Source of the DNA: Haliotis asinina | Taxonomy: Eukaryota > Mollusca > Gastropoda > Lepetellida > Haliotidae | Direction of reading: 5' to 3' | Assembly: GCF_037392515.1 (NCBI RefSeq) | Contig: NC_090295.1 | Coordinates: forward strand, 17,579,501 to 17,643,500 | Length of the DNA: 64,000 nucleotides | Part shown: positions 1 through 64,000 of the stretch, piece after piece | Numbering within the stretch: position 1 is the first letter of the stretch | Layout of the letters: each line of letters starts with the position of its first letter | Notes under the pieces: model-generated | Told to the model about the DNA's origin: nothing | Seen by the model: the letters and a program-made list of their open reading frames with translations, nothing else | The model's database searches: none | Made by a program: the position numbers and the translations under genes

Positions 1-144
1 AGTGCCATATCCATTTGCAATATTTTTCAAAACACGATAAACAGTGGACAAAGGGATGCCTGTTCTACTTGAAATCACTTTAGGTGATCTTACGTCCTTG
101 TTATAATGCTCTACAATTAGGAGGATCGCTGAAAATGTCGTCTG
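1..144 (-). pseudogene. helix-turn-helix transposase-like fragment, cut by the window edge
   Basis: The minus strand is open for 48 codons from a TAG at 145-147 to base 1 and continues off the window. The translation contains SSRTGIPLSTVYRVLKN, which has the shape of a helix-turn-helix recognition motif seen in transposases and similar DNA-binding proteins. There is no in-frame methionine near the start. A possible splice acceptor (ttttcag on the minus strand) lies near 128-134. It may be the edge of a DNA transposon lying in or upstream of the peptidase gene. The family is not identified; the HTH call rests on motif shape only. Confidence 0.4.
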
Positions 145-327
145 CTAGCAAGTAAAGGAAGGGGGATAACTCTTCACAAACTAATGTTAAAAGGATTGAC
201 GGAGTTGTCCCTCTTGAATGAAACCAAGCACCTGATAGCTCGTCAAGGTTGTTTACACTAGAAATCCAATTAAACATATTCCTAAATTTTTAAATAATTT
301 CTGGTCATGCCACATATCTATATTGCT

Positions 328-480
328 ACAGAGGCGAGTGGTTAAAGCGTTCGCTAGCCACGCCGAAGACCCGAGTTCGATTCCGCATACTGCCACAATG
401 TGTGAAGCCAGGTTCTGGTGTCCCCTGTTGTGATATTGCTGCAATATTGCTAAAACGGCGCGATACGTTACTTACTCACT
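328..480 (+). repeat. SINE-A, tRNA-derived
   Basis: Head with a Pol III A box (gcgagtggttaaagcgttcgct) and a B box (gagttcgattcc), then the body gtgtgaagcc...tctggtgtcccc and the tail tgatattgctgcaatattgctaaaa. First of many copies of this family in the window. Confidence 0.8.
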
Positions 481-870
481 ACAATGTTACATTATAAAGT
501 TACATATATTTCGCGACACGGTCTCAGGTTCGGCAGGAAAAAAGAAATGTTTCTCGACCGGCTTGTGTCTATGTGGCTGATATAAAGTGACGTTAAATTT
601 AATTTTGCACCTTAGCATCTTAAATGCGAATCAACTCAAGCTTTTACACCTTTCCACGTTATATAACGCAGATTCTGTTGTCCTAAGACAGACACAAAAG
701 AGGCTGACGCTTTAACAGCCATTTGTGTCCATTGTGGTGTTCTTGGTGTGAATGTAAAATTGATAGTTCTTGCGGGATGGTAAATAGTTTCTTTCTCATC
801 GCTTTTGTTTTCGATACTGAGTTTTCGATACTATTTCCCTCCAAACACTTGAAACTGTGAAGATGACCTA

Positions 871-1210
871 GAATTGGTCTTTAACAACCAGTGCCTGCCG
901 TAAGAGGCGACTAACGGTATTCGGTGATCTGACTGTCTGACTTAGTTGACGCATGTCATCGGTTCCCAACTTCGTAGATCGTGAGTATTCATGTGGCCGC
1001 AGCATGGGCGAATCAAAAGTGTGTCTATGTGCGCGGCGTGCGGGCGTGTGGGTGTGCGGGCACGCGTGTGTGTGATGTTAAAGGGGTTCGGGCCCCCCAC
1101 CTCTTGAAAATGAAGATTTTTTTAAGGGCGTTTAGCAATGATCCCTCATTGCCTGGTTCGGACTCAACTATTTACAGACCGTTTCCATACAGTTGGAATA
1201 TTGTTGGGTA
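871..1210 (+). repeat. SINE-B copy, interrupted
   Basis: Body segments cgtaagaggcgactaacgg and gcatgtcatcggttcccaac match the other SINE-B copies. The tail (ggttcggactcaactatttacagacc ... ttggaatattgttggg) resumes at about 1155 after a GT/GC-rich stretch (about 1015-1075). It is either disrupted by an insertion or strongly diverged. Confidence 0.65.
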
Positions 1211-1486
1211 AACATCGAACAAACCTGACACTTGAGAAAAATGTTTTATTATTTTAAATGTAACCTTGTCGAGACAAAACTGACTCGCCAGTTATTTTCA
1301 GTTACTTAACGATGGCGCGTCTTAGTTTTAGTGTTTCATTCTTGGGTGTGGTGGTGAAGTAACTGTCACGGAATAGAATACGTTGCAATAAAACACTTTA
1401 CGTTTGTAATCAGATATACCCTGTACACCACCACGTTCATACAAAAATAATAGTCTCCAAATCAACGACGTTGCATTCCCGTGCAG

Positions 1487-1665
1487 GGCGTCGGGGTAAT
1501 CCAATGGTTGTAGCATTTGTTCGACACGTCGAGGACCCTGGTTCGATTCTCAAAATGGGCACAATGAATGGAACCTGTTTCCGGTGTGCCTCGCCACAAT
1601 CTAGCTGGAACATTGCTACAGGCGGCGTAAAACTATTACCAAACTAAAACTCACTCAACCAGTCT
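1487..1665 (+). repeat. SINE-A, diverged
   Basis: B box ggttcgattct, body acaatgaatggaacctgtttccggtgt, and the tail gctggaacattgctacaggcggcgtaaaac followed by actcactcaa. Confidence 0.7.
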
Positions 1666-2419
1666 CAGATGCCATAACGATTATATTCAAATATCAATGT
1701 ACTTACAAATACTAATGTCACAAAATCAGAATCAGAGAAATCCTTTGAATATTTCTTTTCCGAAGTGTACGGAAATATGTAAATACATGAGAGAAAATTT
1801 ATTCAGAAACTTACCCCCCTATGTGAAGACATTAGCTGAACGGACAGTATGCTCTTTCTCGCACGTACACACCTATAAACGCAAGGCCAGACTGAAACTG
1901 AAGTCATTATTTCACTTCGTGTTTTATGTGACTATTAAAAGCTCCATTAAGAGTTCTATATGAGAGTCAGAGCTCCCTCCATTATCAAAGATAAATCTCA
2001 AATAAAGCCAGACATGACACGCTTCAAACAAAATGTTCTTAACATCACGCACTAAAATTGTGATCGCAACATTGATACGAAACAAGAAACGTATCCGAAT
2101 GCAAAATTTACAATTGTGATGTGTATCTCAGGGGCAAATGCAGGCGTTTACAGCCCCAGTGTCGTAGACGTGAAGCAGATGCCAGACCATGTCGTTTCAT
2201 ATAACTGATCCGAGTCTGATCACATGGCGACTTTAAAAGCCTTGCGCTTGTGACATGATTGATGTTAGTAGCATCCATGAACAAAACGTTTGATATTCAC
2301 CGTAAGCCATCATTGACATTCGTGTAATCTACACCCACATTCAGTACCCGTATAACCGCCGATAAAAGTTTACTTAAATGAGATATAGGACGTGTACAAT
2401 ACTATCACGTCGGTCTCAT

Positions 2420-2690
2420 AAAGTTTTGGGTTTTATAGTCGCCCACAGCGTCGAAACGGTTGGTATATATATTGCCTGTATTTGTTTATATAATGGTAAT
2501 AAACATACGCACAGAAGACCTCTTTTCTGTGCTGTCGCTGAGTACACGTGGTAATGGTGACGAAACGCCACGTCGCTATTTGACCTTGAGACGGCGGAAA
2601 TCACCGGTGTGAAGGCGTTTTGAACGTTTTGTTTTCTGTTTCCAAGCATGGTATAAGATGTGAAGCCCATTTTTTTATTTCACAATCCGT
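2420..2690 (+). repeat. dispersed repeat E, copy 1
   Basis: About 240 bp recurs in inverted orientation at 23005-23230. Shared words on opposite strands include ccttgagacggcggaaatca, taatggtaataaacat and agatgtgaagcccattttttt. No coding potential is seen. The family is unknown to me. Confidence 0.65.
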
Positions 2691-2734
2691 TAATGTGTTC
2701 TTCATCACTTTAAAACTGGAGGTAATATTGTGAG

Positions 2735-2896
2735 GCCTGGGCCGATGGGTAACCTAGTGGGTAATGGTCACGTCGAAAGCCCGGGTTCGATCCCCACATG
2801 CGTACAATGTGTGATGCCCATTTCTGGTGTCCCCCGCCGTGATATTGCTGGAATATTCCTAAAGGCGGCTTTAAACCATAGACACTCACTCATTAG
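2735..2896 (+). repeat. SINE-A
   Basis: B box gggttcgatccccacat, body acaatgtgtgatgcccatttctggtgtcccc, tail gtgatattgctggaatattcc and a final cactcactcatt. Confidence 0.85.
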
Positions 2897-3107
2897 ATCA
2901 CCTGTGGGACAAAACTCTTAAGATTTTCGCGATGTGTTTGGAATGTGAAATCAGTTCAGATTGAAGCGCCAATTAAATCTTCGGCAAAAGAACGTTAATG
3001 TCACCTAACTATGGAAATGCTATACAGCCCTGTCACTCAGCCAAAACGAATTTATCCCTCTAACATCTAAATAAGACTCTGTGTTCTTGCGTGACTTTGT
3101 ATTAAGA

Positions 3108-3248
3108 CGTTGGGGTAGCCTAGTGGTTAAAGCGTTCGCTCGTCATGCCAACGACCCGTGTTCGATTCCCCGTCATGGGTACAATGTGTGAACGCAATTT
3201 ATTGTGTCCCTGTCATGATATGGCTGGAATATTGCTAAAACCACGTTC
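3108..3248 (+). repeat. SINE-A
   Basis: A box ggggtagcctagtggttaaag, B box gttcgattccccg, and tail atatggctggaatattgctaaaa. The copy lies about 430 bp before the first visible peptidase exon. Confidence 0.85.
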
Positions 3249-3678
3249 AAATGAACTATTAAAATACATACTATGAACATAAAAAGAAATAAAAAATCAT
3301 ACCAGTGAAACCCTTACATCATTATTAAGATATATTAAGATGTACAGAACAAAGACGATATCCACATTAACCCCAAAACGAGAACCTTTTATTGGCTTGT
3401 AATAAACAATAGTGTTAATAAAAAAATACATATATCATGAACATAACACACACAAAACAAATACATATATTATTAACATAACACCACCATTTCAAAATCA
3501 CTACATCACAAACAGTCCACTACGGCATTCAGAGTGAATTATTTGCATGTTTTATGTCGCATTTACACATGTTTGAGTATTATCAGATCAATGCGCGTCA
3601 CACATAGTGTACCCGGGAGGTCATTTCTCTGGAGTGAAGCATTAGGCTGTGTCATTGAAAATATACTTCTTGTTTCAG

Positions 3679-3711
3679 CTGTTTGCCTCACACCTGGATG
3701 TGTTGCCACAG
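3679..3711 (+). CDS. M13 peptidase exon 1 (first visible), residues 1-11
   Basis: Acceptor tgtttcag precedes it and donor gtaaga follows. It encodes (A)[10 protein letters not shown], the conserved start of the ectodomain with two disulfide cysteines. It begins inside a codon, so at least one further coding exon lies upstream. Confidence 0.9.
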
Positions 3712-5421
3712 GTAAGAAAGTTATTAATTTCATCGCAGTATTTTAATTAATCTTAGGACCCGTGAAGGTCCCCGGGGTGGAATAGGCCTTCAGCAAACCC
3801 ATGCTTGTCATAAAATCTGACTATGCTTGTCGTAAGAGGCGACTAACGGGATCGGGTGGTCAGACTCGCTGACTTGGTTGACACATATCATCGGTTCCCA
3901 GTTGTGAAGATCGATGCTCATGTTGTTGATCACTGAATTGTCTGGTTCAGACTTGATCATTTACAGACACCATCATATAGCAGGAATATTGCTGAGTACG
4001 GCGCGTAAAACTCAACTCAACTCATTAACTCACTCATTAATCTTAGTTAATAGTGACAAATAGAAATAGTAGCGATAGACTAACTCAGTGCTCAAGATGG
4101 GGCATGGAAAAGCTTGTAGCCTCAGATAAAATAATTCAGAATTATATCCCATATTGTGTCATTACAATACCGAGGGGCATTCTGGTTAGAATTGGCCTTC
4201 AGCAGACCATGCTTGAAAGAGGTGGTAATAATATCTGACTTGGCTGACACATGCCATCGTATACCAAATTGGGTAGATCGATGCTCATGCTGTTGACCAC
4301 TGGGGCTTGTCTGGTCCAGGCTCAAATTATTTACAGATGACAAGCGAACGTCTAGAATGTTGTTAATGTATAAACAACAAACAAACAAAACAAACAACAT
4401 TATGATATTGAATTCACTTCACGTGGTCAAGCGATTCTAAACAAGTGAATTTCTGATCACCAGCCGCTCGTCTCAATGACATGATGAACATGAACGCCGA
4501 CCCCTGTGACAACTTTTATGAATTCGCCTGCGGCTCGTGGATGGAAAAGAACATCATCGCTGAAGACAAGTCTACCAACGATATCTTTACAATCCTCGAC
4601 GACAGTCTGCTCATCAAACTGCAAAGTAATGTCACGTCTGTAAAGTAGAGATGGTTCATGTTAATCAGTGGCAGTCATTTAGTGTTGTCATACCTAACTA
4701 CTCACAAGAAGATAGAAAACCTGTTGCCACGACAACCACGTGCAGTAATTTAAAGAGAATCCGTTACTGACCTTCAATGCTTACCGCACACTTACTAGCG
4801 TTTTCTTACAAACTGCAAGCATTGTTTCAGTAAACTTTTTCATTGCTTACCGTACACTTATTAGCGTTTCTTACAAACTGCATCCATTGTTTCAGTAAAC
4901 GTTTTCATGGTATTGATAGGTATATGATATGGACGAGAGTCATAGACAATCACTGCAGGTGGTCTTGTGGAATCGGTAATCTAGTTTCAATATGGAATAC
5001 TTCCCATCCTTATCAAGATAGTCTTTTGATGAAAAGTAAACCACGGAACACGTTTCTCGATTCTGACCAAAACTATACATATTGGAAATAATCCTGCAAT
5101 TCCACTGTATTCCAGATCTACTCGAAGCACCTTCTGCAGAGGGAGAACCCACTTCTGTTAAAGAAGCTAAGAACATGTACAAGTCATGCATGGACCTAGG
5201 TTTGGACACTTAATCATAACACCTATATTTTTAACACCAATGATCAGATAACTAGCACAGTAGGGTAGTCCGCTGATTGCTAGAGTGACTTCTTGACACT
5301 TGACTTCTTTTTTGACAAGGTATTATCTTTCAAGAGTATTGCTTTCGACAACTTCACCTAAACATGTTGAATTTCATGTCGTTAAGGTAATTCATACTAC
5401 TTCACATGACCATCTTTTTTG

Positions 5422-5479
<58 letters not shown>

Positions 5480-8400
5480 TGTCAGGCAGTCTGGTATTCC
5501 AACTGCACTTGTATGTACGACCGTGAGTAGGATAACCCTGCTTGCTGGATTTGTCCCATCACAGTAAAGTTATAATAACTGCTTGACCTTTTTGTTTATG
5601 TAATCTGTTGATTGCATAGTCTTATGAAGTAGTTTGGACTCAGTGTATTCCGTCGTCTTTGTGACAGTGGTGGTACACAATCCTGCAACCCATTTTATTT
5701 TGATCCAAGTATATTCTTGGTCAGCTGAATTACGACTTGTGATCCTTCCTCACTTATTGCAGACGCAATAGAAGAGCGCAAAATGAAGCCCCTTGTCGAC
5801 GCCCTGCCTCAGTTTGGGGGCTGGCCGGTGCTCTCCTCCTCCTGGAACGAGTCAGCCTTCAACCTAGAGGACACTCTGGTGAAGCTGTCTTCCTATAATT
5901 TCGTCCCCATCATCTACATGTCTGTCTCAACGGACGCCGCCAACACCACTGTTAGAAAACTGTTGGTACGTTGATGACTGGATATTACAGCACAGTTCCT
6001 GGATTGATATAAGGGTAGCGCTATTTTTCAGGGCGTTATCATTTGCAGAAGCCCGAGGTCTTTCCGACGAAGGAGGATAATGCCCTGAAGAATAACGTTA
6101 CCGTTATTATAGCTAAAATGAATAGACTTTTTAATAAAATAAGAATAAAAACAGCGGCATCGGTTTAGAAGCATTTACTGCCAACAACAAAACGACGGAG
6201 GTCACTGACACACATTTTACAAATATAGGCACGTCATAGAACAACAGAGATGACGTCACAATTGAGGGTGACGACATTCGACCTTGACCTTTGCTCATAC
6301 TACCAGCCGCCATTGTTTTCAGAGATCAACAACGTTAGACTTCAAGTCGATATTTTCATTGCTGTATGTTGTAATTTATGGTACAATAGTTATGGATGGC
6401 ACAGGCAGGAAAGTGCATAATGGCGCAGGCACATGTGACGAATGTGAGCCAGATATATGGTCAATAATGAACCCAAGTTCAATCGAGCCGTAGGTGATTG
6501 AACTTCAACAGCTGAGCTACTTATGACGTCACCTAACAACGGGCTTGATAATGCCATTAATGGCCCGTCGTAAACTTACTATGTTGGCCATGTCTGTCGT
6601 AATGAATGCTGCTAACGTCACTGCCATGCAACTGTTACAGCATGTGCAACGTTACGACATGTCGTAACTCTAAGAACGCATCGGGAACCAGAGTGCCGAT
6701 CCACAAAGCGTTCGTAAGATTACGACATGTCGTAACTCTATAGCTTACCATAGACTTACGAATGTCGTAGCGCTACGTACCTCGGGACCCATGGTACCAT
6801 TTGGCTTGTCGTCCGTTTGTGGTCTGTTCAATAAATGTTAATTACGACTGTGAATGGTTCTTCCATCAATAACACGACAAAGTTGCAAAACTATTTGTTA
6901 GAATTCAGACTACTGACCGCTATTTGTCTTGTCGGCTGTGTGGTCGATTGTGTCTATGTGAGCGATAACTGTCAATGTTATTCTGGAGAAAGAATGACTA
7001 TATAAGCACATAGTATTTATGATCGTTTAAATGAGAAATAGAATCAAATCAGAGAATGTCTTTACCTTCAGCTTTGCTTATTAAGCATAAAACATGTTTG
7101 GGGCGATATCATGTAAAGAGAGATAGGGACTATACCATCTACTTGTAAATAATTTCTTCATAAAGAATGTGTGTACGAATGTACAGAACAGGCCATTGTC
7201 GAATGTCAGACGCACGGGGATGTTACAGTTCTTGAATAGAGATAGCCCCACTATGTGCTTTCTGATTTGTCTCTAACTTTGCACTGTATAAGAAGCGAGT
7301 GAAAGAAAGGTCATCTTGTTTTGAAATTGGCATTCGAGACCCACTCGTCTGATTCCGGGATAAATCTTTCTTGGAGGCTACGGGAAGGAACGAATGGTGA
7401 CGAATGCCAGAAATCACGGAACGACTCCGTGGGGGGGGGGGGGGGGGGGGGGCGGTAACTCTAATCAAGTGATCCTCCTCCGAAATTTTACTAACACTTC
7501 AAACATTGGCAGCAACCGCTATTCCCTTAAAACCAGAAGCTCTTAATATTTTTTCTTCTGCCTGATAACATGTAGTGTCGTTTTCATATACGTCTAGTTC
7601 GACCAACCGCACCTAGGATTATCTGGACGCCAGTACTACTTGGGGGCCCGAAACAGCAGTACACTGAAAGCTTATGAGGACTACATCATCAGGACTGCCG
7701 TCGCGCTGGGGGCGGACCCGGTCGACGCCAGAGATCAGATCCGAGATCTCGTTGACTTCGAGATAGAAATAGCGAATGTGAGTATTAAACGAGAATAGAA
7801 CAGATGCTATCTGACAAGAGTAAAAATAGGAATATCTTAGTGAACAAAAAATGATACAAAATATCAGCCGCAGGCACCGACGCTATGCGCAAGGAGCGAG
7901 CGTACCAGTGAAGATTTGGTCTTCAGTCAACCTATATTTGTTGTCAGAAACGATTAACGTGATTGGGTGGTTAGGCTAACTGACTTGGTACAATAATGCA
8001 GATCATCGTATCCCAACTGCGTTGATTGATGACCATGATGTCAATCTGGGATTCGAACCGACAAAGCTGTTGGCTAGCTAGCATTCACAGAAAACCTGCA
8101 AGGGTAAATCTGGCGGTGCCACCTGTTGCCCATTTCTACGGCAAACTGACTAGCTATTCTCGAAATGTAAATCCATTCTTAACATATTCTTAACACATTG
8201 CTAACGATCAAAGTTAAGAATCCGTACCGCTACGAACGAATAGTTAAGAATTCGTAGCGTTACGAACGAATAGTTCAGAATTCTTAGCGCTACGAACAAC
8301 TGAATGATGGACTGAATGATGGATCTGAATTATACAGGTTGTTGGGTAACTATTCAAACCTATTCAAAAGCCGCTTACAACTGACGAATGTAACGAACCA

Positions 8401-11400
8401 CACGATTCCGGGTACGTGTCGAAATGAGGACAACGAACGGTCATCACGAACTGAAAGGTTCGGTGCCTTGTCTTCTCCTAACTATAGTTATGCATACAAT
8501 TGAGAAATTAAATTGGCAAAAAATGTACATACCTTGACGCACAGGCCTATACGAAGACTGTTCAGTTTCTTTCTGTTGAGTATCTCCATTTGTGCTGCAG
8601 ATTGCCTGTGCTTAACGTTATCAGGCTGAGAACACTCACAAACAAAGGTCCAAAACAACAAGTCTACCAGGTACATCACCTATCAAAAAACATTCCTTGT
8701 CTGTATTCACACCTGTGACTTTCTCAGATATTCCATTGGGACTGTGAGGTCGCCAAGTGGTTGAAGCGTTCGTTCGTTCGTCACACCGACCTGGTTTCGA
8801 TTAACCACATGGGTACAATATGTGGACCCAATTTCTGGTGTCCACCGCTACGTTATTGCTGGAATATTGATGCAAGCGGAATAAAACCAAAACTCATTCA
8901 TTCAGATATCATATATATGAGTATGTCGATGCTACGATATTGATCACTGGATTGTTTGGCCCTGACTAGATTGGCTACATACAGCTGGCAGGGGCGGATA
9001 CAGCTTTTTGAAAAAAAGGGGTGGGGGTTGAGGGGGTTGCTTGCTTCATTTTTACCCGAGTTTCTATGGCCATTTAACAAAATTTCCGGAAAATGGGAGA
9101 GGTTCAGGGGTGCACCTGGATCCGCCTATGGATGGAATATTGCTGTGTTAAAGATCAAACCAACCGACCAATAAAATATTGCAAACGATATTTGTATTTT
9201 TTGTTAGCAAATGAAAAATCAGTATTCCTATATTTATTGTTGATATTATTATTTTAGATTACTGTACCGCTCGCTGATCGAATGGACCAGAGCAAGCAGT
9301 ACAACCCGATGTCCCTCGCAGAGATGGCGCAAAACTACTCACAGGTGGGTTTTGAGACGGCATGTGTTTCCGTTTGTTTGTACACGTGGTATAGGACGTC
9401 ATCGTGTCACGTGATACCTGTAGCGGTCCCAAACGTGGACAATGGTTGTGAATACACAAGGATGGGTGACCATGACAATGCAACATTGAGCTCGAAGCTT
9501 ATATCAGAAAATGTATATCTAAATTTATATCTAGTGTAAATGTTTTTGAGCGCCGATGCGTTACTGTAGAACGTGCGGATCAGAATACTGTAATACTGTA
9601 TTGCCACTAAACTATTTGTGAACTTTACCTGTGGGTATTTCCAAACTTTGGCATTGCGGTATATTGTGATATGTATTTGTGTATTGCAATCTCTATTGCA
9701 ATATATTGTGAAACTGTGACACATGATTTATAGTAATAAAATGTCACCGGCCACTGTAAAGACACAGATCTTGTTGTACAAAAGATCAATTGAAAATGTA
9801 ACCAATTTGTTTATCCCTACAACGAGTGCTGCTACCCAGCCATTTTTATTCATATGGTTTAACCCCCTGGATGCCGAGTTTTTTTTCAGGCGCACATTTT
9901 CATAAAGTTTGAAAAGTGAACGTTGTGCGAGATTTGCGATCGCGTGGCCCAGGTTCTGCGTACGGCTATGAAATTGCACAGACATGTAGAATATTTGATT
10001 TCCTATCCGTTGGTATAAATATAATTGCGGCTACCTCAGGGGTTTGAGAAATATACACTGCTAAAAGTTGTCCAAAACTTTTGTGTGTGTTCAAAAACAG
10101 TAAATTTCTCAGTTTTTTATCGTGCACCAATAAAAGCACTCTGCTACGATTTTTTAATTTGGCATCTTTACGGAAAGTGTGAGCGAAGAAAATACAGCTT
10201 GATATCTGAACGACATGAGTGTATATGAAATGGATGTATGTGCTAATGCATAACGTCATACTCACAAAATCAAAAATGACCCGCAATAAATGTCAAAAAT
10301 CGATTTTCTACTATGACGTCAAACGTCGACAGAGAGGTCATGCACGTATAAAGATAAGGGGGCATAACTCAGCTATGGTTTACATTAGGTCAATGTAACT
10401 CCGATCACATGGAGAGAATTTGCTGTGGATATGGACAGTATATTTTCGTGATGTTTTGTTCACAGTGAACCAAACTATTCCAATACAAATTTCCCCAATG
10501 TGAGAGGATACCTTTTGGTAGTTTCACAATTTGTAAGAAAAGATGCAAGTGTACTACATCAAAAATCAGGCAATAGCGATTTGGATGTCCCTATCCGATA
10601 CATATTTTAGTTCTTAGATTCCCATATTCTCCTGTTTGTGTATATGTATTTTTATTAATTTTCCATCATTATTAACGGAGTAACAGCCACATTTTCAAAC
10701 GTAATGAAATAACTGAAAATAATGCGACATTTTAGTTGACGTCACAGCATGTTTTGTGCATTTAGTGACGTCGGAAAAAAGACTACTCTGGTTGCTGATT
10801 AGTATATATCTAACCTAATTTCCATTCAATGTGTAAAAGATATCGGCTTCTGTGTCAGAATTCAACACTTTTTAGCCAAAATATAAAATGAATGGTTTTA
10901 TCACTGAAATAGTGTTCTGAATATATCAACAATTACACGGTTTAAAAACCCCCTGGATGCCACAGGGACATATATGTCCTTCCTCTACATACCTCACTTG
11001 GAAGTCCAATAAAATTCTAAATATACCACGCATATATAAGTACTTCACAGTTTTGAATTTTGCGGAAAATTCCCAGTTTCTTGATACCATCCACTATTAT
11101 CTGAGACCAAGCTAAAGTGCTTAAAATCGCCTTTCAAAATAGGCTTCATCGTAAATGTCGCCATTTTTCAAACTGTACAAAATCGAGATTCACAGCGTTA
11201 TTTGCAGTATGTTTTGAAATGTGAAAATCGGATAATTACTGGGAGTAATGAATTTCAAAAACAGCATATTAATGATCACTGATATCAAGTTTTCATGTAA
11301 CCAGGAATGATAATTCTGAAACGTCACCGATGTACCCAGAATCGGTTGGGATGTTTTCGAAAATACACTTACACGAACGTCGAAGTGCGCTTTCCGCCAT

Positions 11401-13709
11401 ATTGGATAGCGTTTACAAAATCACGTTTCGAGAAGGCCGGGATTGAGAAGCCTATTACATCATGTATACTTCATAGTTAGCTACGACAAATGCATCATTG
11501 AACTCCCCATGCATCTTAGAATCAAATTACAAATGGTCTTTGTCACCACTACCAACTGTCTAGACAAAACGAAACAATATATACTTTGTATGAAAACGAA
11601 CGCTGTGATCGAAAGACAGCGCTTGACTGAAATGTAAACAAAGAAAAATTCCAATTTTACACTGGTACCATTTTCGGAAATTTTCCAACATCCAGCCCTC
11701 TAATCATTGCTTACAATGGCTCAATACGCTTAGTATATTCAGGGGAAGAGTATCGTAGCAAAAAATAACAAATTGAAATAGATACAATGAAATAATTTGG
11801 TAATTCATAAGAAACTGTCAAACTTTTAGTGCAGCGTGACGCCATGACTGACGCAAAATCACGCAGAACGACAACGGTACTTATCGGCATTTCTGGCTTC
11901 TTCCGTCATTTACAATGTAAACGATAAGAACATATAACAATACACAGATAGTCAGAATAATTCTGATTACTTACATCTCACATTTATGTACAAAAGATCT
12001 CTGAAACGAGGAAAACGTCCTCGCAACATCTTGTGTACTCTTGTCAGCGAAGCCGCCATTTTGAAAGAAATCGGTCATCGGTAGTGATGTCACACGTCAA
12101 CATTGTTGCAAGTTGGCATAGTAATACAGTACAAATTTTATGGGTTCTTCTTGGGTTTATTTTCACTATTTTTATTTATAAACCCAAGAAGTTGCTATCC
12201 ATAGAATTTGTACTATATTGTGTAATACTGCCGTACAAAATTAATATTACACTGCAGTATCTTCCACGGGCGAGTAATCAAAAGGATATATAAATAGTAT
12301 TTTTTACTTCATCACGAAAATTACCGATCGTCGTAGCGGAGATTGCCAAAAGTGTACCCCAATATATCGTATTGCAAACTTCGAATTGCCCAACCGAGTT
12401 TAATTTGTGCCCAGTATGTGGGGAAAAGAGAATGGTCTTTCCTCGTCACTTTTATTTTCTATCAAAAAAGTACTAATATTCCATATTCACGCCTCCTATT
12501 CGAGTATAAAGTGCCTGTGGATCATTTTCTGTGGATTTTTTTTCAAAAACAGTATTTTTACAATTTCCCAGGTATTTTTCGCTGTACGTCAAATGGCCAT
12601 GTGTGTAGTGTTCTAAAGGAACTAAATTCTAATGTGCTTTTTGCCTGATATGATCAAGAGCATTTAGCAAAGGGCACGCGCATAACTGAATCTAAAAGCT
12701 GTAATATTTGCCTCTTCTTATGTTAAAATGTAACTTTTGGAAAGCTTCATAATATGCTCATTGAAACAAATAAGGGAACACGTGAAAGTACAAATGTTCC
12801 TTTATCGTTTTCCAAAGTTTCACCCACAGTGCAATGCATACCTTGTAAAGGGATCTGAAAGAGAATACACTCTACTTTCAAACGTTCCCTTATTTGTTCC
12901 AATGAGTACATAGTTTAAATTTCTCTCCAAACAAAAATCCAATAAATGTAAAATATGCAAGTATACAAATATCAATCAGCACTGCTCTATTTATAGCATG
13001 TGTATAGATGCTTTGAACGATGGTATTTATCCCACCAGTTTGATTGGTTGAAATACACACGTGACATCATGTCGGCGGAAGGCGTGGGCATCAACATCAG
13101 CGCTGAGGAGATTGTCATCAACTGGTCTCCTCCATACTTTGAGAGGCTATTCCTTCTCCTGGAGAATACACCGAAGAGGTAATTTAGGCTGCAGAGTTAG
13201 AGATTAGTTTTTGCCTGGTATAACAGTTTGGTAGAAATGATCATAGCGCTCAAAAGGACCGAAGACCCGTCTGATTTTTCATTGCTATGTACCCGTGAAA
13301 GAACCCATGAATTATGGCTACATGAATAGACCTACGTGCTAACACCAAGTTGCACTACAGCATGAGGTATATCTTGGACAAAGTACTGTGATTACGTGTC
13401 CTAGTCTACCGTGATGTGAACGGGTACCTAGTGGTTGCAAGAGTTCCAGGGAATTGAGATTGAAAATACGATGTGCCGTTGAGATTAACATCCTGTGATC
13501 GGGGGAAAACAAAGCACTCTGGGCATGCATGTATGCAGATGGGATGCACTATAGCGCTATATTAATACCCATATGTATATGTGCGTGTGTCTGTGCATGG
13601 GAGATAGAGAGGGAGAGAGAGAATGAGATGGAGAGAATGAACGAGACGGAGACTGGGATTGAGAGAGACAGAGAGTAAGAGACACAAACTGAGACAGTCT
13701 ACGGAAGGG

Positions 13710-13786
<77 letters not shown>

Positions 13787-16700
13787 TATAACGATAATCC
13801 CTTGTATGTTCCAGAGTGTTGGCCAACTATGCTATATGGATGTTTGTTAGGCAGGCAACGAAGCTGCTTGACTCCTCGTTCCGCGACAGCATCAATGTAT
13901 TCAACAAGGTAACACACAGAAGCACTAACATAAGCTGTTCATACAACTATGTATATCGTATTAAGTCTATTCTTCGAAAGTAGGGTGATAAGATATTGCT
14001 TGGTGAATACATTTATGACCAAACGAAGCAAACAAATCTTTCGATGGGGAAACTCAGTTGTGTCTTGTTAACCTAAGAATATATATGCATATGATTGATT
14101 GATTGAGTGAGTGAGTTAAGTTTTTCGCTGCACCAGCAATATTCTAGCTGTAGATAGATAGTATATTCTCGGTCTGTAGATAGTCGAGTGTGGACCAGAC
14201 AATCCAGTGATCTACGCAACTGGAATACGATAACATGTCACTAAGTCAGCGAGCCTGACCACCCGATACCGTTAGCCGCTTCCTACAACATGCATGGGTT
14301 ACTGAAGATCAATTCTAACCCGAATCGTCGAGGGTCCTACATAAATCGCCACATTGTGTGGGGATCATCAGTCAGGGACCTGACTATGTGTAGGCCAACA
14401 GTCAGGCCCCGAATGTGTATAGATCAGCAAACAGAACCGCATTTGTGATTAAATGACGAACTCTTAACGTTCAACAGTTACTGGTATCTTTACGGGTCAG
14501 GGGCCCTTCCACAAAGCTTTTAGTGCAACGGCAGTCGAAGTTCCCATGCTTAAACATAGACCATCGACTGTGGAATCGCCACGACCGTCTTGAGGAACGG
14601 GGCCCTGAGCATGAATTTTCGAAACCCTCTTAGTCGTAAGTTAATGTTACTGGATGGTACTTACGACTATATCTTAGCGCTAAGAGAGCTTCGAAAACCT
14701 ATGCCCTGTATGTTTACGGGTCGGGGCTCCGTTTCAAAACGCCTTCGTAGTGCTACGACTGTCGTAAGTCTATTTTGAGGTGTGGGAGTCGTAAAGTTAC
14801 GATAGCGTTGCAAAACGGCGACTGATCCCGGTTGAATGATGAAGGGTACTGAAGTGTCCTTGCCTCTCGTCTCTTCTTTCAATAGTTTAAAATTCTATAT
14901 GCCGCAAATTGAAACCATTTCATTCTCAGGCGTTATATGGAACTTCAGTAGAACCTCCGCGTTGGAAGGTGTGCAGCACATACGTCAACAGCGTCATGAT
15001 GCTGGCTGTAGGTCGTCTCTACGTTGACGTCCACTTTAAGGAATCAGCGAAATCCAAAGTAAGTGTGATCATCTGCTGTATGAGTGAGCTTAGTTTTACG
15101 CCGCTTTTAGCAATGTTTCTGCAGTATCACAGCGGGAGCACCGGAATTGAGTGAGTGTGTGAATTTCAGCGATATTAAGGCGGGGGACACCAGAAATGGA
15201 CTTCACATTGTACCCTTGTTGGGAATCGAATCTTTGGCTTAAAGAGCGAACGCTCTAACCACTAGGCTACCCACCACCCCGACCATCTACTGGAAGTGAG
15301 TGCATGAGGTTTTACTGTCGACAACATTCCATCCTTCTCAAAATTGTGTACCTATCTAGGGAATCGAACCAGATTTCTGAAAAACAACTTATACCTTATG
15401 TAACACAAAAATCAATTTTCACAATGATGTCAGAAGGCATCAGAGAGGGTTTCTCATGTTGTTTAGATAGGATAGTGAAAATATCCTTCCTCGCCAACTG
15501 TATCTGAAACCTGAAAGCGTAACATCTTCTGCAGAGTTTTGATTCGAGGAGGTACGCATGATATCCTTACGAAAATACTCAGATCATTATCTCTGTTAAT
15601 GCGATGCCGTCTATTTTATCCAATCACAGATGTTAAATATGATCTCCTACTTGAGGTCTTCCTTTAATAACCTCATGGAAGAGGCTACCTGGCTTGATGA
15701 CGCCACCAGAGCTGTCGCGAGGGAAAAGGTGAGTGAGTGGGTGGGTTTAGAGTGAGTGAGTGAATGAGTGAGTTTGAGACAAGGGTCTCGCGTCACAAAA
15801 CACTAAGGATAGCAAGTCACTAAGGTAACCTTAGTGCAAGGTTAAAGAAAGAGAGTTAAGGTTAACCTTAGTAAAGATTGCTTCGAGAAAGCAGGCCAAG
15901 GTCCACAGAAGAGAAAGCAGGCCAAGGTCCACAGAAGAGAAAGCAGGCCAAGGTCCACAGAAGAGAAAGCAGGCCAAGGTCCACAGAAGAGAAAGCAGGC
16001 CAAGGTCCACAGAAGAGAAAGCAGGCCAAGGCCCACAGAAGAGAAAGCAGGCCAAGGTCCACAGAAGAGAAAGCAGCGGTTTATCAGTTGTGTATCCATA
16101 AAAAATGGAACGTACGTTTTTGAATCTGGCATTAAAAGGTAAACAAGCACTGGGTATTTGCTGTTGTGCCATGTTGAATTATCCAATTTATCTTTACAAA
16201 ATCCTTTCCTCAGCCCCCACCACGCATAAAATAATCTGAATTATAACCAATATAGGCTACAAAAGCCCCCCAAAAGCCCCCCAAAATAAGGATGATCAAA
16301 AACCAAAATAGCGCATAAACGAATGTTGATTAGAACAGAGGAATACGAAAGTAAAAATATGTGTCTAAATACAATGATAATGTAAGTTGATGTTGCAGAT
16401 TTTGTTTTAATATTTAATATTTAATATTTAAGGCGGAGGTGATGACTGAGAAGATTGGTTATCCGCAAGCCTTGAAGAACAACAGCTACCTTGATGACCA
16501 ATATAGACACGTACGTAACTGTAGACATCCACGCTTGCACTGACAGTGTGTGTACTTCGATGGCGATGGGTTTCTGGAACTGGCGTTGTGATAGGTGTTC
16601 GTTGTTTGTAGGTTTTCTGATGCAGGTAAACATTTTTTAAGCTGAGATGTTTTAGGATATTTGGGGGGTTGTTGTTACGACTTTTCGGTTTTGATAACGA

Positions 16701-19700
16701 TGCTACTTTCAGTGAGATGAGTGAGTGCTCATCTGTTTTTTGTTTAACACCGAACTCAGCAATAATCCAATTATATCTGTATATAATAATCGATCTGCGC
16801 ATTTCGGACACGATGACATGTGCCAACCAAGTCAGCAAGCCTGACCACGCGATCCCGTATGAGTGAGTGAGTGAGTGAGTGAGTGAGTGAGTGAGTGAGT
16901 GAGTGAGTGAGTGAGTGAGTGAGTGAGTGAGTGAGTGAGTGAGTGAGTGAGTGAGTGAGTGAGTGAGTGAGTGAGTGAGTGAGTGAGTGAGTGAGTGAGT
17001 GAAAATGGAACCTCCCAGCATTTCGGTCATGTGGTGACTACTGCATTCTAGGTGGTATTAACGTTGACAAGGTAGTTACGGCTATTGTTACTAATTCTCG
17101 AAGTGTTTCAGTCTCTGATAGTGGCGATCTTTGAAATTGTAATAGGTCTTTGGGGCAATGGTGATGACTAACGTCGTGATAATTTAACGCTGTCGATTGT
17201 TTGGGGGCAATGGTGTTTATTGAGACTAAGAAAGTCTTTACAATGTTTATTGTTTTGGGCAATGGTGATGATTAACACCGGGATAATTTAACACTGTCGA
17301 TTGTTTGGGGGCATTGGTGTTTATTGAGACTAAGAAAGTCTTTACAATGTTTATTGTTTTGGGCAATGGTGCACCTAAAGACACTGACAGTTTCAGTGAT
17401 GTAATTGTTTTGTTTTTAATTGTTGATGCGTGTAATTTTATTATTCGCTTCAATAGTTGTGGTGTGATATATCTGAGTATTTTGATGATTGCGCTCGTTA
17501 TTTTGTTGACAGGGATAAATAGTTACGTGATTTTATCAACTGAAAGATAAACTGATAACACCAAGGCACGTTACATCAAAACAGATGATTGGTTGGTATA
17601 TTTACAAACTGATTAATCAGACAGAATCTTTAAATACCGTAAAATTGATTTTTCAGTATGTGTTCAACTCAAGTCTGTATTTTGAGAACGTCCAACTAGA
17701 GCTACAACAGGCTTCAAGAAGAAATCTGCGTAAACTCCGACAGGAAGTAGACAGATCCCAGTAAGTGAGAAAACTGGTGCTATGTTACATACGCAGCTGT
17801 TGGTATCCGATGTATTATGCCAGAAAGACGTTATAAAACAGAGTACAGTGGAAGCTGTCTAAATCGGCACTCATTGGGACTGAAGAATTAATCCGGTTTA
17901 GTCAACGTGCCGAAATGTAGAGCTGACGATAAATGTACAAGCAGCAGACTGGACTGAGATTTTATGCTAGTGTCGTCAACTTGCCGGATTGGACAGATGC
18001 CGGTTATGACAGCTTCCACACTTAGTCAATGTTGACTGGCACGGGTATTTAAGTGACTGTGGTTGTGATGTTTCTGACATCAGTAGTTCTCGAGACGATG
18101 ACATTTGAAACAATGTTGATTATTTAGGGCAGTGTGCGACAGTGCTGAAGTGACAGTGTCGATGATTTCAAACTGCTTTAGTTAAACTGGCATGACTTGA
18201 CAGATTAATTATTGCCCTATGAAAGTGAGTGGACGAGTGAGTTTACTTTTATGCCGCACTCAGCATTATTCCAGTTATATAGCGGCGCTCTGTAAATAAT
18301 CGAGTCTGGACCTCAGTGAACAACAGCATGAGCATCGATCTACGCATTTGTGATACGATGACATGTGTTTACCACGGCAACGACCATCCGATCCCGTTAG
18401 TCGCCTCTTACGACAAGCATGGGTTGCTGAAGATCAATTGTGACCTGGATCTTCACGGGTTTTATTTAACCTCCTGATCATCAATAAGAAAATTCTGTAA
18501 TCGATAATATCCCAAATGAACATTTGCGATGAAATGCTGTAACAAATTCTAAAAACAGTTTGGTCTGTATTCATGGGCTGCTCTCTTAGTATGTTCACAA
18601 CGGTGTTTTGTCTTGCTGTTAAAATTATGTGATCAGTCACCACTAATGTGAAATGTGTTGGTTTTTTAAATATATTTTTTCGTATTTTGTGCTCAGATCT
18701 ACTTGTCCGATATTTGTGGATATTCATTTAACAATGATCTAGGTGTGTGATATATAGCAATAGCAACCCCTATGCTAAACTACTAACGTAGGTTTATTGT
18801 CCACGATGTTGTCTATATTCATTCACCCATGTTTGTTGCTTTCTATTACCTTCTGTGTTTATCCGTCTATGTTTGTAGACTACAGTTGTTTGTTTACAGA
18901 TGGCTGGTGCAACCTGCTGTGATCAATGCCTTCTATAACCCCTCATGGAATGAAATTGGTTAGTGGACACAGTACAGTACAAAACAAGTCCAAGAGTCTC
19001 ATATCTCATAATATCCCATAACTGTCAAAATGAAACATGAAACCCTCAACAAACCGTAGTAAACGGGCGTAAAATATCTCTTGCTGGCGCTGCATGACCA
19101 CTCCCAGAAGCCAGGCGGTTTACCGATGTTGATGCAAGTAAATGAGTGAGTTTAGTTTTACGCCGTTTTTAGCGATGTTCCATCAAAATCACGGCGGGGG
19201 GACACCAGACAAGGCCTTTACACATGAATCAGACCCAGGTTTTTGCCGTGACGTTTTAACGAACGTTTTAACCACCATGTACGCCATCGCCCTGCTGATG
19301 CAGAAGCTGCCTGTTTGTACCACTGAAACGTGAAGCAAACATTAATCATTTGATAACATTTCATTACGTTATGAAATTATGGAATCTATAATGGTTATCA
19401 TGTTTGCTTCAATTTTAGTATTTCCTGCCGGTATTCTTCAGCCGCCATTCTACAGCGAAAGCCAACCCAGGTAAGTAGGACAATCAGTGTGAATTTTGTC
19501 TTTGTCTTAAAAATAGCCAGTGCACTTCTCATGCTTATGTAACGATCTTCGTTCTTGTAGGAACGATTTTTTGAGAATGCCATTGTATCACACTGGATTT
19601 CGGTCCCATTTAACAAAATGCTTTGGAGATTGTGTTCGTCATCCATATAGTAAAAATCAGAATTTTTCTGCGATACAATACTAGGGAATACCACGGAGGT

Positions 19701-22700
19701 CACCTGTAATTCTTGGGACGAGTGAAAGAAGCATTCAGCACATGTGCTTGCTTTACATCGGAAACGAGCTAAAAGGGCAGTTCCGAATGTAAACAATAAT
19801 ACCGCGTGGCTATGTTGTCATGTTATTTTTAGACCTTACCTTTTCTGGGCATCAAGTCATTTACACCCATATGGGAGTACCATCGAGTGGGTATTTGCAC
19901 TAAGAATCCTTCTGGGATTTTCTTTCGTTATATCAAACTGTGCGTCCGTACCGTGGTGCACAGGCAAACTGTAGCGCAAATGGGGTTACCCCCATGTTTA
20001 CTAATTACTCACGTGAAATATGTTTTATTTAACATTTAAAGTGCCGCTCGCTGTATTCAGATCGTTCTTCGCCTCCATTACCCCTGCCAGCTTCCGGTTG
20101 GACGGAGTGACGTAACAAGAATAAGCGGATATTTGAAAAGCATACCATACTACCTAATTTTATCATGAACCTGTTGGAGTTTATTTGTCTTATCTGTCGT
20201 CGCTATTGGTAGAATTTTCGTAACATTTATTCTACATAAAAACACTACTGGCGTAATGTGTGAATAAAGCTGGGGAGGTAACTGTAAGTGTTCAATGTAG
20301 AATAATACCATCTGTTCCTTCACTCCGTTGAACTGGAAGAACGGTCTGATTTACGAGTTGCGCTTAAAATGTTGAATAAAAAATATTTCACGTGAGTAAT
20401 TGTTCAACGTGGGGTTGGAAATGTGAGAGTACAGCCCAGCGAAGAAATGGGTGTATACTTTTGATGGTGGCGATATTTTATTTCGACATGAAAAATATTT
20501 TTCGAACCTAAGCGAGGAAACTATGTTGCCAACCTTTGCTCGCTTCGCTCGCATGTTGGAGGACTGGTAATTTTCTCTAAGATGCGCAACCCATTTGCGC
20601 TACAGTTTGCCTGTGCGTGGTGGTAAACGAAATAAATTGTATAGCCGGCTAGAGGACAAACGCAGTCGTAATTTGTCATGATCATGTTTTAGCTGGGGTA
20701 GCCATATGGTAAGCCCATTCTCTTGTCACGCTAAACGTGCGGGTTCGATTCCCCATTGCTGGTGTCTTACGTCGTGAAATAGCTGCTAAATTGCTAAATT
20801 GCTAACTCACTCATTTAATCATACTATGTAGGGTTAGCAGATATACACGCAACGGGCTTCGTAAATCACTTGAATTTAATGAGATTGCATCTTTATGTAA
20901 GCAGTATGTTAAAAAGCAGTGGGTTCTTCTGACATATCCTGGACTGTAACTGAGAATGCTTAATCTCTAACTTCGTGTGTTTCAGTTCAATCAACTTTGG
21001 GGGAGTGGGTAGCGTCATTGGACATGAAATTACCCATGGATTCGACAACTACGGTAAGCTGTGTCTTAAAATGGAATTTGTATATGATGTGTTGTCAGTT
21101 ATGGATCAGTCTAAGTAAACTTAGTCTCAGTGTATTTCGTTACACTCCACCACTGAGTCTTACAAAACCTAGTAGAAGGTCGCGTCAGGTAACCTTTGAG
21201 CGACCAATGACCGTCCAATCAAACGCGAGACGGTTAAATAGATTTAACCAATCAGACAACGGCTACTATTTAGGGATCGGAGGGACTTTCAAAATATTCA
21301 GGTCACCGACACAGATCTCTCCAGAAACAAAAATCAGCATGTAACACACAGAGTTTTTTTTACCTGCAGCATATACGCTTTGGATTTTCTGTGGACGTGG
21401 TTACCGTTAGCTAATATTTTCGCAAGATGACATGTTTGAATACTGCCAAACACAGCGATTTTCAGCGACTGTTTACTCAACGTTGTCATGGCTGCACGTA
21501 CGCCGTGTGCATCACCCGGAAGCGATCGTACGCTAAATAGCATTCGGAATCGTTCGGATACGAACCTTTTCGAGATAAAAAGGTCATAAGGTATGTGCGA
21601 ATGTGCACTTTCACGATTTAGTAAGCTGTGTTCTAATTGGTCAATCTCAAAGGTTACCTGACGCGACCTTCCATAATGTTTTGTTAGACTCAGTGGTGGA
21701 GTGTAACGAAAAGTACTGAGGATGGATTATTAGACCATAGAAAGTTAGTAACATAAATGTTTTCCTCCGTACGTCCTTAGATATCGGACATGCATTTTCA
21801 TCTTCATTTCATTCGATACTGACGAATATTTTAATGCGTGGACCATTTGAGGCCTCCTGAGGTAAACAGGATCCCAGTCAAGAATTCAGCATGGAATTAA
21901 CATGCGACCTGCGACCATTTACTGAAGAAAAACCCAGTAATGGGAAGAAACGTAGCGCTTGCAGTTCACATCATAACCAGTCTGGGCCGGTTCTTGGTTG
22001 ACGCACCTACGTGATATGTCAGGGGAGGTAACTACATGGTATGTCAGGGGAGGTAACTATGTGACATGCCAGGGGAGGTAACTATGCCCATTACATTTTG
22101 TTATTCCTCTTCAATCTCAGGCCGACAGAGGGACAAGGACGGAAACCTGCGACAGTGGTGGGACCAGGAAGTGATAAACCGTTTCCAGAATGCCACAAAA
22201 TGCTTCGTGAACCAGACGTCAAGCTTCGTCAGCCCCGAAGCCGGTCTAAACGTACGTCGATTGACTGATTGACTGATTTGATCTCGTGTTCACCTATCTG
22301 TCCTCTAAGTTTCTAGCACCAGGCGGGCAGAGGGTTGTCTAGTGGTTATTGCGTTCGCACGTCAGGCTGAAACCTGGGGTCGATTCCATACAGGGGTACA
22401 AAGGGCGAAGCCCATTTCCGGTGCCTCACACCGGGATATTGCTAATGATAAGTAAAATCACTCACTTGTACTAGCTCCAGGCAGGGTATCAACAAATAAC
22501 GTAATCAGGTGTGACTAATATCAGGTGTGACAATCGAACCTCCGACATTCCTCGCTCTAGGCTCTATTCCTCGAGGCCACCATGTCTGTTGCTATGACAA
22601 CCTCATCTATGTGTACTTTCAGGTCAACGGGTTATTAACCATAGGCGAAGACATCGCCGACAGTGGCGGAGTAAAACAGAGCTTCAATGTAAGTACATCT

Positions 22701-24761
22701 TTTTAAACATCGGTAAAGTCTGTACATATACCACTCAAAAAAAGATTGGGATACTCCACTTTGCGAGGATACCATATATATATATATCGAACCCTGCGAA
22801 CGCTTTAAGCGGGTCTGTCTGCGATTACATTTCATTAACGGTTGGTAGGGTAGCCTAGTTGTGAAACCATTGACTTGTCACGCCGTAGACCTGGGTTCGA
22901 TCCCCACATACAATGTGTGATGCCCATTTCCGGTGCCCTCCTCCGTGACATTGCTAGAGGCGGCATAAAGCCATACTCACTCACACGAATTATTTGACGG
23001 CCCGGGAAATTAAAAAAAATGGGCTTCACATCATATGCCATACTTAAAACAGAAAATATAACGTTCAAAACGAAGTCACGCAGCTGATTTCCGCCGTCTC
23101 AAGGTCAAATAGTGACATAGCGTTCAGTCACGATTACCACGTGTACTCTGCGACAGCACTGAAAAGATGTCTTCTGTTCGAATGTTTATTACCATTGTAT
23201 AAATAGACAAATACAGGAGATATATGTATATATCAGTACAGATGAAACATTTCCAAAGGCATGGAATAAATTGTCGCACTTTCCCTTTTTTCTCATCATC
23301 TGTTTCCTCCGTGGCTTCATTATTTGCCTTTTATCGAAGTTGTAAATCCAATATCCCCTATTTTATTAATGATATATATTCACATAATATGCTGGAGGTT
23401 GGGATGTAATGTGGAGGGTAGGTTAGGTTTGTGAGATCAACCATTTATCATCCAGGCAGACTCTCTGCCCACTGGTCCGCGGGGGCGATCCGGGGTTTGG
23501 TTTTTTTTGTTTGAATCTTTAACAACTGGTTCGTTTGGTCAAGATTCGAAAATTCTGACCCTGTCTTGATATGTTTGGAATGTTGCTAACTCTTGTCAAG
23601 CATAGTTTCCTTCACCAGCTCTCCAACTGCACGTATAGACAATCTGGTTGTATTCCAGGCGTACCGAAAGTGGGTCGCTGAGCGAGGAGCTGAGGAACCG
23701 CTTCTGCCGGGAGTGAGCTTGAACCACAACCAACTGTTCTTCCTGTCTTGGGCCCAGGTAGGCACTGCAGATATTTACCTCACACATGAATGGAAGCTTC
23801 TGACTGGCTGAGACCAATTTATACCAAACTAGGGTATCCTTGCTCATGTGAGCCAGAGCATACACGCTTACAACACACCGGCAATACTAGTATGTGTGTG
23901 GGAACTAGGGGTAGCCCAGTGGTTAAGGCGTTCGCTCCTCACGTCGAAGACCCGGGTTCGATTCCACACATGGGTAGAACGTGTAAAACCCATTTCCGGT
24001 ATCCCCCGGCGCGATATTGCTCGAATATTGCTAAAAGCGGTGTGACTCAATGAGCAACTCATGACAGCCTACCAGGTGAGGAAAAGAGCTGATTATTTGC
24101 CCCGAGTCTGTATATCGAACTTTGATGAGATTATGGCAAGGCGTTTCTAAATGAACTAGACACACTTTGTATTTTGAGGTCTCAAAGCTGAGACTGGTTT
24201 CTGATGCTGTGACGTAAAGCCGGCGTTCTGTGTTCCCAGGTCTGGTGCACTAAAATCAGAAGGCAGAGAGCGATACGGCTTATCTATATCGACTACCACA
24301 GCCCAAACAGACTCAGGTAAGTCAACCTTACTAACCTGCCCCTCTTGGTGACGCCACGACAGCAAATGGAGATTTTATGAGCGCTTTATTGACTCAGCTC
24401 TATGTTTAATTCTGACTTTAAGTTCGATTTTTAATTTAAAGCAATCAGAGTTTAAAAAAATGAACATTTAAAACACCAGCATAGCTAAGATTCCATAGAG
24501 AAACGAAGCAAAGGGTCTACTTTCACAAAGCTATCTAGTGCAACCACCGTTATGTATGGCGTTAACGTATTGGTAAAAACAATGGTGGGACTGATTACCC
24601 CAATATACATGTATAAAACTACAAAATGATTTTTCTGATTCATGAATGTTTTTTGCCTCAGAGCGGTGTCTCCACTGCAGAATCTGCCGGAATTTGCCGA
24701 GGCGTTTAACTGTAAGCTAGGATCCAACATGAACCCCACCAAGAAATGCAGAGTTTGGTAA
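3679..24761 (+). CDS. M13 zinc metallopeptidase (neprilysin/ECE-like), 20 exons, 5' end missing
   Basis: A membrane-type endopeptidase that, by family, cleaves small peptides outside the cell. Twenty exons join in phase to 681 residues plus stop (numbered here from the first visible residue). The ectodomain begins with VCLTPGC, followed by [14 protein letters not shown]. The active centre is complete: NAFYNP (N474, substrate backbone contact), zinc motif HEITH (H515, E516, H519), GEDIAD (third zinc ligand E577 and D581), and YHSP (H643, transition-state contact). It ends in CRVW, the family's conserved C-terminus. Several N-x-S/T sites and many cysteines fit a secretory ectodomain. Human neprilysin has 750 residues; the missing N-terminus (tail and membrane anchor) has no candidate upstream in the window. 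Oddities are RPE replaced by RRQ after WC, and GFDNYG where many members have GFDDxG. All splice sites are GT/AG. Neprilysin versus ECE subtype cannot be settled here. Confidence 0.95.
3756..4045 (+). repeat. SINE-B, nearly full length
   Basis: Begins acccgtgaaggtccccggggtgg, contains ttgtcgtaagaggcgactaa and cagacttgatcatttacaga, and ends with the shared tail agcaggaatattgctgagtacggcg, then ctcaactcaactcat repeats. It lies in the intron after exon 1. Confidence 0.85.
4169..4370 (+). repeat. SINE-B, diverged
   Basis: Segments gaattggccttcagcagacc, gatcgatgctcatgctgttgaccac and caggctcaaattatttacag match SINE-B. The tail is degenerate. Confidence 0.7.
4464..4625 (+). CDS. M13 peptidase exon 2, residues 12-65
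   Basis: Starts after cag and ends before gtaatg, phase 1. It carries [17 protein letters not shown], the N-terminal signature of the M13 N domain, then a basic/acidic stretch up to LLIKLQ. Confidence 0.93.
5116..5199 (+). CDS. M13 peptidase exon 3, residues 66-93
   Basis: Acceptor ttccag, donor gtttgg, phase 1 at both ends. It encodes the family segment [16 protein letters not shown], matching the KAKxLYxSCxN region of neprilysins. Confidence 0.9.
   Translation: MYSKHLLQRENPLLLKKLRTCTSHAWT
5424..5479 (+). repeat. (CAT)n microsatellite
   Basis: About 18 uninterrupted ATC/CAT triplets in the intron between exons 3 and 4. Confidence 0.95.
5763..5965 (+). CDS. M13 peptidase exon 4, residues 94-161
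   Basis: Acceptor attgcag, donor gtacgt, ending in phase 0. It contains [15 protein letters not shown], typical of the lxxLGGWP region, followed by a segment ending TTVRKLL. Confidence 0.95.
6640..6795. repeat. palindromic foldback repeat, diverged (family P)
   Basis: Contains repeated inverted words such as ttacgacatgtcgtaactct, gatccacaaagcgttcgtaag and acgaatgtcgtagcgctacg. It resembles the clearer copies at 37948 and 58375. Confidence 0.5.
7431..7452 (+). repeat. homopolymer G22
   Basis: Twenty-two consecutive G bases in intron 4. It could form a G-quadruplex, and the length is likely unstable or uncertain in sequencing. Confidence 0.95.
7598..7777 (+). CDS. M13 peptidase exon 5, residues 162-221
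   Basis: Acceptor cgtctag, donor gtgagt, phase 0 at both ends. It encodes [16 protein letters not shown] (family pattern DQxxLGLPxRxYY), one N-glycosylation sequon (NSS), and [12 protein letters not shown], the conserved helix entering the next exon. Confidence 0.95.
7912..8050 (+). repeat. SINE-B fragment
   Basis: Segments ttggtcttcagtcaacc, gattgggtggttaggctaactgacttgg and gattgatgaccatgatgtc match SINE-B. Both ends are lost. Confidence 0.55.
8208..8300. repeat. three short tandem palindromic units
   Basis: gttaagaat / agttaagaattcgtagcg / agttcagaattcttagcg repeat about every 35 bp. Each is followed by ctacgaac, so each unit contains a self-complementary TTCGTAGCGxTACGAA core. Confidence 0.7.
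8744..8902 (+). repeat. SINE-A, diverged
   Basis: gtcgccaagtggttgaagcg, then atgggtacaatatgtgga, ttctggtgtccaccgc and the tail gttattgctggaatattgat. Confidence 0.75.
8908..9175 (+). repeat. SINE-B split by a small DNA transposon
   Basis: The left part is gtatgtcgatgctacgatattgatcactggattgt up to 8988. The right part resumes at 9131 with gatggaatattgctgtg. The 142 bases between them are a separate element. Confidence 0.65.
8989..9130. mobile_element. hAT-like MITE nested in SINE-B
   Basis: Terminal inverted repeats caggggcggatacag (left) and ctggatccgcctatg (right) match over most of 15 bases. The 142-bp body is G-rich and non-coding. The CAGGGGCGGATCCAG type of end is typical of hAT non-autonomous elements. 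The target duplication is not clear. Confidence 0.6.
9258..9344 (+). CDS. M13 peptidase exon 6, residues 222-250
   Basis: Acceptor attttag, donor gtgggt, phase 0. It encodes [20 protein letters not shown], matching the family's xTxPxExRRDxxxxYxxMxL segment. Confidence 0.93.
9859..9875 (+). repeat. TTAA + ccccctggatgcc, possible piggyBac-type terminus
   Basis: ttaaccccctggatgcc. The same 13-base word recurs at about 10950 next to tttaaaaa. Such TTAA-flanked CCC ends resemble piggyBac-like termini. No inverted partner end was found, so this is weak. Confidence 0.3.
12119..12230. repeat. hairpin-forming inverted repeat
   Basis: The left arm gtaatacagtacaaatttta...ttcttgggttta pairs with the right arm taaacccaagaa...agaatttgtactatat...gtaatac across a short AT loop. 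Confidence 0.75.
12751..12911. mobile_element. small foldback MITE
   Basis: The left arm gctcattgaaacaaataagg (then gaacacgtgaaagta) is matched in inverted form by the right arm tactttcaaacgttccctta (then tttgttccaatgag). About 40-bp arms are separated by 80 bp. Confidence 0.7.
13039..13178 (+). CDS. M13 peptidase exon 7, residues 251-296
   Basis: Acceptor cccaccag, donor gtaatt, phase 0 in and phase 2 out. It starts FDWLKY and runs through [18 protein letters not shown], equivalent to the APEYLxxLxxLLxxT region. It is preceded by a 3.7-kb repeat-rich intron. Confidence 0.93.
13595..13780 (+). repeat. (GA)n microsatellite and purine tract
   Basis: A G/A-rich stretch that becomes a pure (GA)n run of about 70 bp at 13711-13780, just upstream of exon 8. 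The long open frames on both strands here are artefacts of the repeat. Confidence 0.95.
13815..13908 (+). CDS. M13 peptidase exon 8, residues 297-328
   Basis: Acceptor tgttccag, donor gtaaca. It encodes [20 protein letters not shown], the family's lxNYLxWRxV helix with WMF in place of WR. The exon lies 35 bp after a (GA)n run. Confidence 0.93.
14092..14348 (-). repeat. SINE-B
   Basis: The reverse tail gagtgagtgagttaagttt...agcaatattctagctg leads into gaccagacaatccagtgat, acccgataccgttagccg and aaccc. It runs antisense to the peptidase gene. Confidence 0.75.
14500..14830. repeat. palindromic foldback repeat, diverged (family P)
   Basis: ggggcccttccacaaagcttt at the left, gtcgtaagtta...acttacgac in the middle, and ggggctccgtttcaaaacgcc at the right. 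This fits two overlapping, degraded copies of the gggccc-tttcacaaa family. Confidence 0.5.
14930..15058 (+). CDS. M13 peptidase exon 9, residues 329-371
   Basis: Acceptor cattctcag, donor gtaagt, phase 0. It contains [20 protein letters not shown] and [11 protein letters not shown], among the most conserved M13 segments (R.....C...V......GxLYV). Confidence 0.95.
15075..15285 (-). repeat. SINE-A, with a second tail fragment
   Basis: A tail (gagtgagcttagttttacgcc...agcaatgtttctgcag) is followed by another (gagtgagtgtgtgaatttcagcgatatt), then ggcgggggacaccagaaatgg, gggaatcgaatct and the head ctaaccactaggctaccc. Either a tail duplication or two nested copies. Confidence 0.75.
15630..15728 (+). 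CDS. M13 peptidase exon 10, residues 372-404
   Basis: Acceptor atcacag, donor gtgagt, phase 0. It encodes [20 protein letters not shown], corresponding to the family's FxxxLxxLxWMD segment, then the helix ending ARE K. Confidence 0.94.
15888..16075 (+). repeat. 26-bp minisatellite, about 7 copies
   Basis: The unit gcaggccaaggtccacagaa (plus gagaaa) is tandem and almost identical from copy to copy, with one cca change near 16030. Because 26 is not a multiple of 3 it opens several frames on both strands. It lies in intron 10. Confidence 0.95.
16433..16510 (+). CDS. M13 peptidase exon 11, residues 405-430
   Basis: Acceptor tatttaag, donor gtacgt, phase 0. It encodes [20 protein letters not shown], matching the Kxxxxxx+IGYP motif. 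Confidence 0.92.
16705..16860 (-). repeat. SINE-B, antisense, with expanded tail
   Basis: ccgaactcagcaataatcca, tgtatataataatcgatctg and acatgtgccaaccaagtcag are SINE-B words. The copy is followed at once by the (GTGA)n tract. Confidence 0.7.
16860..17002 (+). repeat. (TGAG)n microsatellite, about 35 copies
   Basis: An uninterrupted GTGA/TGAG run of about 142 bp. The same tetramer is the tail of SINE-A and SINE-B, so it probably grew from a SINE end. Confidence 0.97.
17155..17375 (+). repeat. 104-bp tandem duplication
   Basis: gcaatggtgatgactaacg...gactaagaaagtctttacaa recurs 104 bp later (gcaatggtgatgattaaca...) and the start recurs a third time at 17363. It lies in intron 11. Confidence 0.85.
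17657..17760 (+). CDS. M13 peptidase exon 12, residues 431-464
   Basis: Acceptor tttttcag, donor gtaagt, phase 2 out. It encodes [20 protein letters not shown] and then [11 protein letters not shown]. It includes the F-N...n L+KL+ pattern leading to the catalytic subdomain. Confidence 0.93.
17846..18022. mobile_element. pogo/Tigger-like MITE
   Basis: The left end after TA is cagtggaagctgtctaaatc. The right end gacagcttccac is its inverted match, followed by TA at 18023. The 177-bp body has a second inverted word (cggcac / gccggt). CAGTGGAA-type ends with TA targets are typical of pogo-like Tc1/mariner elements. A related right end (ttagacagcttccactgta) occurs at about 32073. Confidence 0.6.
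18222..18466 (-). repeat. SINE-B
   Basis: gagtgagtttacttttatgccgcactcagcattattccagttatat leads to gatacgatgacatgtg, gatcccgttagtcgcctctta and the end gatcttcacggg. Near full length. Confidence 0.85.
18900..18958 (+). CDS. M13 peptidase exon 13, residues 465-484, NAFYNP motif
   Basis: Acceptor tgtttacag, donor gttagt. It encodes (Q)[19 protein letters not shown]. The N-A-F motif binds the substrate main chain in neprilysin; N474 is present. Confidence 0.95.
19140..19280 (-). repeat. SINE-A, truncated head
   Basis: gagtgagtttagttttacgccg, atcacggcggggggacacca and gccgtgacgttttaacg match the reverse SINE-A. The tRNA-like head is degraded. Confidence 0.75.
19419..19470 (+). CDS. M13 peptidase exon 14, residues 485-501
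   Basis: Acceptor aattttag, donor gtaagt. It encodes [17 protein letters not shown], the invariant [10 protein letters not shown] segment. Confidence 0.95.
19952..20622. mobile_element. foldback MITE, about 670 bp
   Basis: The left arm cacaggcaaactgtagcgca (about 19960-19980) and aattactcacgtgaaatatg (20005) have inverted matches at about 20590-20618 and 20375-20400. The right arm has extra sequence between the two matches. No transposase frame. Confidence 0.65.
20694..20820 (+). repeat. SINE-A, internally deleted
   Basis: ggggtagccatatggtaagcc, B box gcgggttcgattccccat, then straight to ctggtgtcttacgtcgtgaaat and actcactcatt. Confidence 0.7.
20986..21053 (+). CDS. M13 peptidase exon 15, residues 502-524, zinc-binding HEITH
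   Basis: Acceptor gtttcag, donor gtaagc. It encodes [21 protein letters not shown]515 and H519 bind zinc and E516 is the general base (bases 21023-21037). Confidence 0.97.
21126..21720. mobile_element. foldback MITE, 595 bp, in intron 15
   Basis: The left arm ctcagtgtatttcgttacac...gcgtcaggtaacctttgag is mirrored by ctcaaaggttacctgacgcg...gtgtaacgaaaagtactgag. Arms are about 75-85 bp. The core is non-coding. No clear target duplication. Confidence 0.75.
22013..22087 (+). repeat. three tandem copies of a 28-bp unit
   Basis: atgtcaggggaggtaactac / atgtcaggggaggtaactat / atgccaggggaggtaactat, directly before the splice acceptor of exon 16. Confidence 0.9.
22121..22251 (+). CDS. M13 peptidase exon 16, residues 525-568
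   Basis: Acceptor caatctcag, donor gtacgt. It encodes [20 protein letters not shown] and a Cys in the [11 protein letters not shown] segment with two N-glycosylation sequons. It is preceded by three copies of a 28-bp repeat. Confidence 0.95.
22324..22475 (+). repeat. SINE-A, diverged
   Basis: gggttgtctagtggttattgcg, tcgattccatacaggggtac, gcccatttccggtgcctcac and a short tail. Confidence 0.7.
22623..22688 (+). CDS. M13 peptidase exon 17, residues 569-590, third zinc ligand
   Basis: Acceptor tttcag, donor gtaagt, phase 0. It encodes [21 protein letters not shown]577 is the third zinc ligand and D581 supports H515 in the family's ExxxD arrangement. Confidence 0.96.
22843..22985 (+). repeat. 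SINE-A
   Basis: gggtagcctagttgtgaaac, B box gggttcgatccccacat, acaatgtgtgatgcccattt, ggcggcataaagccatactc. Confidence 0.8.
23005..23230 (-). repeat. dispersed repeat E, copy 2 (inverted relative to copy 1)
   Basis: aaatgggcttcacatcatat, tgatttccgccgtctcaagg and gtttattaccattgtataaa are reverse matches to the copy at 2420-2690. The copy adjoins the SINE-A before it. Confidence 0.65.
23659..23757 (+). CDS. M13 peptidase exon 18, residues 591-623
   Basis: Acceptor tattccag, donor gtaggc, phase 0. It encodes [20 protein letters not shown] and [13 protein letters not shown], the conserved substrate-channel region. Confidence 0.95.
23908..24060 (+). repeat. SINE-A
   Basis: ggggtagcccagtggttaag, B box gggttcgattccacacat, catttccggtatcccccggc, attgctcgaatattgctaaa. 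Confidence 0.85.
24240..24316 (+). CDS. M13 peptidase exon 19, residues 624-648, catalytic YHSP
   Basis: Acceptor tgttcccag, donor gtaagt, phase 2 out. It encodes [20 protein letters not shown] then SPNRLR. H643 matches the transition-state histidine of VHSP in neprilysin, and the arginine after it is kept. The usual R-P-E is R-R-Q here. Confidence 0.94.
24662..24761 (+). CDS. M13 peptidase exon 20, residues 649-681 and stop
   Basis: Acceptor ttgcctcag. It encodes [20 protein letters not shown] and ends PTKKCRVW followed by TAA at 24759-24761. The C-terminal CxxW is diagnostic for M13 and its cysteine forms a conserved disulfide. Confidence 0.96.
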
Positions 24762-25130
24762 ACTGCAAGCTGCGATTGTGTACCAACGTGCGCATGCGCC
24801 GTGCTTCGGATTCCAACTAGCTTGAGAGGCATTACATCAGGGTGTTGCGAGTTGGGGGTCAACGCTACTACGGCAGAAAATACATACTGAACATATCTGT
24901 GTATACATGGGACCTCGTTTCTGATCCATTGTCCGGATGAAGAAAGAAAGATTCATTATTCCACATATCTAATTATGTTGTGTGAAATTGCATGTTTCAT
25001 GCCCTGTTGTGTACTAACCGATAATATAACTCTCAGCGCTCAAGCTGGCGTGCGTATACGAGTATGTGTGTGTGCGTGCGCGTAAGAATTTTGTAACTAG
25101 AGAATGGAAATAAAATATTACGTTCAATAT
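24762..25130 (+). other. probable 3' UTR of the M13 gene with poly(A) signal
   Basis: Non-coding sequence after the stop. AATAAA occurs at 25109-25114, about 350 bp downstream, the first clear polyadenylation signal. The exact cleavage site is not visible. Confidence 0.5.
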
Positions 25131-25477
25131 ATTATCTATGTATAATACATTCATATTGTATTTTTTTCGCAAGAGAAGATAATAAACAGTGACCACGATT
25201 AACTGTTGCTCCACCACAATAAACAAGATGTCTGTGGACACGTCTTTTAAGATAGCTTTTGAATATTGGAGTCTCTTTATACTGGAACAAATTTGTTTTT
25301 CAATCAAACGTCATCTGCATGAAAAGGAACAACTGAGATATGGATTGAAAGAAGCGTTGTACAGCCGTGCATTCATGTAAGGTGGTTTTGTGGAAGTGTC
25401 GCCCTGAAGGTAACTAAATATCGGTGTTGCGCCTAGGTGTGCTCGTCAGTAACAGCTCTGAGCGTGCGTAAGTCTGG

Positions 25478-25685
25478 TTTGGTTTGGTGCATAACGTACA
25501 CTCAGTAATATTCCAGCTACATGGCGGACCAGACAATCCAGTGATTCGCAACGTGAGCATGGTCCTTCGGGGATACGATAACATGTGTCAAACAAGTCAG
25601 TGAGCCTGACCATCAGATCCCGTTAGTCGCCTCTTACGACAAACATAGGTTACTGAATTCTAGCCTGAACCTTCACGGGTCCTCT
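25478..25685 (-). repeat. SINE-B
   Basis: acactcagtaatattccagc, gaccagacaatccagtgat, atcccgttagtcgcctctta, and the end accttcacgggtcc. Confidence 0.85.
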
Positions 25686-25920
25686 ACGTATCCCAAGAAT
25701 CCCGATTCTGTCAGGATCGTCAGGCAGGTCAACAGTCAGGGTCCCGAATGTGTAAAGAGCACCAGCCAGAACCCCAATTTTTGTGGTTATGAATTCTTTA
25801 TAGCATGCACCACTTTGCTCAGATACCTATACAGATTAATAATATAAAAATGATAGATGCAAAACTTTGTTTTATTATCATATTCTTACTGCTTGTGTCT
25901 GCTGTGGGAGGAGGAGAGAA

Positions 25921-26556
25921 GGTACTCCACTATTAGCGATATTCTCATATCACGTCAGGGACACAGAAATGGGCTTCACACACTGGACAACATTCTCTTC
26001 CCATAGAGGTTACCCCTGTCATATCTTCCTACGTAACCTCTGTTCTAATACGACAGTTTCATGGTGCGAGTGTTCAAGACTCGCGATTGGAGGTATTCAG
26101 ATTTAGTTGTCGAATCAGAGACGTTGTTTCAAGAGTGATAATTCGCACAATGTCGGTAATTTCCGAATGCAGCGGGAAAACTTGCCACGACCAGTTTTTG
26201 TTTCTACAAACATATCCTGGCCATTGAGCCCTGCACTCTCTATTGCCAGTTTCTGATTTTCAGTTAAACATGAAATACCGAATCTTTCCTTCGTACTTTG
26301 CGCACCAACTCCATGGGGGCCGCCATATTGGACCTAAGTCTACTTAACGCGTGTTCTGATTGGATAGTTACAAGGGAGACAATTCCTGTTGCGATTTTTT
26401 GCCGCAAGGGATTTCTCGATGACCGGGAAATATGGCCGTATTAGAACAGAGGTTACGTAGGAAGAGGAGTAACCTCTGTGGGAAGAGAATGACTGGACAA
26501 GGGAATCCGGGCTTTCGCACTGACAAGCGAAAGCTTTAACCACTTGCCTATCTGTC
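25921..26556 (-). repeat. SINE-A split by a foldback transposon
   Basis: The left half is ctattagcgatattctcata...cacagaaatgggcttcacac. The right half resumes after the element with gggaatccgggctttcgcac...gctttaaccacttgcctat. The two halves together make one SINE-A. Confidence 0.8.
25991..26491. mobile_element. MULE-type foldback MITE with 9-bp target duplication
   Basis: The 501-bp element has terminal inverted repeats of about 60 bases: cattctcttcccatagaggt at the left, and the reverse of the right end reads cattctcttcccacagaggt. Each arm also has an internal AGAGGTTAC...GTAACCTCT palindrome. It is flanked by identical actggacaa at 25982-25990 and 26492-26500. Nine-base duplications and long inverted ends are characteristic of Mutator-like elements. 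No transposase inside; it would need one supplied in trans. Confidence 0.8.
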
Positions 26557-26565
26557 TGTCGTGAG

Positions 26566-29500
26566 ATCATCCCATACCACCAAACAGTCCGTCATGGGAT
26601 TATCGCCTCCCATCAAACAGTCCGTCATTAGATCATCCCCTTCCATCAGAAAGTCTGTAATCAGATTATCCGCTCCCATAAAACAGTCCGTCAGTACATG
26701 ATCCCCTCCCACCAAACAGTCCGTCATTAGATCATCCCCTCCCATCAGAAAGTCTGTAATCAGATTATCCCCTCCCACCAAACAGTCTGTCATTAGATAA
26801 TCCCTTCCTATAAAAAAAGTCCGTCATTAGATTATCCCCTATCACCAAACAGTCTGTCATGAGATAATCCCTTCCCACCAAACAGTCTGTCATTAGATTA
26901 TCCCCTCCCACCAAACAGTCTGGCATTAGATTATCCCCTCCCATAAAACAGTCCGACATGAGATTATCCCCTCCCATAAAACAGTCTGTCATTAGATTAT
27001 CCAGTCCCATAAAACAGTCCGACAGTACATTATCCTCTTCCATAAAACAGTCTGTCATTAGATTATCCCCTCCCATGAAACAGTCTGTCATGAGATTATC
27101 CCCTCCCATAAAACAGTCTGTCAGTACATTATCCCCTCCCACCAAACAGTCTGTCATTAGATAATCCCTTCCCATAAAACAGTCCGACAGTACATTATCC
27201 TCTTCCATAAAACAGTCCGACATGAGATTATCCCCTCCCATAAAACAGTCTGTCATTAGATAATCCCTTCCCATAAAACAGTCCGACAGTACATTATCCT
27301 CTTCCATAAAACAGTCTGTCATTAGATTATCCCCTCCCATAAAACAGTCTGTCATGAGATTATCCCCTCCCATAAAACAGTCCGACATGAGATTATCCCC
27401 TCCCATAAAACAGTCTGTCATTAGATAATCCCTTCCCATAAAACAGTCCGACAGTACATTATCCCCTCCCATGAAACAGTCTGTCATTAGATTATCCCCT
27501 CCCATGAAACAGTCTGTCATTAGATTATCCCCTCCCATAAAACAGTCTGTCAGTACATTATCCCCTCCCACCAAACAGTCTGTCATTAGATAATCCCTTC
27601 CCATAAAACAGTCCGACAGTACATTATCCTCTTCCATAAAACAGTCTGTCATTAGATTATCCCCTCCCATAAAACAGTCCGACAGTACATTATCCTCTTC
27701 CATAAAACAGTCCGACATGAGATTATCCCCTCCCATAAAACAGTCTGTCATTAGATAATCCCTTCCCATAAAACAGTCCGACAGTACATTATCCTCTTCC
27801 ATAAAACAGTCTGTCATTAGATTATCCCCTCCCATGAAACAGTCTGTCATGAGATTATCCCCTCCCATAAAACAGTCCGACATGAGATTATCCCCTCCCA
27901 TAAAACAGTCTGTCATTAGATTATCCCCTCCCATGAAACAGTCTGTCATGAGATTATCCCCTCCCATGAAACAGTCTGTCATGAGATTATCCCTCCCATA
28001 AAACAGTCTGTCAGTACATTATCCCCTCCCACCAAACAGTCTGTCATTAGATAATCCCTTCCCATAAAACAGTCCGACAGTACATTATCCCCTCCCATGA
28101 AACAGTCCGTCATTAGATTATCCCCTCCCATGAAACAGTCTGTCATGAGATTATCCCCTCCCATAAAACAGTCCGACATGAGATTATCCCCTCCCATAAA
28201 ACAGTCTGTCATTAGATAATCCCTTCCCATAAAACAGTCCGACAGTACATTATCCTCTTCCATAAAACAGTCCGACAGTACATTATCCCCTCCCATAAAA
28301 CAGTCTGTCATTAGATAATCCCTTCCCATAAAACAGTCCGACAGTACATTATCCTCTTCCATAAAACAGTCTGTCATTAGATTATCCCTCCCATAAAACA
28401 GTCTGTCAGTACATTATCCCCTCCCACCAAACAGTCTGTCATTAGATAATCCCTTCCCATAAAACAGTCCGACAGTACATTATCCCCTCCCATGAAACAG
28501 TCCGACATGAGATTATCCCCTCCCATGAAACAGTCTGTCATGAGATTATCCCCTCCCATAAAACAGTCCGACATGAGATTATCCCCTCCCATAAAACAGT
28601 CTGTCATTAGATAATCCCTTCCCATAAAACAGTCCGACAGTACATTATCCTCTTCCATAAAACAGTCTGTCATTAGATTATCCCTCCCATAAAACAGTCT
28701 GTCAGTACATTATCCCCTCCCACCAAACAGTCTGTCATTAGATAATCCCTTCCCATAAAACAGTCCGACAGTACATTATCCTCTTCCATAAAACAGTCTG
28801 TCATTAGATTATCCCCTCCCATAAAACAGTCTGTCATGAGATTATCCCCTCCCATAAAACAGTCTGTCAGTACATTATCCTCTTCCATAAAACAGTCTGT
28901 CAGTACATTATCCCCTCCCATAAAACAGTCTGTCATTAGATTATCCCCTCCCATAAAACAGTCTGTCATTAGATTATCCCCTCCCATAAAACAGTCTGTC
29001 AGTACATTATCCCCTCCCATAAAACAGTCTGTCATTAGATTATCCCCTCCCATAAAACAGTCTGTCAGTACATTATCCCCTCCCACCAAACAGTCTGTCA
29101 TTAGATAATCCCTTCCCATAAAACAGTCCGACAGTACATTATCCTCTTCCATGAAACAGTCTGTCATTAGATTATCCCCTCCCATAAAACAGTCTGTCAG
29201 TACATTATCCCCTCCCACCAAACAGTCTGTCATTAGATAATCCCTTCCCATAAAACAGTCCGACAGTACATTATCCTCTTCCATAAAACAGTCTGTCATT
29301 AGATTATCCCCTCCCATAAAACAGTCTGTCATTAGATTATCCCCTCCCATAAAACAGTCTGTCAGTACATTATCCCCTCCCACCAAACAGTCTGTCATTA
29401 GATAATCCCTTCCCATAAAACAGTCCGACAGTACATTATCCTCTTCCATAAAACAGTCTGTCATTAGATTATCCCCTCCCATAAAACAGTCTGTCATTAG

Positions 29501-30013
29501 ATTATCCCCTCCCATAAAACAGTCTGTCAGTACATTATCCCCTCCCACCAAACAGTCTGTCATTAGATAATCCCTTCCCATAAAACAGTCCGACAGTACA
29601 TTATCCTCTTCCATAAAACAGTCCGACATGAGATTATCCCCTCCCATAAAACAGTCTGTCATTAGATTATCCAGTCCCATAAAACAGTCCGACAGTACAT
29701 TATCCTCTTCCATAAAACAGTCTGTCATTAGATTATCCCCTCCCATGAAACAGTCTGTCATGAGATTATCCCCTCCCATAAAACAGTCCGACATGAGATT
29801 ATCCCCTCCCATAAAACAGTCTGTCATTAGATAATCCCCTCCCATAAAACAGTCCGACAGTACATTATCCTCTTCCATAAAACAGTCTGTCATTAGATTA
29901 TCCCCTCCCATGAAACAGTCTGTCATGAGATTATCCCCTCCCATGAAACAGTCTGTCATGAGATTATCCCCTCCCATGAAACAGTCTGTCATGAGATTAT
30001 CCCCTCCTTAACA
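26566..30013 (-). repeat. 33-bp minisatellite, about 104 units with higher-order repeats
   Basis: The unit is 33 bp, so it reads as an 11-residue repeat in frame (for example MTDCFMGGDNL on the minus strand and RLSPPIKQSVI on the plus strand). Minus-strand open stretches of 405, 132, 98 and 439 codons are separated by loss of one C in a CCCCTCCC run near 27990, 28385 and 28682. At least five unit types (GGDNL, EEDNV, GRDYL, LV-GGDNV, L-start) recur in blocks of four or five. Edge units are diverged and inner ones homogeneous. No signal sequence, splice context or start supports a real protein, so I treat it as a non-coding satellite. Confidence 0.9.
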
Positions 30014-31295
30014 CAGTCCGTTATCATCATACCTTCACCAAACAGACTATCATCAGGTTAACAGTCCTTTATGAGCTTATCACCCACAGGAACATCGCCA
30101 GTCTTCCAACGCTAGAGTTTCATTTTATATGACAAGATACATGTTATACTCTCAAACTTGTAAAACCGGTGTTCGGTGAAAAACGTCTCTCACTTCTTTC
30201 TGAGAACGCTGGAAATTCCCCTAAAACACCTATTGCACAACAGGAAGACGTTTGATGTCAACGTGACGCATCACACAAGAAGATGCTCATAAAACTGAAC
30301 CAGCGTGTTACCTAATTTGTCCACTGATTCACTCGTGAATCAAGATGTGTGTAATCTGAAGTGTTGAGTATCCTGCTGTGATCAGAGTCACAATCGTCGT
30401 CGTCGCAGGCAAGGGGGACCTTCTACCATGCGTTCTGTGTATGTTGCTCTAGTCATCATGGCGGTCATGACAGTGTTGTCATGTTCGGTGGGTATGTATG
30501 AACACTAATTACACCTTTTACGGTTAGTCTGTCAGGCGCGTAACAAGTCGGTGTTTTTCACGGAAATACAATATAAGGTTTACATTTTATAATACGTTTA
30601 GCATTCGAATTGTTGACGTCGAACCGGATGTAATATTTTCAGTCTCAAGAATTGGAATCACTTCCGGTCAAGTGACCAAATTCCACTGTCCGATCTGCCG
30701 ACGTCTCTTCAACCAACAAATGAGAAAGCGATGCATCAGGATCTTTTGTCGCCTAGGCGAGGACACGATTGAGATATGAGGATGTACTGAGACTCGGGTG
30801 AATTGGTGCCATGCGCTGTTTTGTGATAATTGTACGAGATAGTCGTAAAGAATACGCTTGCCATCCCGCTTTTTGTATGAATAAAACATTTTTAATCTGA
30901 AAATTCTTTGTGAAACACTGATGAAGTGGCCTGGCACCATTTTGAAGTGAGCTTCCATTAAAGTGAGAGCCAAGTGAACTGACGCCTAGGTGAGGTGAAC
31001 TCGCGGTGGATAGAGAGGTTCCAGTATTACAAAACCACATTGCGCACATACGATAGCTTCACATACGACTGGGAGTGCATATTCAGTTCTGTTTATCATG
31101 GAATAATCTAACGAGTTCGCCGGGATTGTATGTAAAACGTTCTCACATGTGGCATACTCATTTACTGACACATAAAAGATTAATGCTGCGAATTTGTACA
31201 AGTTTCTCCGTGACTGCAAACCGGAAATGCTACCATTGTGTCATGGCAGTACAATGACCGATTTCGCCATTACGCTCAAGTAGTGTCACCATTAT
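30014..31295. other. spacer with a single signal-peptide exon
   Basis: Apart from the exon at 30428 I see no recognisable gene, SINE or inverted repeat here. Confidence 0.4.
30428..30491 (+). CDS. possible first coding exon with a signal peptide
   Basis: ATG opens MRSVYVALVIMAVMTVLSCS, a short basic start followed by a hydrophobic core and small residues. This is the form of a secretory signal peptide. It is preceded by a possible acceptor (gtcgtcgcag) for a 5' UTR intron and ends at a consensus donor (G|gtatgt) in phase 1, typical of secreted modular proteins. The rest of the protein is not certain. Two downstream exons fit its phase: the EGF-like exon at 49805 (broken) and an open exon at 40422. 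The exon itself is inference from sequence shape. Confidence 0.45.
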
Positions 31296-31299
31296 TTAA

Positions 31300-33184
31300 A
31301 GGTCATATGCAACGCAAAACACAACTTTCTAACAACAGATTCTAATACTGTAAGTCCATACCGAAAGGTAACAAATTGTCGAAAATGCAAATTCAACTTA
31401 AAAAATTGAAAAAATATCGTGATGAAGAAATCCTAGCTAAATCAGAGTTCAAGCAATTCACTAACTTCACCCCAGGGCTGGGGCTAAAAGTGGTTCCAAC
31501 AACTGTGCTGCGCTGCGCCCATAGCGCCTGCGCAGAGATTAGGTTCGAGCGGCTTGAAATGGGAAGGAGAGTCGTAAAAACACAAGTGATGCGTGCAAGA
31601 CTGTGGTCGAAGTTGGAGAACAAAAGATGTGTCTTGTGACTACAAGCATCTTGGGTCTACAGTAACAATAATGTACTGGACCCATACTTGGATGCAGATT
31701 TGCAAACCATGAATTCAAGAAAAAGTAGCATTAGGAATTTTAATTTCACGGATGAAAGTAGCTCGGCTTGAAAATGGTCTGTGGAGCATGTCCATGGAAA
31801 CAAAAATATACAACAACAATTTTCTAACAATAAATTATTTATAAAAGATGAGGTGATATTTATTGACGTAATTACAGTTTTGATAATCTACTGAATTCGC
31901 AATAATGCCCATGACCACCTTTTGCGCTATTCACACGAAAACATGTTACACCATGGTAAAAGTACCGTGCATGCGTATCTCGCGGTCAAGGGAGCTAACT
32001 CTAGACTCTCACCAGTCCAATTCGGACTCCTCGTAATTCGGACACAAAAGTCGGTTCTAGTCGACTCCGAATTAGACAGCTTCCACTGTATGTTGATTGT
32101 GACAAGCAGTCTCTGTCAGACAAAACTCAGTGTCTGTTTTATTGACACCTATGTGTCTGCCTGCCTGTCTGCTAATGACAACGTGCAATACACAACTTCA
32201 ACCATTACCACATGCAGTTTGAACATTGATTTATGGCTCGTGCACCTGACGTCTGTCTCTGTCACGTTATGTAATTACACAGACAGGCAGGTGTGATACT
32301 TGTACACATGATATGTTATTATTTTATGTAGGCTGCAAAACAAACTGCATGCATTTTTCTCGGGTGACTAGATCGGACGGAAACTGGTGCAAACTCAGAT
32401 TGTTAATTTCACGTTCTGCTGTCACGTAGTAGTTCACCATCTCACTACGACAGTATTTGTTGATTGGGTCAAACGCAAATACACAGACCATTAATTTACG
32501 AAACCCATAATCTCTATGTACATTCTTTATGGATAACAACTTCTTTTATTGCATATGGTGCGACGTTTCTGTAGGAATTTCTATACCATTGTCACTTTTG
32601 TTTGACAGCGGTAAAAATATTCGGTAATAAATATAACGTCGCATCATATACAGTGAGTGAGTGAGTTTAGTTTTACACCGCTTTTAGTAATATTCCAGCG
32701 ATATCACGGCGGGGGACACCAGAAAATGGGCTTCACACATTGTGCCCATGTGGGGAATCGAACCCGGGACTTCGGCGTGACGAGCGAACGCTTTATCCAC
32801 TAGGCTACCCCACCGCCCGCATCTTATACAATAAAAGGAGTTGTTATCCGTAAAGAATCTTACTTTCTTATTATCCACCAGTCTTCTAAAATGCCAGATC
32901 AAACAGATCATCTGTATATACACACAGTCAGCTCTTAGCCTATCAGCAAATCTACCAGCCAGTGAAAGACCTCACTTCGCTCGAGAGCACAGTCACTCGC
33001 TCTGACTGGGTTCGGTCTCCCGCTGCTTCGTTTCGAGGGGAGTAAACCAAGCATGAAATATTGCAACTTTTGATTCGCTATTGTACTCATATAATTTGTT
33101 CATTTGTGTTTTCCCCAATCAACAGTGTAAATTATATGTGATGAATAAGTAATAATTGTGTTTAAATCTGGTTGCATGTGACCT
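31300..33184. mobile_element. TTAA-flanked non-autonomous DNA transposon, 1.9 kb
   Basis: TTAA at 31296-31299 and 33185-33188 flank inverted ends aggtcatatgcaac (left) and gttgcatgtgacct (right), 13 of 14 matching. TTAA duplication is the hallmark of piggyBac and Kolobok transposases; which one is not decided. No transposase frame inside. A complete SINE-A is nested at 32650-32820. Confidence 0.65.
32650..32822 (-). repeat. SINE-A, full length and well preserved
   Basis: gtgagtgagtgagtttagtt, agtaatattccagcgatatc, ggggaatcgaacccgggact and ccactaggctaccccaccgc. It is among the best copies here, inserted in the TTAA element. Confidence 0.9.
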
Positions 33185-33188
33185 TTAA

Positions 33189-34360
33189 GGTTGATACGTT
33201 GATTGTGTCGTGATATTGCCACAAAGATTTTGCGATCGTGTCACAACAGAGAAGGAAAGTTCTGTCACAAACCAAAGGGAAGTTGATTTTGACTAGTAGT
33301 GTACAACACTATCATGCGTTCATACATATGTCCACTGACAAAATGTAAATGTTGCAAAAATGCAGAAAAGAAAGTTGCTTCCCAAGCTAAAAAGAGGAAG
33401 TTGTTTTTGACCGGTGGTGTATGATGTCCGTTTGACGTAATGAAGACTGTCAAGACGGATGTGACCGAAGTGGCTCAGGCCACAATAACAAACGGAAGAA
33501 TGACAAGGCATCTAGGAAGTCTGGCATATTGCTGTATATCGAGGCACTTCGCCCCAGCCTTGTCTTAACCAGTGTTGTATTTTGGAAAGAAAGCTTATAC
33601 GAGTTTTAGAAATCACAGCTTTTAACAATTCTTTGAGTGAATCGAAATAAATATTTATATTTTGTTCTTTTCATCAAATGCTATTATATTCATTTCATTG
33701 ATCACTCACTGGTATATCAAGTGTTTCAAGTCTGATTACGTTCAAATTTAATCAAGGTTGGTATTAATCTAATCCGTGTAAAACGAACACTCAGTAATCC
33801 AGACAGAAACGTCCTGAAGATGAAAACAACGAATAATTGTTTATTTTTAATAAAAAGTGTGTATCCGTATAACCAACGATTGGGATGGAAGCTTTCAGGG
33901 AAAACGAAGGATGTTTGAAAGCACATGCTTTACATGGTCCGAAAATATGAATGTTTACGTTTCAGTATATTCCCTGGAGCAAACCCACTTGTTAACGAAT
34001 ACCCAGACTGATCTTCAGTTTCCAGTTAAATTAGTTAGACGTCAGTTAGACGTTGTGTTTGCAGCCCTTCAGCAACAGTTTCTAGGAGAGTTATGTTTCG
34101 ATACCGTGTTGAAAGATTTTCATTAACTCTGATTTATGGGCGGATGTTATTTTTTCCCTGGCAATTGATTTTCATCGTTATTTTTCTTTTTACACACTAC
34201 AGAAACTCTTTTTGGAATAGCCCATTGTTGTCGAGGTATGAAATGCTACTTTTAAATGAAATAATCATATAGGTCCCCTGAAGTTGTTGTATTTAATAAC
34301 AATATAAACGTGTTCAGCATATGTCATATTTGGGATTTCACTTCCTAATTAAAGTACAAA
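33189..34360. other. no gene seen
   Basis: AT-rich spacer. A short repeated phrase (gaagttgattttgactagta / gaagttgtttttgaccggtg) occurs at about 33280 and 33400. Nothing else is recognised. Confidence 0.4.
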
Positions 34361-34374
34361 TTCTAGTACTTTTT

Positions 34375-34480
34375 TTGGTTGAGTCCCATGCGGTATTCGA
34401 ACCCGCACCCTCAGAGTCAGGCACCTAATCGCCAGCACACAAAGTGAGCCGCCTAACCTACTCAGCCACCGCGACTTCCA
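34375..34480 (-). repeat. SINE-D head, Leu/Ser tRNA-like
   Basis: The minus strand reads gcggtggctgagtaggttag (A box tggctgagtagg) and ends with gcgggttcgaataccgcatg (B box ggttcgaatacc), with a long variable arm as in class II tRNAs. It is followed by a poly-A-like stretch on the minus strand. Poor arm pairing argues for a SINE head rather than a working tRNA. Confidence 0.6.
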
Positions 34481-34487
34481 CTGCACG

Positions 34488-34715
34488 TTTTGTCTTTAAC
34501 GCCCTATTCAGCAATGTTCCAGAGGCGGGCTGTAAATAATCGAGTCTGGATCAGACAATCCAGTGATAAATAGCATGACCATCGATGTGCACAAATGGGA
34601 ACCGATGACATGTGTCAAACAAGTCATCGAGGCTGACCACCTGACGCTGTTAGTCGCCTCTTACGACAAGCATGAGCTACTGAAACCTAATCATCACCCG
34701 GATCTCAACGAGTTT
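34488..34715 (-). repeat. SINE-B
   Basis: ccctattcagcaatgttcca, taaataatcgagtctggatc, ttagtcgcctcttacgacaa. It adjoins SINE-D. Confidence 0.85.
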
Positions 34716-35151
34716 GTGAATAATTAATATAGTTATGTACGTGTGTGCTGATAAGATGTTTAATTATACTGAATTATACTGTCAGGGCAGAGCCGCCAGC
34801 TATCAACGGTGAATGATGGATAGGTCTCTTTAAACTGCGTTGAGCACCCACAGAGCATTGAGCACGCATGGCGTTAGCAATTTCTTGGACTGAATTACAG
34901 TTTTTGCGGAAAACTCTGAAAAATATTATGATTTCAGGACCAGTTGATTCCATATTATATCCGTGGTTGTGACATATTCTTCGTGTCTGTCAGAAAACAT
35001 TAGAAAGAAGTTGACAAGCATAAATTGTACCCCTTTGCTTGCGACGCTGATGTCTTTCATAGAGTGTTACCAACGGGATGTTGTTACGTGATCATAACAT
35101 GTAAAAACTTGAGGATTGCATTCATGTGTGCATCATACGAAATTGCCAAGA

Positions 35152-35315
35152 ATGAGCGAGTTTAGTTTACGCCGCTTTTAAAAATATTCCAGAAATATTA
35201 CACCGGAGACACCAGAAATGGGCTTCATACATTGAAGGCCATTTGGAGGATCGAACCCGAGCCTTCAGCGTGACGAGCGAACGCTTTAACCACTAGGCTA
35301 TCTCACCGCTCCACG
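35152..35315 (-). repeat. SINE-A
   Basis: gagcgagtttagtttacgcc, gacaccagaaatgggcttca, gatcgaacccgagccttcag and the head aaccactaggctatctcacc. Confidence 0.85.
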
Positions 35316-36435
35316 AAATTGCAGTGACGTTAAGGAAGCATGCATGAAAATCACAAGTACACTTATGCCTTTAATGTCATTTTTAAGGAATCAGTGACTC
35401 ATTCATACAAGGTGCATGTAGGTAACTGTGTCAGAGCTTTAATCTTCAGCTTGACATTAAACCTCATTTCAACCACTTTATGTACACGCGAGGTCACGGT
35501 CAATACCTTTGACTTTTCCGAGACAAATGAAAACCTCTGGGGTGTGAAAATCTTAACTGACCCCTTAACTACGGCAAAAGCAGGTTATATTTTAGATGGA
35601 AGCTTTCAAAGCACATGGTGGGCGTGCTATGGTATGTTTGGGTCCCTTTATAGGATATTGCTGGTTACCATACCTTGAGTGTGCGTATGCGCGTGAGTGT
35701 GCGTGAGAGTCATTGAGTGTGCGTGTGTTTGCGTGTGCAAGGTCTCACTCTGCAATGACTTGAGATGAAACGGTGTTCATTGCACACTTACATAGTAACG
35801 AGTGTGCGTGATGCCTTACCGTAGCTTAATAAATTCCCACCCATCCACTCGTTGTTCCACCCCCTTCAGTCCAGGCAGGGTAATAACATATATGATCTTC
35901 TGACGTCTTTAGATATGACATTGTTACGGAACCCCTACTGTTCCTCTCTTTATGCCCTGGAGGCTTCATCTGAAGAAGAAGTTCATTTGAGACATTCGTG
36001 ACAAGGATCAGAGAACGAAAAACACGAGATAACGTTGACAACCGAAAATAGATTTCAAAGATGTATGTGTGCAATGCTTAATGGCGTGATTGACGAGCTC
36101 TATCGTGACAACTGGCGGGAAGTAATCTATGCACAGCTAACAACAGCCTATCTAATGCGTTGGATGATTTATGCCACAATTGGAAAAAAATAAATGAAAA
36201 AAATAAAAAATGGATGTTTGATGGCATCATGATGATGTAAACGTCCAGTTGATACTGTGTCGTATCGTGAGTGTATTATATCTTCATTATCTAATGTTTC
36301 CATTGAGGAAACGCTTTTAGATCCGGACAAATATTTATATATTCAGAATGAAGGCCCAGTGCACCAGAGCAAAGCAGAGCAGAGAAGAGCAGAACAGGCC
36401 AGAGCTCTTTTTAAGTTTCGGCCGGGATACTCGGA
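35316..36435. other. no supported gene
   Basis: An open frame of 112 codons at 35340-35678 has no recognisable domain, no clear splice context and no codon pattern that persuades me. GT-rich sequence occurs at about 35680-35740. Confidence 0.4.
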
Positions 36436-36660
36436 ATAAGAATGAGGTTAGTTTTACGCCGCACTCAGCAATATTCCAGCTTCATGGCGGCGGTGTAAAT
36501 AATCGAATCTGGATCAGACAATCCGGTAATACAGTATGAGCATCGATCTTAACAAGTGAGAATTGATGACATGTGTCAACCAAGTCAGCGAGACTGACCA
36601 CCCGATCGTTTTAGAAGCCTCTTAGTCTGGGTAGATTAATTCTAACCCGGATCACGTGTA
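36436..36660 (-). repeat. SINE-B
   Basis: gaggttagttttacgccgca, ctcagcaatattccagcttc, aatcgaatctggatcagaca, catgtgtcaaccaagtcagc. Confidence 0.85.
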
Positions 36661-36729
36661 CGGTGTAAGAGGTACAGCAACGTGCAGTGAACTTTGTGGC
36701 TGAAGAGTTGAATGATGGAGGGTGCAGCC

Positions 36730-36730
<1 letters not shown>

Positions 36731-36783
<53 letters not shown>
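36731..36783 (+). repeat. (TC)n then (TA)n microsatellite
   Basis: About 36 bases of CT repeat run directly into about 18 bases of AT repeat. Confidence 0.95.
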
Positions 36784-37004
36784 ATTATATGTATATATAA
36801 AGTTAAAGAACGAATAAACAATAAACACATTTTTTTACCATTACATATGAAAGACTTTCATTTTCTTATTTATTTATTTGTTTATTTATAATTACAAATT
36901 ACGTTGTTTTATGTGCGTTGATGCACCACAAAGGCAAAAATGCAAATCAAAACTCAAATGCTGCGAAATACACTGTATGTTATGTTACAATACGCGCTGA
37001 GCCT

Positions 37005-37186
37005 GTGAGTGAGTGAGTGAGTGAGTGAGTTCAGTTTTTTGCGCCGCTTTTAGTAATATTCCAGCAATATCACGGAGGGGAACACCAGAAAATGGGCTTC
37101 ACACATTGTGCCCATGTGGGGAACCGAACCCGGGTCTTCGGCGTGACGAGCGAAGGCTTTAACCACTAGGCTACCCCACCGCCCCT
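37005..37186 (-). repeat. SINE-A, full length and well preserved
   Basis: gtgagtgagtgagtgagtga, gcgccgcttttagtaatatt, ggggaaccgaacccgggtct, ccactaggctaccccaccgc. Very close to the copy at 32650. Confidence 0.9.
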
Positions 37187-37947
37187 AGTACCAGGTGTAT
37201 GCTCTTCTTGTGAAATTTATGGAATACTTAAAGAAGCGTGCAACCTTACTTACTTATTCATTTACAGGACAGTTTCACTGTACATATCTAAACACAATCA
37301 GACGAGGTCTGAATGTAAACGTATGCTGTGTTATTCATATTACAAGGTCTTTGAAGGGTATTTAAAAGTGATGAAGAAAAGTTTTTACATGAACTTCGTC
37401 ATTTTGTATCGGAGTGAGAAATAACTTCAAAAGTCGTGCTACAAGTAGTTGATATATAAAACCCCTTTAACTCGAACACATTACAAATCGATCAAAAATA
37501 ACGGAAATCTAATGATTATATTGTTTAAGATATTGACCCTTGATGGTAAAATATCAACTCAGTATCAACAAGTAACATCCAGGCGAACAAACATTACTAA
37601 TTATTTGGCGGCTAGTCTTTTGGTGACTACTAATTTCTTAACCAAGATTGCTAATGACGATGTCGATATGAGACTGACCGAGGTCAAGGACGACGGGCTT
37701 GCCCGGTCACAGTCACCGCCACCGAGTGTGTCTCTAGGTCGCCATGGCCCATTAAAACAGACAATATCACATAAATTGCGGCGTAGTTCTGCTAGACAAA
37801 CATAAATTTCACATTATTGAAAGACTTGTGGTTAGTCTTAAGCAAACCACCAAATTCACTCTTTAAAAACGCGTGGTTAATCAATACCACGTGTCTAAAA
37901 GTGTCAAGTTGTTTCCTTCATTCTCGCAGGCCAACGTAACCACAGAC

Positions 37948-38085
37948 AGGGGCCAGTTTCACAAAACTCTCTTAAGCCTAACATCTCGTAAGTTTTCTTG
38001 TAGCCATTGTACCTCCTATGCTGTAACACTGGAGTTACGGATGCTACGAGAAAAGTTACGATATCTTAGGCTTACGAGAGCTGAA
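37948..38085. repeat. palindromic foldback repeat (family P), right end truncated
   Basis: ggggccagtttcacaaaact and acatctcgtaagttttcttg form a left arm matched by acgagaaaagttacgatatc and ttaggcttacgagag. It lacks the final ttttgtgaaac of the copy at 58375. Confidence 0.75.
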
Positions 38086-39238
38086 TACATAATTATACGT
38101 AACAAGCTCGTCAATTTGCTGATTTCTGGACGTCAACAAACACACGCCGAATCGTTGGGCTGCAGTCAAATGCTTCCAGGTGTCGGGTGATGGTATCGCC
38201 ATGCACGGATTTCCATGGGACCCCTAAGTACGTGCTAAATATGTTGTTTGTGAGTGCGAAGCGAGCGTTGTGGAAGCCTGTACGAATTAAACCGGGTGGT
38301 TCGACACCCACCTCACTTCCAATGTAGAAGATGCTGTATAGATCTGTTTTCATCGAATTAAAAAGATCAAAACCATTTATTAGTTGTAGTAAATGATTAA
38401 TAACCAAAGGGATTTTAAATGACACAACTTGTGACATAATGATTTTTTAGTCGGAAGCGATCGAGATTGTGGTCGAAGTGACAAGAATATTGTAAGTAGT
38501 ATTATCTGGCACCCACCTCTCCTCCAAGAGTGAAAGTGTTTTATGTTGTAAGCATTGCCATGCAAAATCCCACTGTCTATCAATCAATTACACAGTTTAC
38601 CTTCAGTAGAAAGTAGTTCAGATTTTGTAAATCGGTGAAAGCATTCCCAGACAGCATTAATTTTATTCTCCGACTGGCGTATGTCCGCGACAGGGCGCCG
38701 CCATTTTTTAAATCGTAGCGTCAAGGTCTAAAGTCAGCTTGAGAATCAATTAGATTATGGTTTACTTTCATCAAGTTAAAGGATAAAAACTACATGCGAC
38801 TCGCAGTTTTTGAATCATGAACAAAAAGATTTTGCAGGTGACAAAATTAGATGGCAGTAGATTGTGAAAACATAAAGCTTTCATTTTTCAAAACAGTTCA
38901 TGATAGCCTATAAAACATACATGTATTTGTCCTGAAACACTAATTCGTTTTCAGTTCACACGTACGTTTTATAACAGAATGGTCTGGGAGATACGTTTTC
39001 CCGTGAAGTTTGAAAAAAGGGCAGAGAAAAGAAATTGCGATGAACTACATCGCCAACATCACATGCGTCGCAGAGGTTACACGTTTTTCAAAATCAAGTT
39101 TTATGAATCTATATCTACTGCGAGCATGACGATTTAATTTGTATTGTGGGAAAGATTATTTCAGTTTTTTCCCGTCTAAAATGGACGATGAAACGCACAC
39201 CACAAATAGTCAAACACTCAATCGATTGATCGATCTAT

Positions 39239-39576
39239 GATAACAAATATACATTATATCACTCTCCCATGATAACAAATATACATTATATCACTCTCCC
39301 ATGATAACAAATATACATTATATCACTCTCCCATGATAACAAATATACATTATATCACTCTCCCATGATAACAAATATACATTATATCACTCTCCCATGA
39401 TAACAAATATACATTATATCACTCTCCCATGATAACAAATATACATTATATCACTCTCCCATGATAACAAATATACATTATATCACTCTCCCATGATAAC
39501 AAATATACATTATATCACTCTCCCATGATAACAAATATACATTATATCACTCTCCCATGATAACAAATATACATTA
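39239..39576 (+). repeat. 32-bp satellite, 10.6 identical copies
   Basis: The unit gataacaaatatacattata (plus tcactctcccat) is repeated with no base change that I can see. Perfect identity implies very recent expansion. Confidence 0.97.
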
Positions 39577-40421
39577 ACATACATGAAAATCCAAAGGGCA
39601 ACCATGATTTCACTCCGAAACTGGGTTAATTCTGATCGTATTACTCGCTGAAAAGTGTTTCCAATACATTAGTTGTGCTTGGAGATGATTGTATCTGCGT
39701 TCGTTTGACATTCTTGCCCAAAGGCTAATAAGAAAAACACTTCTGCAATAAAGGTTGACGTGCTCAAGATATGTGACTTATGCGGTACAGAACTAGCAGA
39801 AATATCGTAAGGTATTATCACTTGCCTGTGGAGTATACATAGGCAATATTACACTGGGTCTCATTACATACGACTAACATTTCAATCTATTTTGGAGAGT
39901 AATAGACAGAATACTAAATTCGCTTCCGGGAAATATCATTTTTATTAAACTCATGAAAGACTTAGAATCAAACTCGCTTTTACTCGTTGATACCAAATCA
40001 TTAACTCACTCAAGACAAATGGTAATACACGGCAGTGAGTTTAGTGTCCTCTTTGTAGGTCATTTTCAAAGGCCGGTGGTTGTATTATATAAAACATTGT
40101 CCCTTTTTGACGACCATGGCAGATAAAAACACGAGATATTTGCCCTATGTACTGAGTAGAACGTATAGAATGCGGAAATGTCCATTGAGCATTCCATATT
40201 TTGATTGCTGGTGACAGATACCCTTTCTGCACTTGTCTCATGAATGGAAACTGACAAATGAAAGAACCTACACACGGGTAAGTGAAAACGGGATATTTCT
40301 GTGTGCGTTTTTTTTAAATTCCCAAACTCAAGGAACTTTTGTACCCCAATTTATACTTACTTAAGGTATATATACTGGGAGGATCACATAAAAGCACAGG
40401 TTTTCTTTTATTTGTTTCCAG

Positions 40422-40624
40422 GATTCTTCACAAGATTTGTATTTGGGCAACTTGTGAAAAAAAAAAACTGGGAAAAAATAGAGGAACACTTGTGCTTTCA
40501 TGTGATGGCTTGTTTCCCTGCTCAGTATATTTTGAGGATGCAGGTGGGACACAACATGGTAAAACAAGCACCGAAGAAGAGTGCAAGTAAAGGAAATACA
40601 ATTAGAGGGAGACATTCAGCATGA
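40422..40624 (+). CDS. possible terminal exon, speculative
   Basis: A consensus acceptor (tttatttgtttccag) precedes an open stretch. In phase 1, the phase left by the signal-peptide exon at 30428, it stays open for about 67 codons to TGA at 40622 (starting GFFTRFVFGQLVKKKNWEKI). A second frame is also open to TAA near 40590, with four cysteines. I recognise neither product. The link to exon 30428 is only a phase match over 10 kb, so treat it as a candidate. Confidence 0.2.
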
Positions 40625-41024
40625 ATGAACGTATCTCAGATGCAGGAGGTATGGAAACTATGACGCTTTCTTGGAGTAAATATATACAGGTCAGTGGCCA
40701 TTTTCAGATTTGACAACTCAGTGACATCTAACGATGCGGTCGTGTTTAGATTCATATGTACCCGTATTCGCAAGAGAGAAATACTCATTTGGCTTTGCGT
40801 GTATTTGTGACATGTTCCACCCTGGAACAGGAACATGAAATATGCTTATGCGTTCAGAATACTTTGCAGTTAGAAGCAATTCATTTTGTCGCTTTGAACT
40901 AACCAAATCATTCAATGATATGTTTTGAACAAGAATGACCACGTACGAAATTGATCGCTCTTGTTTTGCACCTATGTGATATTGTATCTTGTGTATTGAT
41001 ATATGATATTGTGTGTGCATGCAG

Positions 41025-41195
41025 ATGGCAATTGTGCAGATTATGTTAGAGAGGTGCATGTATGAAGGGAATTATGCAGATTTTATCAGGAAGGTGCATG
41101 TATGTTGATGAAAATTATGCAGATTATATTAGAGAGGTACATGGATCGCGTCCGTAAAAATGTTGATTATATCAAAGAAGTATACATATATTGCT
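41025..41195 (+). repeat. imperfect local tandem repeat
   Basis: Variants of atgcagattat(a/g)ttagagaggt(a/g)catg recur three to four times. The same block is at 60130-60300 in unit D with one unit partly lost. Confidence 0.7.
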
Positions 41196-41204
41196 GGAGT
41201 GAGG

Positions 41205-41750
41205 TACATTTAGATAGATACTTTTATTAGATAGATAGGATATTTATATAGCGCACATATCCACGCACAAGTGCATGCTCAAGGCGCTGGTATTTTCCCC
41301 TCGATCACTGGATGTCAATCTCAACAGCACATCGTTTTTCAATCTCAACTCCCTAGGGAGTATACAACTCTTGCTGCCACCAGGCGCACCGAATTTATTG
41401 TGGCTCTCATCCTAACGAGGTACCCAGTTGAGAGTTGGGTGGACTGGGACACATGGTCACAGCACTTTGTCTAAGTTTACTGCACGTTGCTGTACCCGCA
41501 ACTAGGTGTATGCATGTGTTCATGTGGCCACCATCTGGTCATATACCAACGGATTCGTGGGTTCTTTTAAGTGCACAGGATTGTGTACTGTACACTAGGG
41601 GTTGTGACAACACTGAAAGAGTCTGTACAGAAAGCTGACTCCAAGGTTTTTACACCCGGTCAAAGGTGGGCTCGATCTCGACACCTCAACCTCGCTGGAT
41701 CACTAGCCTGGTGCCTTAGATATCTCGCCCACCATGCCCCCATTTGTGCT
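41205..41750 (-). repeat. SINE-C, Leu-tRNA-like head, in unit A
   Basis: The minus strand from about 41745 reads ggcatggtgggcgagatatc then taaggcaccaggctagtgat and gtcgagatcgagcccacc, aligning with the A box, the extra arm and the B box of a leucine tRNA. The other end has a gatagata simple tail and the tatatagcgcacatatccac motif. The 540-bp length is long for a SINE. Confidence 0.6.
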
Positions 41751-44053
41751 TGATCATGAAGATTACATCAGATTCATACATATATCGTGACTGAAAGCCA
41801 TGCAGCGCACATCAATGGGTACAGTATGTGTGTAGTGCTGATTACAGCGTATGTTGACCAATATCGCCAGCAGTAATGTAGCTCCGCGAACATGACATAA
41901 GAAGTGAAACACAACTGTTCTTTTCTACCTCTACATCATTTTCGTATGACCTTATTCAAAGGTACGTCAATAAATTTCTTTGAGAAGTATTTAGAAGCTA
42001 ATGTTTTGGATAAGGAGATTTCTTTAGAGCAACGTTCCAGTGTAGCTCTTAACACTTGCTTGATGGCCGTGTAAGGAACTTCGTAGAAATGGCGCACAGA
42101 TTTATGATAGAGAAGTTGTATATTCAATAACATTCCTCGTTGAGTTTGTAGATTGCTAGGAGCTATTATTACCTATCATTTCCGCTTACCGGTCAGCGGC
42201 CAAACGCACCTACGCTCAGTAATTAGTGTGACAACCCTGACACACCTGCTTCTATTTGTGTTCTTATACTGGCAGTTCAACACAAGCTCTGTACATGTAT
42301 TCACAACATTTTGTAGATGCACCGTTTTTCATTGTCTCACATTTTTTTAATATTGTTGGGAGCAGATTCTTCTCATCTTGCTTCCACGGCATGTTTGAAT
42401 CACGCCATTAATACATCAGCTTTTTTAGAAATATGTTTTAGTTCTACGTCTCAAATGGCAATCCGAATTACGAGGAATCGGAGCCTGGTTGTTTTCGGTT
42501 CTATTTTAGAATAGGTTGTGAAAAGCTTTGATGTGCAAAAAGAAGGAAAAATGTTAAATGTCAAGTTGCTCTAACAAAAATCCTTCTTCAAGTTTCTGAG
42601 ATCCAAGGAAGTTGGGAATCCACAAACATATTTTCGTTCTTGTAGAACATTTTGTGTTTAAGATGAAAAAACCCCAGAAATTTATGTTACGATTTTGGAT
42701 CAAGGGATATACAGTAAAACTATATTTTTCAATACAGTACATGTTGCAGAAAGTCTCAAATTAATGAATTTGTCTTGACGTCTCTTGCCTTCGTGCATTC
42801 CCCATATATTGGGAACGACAGACTTCCTTTCTGGCATCAGAATAGATATATAATTATATATACATAGTAATCAACCTGATCTCAAGACCTCGTTTCATAA
42901 AAGTCTAAAATAGTGACTTTGTAAAGTTAAACAGTTTTGTTTCCTTGATGGTTTGTTTGAGTCCATCACTTTAATGGATACCAAATCGACATATACACGC
43001 ATTCTGATGGAGTCATTCAATGTCTGGCGTCTAGGCAGCCTTCCCCAGTTCTCCTGAAATGGCAACAAGACATTCTGTCAGTGACATCGTTATCTATCCT
43101 AGACACCTGGGCCATGTCAATTACTGTCCAGCTGCATAGCCATGACATAACACCGAAATGCCACCGATACCGTCACCTCTTCTCTTAATGATTGTTGGCA
43201 GGGAAATATGTCCAAACTTTGTAACTGAGATTGTCAGAACGTGGAAAGGTTTTACCAGCGGACCCATAACCCTATCAAATATAACTGTCACCCGTAAACA
43301 CATAATGACATTCCCTAATATAAGATGTTTATTGTCCTTAAGTCCTTGAAAAAGCAGTCTGTGCGCAAACAAATGAGAGGTTTCCTCATGTAGAGTCTTT
43401 TAATGATCGTCTTGCTTCTGTATCATTCCGTGGTCAATGAAGACAAACGAGGGGACGCTGTTAGGCAATGTTCGGTGTCACAGATCAGATGGTAATCAGA
43501 AACATGATTATTGCAAAAGGCGACTAAAACGGTCGCTGCCTTATTAACACATATTCCTGGTCATTATATCAGTGACTGGATGGTCTGGTAGTTTTGCCAA
43601 TTATACTTCGAAGAAACTAGGGTCTAATTAGACACAAGACTTCACTAATCACCTGTTATTTCCACAGTTACAGCACCATCCCAACCTTTAGTATCTTATC
43701 CCAACTTTTGTATATCGCTAGACTATCTTAGTTAGAATCCACCTGACGAAGGGGCAAGGGGTAACCCAGAAACGTCGTGCAGACAATAAAACAGTTAGAT
43801 CCATAACGTTTTTCATTAGAATACGTCTCAAAAGCTTCCATAGTGAAATATATATTAAAACACTGTTATGTAAGTGACATCCAGAAAACATTATTTCTTG
43901 TATTTGCAGACAAAGGATAGTTTGTATTACTGCGGCAATGTTGGAACTTATGAAACACAAGCACCAGAAAACAATCAGTCGATTAACCAGCCAAACAGCT
44001 TCAGCAAGACCGAGTTGTCTACTGTTTGAGTTACGTCAACAGTGATGTATGTG

Positions 44054-44159
44054 TGACGTCACACATCACGAGCTCTGAACTTCACGAACAAAGTTCTATG
44101 TGTGACGTCAACAATACCACAGTGGTTGTACCGTTGATACCGACTTATGCACGACGTCA
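44054..44159 (+). promoter_or_regulatory. cluster of cAMP-response-like palindromes in unit A
   Basis: TGACGTCA at 44054-44061 and 44103-44110, and CGACGTCA at 44152-44159, spaced about 49 bp. The first sits in a larger palindrome (gatgtatgtgtgacgtcaca). All three are kept in unit D near 63160-63265. The sites fit CREB/ATF binding; function is inferred. Confidence 0.5.
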
Positions 44160-44879
44160 ATACGGTTGACCTGTGAAACCACGACCCTAATTACTGACAT
44201 AAATGGGTAATACGTCATGTTTATCTACACTGTCCAATGTAGTGTTACATAAGCTATTAAAATTCAACATGTGATTAAGCTGCTAGAATTCCCTTTAAAA
44301 ATGAATTAACCATATATAGAATCTAATTTCACCGTTTGCCATAAACAATTTTATCTTTTCAGTGCAATGCTTTATGGCGTCTCTGAAATGGGTAGCTACT
44401 TGAGCACGGGAAATGAAAAAGAAATTTTCATTTCCTGTTCGTGTTGCCTATTGGCATATTCCCCAAAACACTTATCTGTCATTAAATTTGCATTTGCTTT
44501 TACTGTTCCATTCTGGTAAAAACAGTAGGAGTCATTATTTGCAGGGATTATGACAACAGCGATCTGGTTAGAGAAATATAAATGCCCCCACACAAGCATG
44601 AATCGCATTGTGCAATAAAGCATCATTAATTATGTTAGGAGAGATAGAAGAAAGGTATTGGGAAGGGTAGGGTTGACCTTAGGTGGATTGGTAATTACGA
44701 TACCTCAGCAATCCCAAGATTTTTTCTTATGCCTTGAATATTTCATTGATTTTAATAATTTTTCTTTCAGGGTAAAGTAGACCTCGATCAATAGAAAGGT
44801 AGGTCCCACTGAACGCGAGGAATGACAGAAGTCAGACAACCAATAGAGAGGGAAAAAAGCAAGTGTCCTTTGTTCGTGA

Positions 44880-47800
44880 CATTTTCTTGTGTGCGGTTAT
44901 GACGCTGATCCTGGCACGACTTTCATTGCCTTCATCACGTCAGCATCCCCCAATTACAAGGACGCCGCTGGCGGCAGAATTGTTCCAAGGTCATTGTGTA
45001 GTAGACTCACATACGATACTGTGACGCATGACCGGAAGTGATCGATCTATTTGTTACTTTGCCGACCGTGTTCTATCATTAGAGAAGGACATCGGTTTTG
45101 TTGGAGTTGCTTTACGTGCAATGAACCCGATGCGTGTTATTGTTTCTGTCGGATTGGCTAATGACCAGTTACGTGATGCTGGCAGGCACAGACAGCGTAC
45201 AGTGCAAACCAGAAGTGACTTTCACCTAAATGAGAGCTATGCACCATGACCTGAGACTCAATGTTCGGTCAAGTTCCAGCCAATGCAATCAGTGACAAGT
45301 ATCATAATGACTGTGTAATCAGGAGATCATGAGATACCAGACTGATAGAAAGTTAGGTTAAATAGGTGTGAGGTTTTAGGTTATTGCTTTAATATAGCAG
45401 CGTACATACACGGGATATTCCACTGACTGTATACTACATTTAAAGATGGTTGTTTCCCATGATGTTATTGTTCTATTCAAATAGAATGTTTTCAGAGACA
45501 AAGCGCTTGTCTGACAGCCAGACTCAAACATGAAACGTAATTCTTCATGAAAGGATCGAAATACAGAACACCAGTTCTCTTTGACCATACTCTGTGCACT
45601 CACCCTGAAATATGGTTTGGGTGTAGCCTCCCTTTAACTGATGACAGCAATTGGAGGGTTCGGACCCCATGAACAGCCAATATAAATATATCTGTCAAAC
45701 AAATGCAAAGAAATGCTATTCAAGGTCCAAGGGGAAATGAAATCCCATAGATGAAACTGGTCCGCTTCACTGATGGATGTTGTAGTTTACATAACATATT
45801 GTATATGGAGGCAGTCCTGAGACGTTGATATGCAATAAACGTCGTTATCTCAAAAGATTTCATATATCCAGGTAAAATCTCAATTCAAAATCACACAAAC
45901 AATGCTATATGATTAAATATCATTTGAGAATGTATGTTTGAGAGATGTGGTAGTGAGATGATTAGAATGTAAGAGAAAAAGGTTTCGTTTCTTGATGGGC
46001 TTCACTAGATAAACGTTAGAAGCACTCAATGTTTGTGTCATTGCTGTCCTGTTACATGGGTCAATAAAGAGACACTGACATGCTGCCCATCTCGAGATAA
46101 TCCCTAGTGTCAAGTAATATAACCTGACATTGCACATACATACACGGACTTCTCATAATTCAAACAGTTACGATGATAATCCACCTCTTAAATCAGTCAT
46201 AAATATTGCCAAATTGTTTTAATTTTTCCCTCCCATAATAACAGGCCAATATGTACACCTCCCCAGTGTTCAGTTAACCCTGTTTGGGTTGTCGCAACTC
46301 GACCCTTAAGCTGCCTGACATCGGATCGGGTTAAATTCTGTGTACGCTTTACAATATTATCATGCAGTACAACCAATACTTGTAATGTCTCGACTTGTTG
46401 GCACACAAGGCAGGCATATATGAGGACTGTGATAATTGTTTATGTCTCACTTGGGTTGAAGATATTTTCTCCAAAGACTGAAATGGCACCGCTGAAGATT
46501 CAAATTGTACCCAGAAAGGATTAGGAATAATCTGAGGTGAACGTGCTGGTCGTGCCACGAGCAAAGTATTGAGAGAATGTGATTTGCCTTCTTGTAGTTT
46601 ATCAATTGTGTGGGATGTAGTGGCTCTTAAGGGCGTAAGTACATAATTATGTTCAACCGTTGCTTCAACAAATGTACGCTGTATGCTTTCCTCTGTACGT
46701 AGATGCTGTAGAAGATGCTCAGCTATAGCTAGGGTTTTGTTTTATTTTTTAAAGTGACATTTAGAAGTTACTGTGATGAAGAGGGAGAGGTTATATGGAG
46801 TGACAACTTCATTATTGCAATGGTGGCGACGGCTCTGGGTAGATGCTAACATCGTTTCCTTGCAATGCACCGAAAAACTGCACTAAAGAAGTTGCCAAAC
46901 ATGCATGTTACTGACAATTGTGATTCTGTTCTTACTTTATTGGTCAGCCAACCAAATGGGATGGGATCATGGTTGTTAAGTGACTACTGAGAATAGAGTG
47001 AATCTGAATGTATCGTTCAATTTTCAAAAGCATCTATTCATTTTAAGGAAGTAAGATGCGGGTCTCCCAAAGCCGCCATATTACAGATGGAATGGTGCTG
47101 GAATAAACTGAGGCTCACTCGTCTGCTTAAAACAGAAAGATGTAGTGTAAACTACTAAGAAATAACATAGCAAGTGACTGGGAGAAATATACAAGTTCAT
47201 TCTATCCGTCACTTTGTGATTAGCAGGTCATTATAGTGAAGCCAAATAAAAAGGAAGTGGGAGGTCAAAGGTGGGACTGATTTCAATTACGACGACAAGG
47301 CCCCTCTCCTTTAATGAAGCTTATAGTTGATGAATGTGCTGACTGTCCCGTTCAACTCATAATCCCTTGACGGGTTATTTCAGAAGTCGGGTGCACTTAA
47401 ACTCTATCGGAAGTTGTAACACCCATGTCGCTTGTTGTTGTCGCACATTTCAAACTCCTATTCAAATTTCAACTTTAGTATTCCTAAAAGTGGGGTAAAA
47501 CAATACTCGCTCACACATCAGAGTATTACAGAAATCAGTTTCACCGAACTTCCAGCAGAAGTTGAAGCAATATTTTTTTGTGACACTTTTCAATTTCTGG
47601 GAGAGACTTTAGTTCACCAGGGGGGTTCTATATCTACTGTCTCTGGAAAATATCAGTTTAGTTTCATCATTCATAATTAAATGCATAATGCACTTTGGCA
47701 TGCATTTAGTTGCTTCGAAAACTCATCTTTAAGTAGTGAATGTTTTCAAGGAATACTTCAGACAAGATATTAAACAAGGTTAAGGTGTCCCATAAATAGT

Positions 47801-48685
47801 GTATTTTCTCCTTTAAAGTGTAAAAATATGGGTTAATAGACAAACTAATACCATGTTGATGCTCCGAGGTTTACGTTATCTGAGTATTTGTTAAAAACTG
47901 CATTTGATATCTGATAAGAACCAAGTATTGTTAATATACCCGCTGCAAATATATACATCGTTTAAGTTAGAACCCAAATGAACTCGCTGCTAATATGTAG
48001 AGAAGATTTCGCATTAACAAGGTCTGGTTTCACGTTGTCATTAAAGACGTGTAATAGCTCTATCCAGATTTGGGTAGCTGTTTTGGTAAACTTGTCTTCA
48101 TAAAGTTTTGCGACATCATTACAGAGTTGGTAATGTGTCCAAGTGGGGGTGTCCATTTTAAAGAGAGACGATATTTCAGTAGAACAGAACAATAAAGTCG
48201 ACTAAGGCCAACGTTGGTGCAACCGGGCACTTGTCAAAACTCACTTGAAGATCATATGAAAGTTGATATCATTCCATTTATACAGTTTCGTGACAATCAT
48301 GGTCCGAGGAAAACAGTTGGCGCATATAAATATTCTTCCTTCTAAAGGTTATCTTTAAATTCAGTTCGTTTATGTCACAAGAAATGCGATATTATATTCC
48401 CCAATTGTTCTGTAGTATTAAGTGTTTGAATCAAACATTACAAAGGCATTTCGTTTGATTATCTCTGACATGAAAGGACAAGCTAAAATCAGCATGGTGG
48501 TTGTGCTTAAGCATGACGAAGATGTATAAGTCAGGCAATTGTGTGTCCAAATGGGAAACTGTTTTTGTGACACGATACCTACATGTACACGGTGCTTTCT
48601 CTTGTCGGCGATTGGGATTTCCGGATATCACGGGTCAAATGTTTCCCTTGTGTCAGTTATCCACCGAAGAGTTGTTGTCTATTGA
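44880..48685 (+). repeat. macro-repeat unit A, second part
   Basis: Matches unit B in blocks: 44880-45350 to 50690-51170, 45355-46730 to 51170-52530, and 48240-48685 to 52720-53280. The segment 46930-48240 is missing from B but partly matched in C (about 58190-58290 and 59640-59900). Confidence 0.8.
44930..45125 (+). promoter_or_regulatory. conserved promoter-like block in unit A (ETS consensus)
   Basis: Contains cgtcagcatcccccaattac, ggacgccg, and accggaagtg at 45031-45040, followed by tagagaaggacatcggtttt. It is among the best conserved parts of units A, B and C. ACCGGAAGTG is a full ETS-family consensus. No transcript is seen, so a promoter role is inference. Confidence 0.4.
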
Positions 48686-48800
48686 TTAACACTGCCCTCA
48701 GCAATATTTCAGCTGTATTTCAGCAGCCTGTAAATAACCGAATTTGGCCCGGTCAATCTGGTGATCAACAGCATGGGCATCAGCTCCACAAACATGGCAT
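48686..48800 (-). repeat. SINE-B fragment at the start of unit B
   Basis: actgccctcagcaatatttc, gtaaataaccgaatttggcc, caacagcatgggcatcagct. The same truncated copy is at 53279, so it was present before unit duplication. Confidence 0.7.
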
Positions 48801-49804
48801 GATGACGCAGCAAACGGGGCACTACTGACCCTGTCTGATTCAACATCAGTATCCATGTGACCATATTCAAGGGCATGCCAATTTCTGGAACTTATTTCCT
48901 ATCGTTTCTGCTTACCGTTCCATGGTCAAGCACAGCAAAGTGTGTGACATCCCCCGACACACATGCTTCTCTTTGTTTTGTTATACTCGAGCTCAACACC
49001 GACATTTTTGTCTGAAATATTCTTTTCATAACAATGTGGATAACAATTTCTCCTTATCTTGCTTCCATGTTATGTTTGAATCATGTCATTAAAGTAACAG
49101 CTCTTTGCAAATTAAATCTCAATACTGCGTCTCAAATGATATCTCCAATTACAAAAGACACATTCTTAGTATCATACAAAATACACATTGGGACCTAACT
49201 TTACTGGAAGTAGAATAGAGATAAAAGCAGCTCTACGGAAATAGATTGGAGTCTGGTTGTTTTCAGTGCTATCTAAAAACACGTGGTGAAAAGTATTGAT
49301 ATATTTGTAAGAAGGAGAGATATCTTTAATGTCAAGTTGTTGTAACAAAATCCTTGTTCAGTTTTTAGACACAAGGATGATGCAAACCTACTCATAAAAA
49401 TTTCTTTGTAAATATTAGTATTTTTTGTGCTGACACATGAGACGACTTCTCTTACCTGTTTCCTCATTTTGTGAAAGTGAGACGCCTTGGTGGTTTATAA
49501 TGAAGCTGAGTTTAATTTTAGAATGGGCATTTCAAAAGTCATTTATAATACAATATTATCGCACACTAATTTGCATAAAGTCATGGTCTGTTCCAAATAA
49601 ATCGATGTGGACTTGAAAAACAGCATTGCTCATTTCTTCACTAATCTCTCCACAGTAAAGTCCTTTTTCTACGTTCCCTATCTGCCTACCACTGGAACTG
49701 TAGTTAGGCCGAACTTTGTTTAACAGACATTTCATACATTAACTGCAGAAACTGTATTAATATGAACAATTCATTTAAACAAACTTGCATACCTGTAATT
49801 ACAG

Positions 49805-49949
49805 AAAGTACATGTATCGACCATTGCCAGCATGGTGTGTGTCAGGCATATGACACGTGCAGTCTTTGTATCACTTGAGTGCACAGACTGCAGGAGCAGC
49901 GTGTGTCAGAGCCCCGGATGTAGCTGCTGGCAGTCAGCTTATCAGTATG
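49805..49949 (+). pseudogene. EGF-like exon with a one-base frameshift
   Basis: Acceptor acctgtaattacag precedes it and donor G|gtaagc follows, both phase 1. The first frame reads STCIDHCQHGVCQAYDTCSL and reaches TGA. One base later the frame CTDCRSSVCQSPGCSCWQSA runs to the donor. The cysteine pattern resembles multiple-EGF (laminin/scavenger-F type) repeats of secreted molluscan proteins. The 145-bp length does not fit phase 1 to phase 1, confirming the shift. It is either a dead exon or a sequencing error. It would join in phase with the signal exon at 30428. Confidence 0.55.
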
Positions 49950-50744
49950 GTAAGCTGTTAGGGACACAATTCCCAATTTGTGAAATGTGCCAGTAGTGAT
50001 ATGCTATATGAAGAAATAAACCTCTAACGTGTTAGTTTATCAACGTTTCGCATATGCAACGCTACATAACCTTTGTGAAATCCAGTATGTGATCAGGTTG
50101 CTGGAATGTCTTTGAAAATATGGATGAACCATATAAAGAACTTAATTCCACAGTTTGCCATTAAGAGTGTTATCATTACAGTACAATGCTTTCTGTGGTC
50201 TCTGGAAAGGGCAGCTGTGTGAGGATGGGTAAATGAGAAAGAAGCGTTCATTTCCTGATCACGTTGCCTATCAGAACAGTCGTCAAAAAGACCCAGACCC
50301 CATGGTTATATATTTGCTGCTACTGTGACATTAGCGATAGAGTTAGAATAATACATCAGTTTCACACAGTTTCACACGATATTGCATAATAACATATGAC
50401 TTAGTATGAATGGAGTAAGTGTATTTTGCCTTGTTCGTTGTGTGTGTATGTTTGTGCGCGCGTGTGTGTGTTGGGGTGTGTATGTCGGGGTCTGGAGAGT
50501 GAGAGTGAGAGTGAGAGTGAGACACTCAGAGAAGGCGTGTATAGTCGACCTTTTTTAGGGCAACAAGCGCCTTGAATATCTAATTGATTTAATTGTCTCA
50601 TGGTAAAGTTCTATATGGTTGTAAGAGTCGACTGATCACACAGGCTGTAAGGCATCTAACAGCCAACTGTAAGGAAAAAGGAATATGTACGTTGTTCGTG
50701 GCAGAGTGCATGTCTGCTGTTATGACGCTGACTTTCAAACGCCT

Positions 50745-50930
50745 TTATCGCGTCAGCATCCCCCAATTACAAGGACGCCGTTGGCCGCAGAATTGTTCCA
50801 AGGTCATTGTGTAGTTATCACACACACAGACACTGTGACGTATGACCGGAAGTGATCAATCTGTTTGTAACTTTGGCGACCGGCGTACGTTCTATCATTA
50901 GAGAAGGACATCGGTTTTGTTGGGGTTGCC
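50745..50930 (+). promoter_or_regulatory. conserved promoter-like block in unit B (ETS consensus)
   Basis: gcgtcagcatcccccaatta, ggacgccgttggccgcagaa and accggaagtg at 50845-50854. Collinear with the blocks in A and C. Confidence 0.4.
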
Positions 50931-53278
50931 TTACGTGTAATTCACCCCAAGCGTGGTATTTTTGTCGGAATGGCTAATGATGAGTTACGTGCTGCTTACA
51001 GGCACAGACAATATACAGTACGGACTAAACCTGAAATGACTTTTATCTTAAAGAGAGCTATGCTCCAGGATCTGAGAATCAAAGTTCGGTCAAGGTACAG
51101 CCAATGTAATTAGTGACAAGTATCTCAATGACTCTGTGAAATCGGGAGATCATGAGATACCAGAATCATAGAAAGTGAGGTTAAATAGGTGTAAGGTTTT
51201 AGGTTATTGTCTTAATATAGCAGGTACATACCTGGGATATTCCACTGACTGTATACTACACTCAAAGATGACTGTTTCTCAAGATGTTATTGTTTGATCC
51301 AAATAATAATATCTTTAGAGACAAAGCGATTGTCGAACGGCCAGATGCAAACATGCATATAACTTTTCATGAAAGGATCGAAATACAGAACTTCAGTTCT
51401 CTTTGAATATACTCTGTGTACTCACCCTGAAAATTGGGGGTAGCCTCCCTTTAACTGATCACAGCCATTGGATCAACGTATAGAAAGGCAGGGTTCGGAC
51501 CCCATGAACAACCAATATAAATCTATCTGTCAAACAAATGCAAAGAAATGCTGTTCTAGGTCCAGGAGGAAATGAAATCCCATAGATTGTGACGGCAATC
51601 ATGAAATTGGACCACTTCACAGATGGATGTCGCAGTTTACCTAACATATTGTATATGGAGGCAGTCCTGAGACGTTGATAAACAATAAACGTTGTTATTC
51701 CAAACGACTTAATGCATCCTGGTAAAATCTCCATTCAAAATCACACAAACAATGATATATGATTAAATATCATTTGAGAATGTATGTTTGAGAGATGTGG
51801 TAGTGCAATGATTAGAATTTAAGAGAAAAAGGTTTCGTTTCTTGATGGGCTTCACTAGATAAACGTTAGACGCACTCAATATTTGTGTCATTGCGGTCCT
51901 GTTACAATAAACAGACATTGACATGCTGCCCATCTCGAGATAACCCCTTGTGTCAAGTAATATAACCTGACTTTGCATATATATAAACGGACATTACATA
52001 ATTCAAACAGTTACTATGATATCTTACTTTTAATCCACCTCTTAAATCGGTCAAAAATATTACCAAAATGTTTTAATTGTTCCGTCCCATAATAACAGGA
52101 CAACCTGGATACCTCCCGAGTGTTCAGTTAACCCTGTTTGGGTTAGCGGAACTCAACCCTTAAGTTACCAGACACCGGATCTAATTAAATTCTGTGAACA
52201 CTTCACGATATCATCATTCAGCCCAACCAATACTTATAATGTCTCGACTTGTTGGCAAACAAGGCAGGCATATATGAGGACTCTGATAATTCTTTATATC
52301 TCACTTAGGTTGAAGACATTTTCTCCAATGAATGAAATGGCACCACTGAGGATTCAAACTGTACCCAGAAAGCATTGGAATAATCCGAACTGGACGGGTT
52401 TGCCATGCCAAAAACAATGGACTGAGAAAATTTGATTTGTCTTCTTGTGGTTTATCGATTGTGTGGGATGTGGTGGCTCTTAAGGGCGTAAGTACATTTA
52501 GTATGCTCAACTGTAGTTATAGTTTTGTTTTATTTTTTAAAGTGACACTTACAAGTTACTATGATGTAGAGGAAGAGGTTATATGGAGTGTTCTTTATTG
52601 CAATGGATGTCCACGTTTCTGGGAGGATGCTAACACCGTTTACTAGCACTGCACCGAAACACTGCAATAAAGAAGTTGCCAGGAGACTCGACGTGATGTC
52701 TCTCACTTCAGACCACATGCAACTGAATACCATTTCATTTATACAGTTTCGTGAGAATCATGGTCCGAGGAAAACTGTTGACTCTTCCCTCTTGATGTCA
52801 GTGCTTCTGTCGGGTCCCCACGGGCGGATACAATGTATCGGTTTTCATGGCTGCCAATTGCTGAGATGAAGTTTCATGATCCCTGCGTCTTTGTATAAAA
52901 GTGACATTTCTGCAGGACATGAATGGACTTTCGAGTGGGATCGAATTATATGGGTAAAGGGTATCTTTTAATTCAGTTAGTTTGTGTTACGAGAAATACG
53001 ATACTATATTCCCCTATTTCCCGGTTGTTCTGGAATATCAAGTATTCGAATCAAACATGTACATTGGGGACTTCGTTTACTTATCTCTGACATGAAAGGG
53101 CAAGCTAATACCTGCATGGTGACTGTGCTTAAGCATGCCGAATATGTTTAAGTCAGGAAATTGTGTGTCCAAATGTGAAAACTGTTTTTGTGACATGGTA
53201 CCTTCTATTGTCGGCGATTAGGATTTCCGGATATAACAGGTCCAATGTGTCAATTCCCCACCGAAGAGTTGTTGTCTA

Positions 53279-53405
53279 TTGATTAACACTGCCCTCAGCA
53301 ATATTTCAGCTGTATTTCAACAGCCTGTAAATAACCGAATTTGGACCGGACAATCTGGTGATCAACAGCATGGGCATCAGCTTGTGACTCCACAAACATG
53401 GCATG
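53279..53405 (-). repeat. SINE-B fragment at the start of unit C
   Basis: Same truncated copy as at 48686: actgccctcagcaatatttc, cggacaatctggtgatcaac. Confidence 0.7.
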
Positions 53406-53948
53406 ATGACGAGGGAAACGGGGCACTACTGACCCTGTCTGATTCAACATCAGTATCCATGCGACCCTTTTCAAGGGCATGCCAATTTCTGGAACATATT
53501 TCCTATCGTTTCTGTTTACCGTTCTGTGGTCAAGAACAGCTATGCTTGATAACTAGCGTGACATCCTCGACACACCTGCTTCTCTTTATCTTATTAAACT
53601 CAAGCTTAACTCGAAAATTGCCTCAATTTTTTCATAACGATTTTGAGAACAGATTCTTCTCATTTATCCTCCGTGTCATGTTTGAATGATATAATTAAAC
53701 ATTTTTTAAAACTTAAGTCTCAGTACTGCGTCTCAATTGATAGCTCAAATTACACAGAGACGTTCTCAGTTGAACACACATTGGACCTTACGTGACTGGA
53801 CGTAGAATCGAGATAAAAGCAGCTCTACCGAAATCGATTGGTTGTTTTCAGTGCTATCTAAAACCACATGGTGAAAAGGAATGATATCTTTAATGTGATG
53901 TTGTTGTTACGAAAACCTTATTCAGTTTTAGACACAAGGCTAATGCAG

Positions 53949-54035
53949 TTAGTGAGTGAGTGAGTTAGGTTTTACGCCACACTCAGCAATATTCCCGTGG
54001 TCTGTAAATATTCGAGTTTGGACTAGCCTATTCAT
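53949..54035 (-). repeat. SINE-B tail fragment
   Basis: gtgagtgagtgagttaggtt, ttacgccacactcagcaata, gtaaatattcgagtttggac. It lies where unit C has lost the EGF-like exon. Confidence 0.7.
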
Positions 54036-55002
54036 CCGATTTCGGCCTACGAAAAGCATAGTCACCTTCCGCTTCAAGTATATGTTGCTGAAAGCCTATT
54101 CTAAATCTATCATCAAAACAGGAACCTCTCCGCCCCCCCCCTCCCCTAACTACATCACGACCTTTAGGAAACGTGTGTGTTGAAATGAAACTTAGATTTC
54201 AGAGTATAAAGAGCAATTTGAAACTGGAAACCCAAGGAAATCCATGTGATGCGTTACTGTATCAACGTTTCTCATATGCAGTGCTACATAACGTTTGTGA
54301 AATCCAATATGTGATCAGGTTGCTGCATTGTCTTTGAAAATATGGCTTAACCATATACAGAACCTAATTCCACAGTTTGCCATTAAGAGTGTTATCATTA
54401 CAGTACAATGCTTTCTGTGGTCTCTGGAAAGGGCAGTTATGTGAGGATGGGTAAATGAGAAAGAAGCGTTCATTTCCTGATCACGTTGCCTATCAGCACA
54501 GTCGTCAAAACACTCAGACGCCATGATTATACATTTGCTGCTATTGTGGTCTCTTTTGGATGAAAATCACTACGAGACTATTTCACTGTAAAGACTACCT
54601 ACACTGCACAATAACGTATGACTTCATATGAGTGGTGTCAGTGCATGTTGCCATGTTCGTTATATTTGTGTGTTTGTGTATGTGTTTGCGTGTGCGTGTG
54701 TGTGTGCATATGTTGAGAGAGAGAATGAGAGTGTGAGCGAAAGAGAGACAGTGAGGGAAAGCGCGTATTGTCGACCCTTTCTTAGGGCAACAAGTGGAAG
54801 CGTCTTTCTTGTGCCTTTAATATTTAACTGATTTCATTGCATCCAGAAAAAGTTCACCATGAGTGTAACAGACGACTGAGCATGCAGACTGCCAGACATC
54901 AAACAACCTACTGTAAGGGAAAGAGCAAAGTGTACGTAGTTCGTGGCAGTTTGTATGTATGCTGTCATGACGCTGATCCTGACAGCTGATCCAAGGCTTT
55001 CA

Positions 55003-55190
55003 TCACGTCAGCATCCTCCAATTACAAGGACGCCGTTGGCCGCAGAATTGTACCAAGGTTACTGTGTAGTTATCACACACACAGACACTATGGCGCATGA
55101 CCGGAAGTGATCAATCTATTTGTAACTTTGCCGGCCGGCGTACGTTCTATGATTAGAGAAGGACATCGGTTTTGTTGGGGTTGCGTTTCG
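55003..55190 (+). promoter_or_regulatory. conserved promoter-like block in unit C (ETS consensus)
   Basis: cgtcagcatcctccaattac, ggacgccgttggccgcagaa, accggaagtg at 55100-55109. Confidence 0.4.
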
Positions 55191-55399
55191 TGTAATTCAC
55201 CCCAAGCGTGGTATTTTTTGTCGGAATGGCTAATGATGAGTTACGTGCTGCTTACAGGCACAGACAATATACAGTACAGACCTGAAGTGACTGTTACCTA
55301 AAAGAGAGCTGAAATCTGAAGCCTGAAATGACTTTTATCTTAAGGAGAGCTATGCTCTATGACCTGAGACTCAATCTTCGGTCAAGGTCCAGCCAATGT

Positions 55400-57420
55400 A
55401 ATTAGTGACAACGATCCCATCTGACACCGTGCAACTGGGGAATCACGAACTGACAGACTGATATACGAGGTTAAATATGTATAACGTTTTACATTATTGC
55501 ACGTTTGTGGCGAGGGGTAGTCCCACTTATCTGGTCAGGTAATGCAGAGTAAACGGATTAAATCTTGCGCTTGGGTTGAGGCTCGTTATGATAAGTTTCA
55601 GTGAGTTTTCAGTGGCCAGGTGGTATTTTCCAAAAGGGAACGAATTCACTAGATGGGGTATAAATAAGAAATGGGTATGCTTTATGTCATTGCAGCTATG
55701 GCAAATGAACAAATTCCTCGTTTCATTCCTAACGGTCGTGGAGGTCAATATTTAGGTTACTTTGGGTACAAATTTTGTATTAAGTCTAGGAATTCACTAG
55801 AAATATCAGAAGACTTGTCGTTGCACCATCAACACACAGAACCTGGTGACAACCTACAACAATTCTCACAACCACCCAGATGACAACGACAGGATCCAGA
55901 TCGACGAATTCATCTGAAGCATCTTGGTCAGAAGTCGTCAAAATCAATGCCGAGCATGTACATAGAATAAATAACAGATAATTACTTGTTTCTTACATGT
56001 CAAGATTAAATTTAAAGTTAAATTTCAATTTTCTTACATGAATGTATGTGCAAGTATATTGTACAAATCTAATACTGATGCTTTTTTTCATTTAGGTCTG
56101 CGAGGAGATGGAGATGAAGACGCTGTCATCAGTCATATCCCAACCTATCCCGCAATAAAATCTTCTTTGTACTGAGCGAGGGCCAAGACAAGACGTGCTC
56201 TTCAACGTCATCGCCCTGACATTGCACTTCCAGAGATGTACACCAAGACTACGGCCGGCGACAACTTCCTCCTGGCATCAGACGGGGACCGAGACACGAT
56301 ATGAACGCTTTTTAAGAATTGTGAAATCCCATGCTGAAACTCTACATCTCAGCCTATCGCCGACCAGCATTTTCACCAACTTTGAACGTCCAGAAGTGCA
56401 ATTTGTTGAAAAAACGAAAATAGCGTCAACTGGACATGTATAAGAGACACTTTTTAGGCGGACACAAATCTTCTGTGCAGTACCTCGATGCTGTGTCACA
56501 TATTACTGGCTATTGATTATCATTTATATGTATCCTCATAGTGTATTTACATTGTCATGAATGTCAGAATGTCTTGTTATGAAACATTAAATGCAGTGTT
56601 AAAATGTTGTTAAAATGTGTTATCGTTTTAACCTGTTAACCCTTATAAAGATATAACTTAATATATGTTGCTCCTACTTGCCCGGTAACTTTCCAATGCA
56701 GACTCTAGATGGTACATCAAAGATAAAACGTTACTGCCCATCCGGGATTATCTGTCAGCACATGAAACAATCCGGACAGGTGGGACTGGCCCTGTGGCGA
56801 GAGACATATACGTGTATCTGCGTGTGCTAATACATGCTTGAGTGCTTGAATCAGTCCGGACTATAGTCAGTGCTGGTTATCAAGAGTCTCACAGAGACAT
56901 CATGCGGTAGATGTAACATGAATATCTCATTACGATACAGTGTACTGAATCAAAGATGTCCAGTTGACTGTTGTTTCCCTGAAGCTGATAGTCCGTGAAG
57001 CACATTGATTTCCCTTCCGTCTCAATTTTCCTCATTTAAACCCCCCATCTAATTTAGCATCCAATTCAAAAGGAACGGAATTTTATGTTTCTATCAAAAC
57101 TAAGTTTTGAAAGAAGAGATAGGTAAGAATGACATTCACAACACCTTTGTGTGAACATTGTAGATGAGGCTTCTGACCCTCCAGAGTCCAGAATTTGGAA
57201 GGTCTGTAAGATTGATGCAGATTATGGAACAGGAGAGTTCTACAAACAGTGTTTCAAACTATGCAACTTTGTTTGATAATTGTTGTCCACACTTGGTTGA
57301 ACGGAAATGTAGTGAAGCTGCAAACAATATACCTCCCCGAGGCACCGAGTCTGGCACAATTCAACCCAAAAGATGTCACTGGATCGGACTAAATGTCCGT
57401 TCACCGTTTACGACATAATC
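55400..57420. other. inserted segment in unit C carrying the MULE remnant
   Basis: This stretch has no counterpart in A or B, while both flanks do. Outside the transposase remnant nothing is recognised, and the element's inverted ends were not found. Confidence 0.45.
55698..56443 (+). pseudogene. MULE (Mutator-like) transposase with FLYWCH domain, broken
   Basis: By family, such transposases bind and cut transposon ends in the nucleus. A likely start ATG (55698) follows ttgcag and gives MANEQIPRFIPNGRGGQYLG then GYKF, the start of a FLYWCH zinc finger. A frameshift near 55800 moves to KTCRCTINTQNLVTTYNNSH then NHPDD, the C-C...HNH end, and stops at 55915. At 56098-56304 the frame SHIPTYPAIKSSLY, stop (TGA at 56173), ARAKTRRALQRHRPDIALPE fits the region between FLYWCH and MULE domains and ends after GDNFLLASDGDRDTI. 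One base over, YERFLRIVKSHAETLHLSLS to 56443 fits a later part of the MULE domain, so the catalytic centre is largely deleted. Non-functional. Confidence 0.7.
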
Positions 57421-58374
57421 ATGTAGCCAAACCAATATTTATAATGTCTCGACTTGGGTTCGAGATATCTTCTTCCATGAATGAAATGGCTCCGTGGGCC
57501 ATGGGAGATTCAAACTGCACCCAGAAAAGATTAGGAATAATCCGAGCTGGACATGCTGGTCGTGCGGAGGATTGGGAGAAAAAAATGTGTCCTTTTGTAG
57601 TTTATCGATTATGTGAGATGTGATTTCTCTGAAGGGCGTAAGTACATATTATGTTTAACTGTTGCTTCAACAAATGCACGCTGTCTGCTTTCCTCTGTAC
57701 GTGGCATGTTGAGGTTGGTATGAAGAAGAGGAACAATCTGTATGGATTGACAATTTTATTGTAATGGACGGGACATTTCTGTGAAGAATCTAACAGCATT
57801 ATCAAGTACTATACTGTAATGTTGCATCCATTGCAATGAAGAAGTTGTCAATCTATAAAACCTGTTCCTCTTCAACATCAATGTTATTGACTAATGTGGT
57901 TCTTGAGGAGTACTATTCGGGGATTTTTTATACGTTTTTTGATATATAAACATTTTATGTTCCTGGAAACATAAATGAAAACAATGCTTTAGTGGTCAGC
58001 TAATCAAAGGTCATCGGGTCATGCGACTGGTTCAGAGACTACTTAGAATAGAATATACTCTTAATGCGTCTGTTCATTTATCCGCACATTTTCACTGAAC
58101 TGAGATTCGACTCCTCTAAGGTCGTCACGTTGCAGGTGGAACAGTACTAGAGAAATGCTGCGAACTAGCCCGTTTACAACAGATTTATGAATTGTAACTA
58201 CTGACAAAAGACACATTAAGTGACCGGGAGAAATATACCAGTTCATTATATCCATCAGTTCGTCATATGCGAGTTCGTATTAAAGGTAGGTCACTGTCTG
58301 TTAGGGGAATCCAAACAAAGATTAAGAACGGATCTGCGGGGAAAGGATTACGTGGAAGGCCAAAAATGGGACTG

Positions 58375-58524
58375 GGGCCCGTTTCACAAAACTCTCGTAA
58401 GCTTAAGATCTCGTAACTTTTCTCGTAGCACTTGCACCTGGCATACTGTAACATAGGAGGTACAAGTGCTACGAGGAAAGTTACGAGATCCTAGGCTTAC
58501 GAGAGTTTTGTGAAACACGGCCCT
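58375..58524. mobile_element. palindromic foldback MITE (family P), best copy
   Basis: The left arm ggggcccgtttcacaaaact, ctcgtaagcttaagatctcg, taacttttctcgtagcactt is matched inverted by aagtgctacgaggaaagtta, cgagatcctaggcttacgag, agttttgtgaaacacggccc. About 65-bp arms leave a loop of under 20 bp. It should fold into one long hairpin if transcribed. Confidence 0.85.
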
Positions 58525-59039
58525 GGTCTTAATTACGTCGAGATGGTCTTACTCCCTTAATGAAACTGGTACTTCCTGATTCTGTTGACAGTCCCGTTCA
58601 ACTCATCACCCCAACAAAGGGGTATTCCAGAAATCAGCCATACCGAACTCCTCAGAGTGGTTGTAACAATAATGACGTTTCTTGTCACATATTTTCATTT
58701 CTATGTCACATTAAGTTCTTAAAGGATGATTGTATACACTGAGAGGCAATACGAACGCCTATTAAGAATAAGCGTCAGATATATTTCTCATTTGTCCAAA
58801 TATTACATTTGACCGTACAGGAAGTGGTATTATGATGACTTGTTAACAGTACTGCAGTGTTTACAGAGGATTATGGATGCAGCATTGTCTTTGCGTGCAT
58901 CTCCAAAACAAGTGATATTAAATCACACAGCTGTCAACTGACACATCTGAATACCGTGTGTGTCCTCCTTGGGGTGCCGCGCAAGCCTGGAGTCTGCCAG
59001 GCATTGATGAACACAACCTGAAGTGATTCCGCTTGCTGG

Positions 59040-59230
59040 TGGCTGACGACGATGTACCGATCCTGCCTTTGTGACGTCACACGAGGCGCTCCCGCACGTG
59101 GATGGTCTTGCACATTTCCTGTTGCCCTGTGATGTCGCTGCAGCCTAGGAACGGTCGTCTTGTGGTCGTGGAAGTGATTAACATCTTTCTGTGTTTGGCC
59201 AGCATGCACCAGTCCAGTGGTTCCCTTGGG
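59040..59230 (-). pseudogene. Tc1-like transposase N-terminal fragment
   Basis: The minus-strand frame reads GLVHAGQTQKDVNHFHDHKT, then VPRLQRHHRATGNVQDHPRA and GAPRVTSQRQDRYIV. This matches the paired helix-turn-helix region and the GRPRVT linker of Tc1-like transposases. One residue near RPRSGRP is changed and sequence beyond RYIV is unrecognisable, so the catalytic DDE domain is absent. Confidence 0.7.
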
Positions 59231-60303
59231 TGTTGCTTAACCGTGGCATCGTTAGTGTGAATGATAGCCATTTCACAACATGTGTCTTCACTAGAGACGG
59301 GGGTGCACATTGCACGTGCACCATCATTTTCTGTTCATCCAACTGCATCGTCATGAGGAATGCTGTTGGGTGCGTTTGAGATGTCACGTGATTTGAAAAG
59401 GTGGAATTCGAACCTGAACCTCAGAACCGTGCATGTCGTAACCATATGTTTTCACCATATTGTAGTTTGGGAAACAACCACATCTGTAAAACAGACTGTA
59501 GAAAGTCCAATTTTAACGGCTCTCAGTATATTTACTACCCGTGGAAAGAGGTTCGATTTTCCTATAAATCAGATACTTACTTCTCTAAAGTGCAAACCTA
59601 CCTTACCCTAACTCCAGTTTTATAGTCAAAAGGTTTAAGTTTTCTCAGTGTATGTTAAAACTGTTTTTGAAATATGAGAACCAATATATAGTCGCTGCAA
59701 ACATATAGATCACAGACCGGTGGAAAGATAAGACTTTGCATGGATATCATAGGCCAAAATACATAGGTCTTGTTTCCCGTTGTCATTAAACATATGTAGA
59801 CATGTTTCCTGTTTTGTGACACGTTTGGTAGCCTTTTCCGAGACTTGTCGACATAAACTTTAGTGACTTCAGATCGGAGTTAGTTTGAGGCGTCTAAGCT
59901 CAACGCTAGTGAATGCAAATGCAGATATTCTTAGTCTCGACTTTCAACATCCCCCAACCACCCTCATCTAACGTTAACGAATATCATATCCTACAATTCG
60001 CGATCGCCAGAGGTCACGACATGGTGTCACTCACTAAAAGAATAACCACGTACGAAATTGATCGCTCTTGTTTTGCACCTATATGATATTGTATCTTGTG
60101 TATTGATATATGATATTGTGTGTGCATGCAGATGGCAGTTGTGCAGATTATGTTAGAGAGGTGCATGTATGAAGGGAATTATGCAGATTTCATCAGAAAT
60201 GTTGATGAAAATTATGCAGATTATACTAGAGAGGTACATGGTTCGCGTCCGTAAAAATGTTGATTATATCACAGGAGTATACATATATTGCTGGAGTGAG
60301 GTA

Positions 60304-60850
60304 CATTTAGATAGATACTTTTATTAGATAGATAGGATATTTATATAGCGCACATATCCACGCACAAGTGCATGCTCAAGGCGCTGGTATTTTCCCCTCG
60401 ATCACTGGATGTCAATCTCAACAGCACATCGTATTTTAATCTCAACTCCCTGGGGAGTATACAACTCTTGCTGCCACCAGGCGCACCGAGTTTATTGTGG
60501 CTCTCATCCTAACGAGGTAGCCAATTGAGAGTTGGGTGGACTGGGACACATAGTCACAACACTTTGTCTAAGTTTACTGCACGTTGCTGTACCCGCAACT
60601 AGGTGTATGCACGTGTTCATGTGGCCACCATCTGGTCATATACCAACGGATTCGTGGGTTCTTTTAAGTGCACAGGATTGTGTACTGTACACTAGGGGTT
60701 GTGACAACACTGAAAGAGTCTGCACACAAAGCTGACTCCAAGGTTTGTACACCCCGTCAAAGGTGGGCTCGATCTCGACACCTCAACCTCGCTGGATCAC
60801 TAGCCTGGTGCCTTAGACATCTCGCCCACCATGCCCCCATTTGTGCTTGA
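60304..60850 (-). repeat. SINE-C, Leu-tRNA-like head, in unit D
   Basis: Same element as 41205-41750 at the same place in the duplicated unit, so it was copied with the unit rather than inserted separately. Confidence 0.6.
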
Positions 60851-63159
60851 TCATGAAGATTATATCAGATTCGTACATATATCGTGACTGAAAGCCATGC
60901 AGCGCACATCAATGGGCACAGTACGTGTGTAGTGCTGATTACAGCGTATGTTAACCAATATCGCCAGCAGTAATGTAGCTCCGCGAACATGACATAAGAA
61001 GTGAAACACAACTGTTCTTTTCTACCTCTACATCATTTTCATATGACCTTATTCAAAGGTACGTCAATAAATTTCTTTGAGAAGCATTTAGAAGCTAATG
61101 TTTTGGATAAGGAGATTTCTTTAGAGCAACGTTCCAGTGTAGCTCTTAACACTTGCTTGATGGCCGTGTAAGGAACTTCGTAGAAATGGCGCACAGATTT
61201 ATGATAGAGAAGTTGTATATTCAATAACATTCCTCGTTGAGTTTGTAGATTGCTAGGAGCTATTATTACCTATCATTTCCGCTTACCGGTCAGTGGCCAA
61301 ACGCACCTACGCTCAGTAATTAGTGTGACAACCCTGACACACCTGCTTCTATTTGTGTTGTTGTACTGGCAGTTCAACACAAGCTCTGTACATGTATTCA
61401 CAACATTTTGTAGATGCACCGTTTTTCATTACCGAAATTGTCTCACATTTTTTTAATATTGTTGGGAGCAGATTCTTCTCATCTTGCTTCCACGGCATGC
61501 TTGAATCACGCCATTAATACATCAGCTTTTTGAGAAATATGTTTTAGTTCTACGTCTCAAATGGCAATCCGACTTACGAGGAATCGGAGCCTGGTTGTTT
61601 TCGGTTCTATTTTAGAATAGGTGGTGAAAAGCTTTGATGTGCAAAAAGAAGGAAAAATGTTAAATGTCAAGTTGCTCTAACAAAAATCCTTCTTCACGTT
61701 TCTGAGATCTAAAGATGTTGCGAATCCACAAACATATTTTCGTTCTTGTAGAACATTTTGTGTTTAAGATGAAAAAAACCCAGAAATTTATGTTACGATT
61801 TTGGATCAAGGGATATACAGTAAAACTATATTTTTCAATACAGTACATGTTGCAGAAAGTCTCAAATTAATGAATTTGTCTTGACGTCTCTTGCCTTCGT
61901 GCATTCCCCATATATTGGGAACGACAGACTTCCTTTCTGGCATCAGAATAGATATATAATTATATATACATAGTAATCAACCTGATCTCAAGACCTCGTT
62001 TCATAAAAGTCTAAAATAGTGACTTTGTAAAGTTAAACAGTTTTGTTTCCTTGATGGTTTGTTTGAGTCCATCAGTTTAATGGATACCAAATCGACATAT
62101 ACACGCATTCTGATGGAGTCATTCAATGTCTGGCGTCTAGGCAGCCTTCCCCAGTTCTCCTGAAATGGCAACAAGACATTCTGTCAGTGACATCGTTATC
62201 TATCCTAGACACCTGGGCCATGTCAATTACTGTCCAGCTGCATAGCCATGACATAACACCGAAATGCCACCGATACCGTCACCTCTTCTCTTAATGATTG
62301 TTGGCAGGGAAATATGTCCAAACTTTGTAACTGAGATTGTCAGAACGTGGAAAGGTTTTACCAGCGGACCCATAACCCTATCAAATATAACTGTCACCCG
62401 TAAACACATAATGACATTCCCTAATATAAGATGTTTATTGTCCTTAAGTCCTTGAAAAAGCAGTCTGTGCGCAAACAAATGAGAGGTTTCCTCATGTAGA
62501 GTCTTTTAATGATCGTCTTACTTCTGTATCATTCCGTGGTCAATGAAGACAAACGAGGGGACGCTGTTAGGCAATGTTCGGTGTCACAGATCAGATGGTA
62601 ATCAGAAACCTGATTATTGCAAAAGGCGACTAAAACGGTCGCTGCCTTATTAACACATATTCCTGGCCATTATATCAGTGACTGGATGGTCTGGTAGTTT
62701 TGCCAATTATACTTCGAAGAAACTAGGGTCTAATTAGACACAAGACTTCACTAATCACCTGTTATTTCCACAGTTACAGCACCATCCCAACCTTTAGTAT
62801 CTTATCCCAACTTTTGTATATCGCTAGACTATCTTAGTTAGAATCCGCCTTACGAAGGGGCAAGGGGTAACCCAGAAACGTCGTGCAGACAATAAAAAAG
62901 TTAGATCCATAACGATTTTCATTAGAATACCTCTCAAGAGCTTCCATAGTGAGGTATATATTAAAACACTATTACGTAAGTGACATCCAGAAAACATTAT
63001 TTCTTGTATTTGCAGACAAAGGATAGTTTGTATTACTGCGGCAATGTTGGAACTTATGAAACACAAGCACCAGAAAATAATCAGTCGATTAACCAGCCAA
63101 ACAGCTTCAGCAAGACCGAGTTGTCTACTGTTTGAGTTACGTCAACAGTGATGTATGTG

Positions 63160-63266
63160 TGACGTCACACATCACGAGCTCTGAACTTCACGAACAATGT
63201 TCTATGTGTGACGTCAACAATACCACAGTGGTTGTAACGTTGATACTGATTTATGCACGACGTCAA
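63160..63266 (+). promoter_or_regulatory. cluster of cAMP-response-like palindromes in unit D
   Basis: Counterpart of the cluster at 44054-44159: tgtgacgtcacacatcacga, gtgtgacgtcaacaatacca and gcacgacgtcaatacgg are all kept despite neighbouring base changes. Confidence 0.5.
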
Positions 63267-64000
63267 TACGGTTGACCTGTGAAACCACGACCCTAATTAC
63301 TGACATAAATGGGTAATACGTCATGTTTATCTACACTGTCCTATGTAGTGTTACATAAGCTATTAAAATCCAACACGTGATTAAGCTGCTAGAATCCCCT
63401 TTAAAAATGAATTAACCATATATAGAATCTAATTTCACCGTTTGCCATAAACAATTTTATCTTTTCAGTGCAATGCTTTATGGCGTCTCTGAAATGGGTA
63501 GCTACTTGAGCACGGGAAATGAAAAAGAAATTTTCATTTCCTGTTCGTGTTGCCTATTGGCATATTCCCCCAAACACTTATCTGTCATTAAATTTGCATT
63601 TGCTTTTACTGTTCCATTCTGGTAAAAACAGTAGGAGTCATTATTTGCAGGGATTATGACAACAGCGATCTGGTTAGAAAAATATATATGCCCCCATACA
63701 AGCATGAATCTTATTGCGCAATAAAGTATGATTAATTATGTTAGGAGAGAAAGAAAAAAGGTATTGGGAAGGGTAGGGTTGACCTTAGGTGGAATGGTAA
63801 TTACGATACCTCAGCAATCCCAAGATTCTTTCTTATGCCTTGAATATTTCATTGATTTTAATAATTTTTCTTTCAGGGTAAAGTAGACCTCGATCAATAG
63901 AAAGGTAGGTCCCACTGAACGCGAGGAATAACAGAAGTCAGACAACCAATAGAGAGGGAAAAAAGCAAGTGTCCTTTGTTCGTGACATTTTGTATGTATG

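Follow-up and report, generated by a model that had tools for sequence, protein, structure and literature searches.

What kind of repeat fills the right-hand part of this window, a 64,000-nucleotide stretch of one 49.7-Mb contig of Haliotis asinina, and does it carry genes? The initial annotation placed a four-copy tandem array of a large, unrecognised unit at 40931..64000 and offered three readings of it: a macrosatellite, a tandem array of a non-coding RNA locus, or a decayed gene cluster.

Organization and extent of the array

Self-BLAST of 40931-64000 (word size 7, E<1e-3) gave 27 non-trivial matches, of which 25 are on the same strand, where they stand in collinear order, and 2 are short matches on the minus strand. 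Comparison of the region with its own reversed sequence gave no matches (0). This is not the picture of scattered shared transposons only. Blocks start at 44196/44207, 50013, 54246 and 63302 (44.2, 50.0, 54.2 and 63.3 kb), and the offsets of 5.8, 4.2 and 9.06 kb agree with the spacing of about 5.8, 4.2 and 9 kb annotated for collinear blocks recurring in one direction at four positions. The blocks are thus indeed tandem, but the 44.2-kb and 63.3-kb copies belong to successive copies of a 19.1-kb repeat, and the supposed fourth copy (63.4 kb) is the start of unit U1 in the second 19-kb block, S2. A young pair, 40931-44893 versus 60038-64000 at 97.5% identity, had gone unnoticed. The annotated limits also proved too narrow, since the array runs on past the 64-kb window to ~113.7 kb in window coordinates, and a decayed remnant lies to its left:

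31296..33189, + strand: decayed remnant left of the array, the interrupted link part of an older unit, in three pieces at 70-75% to 104680-105968
40931..60037, + strand: 19.1-kb block copy S1 (U0 tail, U1, U2, U3), boundaries from junction comparison
60038..64000, + strand: start of block copy S2, 97.5% to 40931-44893, extending beyond the window to ~79800
63302..64000, + strand: start of U1 in S2, from self-BLAST

The whole array covers ~73,000 bases, with three 19.1-kb blocks in a row (S1, 40931-60037; S2, 60038-79800; S3, 79801-102802) and, after S3, a more diverged, old unit at ~102.8-113.7 kb. The segment 40931-48343 matches 60038-67435 at 97.4% and 79801-87122 at 96.6%. Alignments among S1, S2 and S3 span 7.4-11.3 kb at 96.5-97.4% (shorter pieces, 93.5-97.7%), and substitutions between blocks range from 1.01 to 4.61% depending on region. 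S3 has a private 5.3-kb insertion with a LINE and a 2-kb deletion, and S1 is without ~170 bp present in S2 at 67436-67608. An apparent switch from U1-like to U3-like sequence in the last 9 bases of the window was considered as a recombination point and dropped, as the alignment continues to 67435 at 97.4%.

A 1-kb query from the B block (44300-45300, the sole block searched genome-wide) gave at least 10 matches in the 1.14-Gb genome; all 10 fall inside C16:17.62-17.69 Mb, which is this array, and both counts are lower bounds. Among the matches listed in a limited search of the literature on abalone tandem or segmental duplication, satellites, macrosatellites and genome assembly, the array is undescribed, and two short repeat strings had no occurrence in a literature text search.

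Inner units

Within each 19.1-kb block lie three much older units of ~5.8, 4.2 and 5.8 kb, preceded by the tail of another. Their aligned parts are 64-84% alike.

40931..44195, + strand: U0, unit tail (A block and link), left border of the young array, from block matches
42166..42666, + strand: A block in U0, with more copies at 48892-49440, 53497-53753 and 61263-61772
44196..50012, + strand: U1, in the order B, C, D, A, link, from self-alignment
48240..48890, + strand: D block of U1, with an old dispersed repeat inside at 48686-48806, from self-alignment
50013..54245, + strand: U2, without a counterpart of 46900-48240, from self-alignment
52702..53496, + strand: D block of U2, with the dispersed repeat of the U1 D block again at ~53283-53378, from self-alignment
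54246..60037, + strand: U3, C block retained, second half of B unrecognisable, truncated by the block junction, from self-alignment

In the aligned B parts, U1 and U2 agree at 79.9%, U2 and U3 at 81.5%, and U1 and U3 at 68.7%. Over longer stretches, U1 and U2 match at 44196-46897 and 50013-52681 (75.7%) and at 48343-49384 and 52955-53947 (78.5%); U2 and U3 match at 50031-51209 and 54253-55499 (79.0%); and U1 and U3 match at 46435-47236 and 57437-58285 (64.5%) and at 47777-48131 and 59549-59884 (61.9%). The U0 A block (42166-42471 and 42477-42666) matches 48892-49152 and 49245-49440, and the U0 link segment matches the old unit at 104293-104611 and 106408-106935.

Divergence between copies is uneven: a core described below, 45890-46096 and 48660-48915 are more alike than their surroundings, as is 42988-43300 when compared with the old unit. 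Judged from these alignments, such unevenness could mean constraint, and hence function, and it counts against purely passive duplication.

Junctions and proposed growth of the array

The bases across the joins at 60038 and 79801 are identical, and the presumed original borders can be read at 40931 and 102803.

60034..60041, no strand: block junction; the two original borders have ~4 bp in common, and the identical join at 79801 lies outside the window

We propose that old tandem duplications gave rise to the inner units, which then changed by substitution, deletion and insertion, and that the last, diverged unit (~102.8-113.7 kb) is nearest to the ancestral layout. The U1-U3 run would then have been duplicated together as the 19.1-kb block, which is now threefold. 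Because the original borders have only ~4 bp in common at the breakpoint, the founding duplication would have been a microhomology-mediated join, and because both internal junctions are one and the same join, unequal crossing-over of the first two blocks would have produced the third. The closest pair among S1, S2 and S3 switches along the length (5 regions compared), so exchange or gene conversion appears to have continued after the blocks formed; copy-specific substitutions are likewise heterogeneous (chi2 = 87.4, 8 d.f.; without the last region, 32.7, 6 d.f.). The blocks probably go back to a single founding tandem duplication with unequal exchange after it, to the extent that their history can be read from sequence. 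The array is a readable example of tandem-array growth: one contig shows the two presumed original borders along with the founding junction and the second copy of that junction, so the sequence itself allows a microhomology join and later unequal exchange to be inferred rather than just assumed.

A 19-kb repeat could also result from misassembly, with both haplotypes placed in tandem. Heterozygosity is given as 0.43-1.04% across six abalone species (PMC6373831) and as 1.27-1.44% for H. rubra, where haplotig duplication was a problem (PMC6774278), and the block divergence of 1.0-4.6% overlaps these values at its low end. However, there are three copies rather than two, S3 and S1 carry the private changes described above, the closest pair varies along the length, and all copies lie inside the one contig, where the joined 134-kb stretch is free of N. 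An assembly duplicate is thus unlikely, and we give it hardly any credence.

Comparison with known systems

Segmental duplications are defined by a length >1 kb and an identity >90% (PMC3878106). The alignments among S1, S2 and S3 (7.4-11.3 kb at 96.5-97.4%) fall within this definition, and those of U1-U3 (68.7-81.5% in the aligned B parts) fall outside it. The 19-kb blocks resemble tandem segmental duplications, or low-copy repeats, in size, identity, head-to-tail arrangement and mosaic copy relations, whereas the inner units here are far older and under the usual 90%.

In macrosatellites, such as human D4Z4, large several-kb units stand head to tail in many near-identical copies whose number varies between individuals. 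Of the three annotated readings this one is closest in form, in that large, several-kb units are here arranged head to tail in a single direction. The many near-identical copies are lacking: the array counts few copies (three 19-kb blocks and one old unit), the three blocks occupy ~73 kb, the inner units are very unequal, and no reading frame was found. In alpha satellite higher-order repeats, diverged monomers of ~0.17 kb are repeated jointly as a nearly identical multimer. The array has the same logic of several diverged monomers repeated together, but its monomers are 4-6 kb or more, its multimers number three, and it is not known to be centromeric. As for an array of transposable elements, no transposition proteins were found by Pfam at cut-off in 12/12 frame translations of 40931-64000, and the LINE in S3, present in one block copy only, was inserted later. 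The window also gave no curated-family match at gathering score in Rfam, as would mark an array of a known non-coding RNA gene.

Local, nested tandem segmental duplication is the likely explanation of the array. The tandem duplication is clear yet fairly ordinary, and the duplicated DNA is apparently non-coding.

Coding potential

The annotated absence of a known gene family was upheld, with no Pfam match at cut-off and no Rfam match at gathering score. A decayed protein-coding gene cluster, or an unrecognised gene family with very short exons, is an improbable reading; the former, as annotated, found no support in domains at cut-off, in any convincing coding signature or in homologues of the two U2 frames searched. 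The Pfam scans covered six frames of 40931-64000 (12/12 translations, X at each stop), 10 of 70 longer open frames scanned separately, and a 73-aa frame that starts in a 16-mer of the core. This last frame is open in 3/3 U1 copies, but it depends on a 5-bp gap, and 6/6 other copies stop after 19 codons. A 110-codon frame at 46192-46521 is open in both U1 and U2, but shows 6 synonymous versus 35 non-synonymous codon changes. For the U2 frames 50871-51110 and 52046-52432, no candidate with three common 5-residue words was found among ~5.8 billion proteins, and the first of them gave only E values of 0.34 and 0.57 in PDB.

Among shared open segments (n=322), the lowest p for third-position excess is 0.019, uncorrected. 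In a BLOSUM-based coding test of 10 multi-copy blocks, between 13 and 173 of 200 shuffles score at least as high as observed; three blocks come near significance (13, 14 and 15 of 200), but 10/10 miss the corrected threshold. In simulation this test detected 16/25 40-codon exons at omega 0.2, 11/25 at omega 0.5 and 4/25 at omega 1, and is therefore somewhat liberal. Short exons could nevertheless escape it, because just 2/25 simulated 25-codon exons were detected. The island 52702-52990, picked by eye as a splice-bounded coding exon, was dropped at 15/200 shuffles.

Conserved core

A core of ~0.4 kb is the least variable stretch common to units 1-3:

44930..45390, + strand: conserved core of U1; its 16-mer (45028-45043) is invariant in every core copy
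50745..51209, + strand: conserved core of U2, 16-mer at 50842, from unit alignment
55000..55499, + strand: conserved core of U3, 16-mer at 55097, from unit alignment

The whole array has 9 core copies, 3 of them within the window, and one further unit lost its core through a deletion at 89306. This core may be regulatory, a candidate promoter or enhancer. Each unit could then be a gene for a non-coding RNA (or micropeptide), repeated in tandem, with the core as its promoter and transcript start; we consider this improbable, if a shade less so than the coding reading. In its favor, across the opening 1.2 kb of U1-U3 no simple column permutation (0/5000) reaches the low variability of the core, although 26/5000 and 118/5000 block permutations (10 and 25 columns per block) do so. 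CpG observed/expected in the first 0.2 kb of the core is 1.14-1.17 in the three copies (window median, 0.79), and 30/39 CG there are common to the three units, compared with 6/14 downstream and 0/16 upstream. However, this CpG value lies only between the 75th (1.01) and 90th (1.21) percentiles of the window's 200-bp steps, and other dinucleotides are kept as well or better (TG 45/52, GT 45/57). The core is retained in the old unit at 71-75%, and the 16-mer is exact in 9/9 core copies, but an invariant run of 16 bases is not improbable at this level of conservation (~0.1, a rough hand estimate), and the islands 42988-43300 and 52678-53022, both at 82%, match the old unit no less well than the core does. 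The likeness of copies could also come from gene conversion. An exact-pattern scan with a 23-base core piece gave 0 occurrences in viral and prokaryote collections, where such DNA is not expected.

Rfam gave 0 matches at gathering score in the window and only 3 weak matches on the array, each below half its gathering score. No piece of the 8 tested is clearly more stably folded than its shuffled versions (z -1.31 to 0.97; 22 to 168 of 200 shuffles fold equally well). Covariation lends no net support to the consensus fold (+0.25 kcal/mol), though 4/68 pairs show a two-sided change. From sequence, it is a long shot that each unit has a conserved promoter for an undescribed non-coding RNA or micropeptide and that amplification of the 19-kb block was favored for the extra copies. 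Should the core prove to act as a promoter, this would be a non-coding locus in multiple copies, previously undescribed within the searches made.

Two weak microRNA matches at 58400-58497 were not credited, as they lie inside a palindromic dispersed repeat (58370-58538). This repeat recurs at 37934-38080.

Two layers of tandem repetition

Self-comparison of 40931-64000 (E < 1e-3) yielded 27 non-trivial matches, 25 of which run in the same direction, and no match was obtained when the region was compared with its own reversal as a control. The tandem array proposed in the initial annotation is thus real, and the repeated blocks start at 44196/44207, 50013, 54246 and 63302, in agreement with the positions (44.3, 50.1, 54.3 and 63.4 kb) and offsets reported there. 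The array was described as four copies, but two of the four are members of one young repeat. One pair of sequences, 40931-44893 and 60038-64000, shares 97.5% identity, whereas the remaining same-strand relations lie at ~62-79% in raw alignments, with the exception of one 80-bp block (85%). These values indicate two layers of repetition, in which a young 19.1-kb block contains older, diverged units: a unit tail (U0), U1 (44196-50012), U2 (50013-54245) and U3 (54246-60037).

The unit is ordered B (44196-46.4 kb), C (46.4-48.1 kb), D (48.2-48.9 kb) and A (48.9-49.4 kb), followed by a variable link. U0 comprises an A block and link, U2 is without the stretch 46.9-48.24 kb, and in U3 the second half of B cannot be recognised and the block junction truncates the unit.

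The array beyond the window

The window corresponds to C16:17579501-17643500 in the 1.14-Gb assembly of 159 contigs. With 1 kb of the first B block as query, at least 10 matches were obtained in the genome, and all 10 among the matches listed fall within 17.62-17.69 Mb of the same contig. The window was extended by the next 70 kb; the joined 134 kb contains no N. Self-comparison of 40-134 kb gave 216 matches, 201 of them on the same strand; dispersed repeats account for some, and alignments of at least 150 columns were evaluated. Although the array does occupy 40931-64000, the extent initially assigned to it, most of it lies outside the window.

Layout of the array from the extended self-comparison (window coordinates, also beyond 64000)
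40931-60037, block S1
60038-79800, block S2
79801-102802, block S3
~102771-113690, old unit, separate and more diverged

Alignments of 7.4-11.3 kb among S1, S2 and S3 show 96.5-97.4% identity, and shorter pieces 93.5-97.7%. S3 carries a 5.3-kb insertion (~95880-101179), and its two flanks share 11 bp when placed on S1, consistent with a target-site duplication. Within the insertion lies a LINE (~96430-100692), absent from S1 and S2, in which reverse transcriptase (RVT_1, E 1.8e-35) and endonuclease domains were recognised. S3 is also without ~2 kb of U2, corresponding to 50059-52109 in S1. The old unit matches in the order D, A, link, B, C, which suggests that it is nearest to an ancestral layout.

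No further array unit was found in the 30 kb on either side. Comparison of these flanks with S1 and the old unit gave nine matches upstream and two downstream (at least 150 columns). Of these 11, nine trace to a dispersed repeat that lies in the D block or in the old unit, and one to sequence that is also present at 13427; the last (41504-41693, 80%, minus strand) adjoins the previous one and was taken for the same element. A decayed remnant at 31296-33189 consists of three collinear pieces with 70-75% identity to the old unit.

Growth of the array

Four relevant border and junction sites were read directly in the sequence; the sequences flanking the three blocks, left of S1 and right of S3, were taken as the original left and right borders. 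Over the 71 bases compared, the internal joins at 60038 and 79801 do not differ, and each combines both borders, with ~4 bp of sequence in common. A single founding tandem duplication through a microhomology-mediated join, with later unequal crossing-over of its two block copies, would leave such joins, and the array probably grew in this way. The closest pair of blocks varies along the block. It is S1 and S3 across U0 and U1 and again in U3, S1 and S2 in the part made up of D, A and link as well as in the tail of U3, and S2 and S3 in the tail of U2 and in B of U3. Copy-specific substitution counts are also heterogeneous (chi2 87.4 with 8 d.f., or 32.7 with 6 d.f. when the last region is omitted). 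Both observations fit continued exchange among the copies.

An assembly duplicate could in principle produce a repeat such as the 19.1-kb block. Published values of abalone heterozygosity are 0.43-1.04% (PMC6373831) and 1.27-1.44% (PMC6774278), and pairwise substitutions among S1, S2 and S3 range from 1.01% to 4.61% over five regions common to all three blocks. The presence of three copies, their private insertions and deletions, and the mosaic of closest relations along the blocks all argue against an assembly duplicate.

Search for a product

No Pfam match reached the cut-off in any of 12 frame translations, with X for each stop; the best match below it (17.2 bits, E 0.0044, cut-off 27) recurs in the second block. 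Separate scans of 10 open frames, from the 70 that reach at least 70 aa, likewise gave no match at the Pfam cut-off. For two U2 frames, no candidate with three common 5-residue words was found in the protein collection, using a tool of limited sensitivity. In the window, no Rfam family reached its gathering score, and the three matches on the array each stayed below half of theirs. Weak Rfam microRNA matches in U3 are accounted for by a palindromic dispersed repeat (37934-38080 and 58370-58538), one copy of which lies inside U3. Among 322 shared open segments of at least 20 codons, the lowest p for third-position excess was 0.019, uncorrected. A second coding test of 10 blocks, most including the old unit, reached 13/200 shuffles at best, and 14 and 15 for two more blocks; in simulations, this test detected short exons poorly and proved somewhat liberal, so tiny exons could be present. 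Overall, the array is most likely explained by nested segmental duplications, in tandem, of non-coding DNA, in which the 19.1-kb block was amplified recently; it is a clear case of a known type.

A conserved core in the B block

The one feature that could make the array more interesting is a conserved core of ~0.4 kb in the B block.

Positions of the core
44930-45390, core of U1
50745-51209, core of U2
55000-55499, core of U3

The least variable stretch of the first 1.2 kb of the three units is 44950-45099, with 21 of 150 columns variable. This conservation was matched by none of 5000 simple column permutations, and by 26 and 118 of 5000 permutations in blocks of 10 and 25 columns, respectively, computed without the repetitive part 44451-44760. 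In all three copies, the first 0.2 kb of the core has a GC content of 0.47-0.48 and a CpG o/e of 1.14-1.17, which is raised but not extreme for the window (200-bp steps: median 0.79, 75th percentile 1.01, 90th 1.21). CG is common to all three units at 30 of 39 sites in this part, at 6 of 14 downstream and at 0 of 16 upstream, but TG (45/52) and GT (45/57) are equally kept in the core. The core matches the old unit at 71-75% over ~450 bp, and a 16-base word occurs unchanged in each of the nine core copies, on the same strand; this word includes a sequence that we take to resemble an ETS-factor site. Folding z-scores were -1.31 to 0.97 (8 pieces), and covariation gave no net support to the consensus fold, in which both sides had changed in 4 of 68 pairs.

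Several observations count against a special role of the core. It is equalled or surpassed in its similarity to the old unit by other islands (82% at 42988-43300 and 52678-53022, 76% at 43835-44392), and part of D (48660-48915), which includes an old dispersed repeat, is 94-97% alike in U1 and U2 (2/2000 permutations). In addition, conversion among copies can mimic constraint.

Other elements in and around the window

A 33-bp tandem repeat occupies 26554-30018 (~105 copies, 84% matches), and its minus strand holds two open frames (417 and 444 aa) built from an 11-residue repeat. Just left of the array, at 39237-39576, a 32-bp unit is repeated in tandem 10.6 times with 100% matches. The left 40 kb also contains several copies, on both strands, of a ~170-bp dispersed repeat that appears SINE-like by eye.

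Copies of the ~170-bp dispersed repeat (both strands; others occur)
332-480
2739-2901
3108-3257
8737-8904
32652-32818
35150-35312
37016-37185

The sole ARAGORN prediction in the window, a tRNA-Thr at 34381-34475, is a candidate gene or part of a repeat. Left of the window, an open frame at about -579 to -157 presumably resembles a Tc1/mariner-type transposase, judged by eye. Downstream of the array, ~147908-158669 appears by eye to be a Ty3-type LTR retrotransposon, flanked by two end stretches with identical 138-aa frames.
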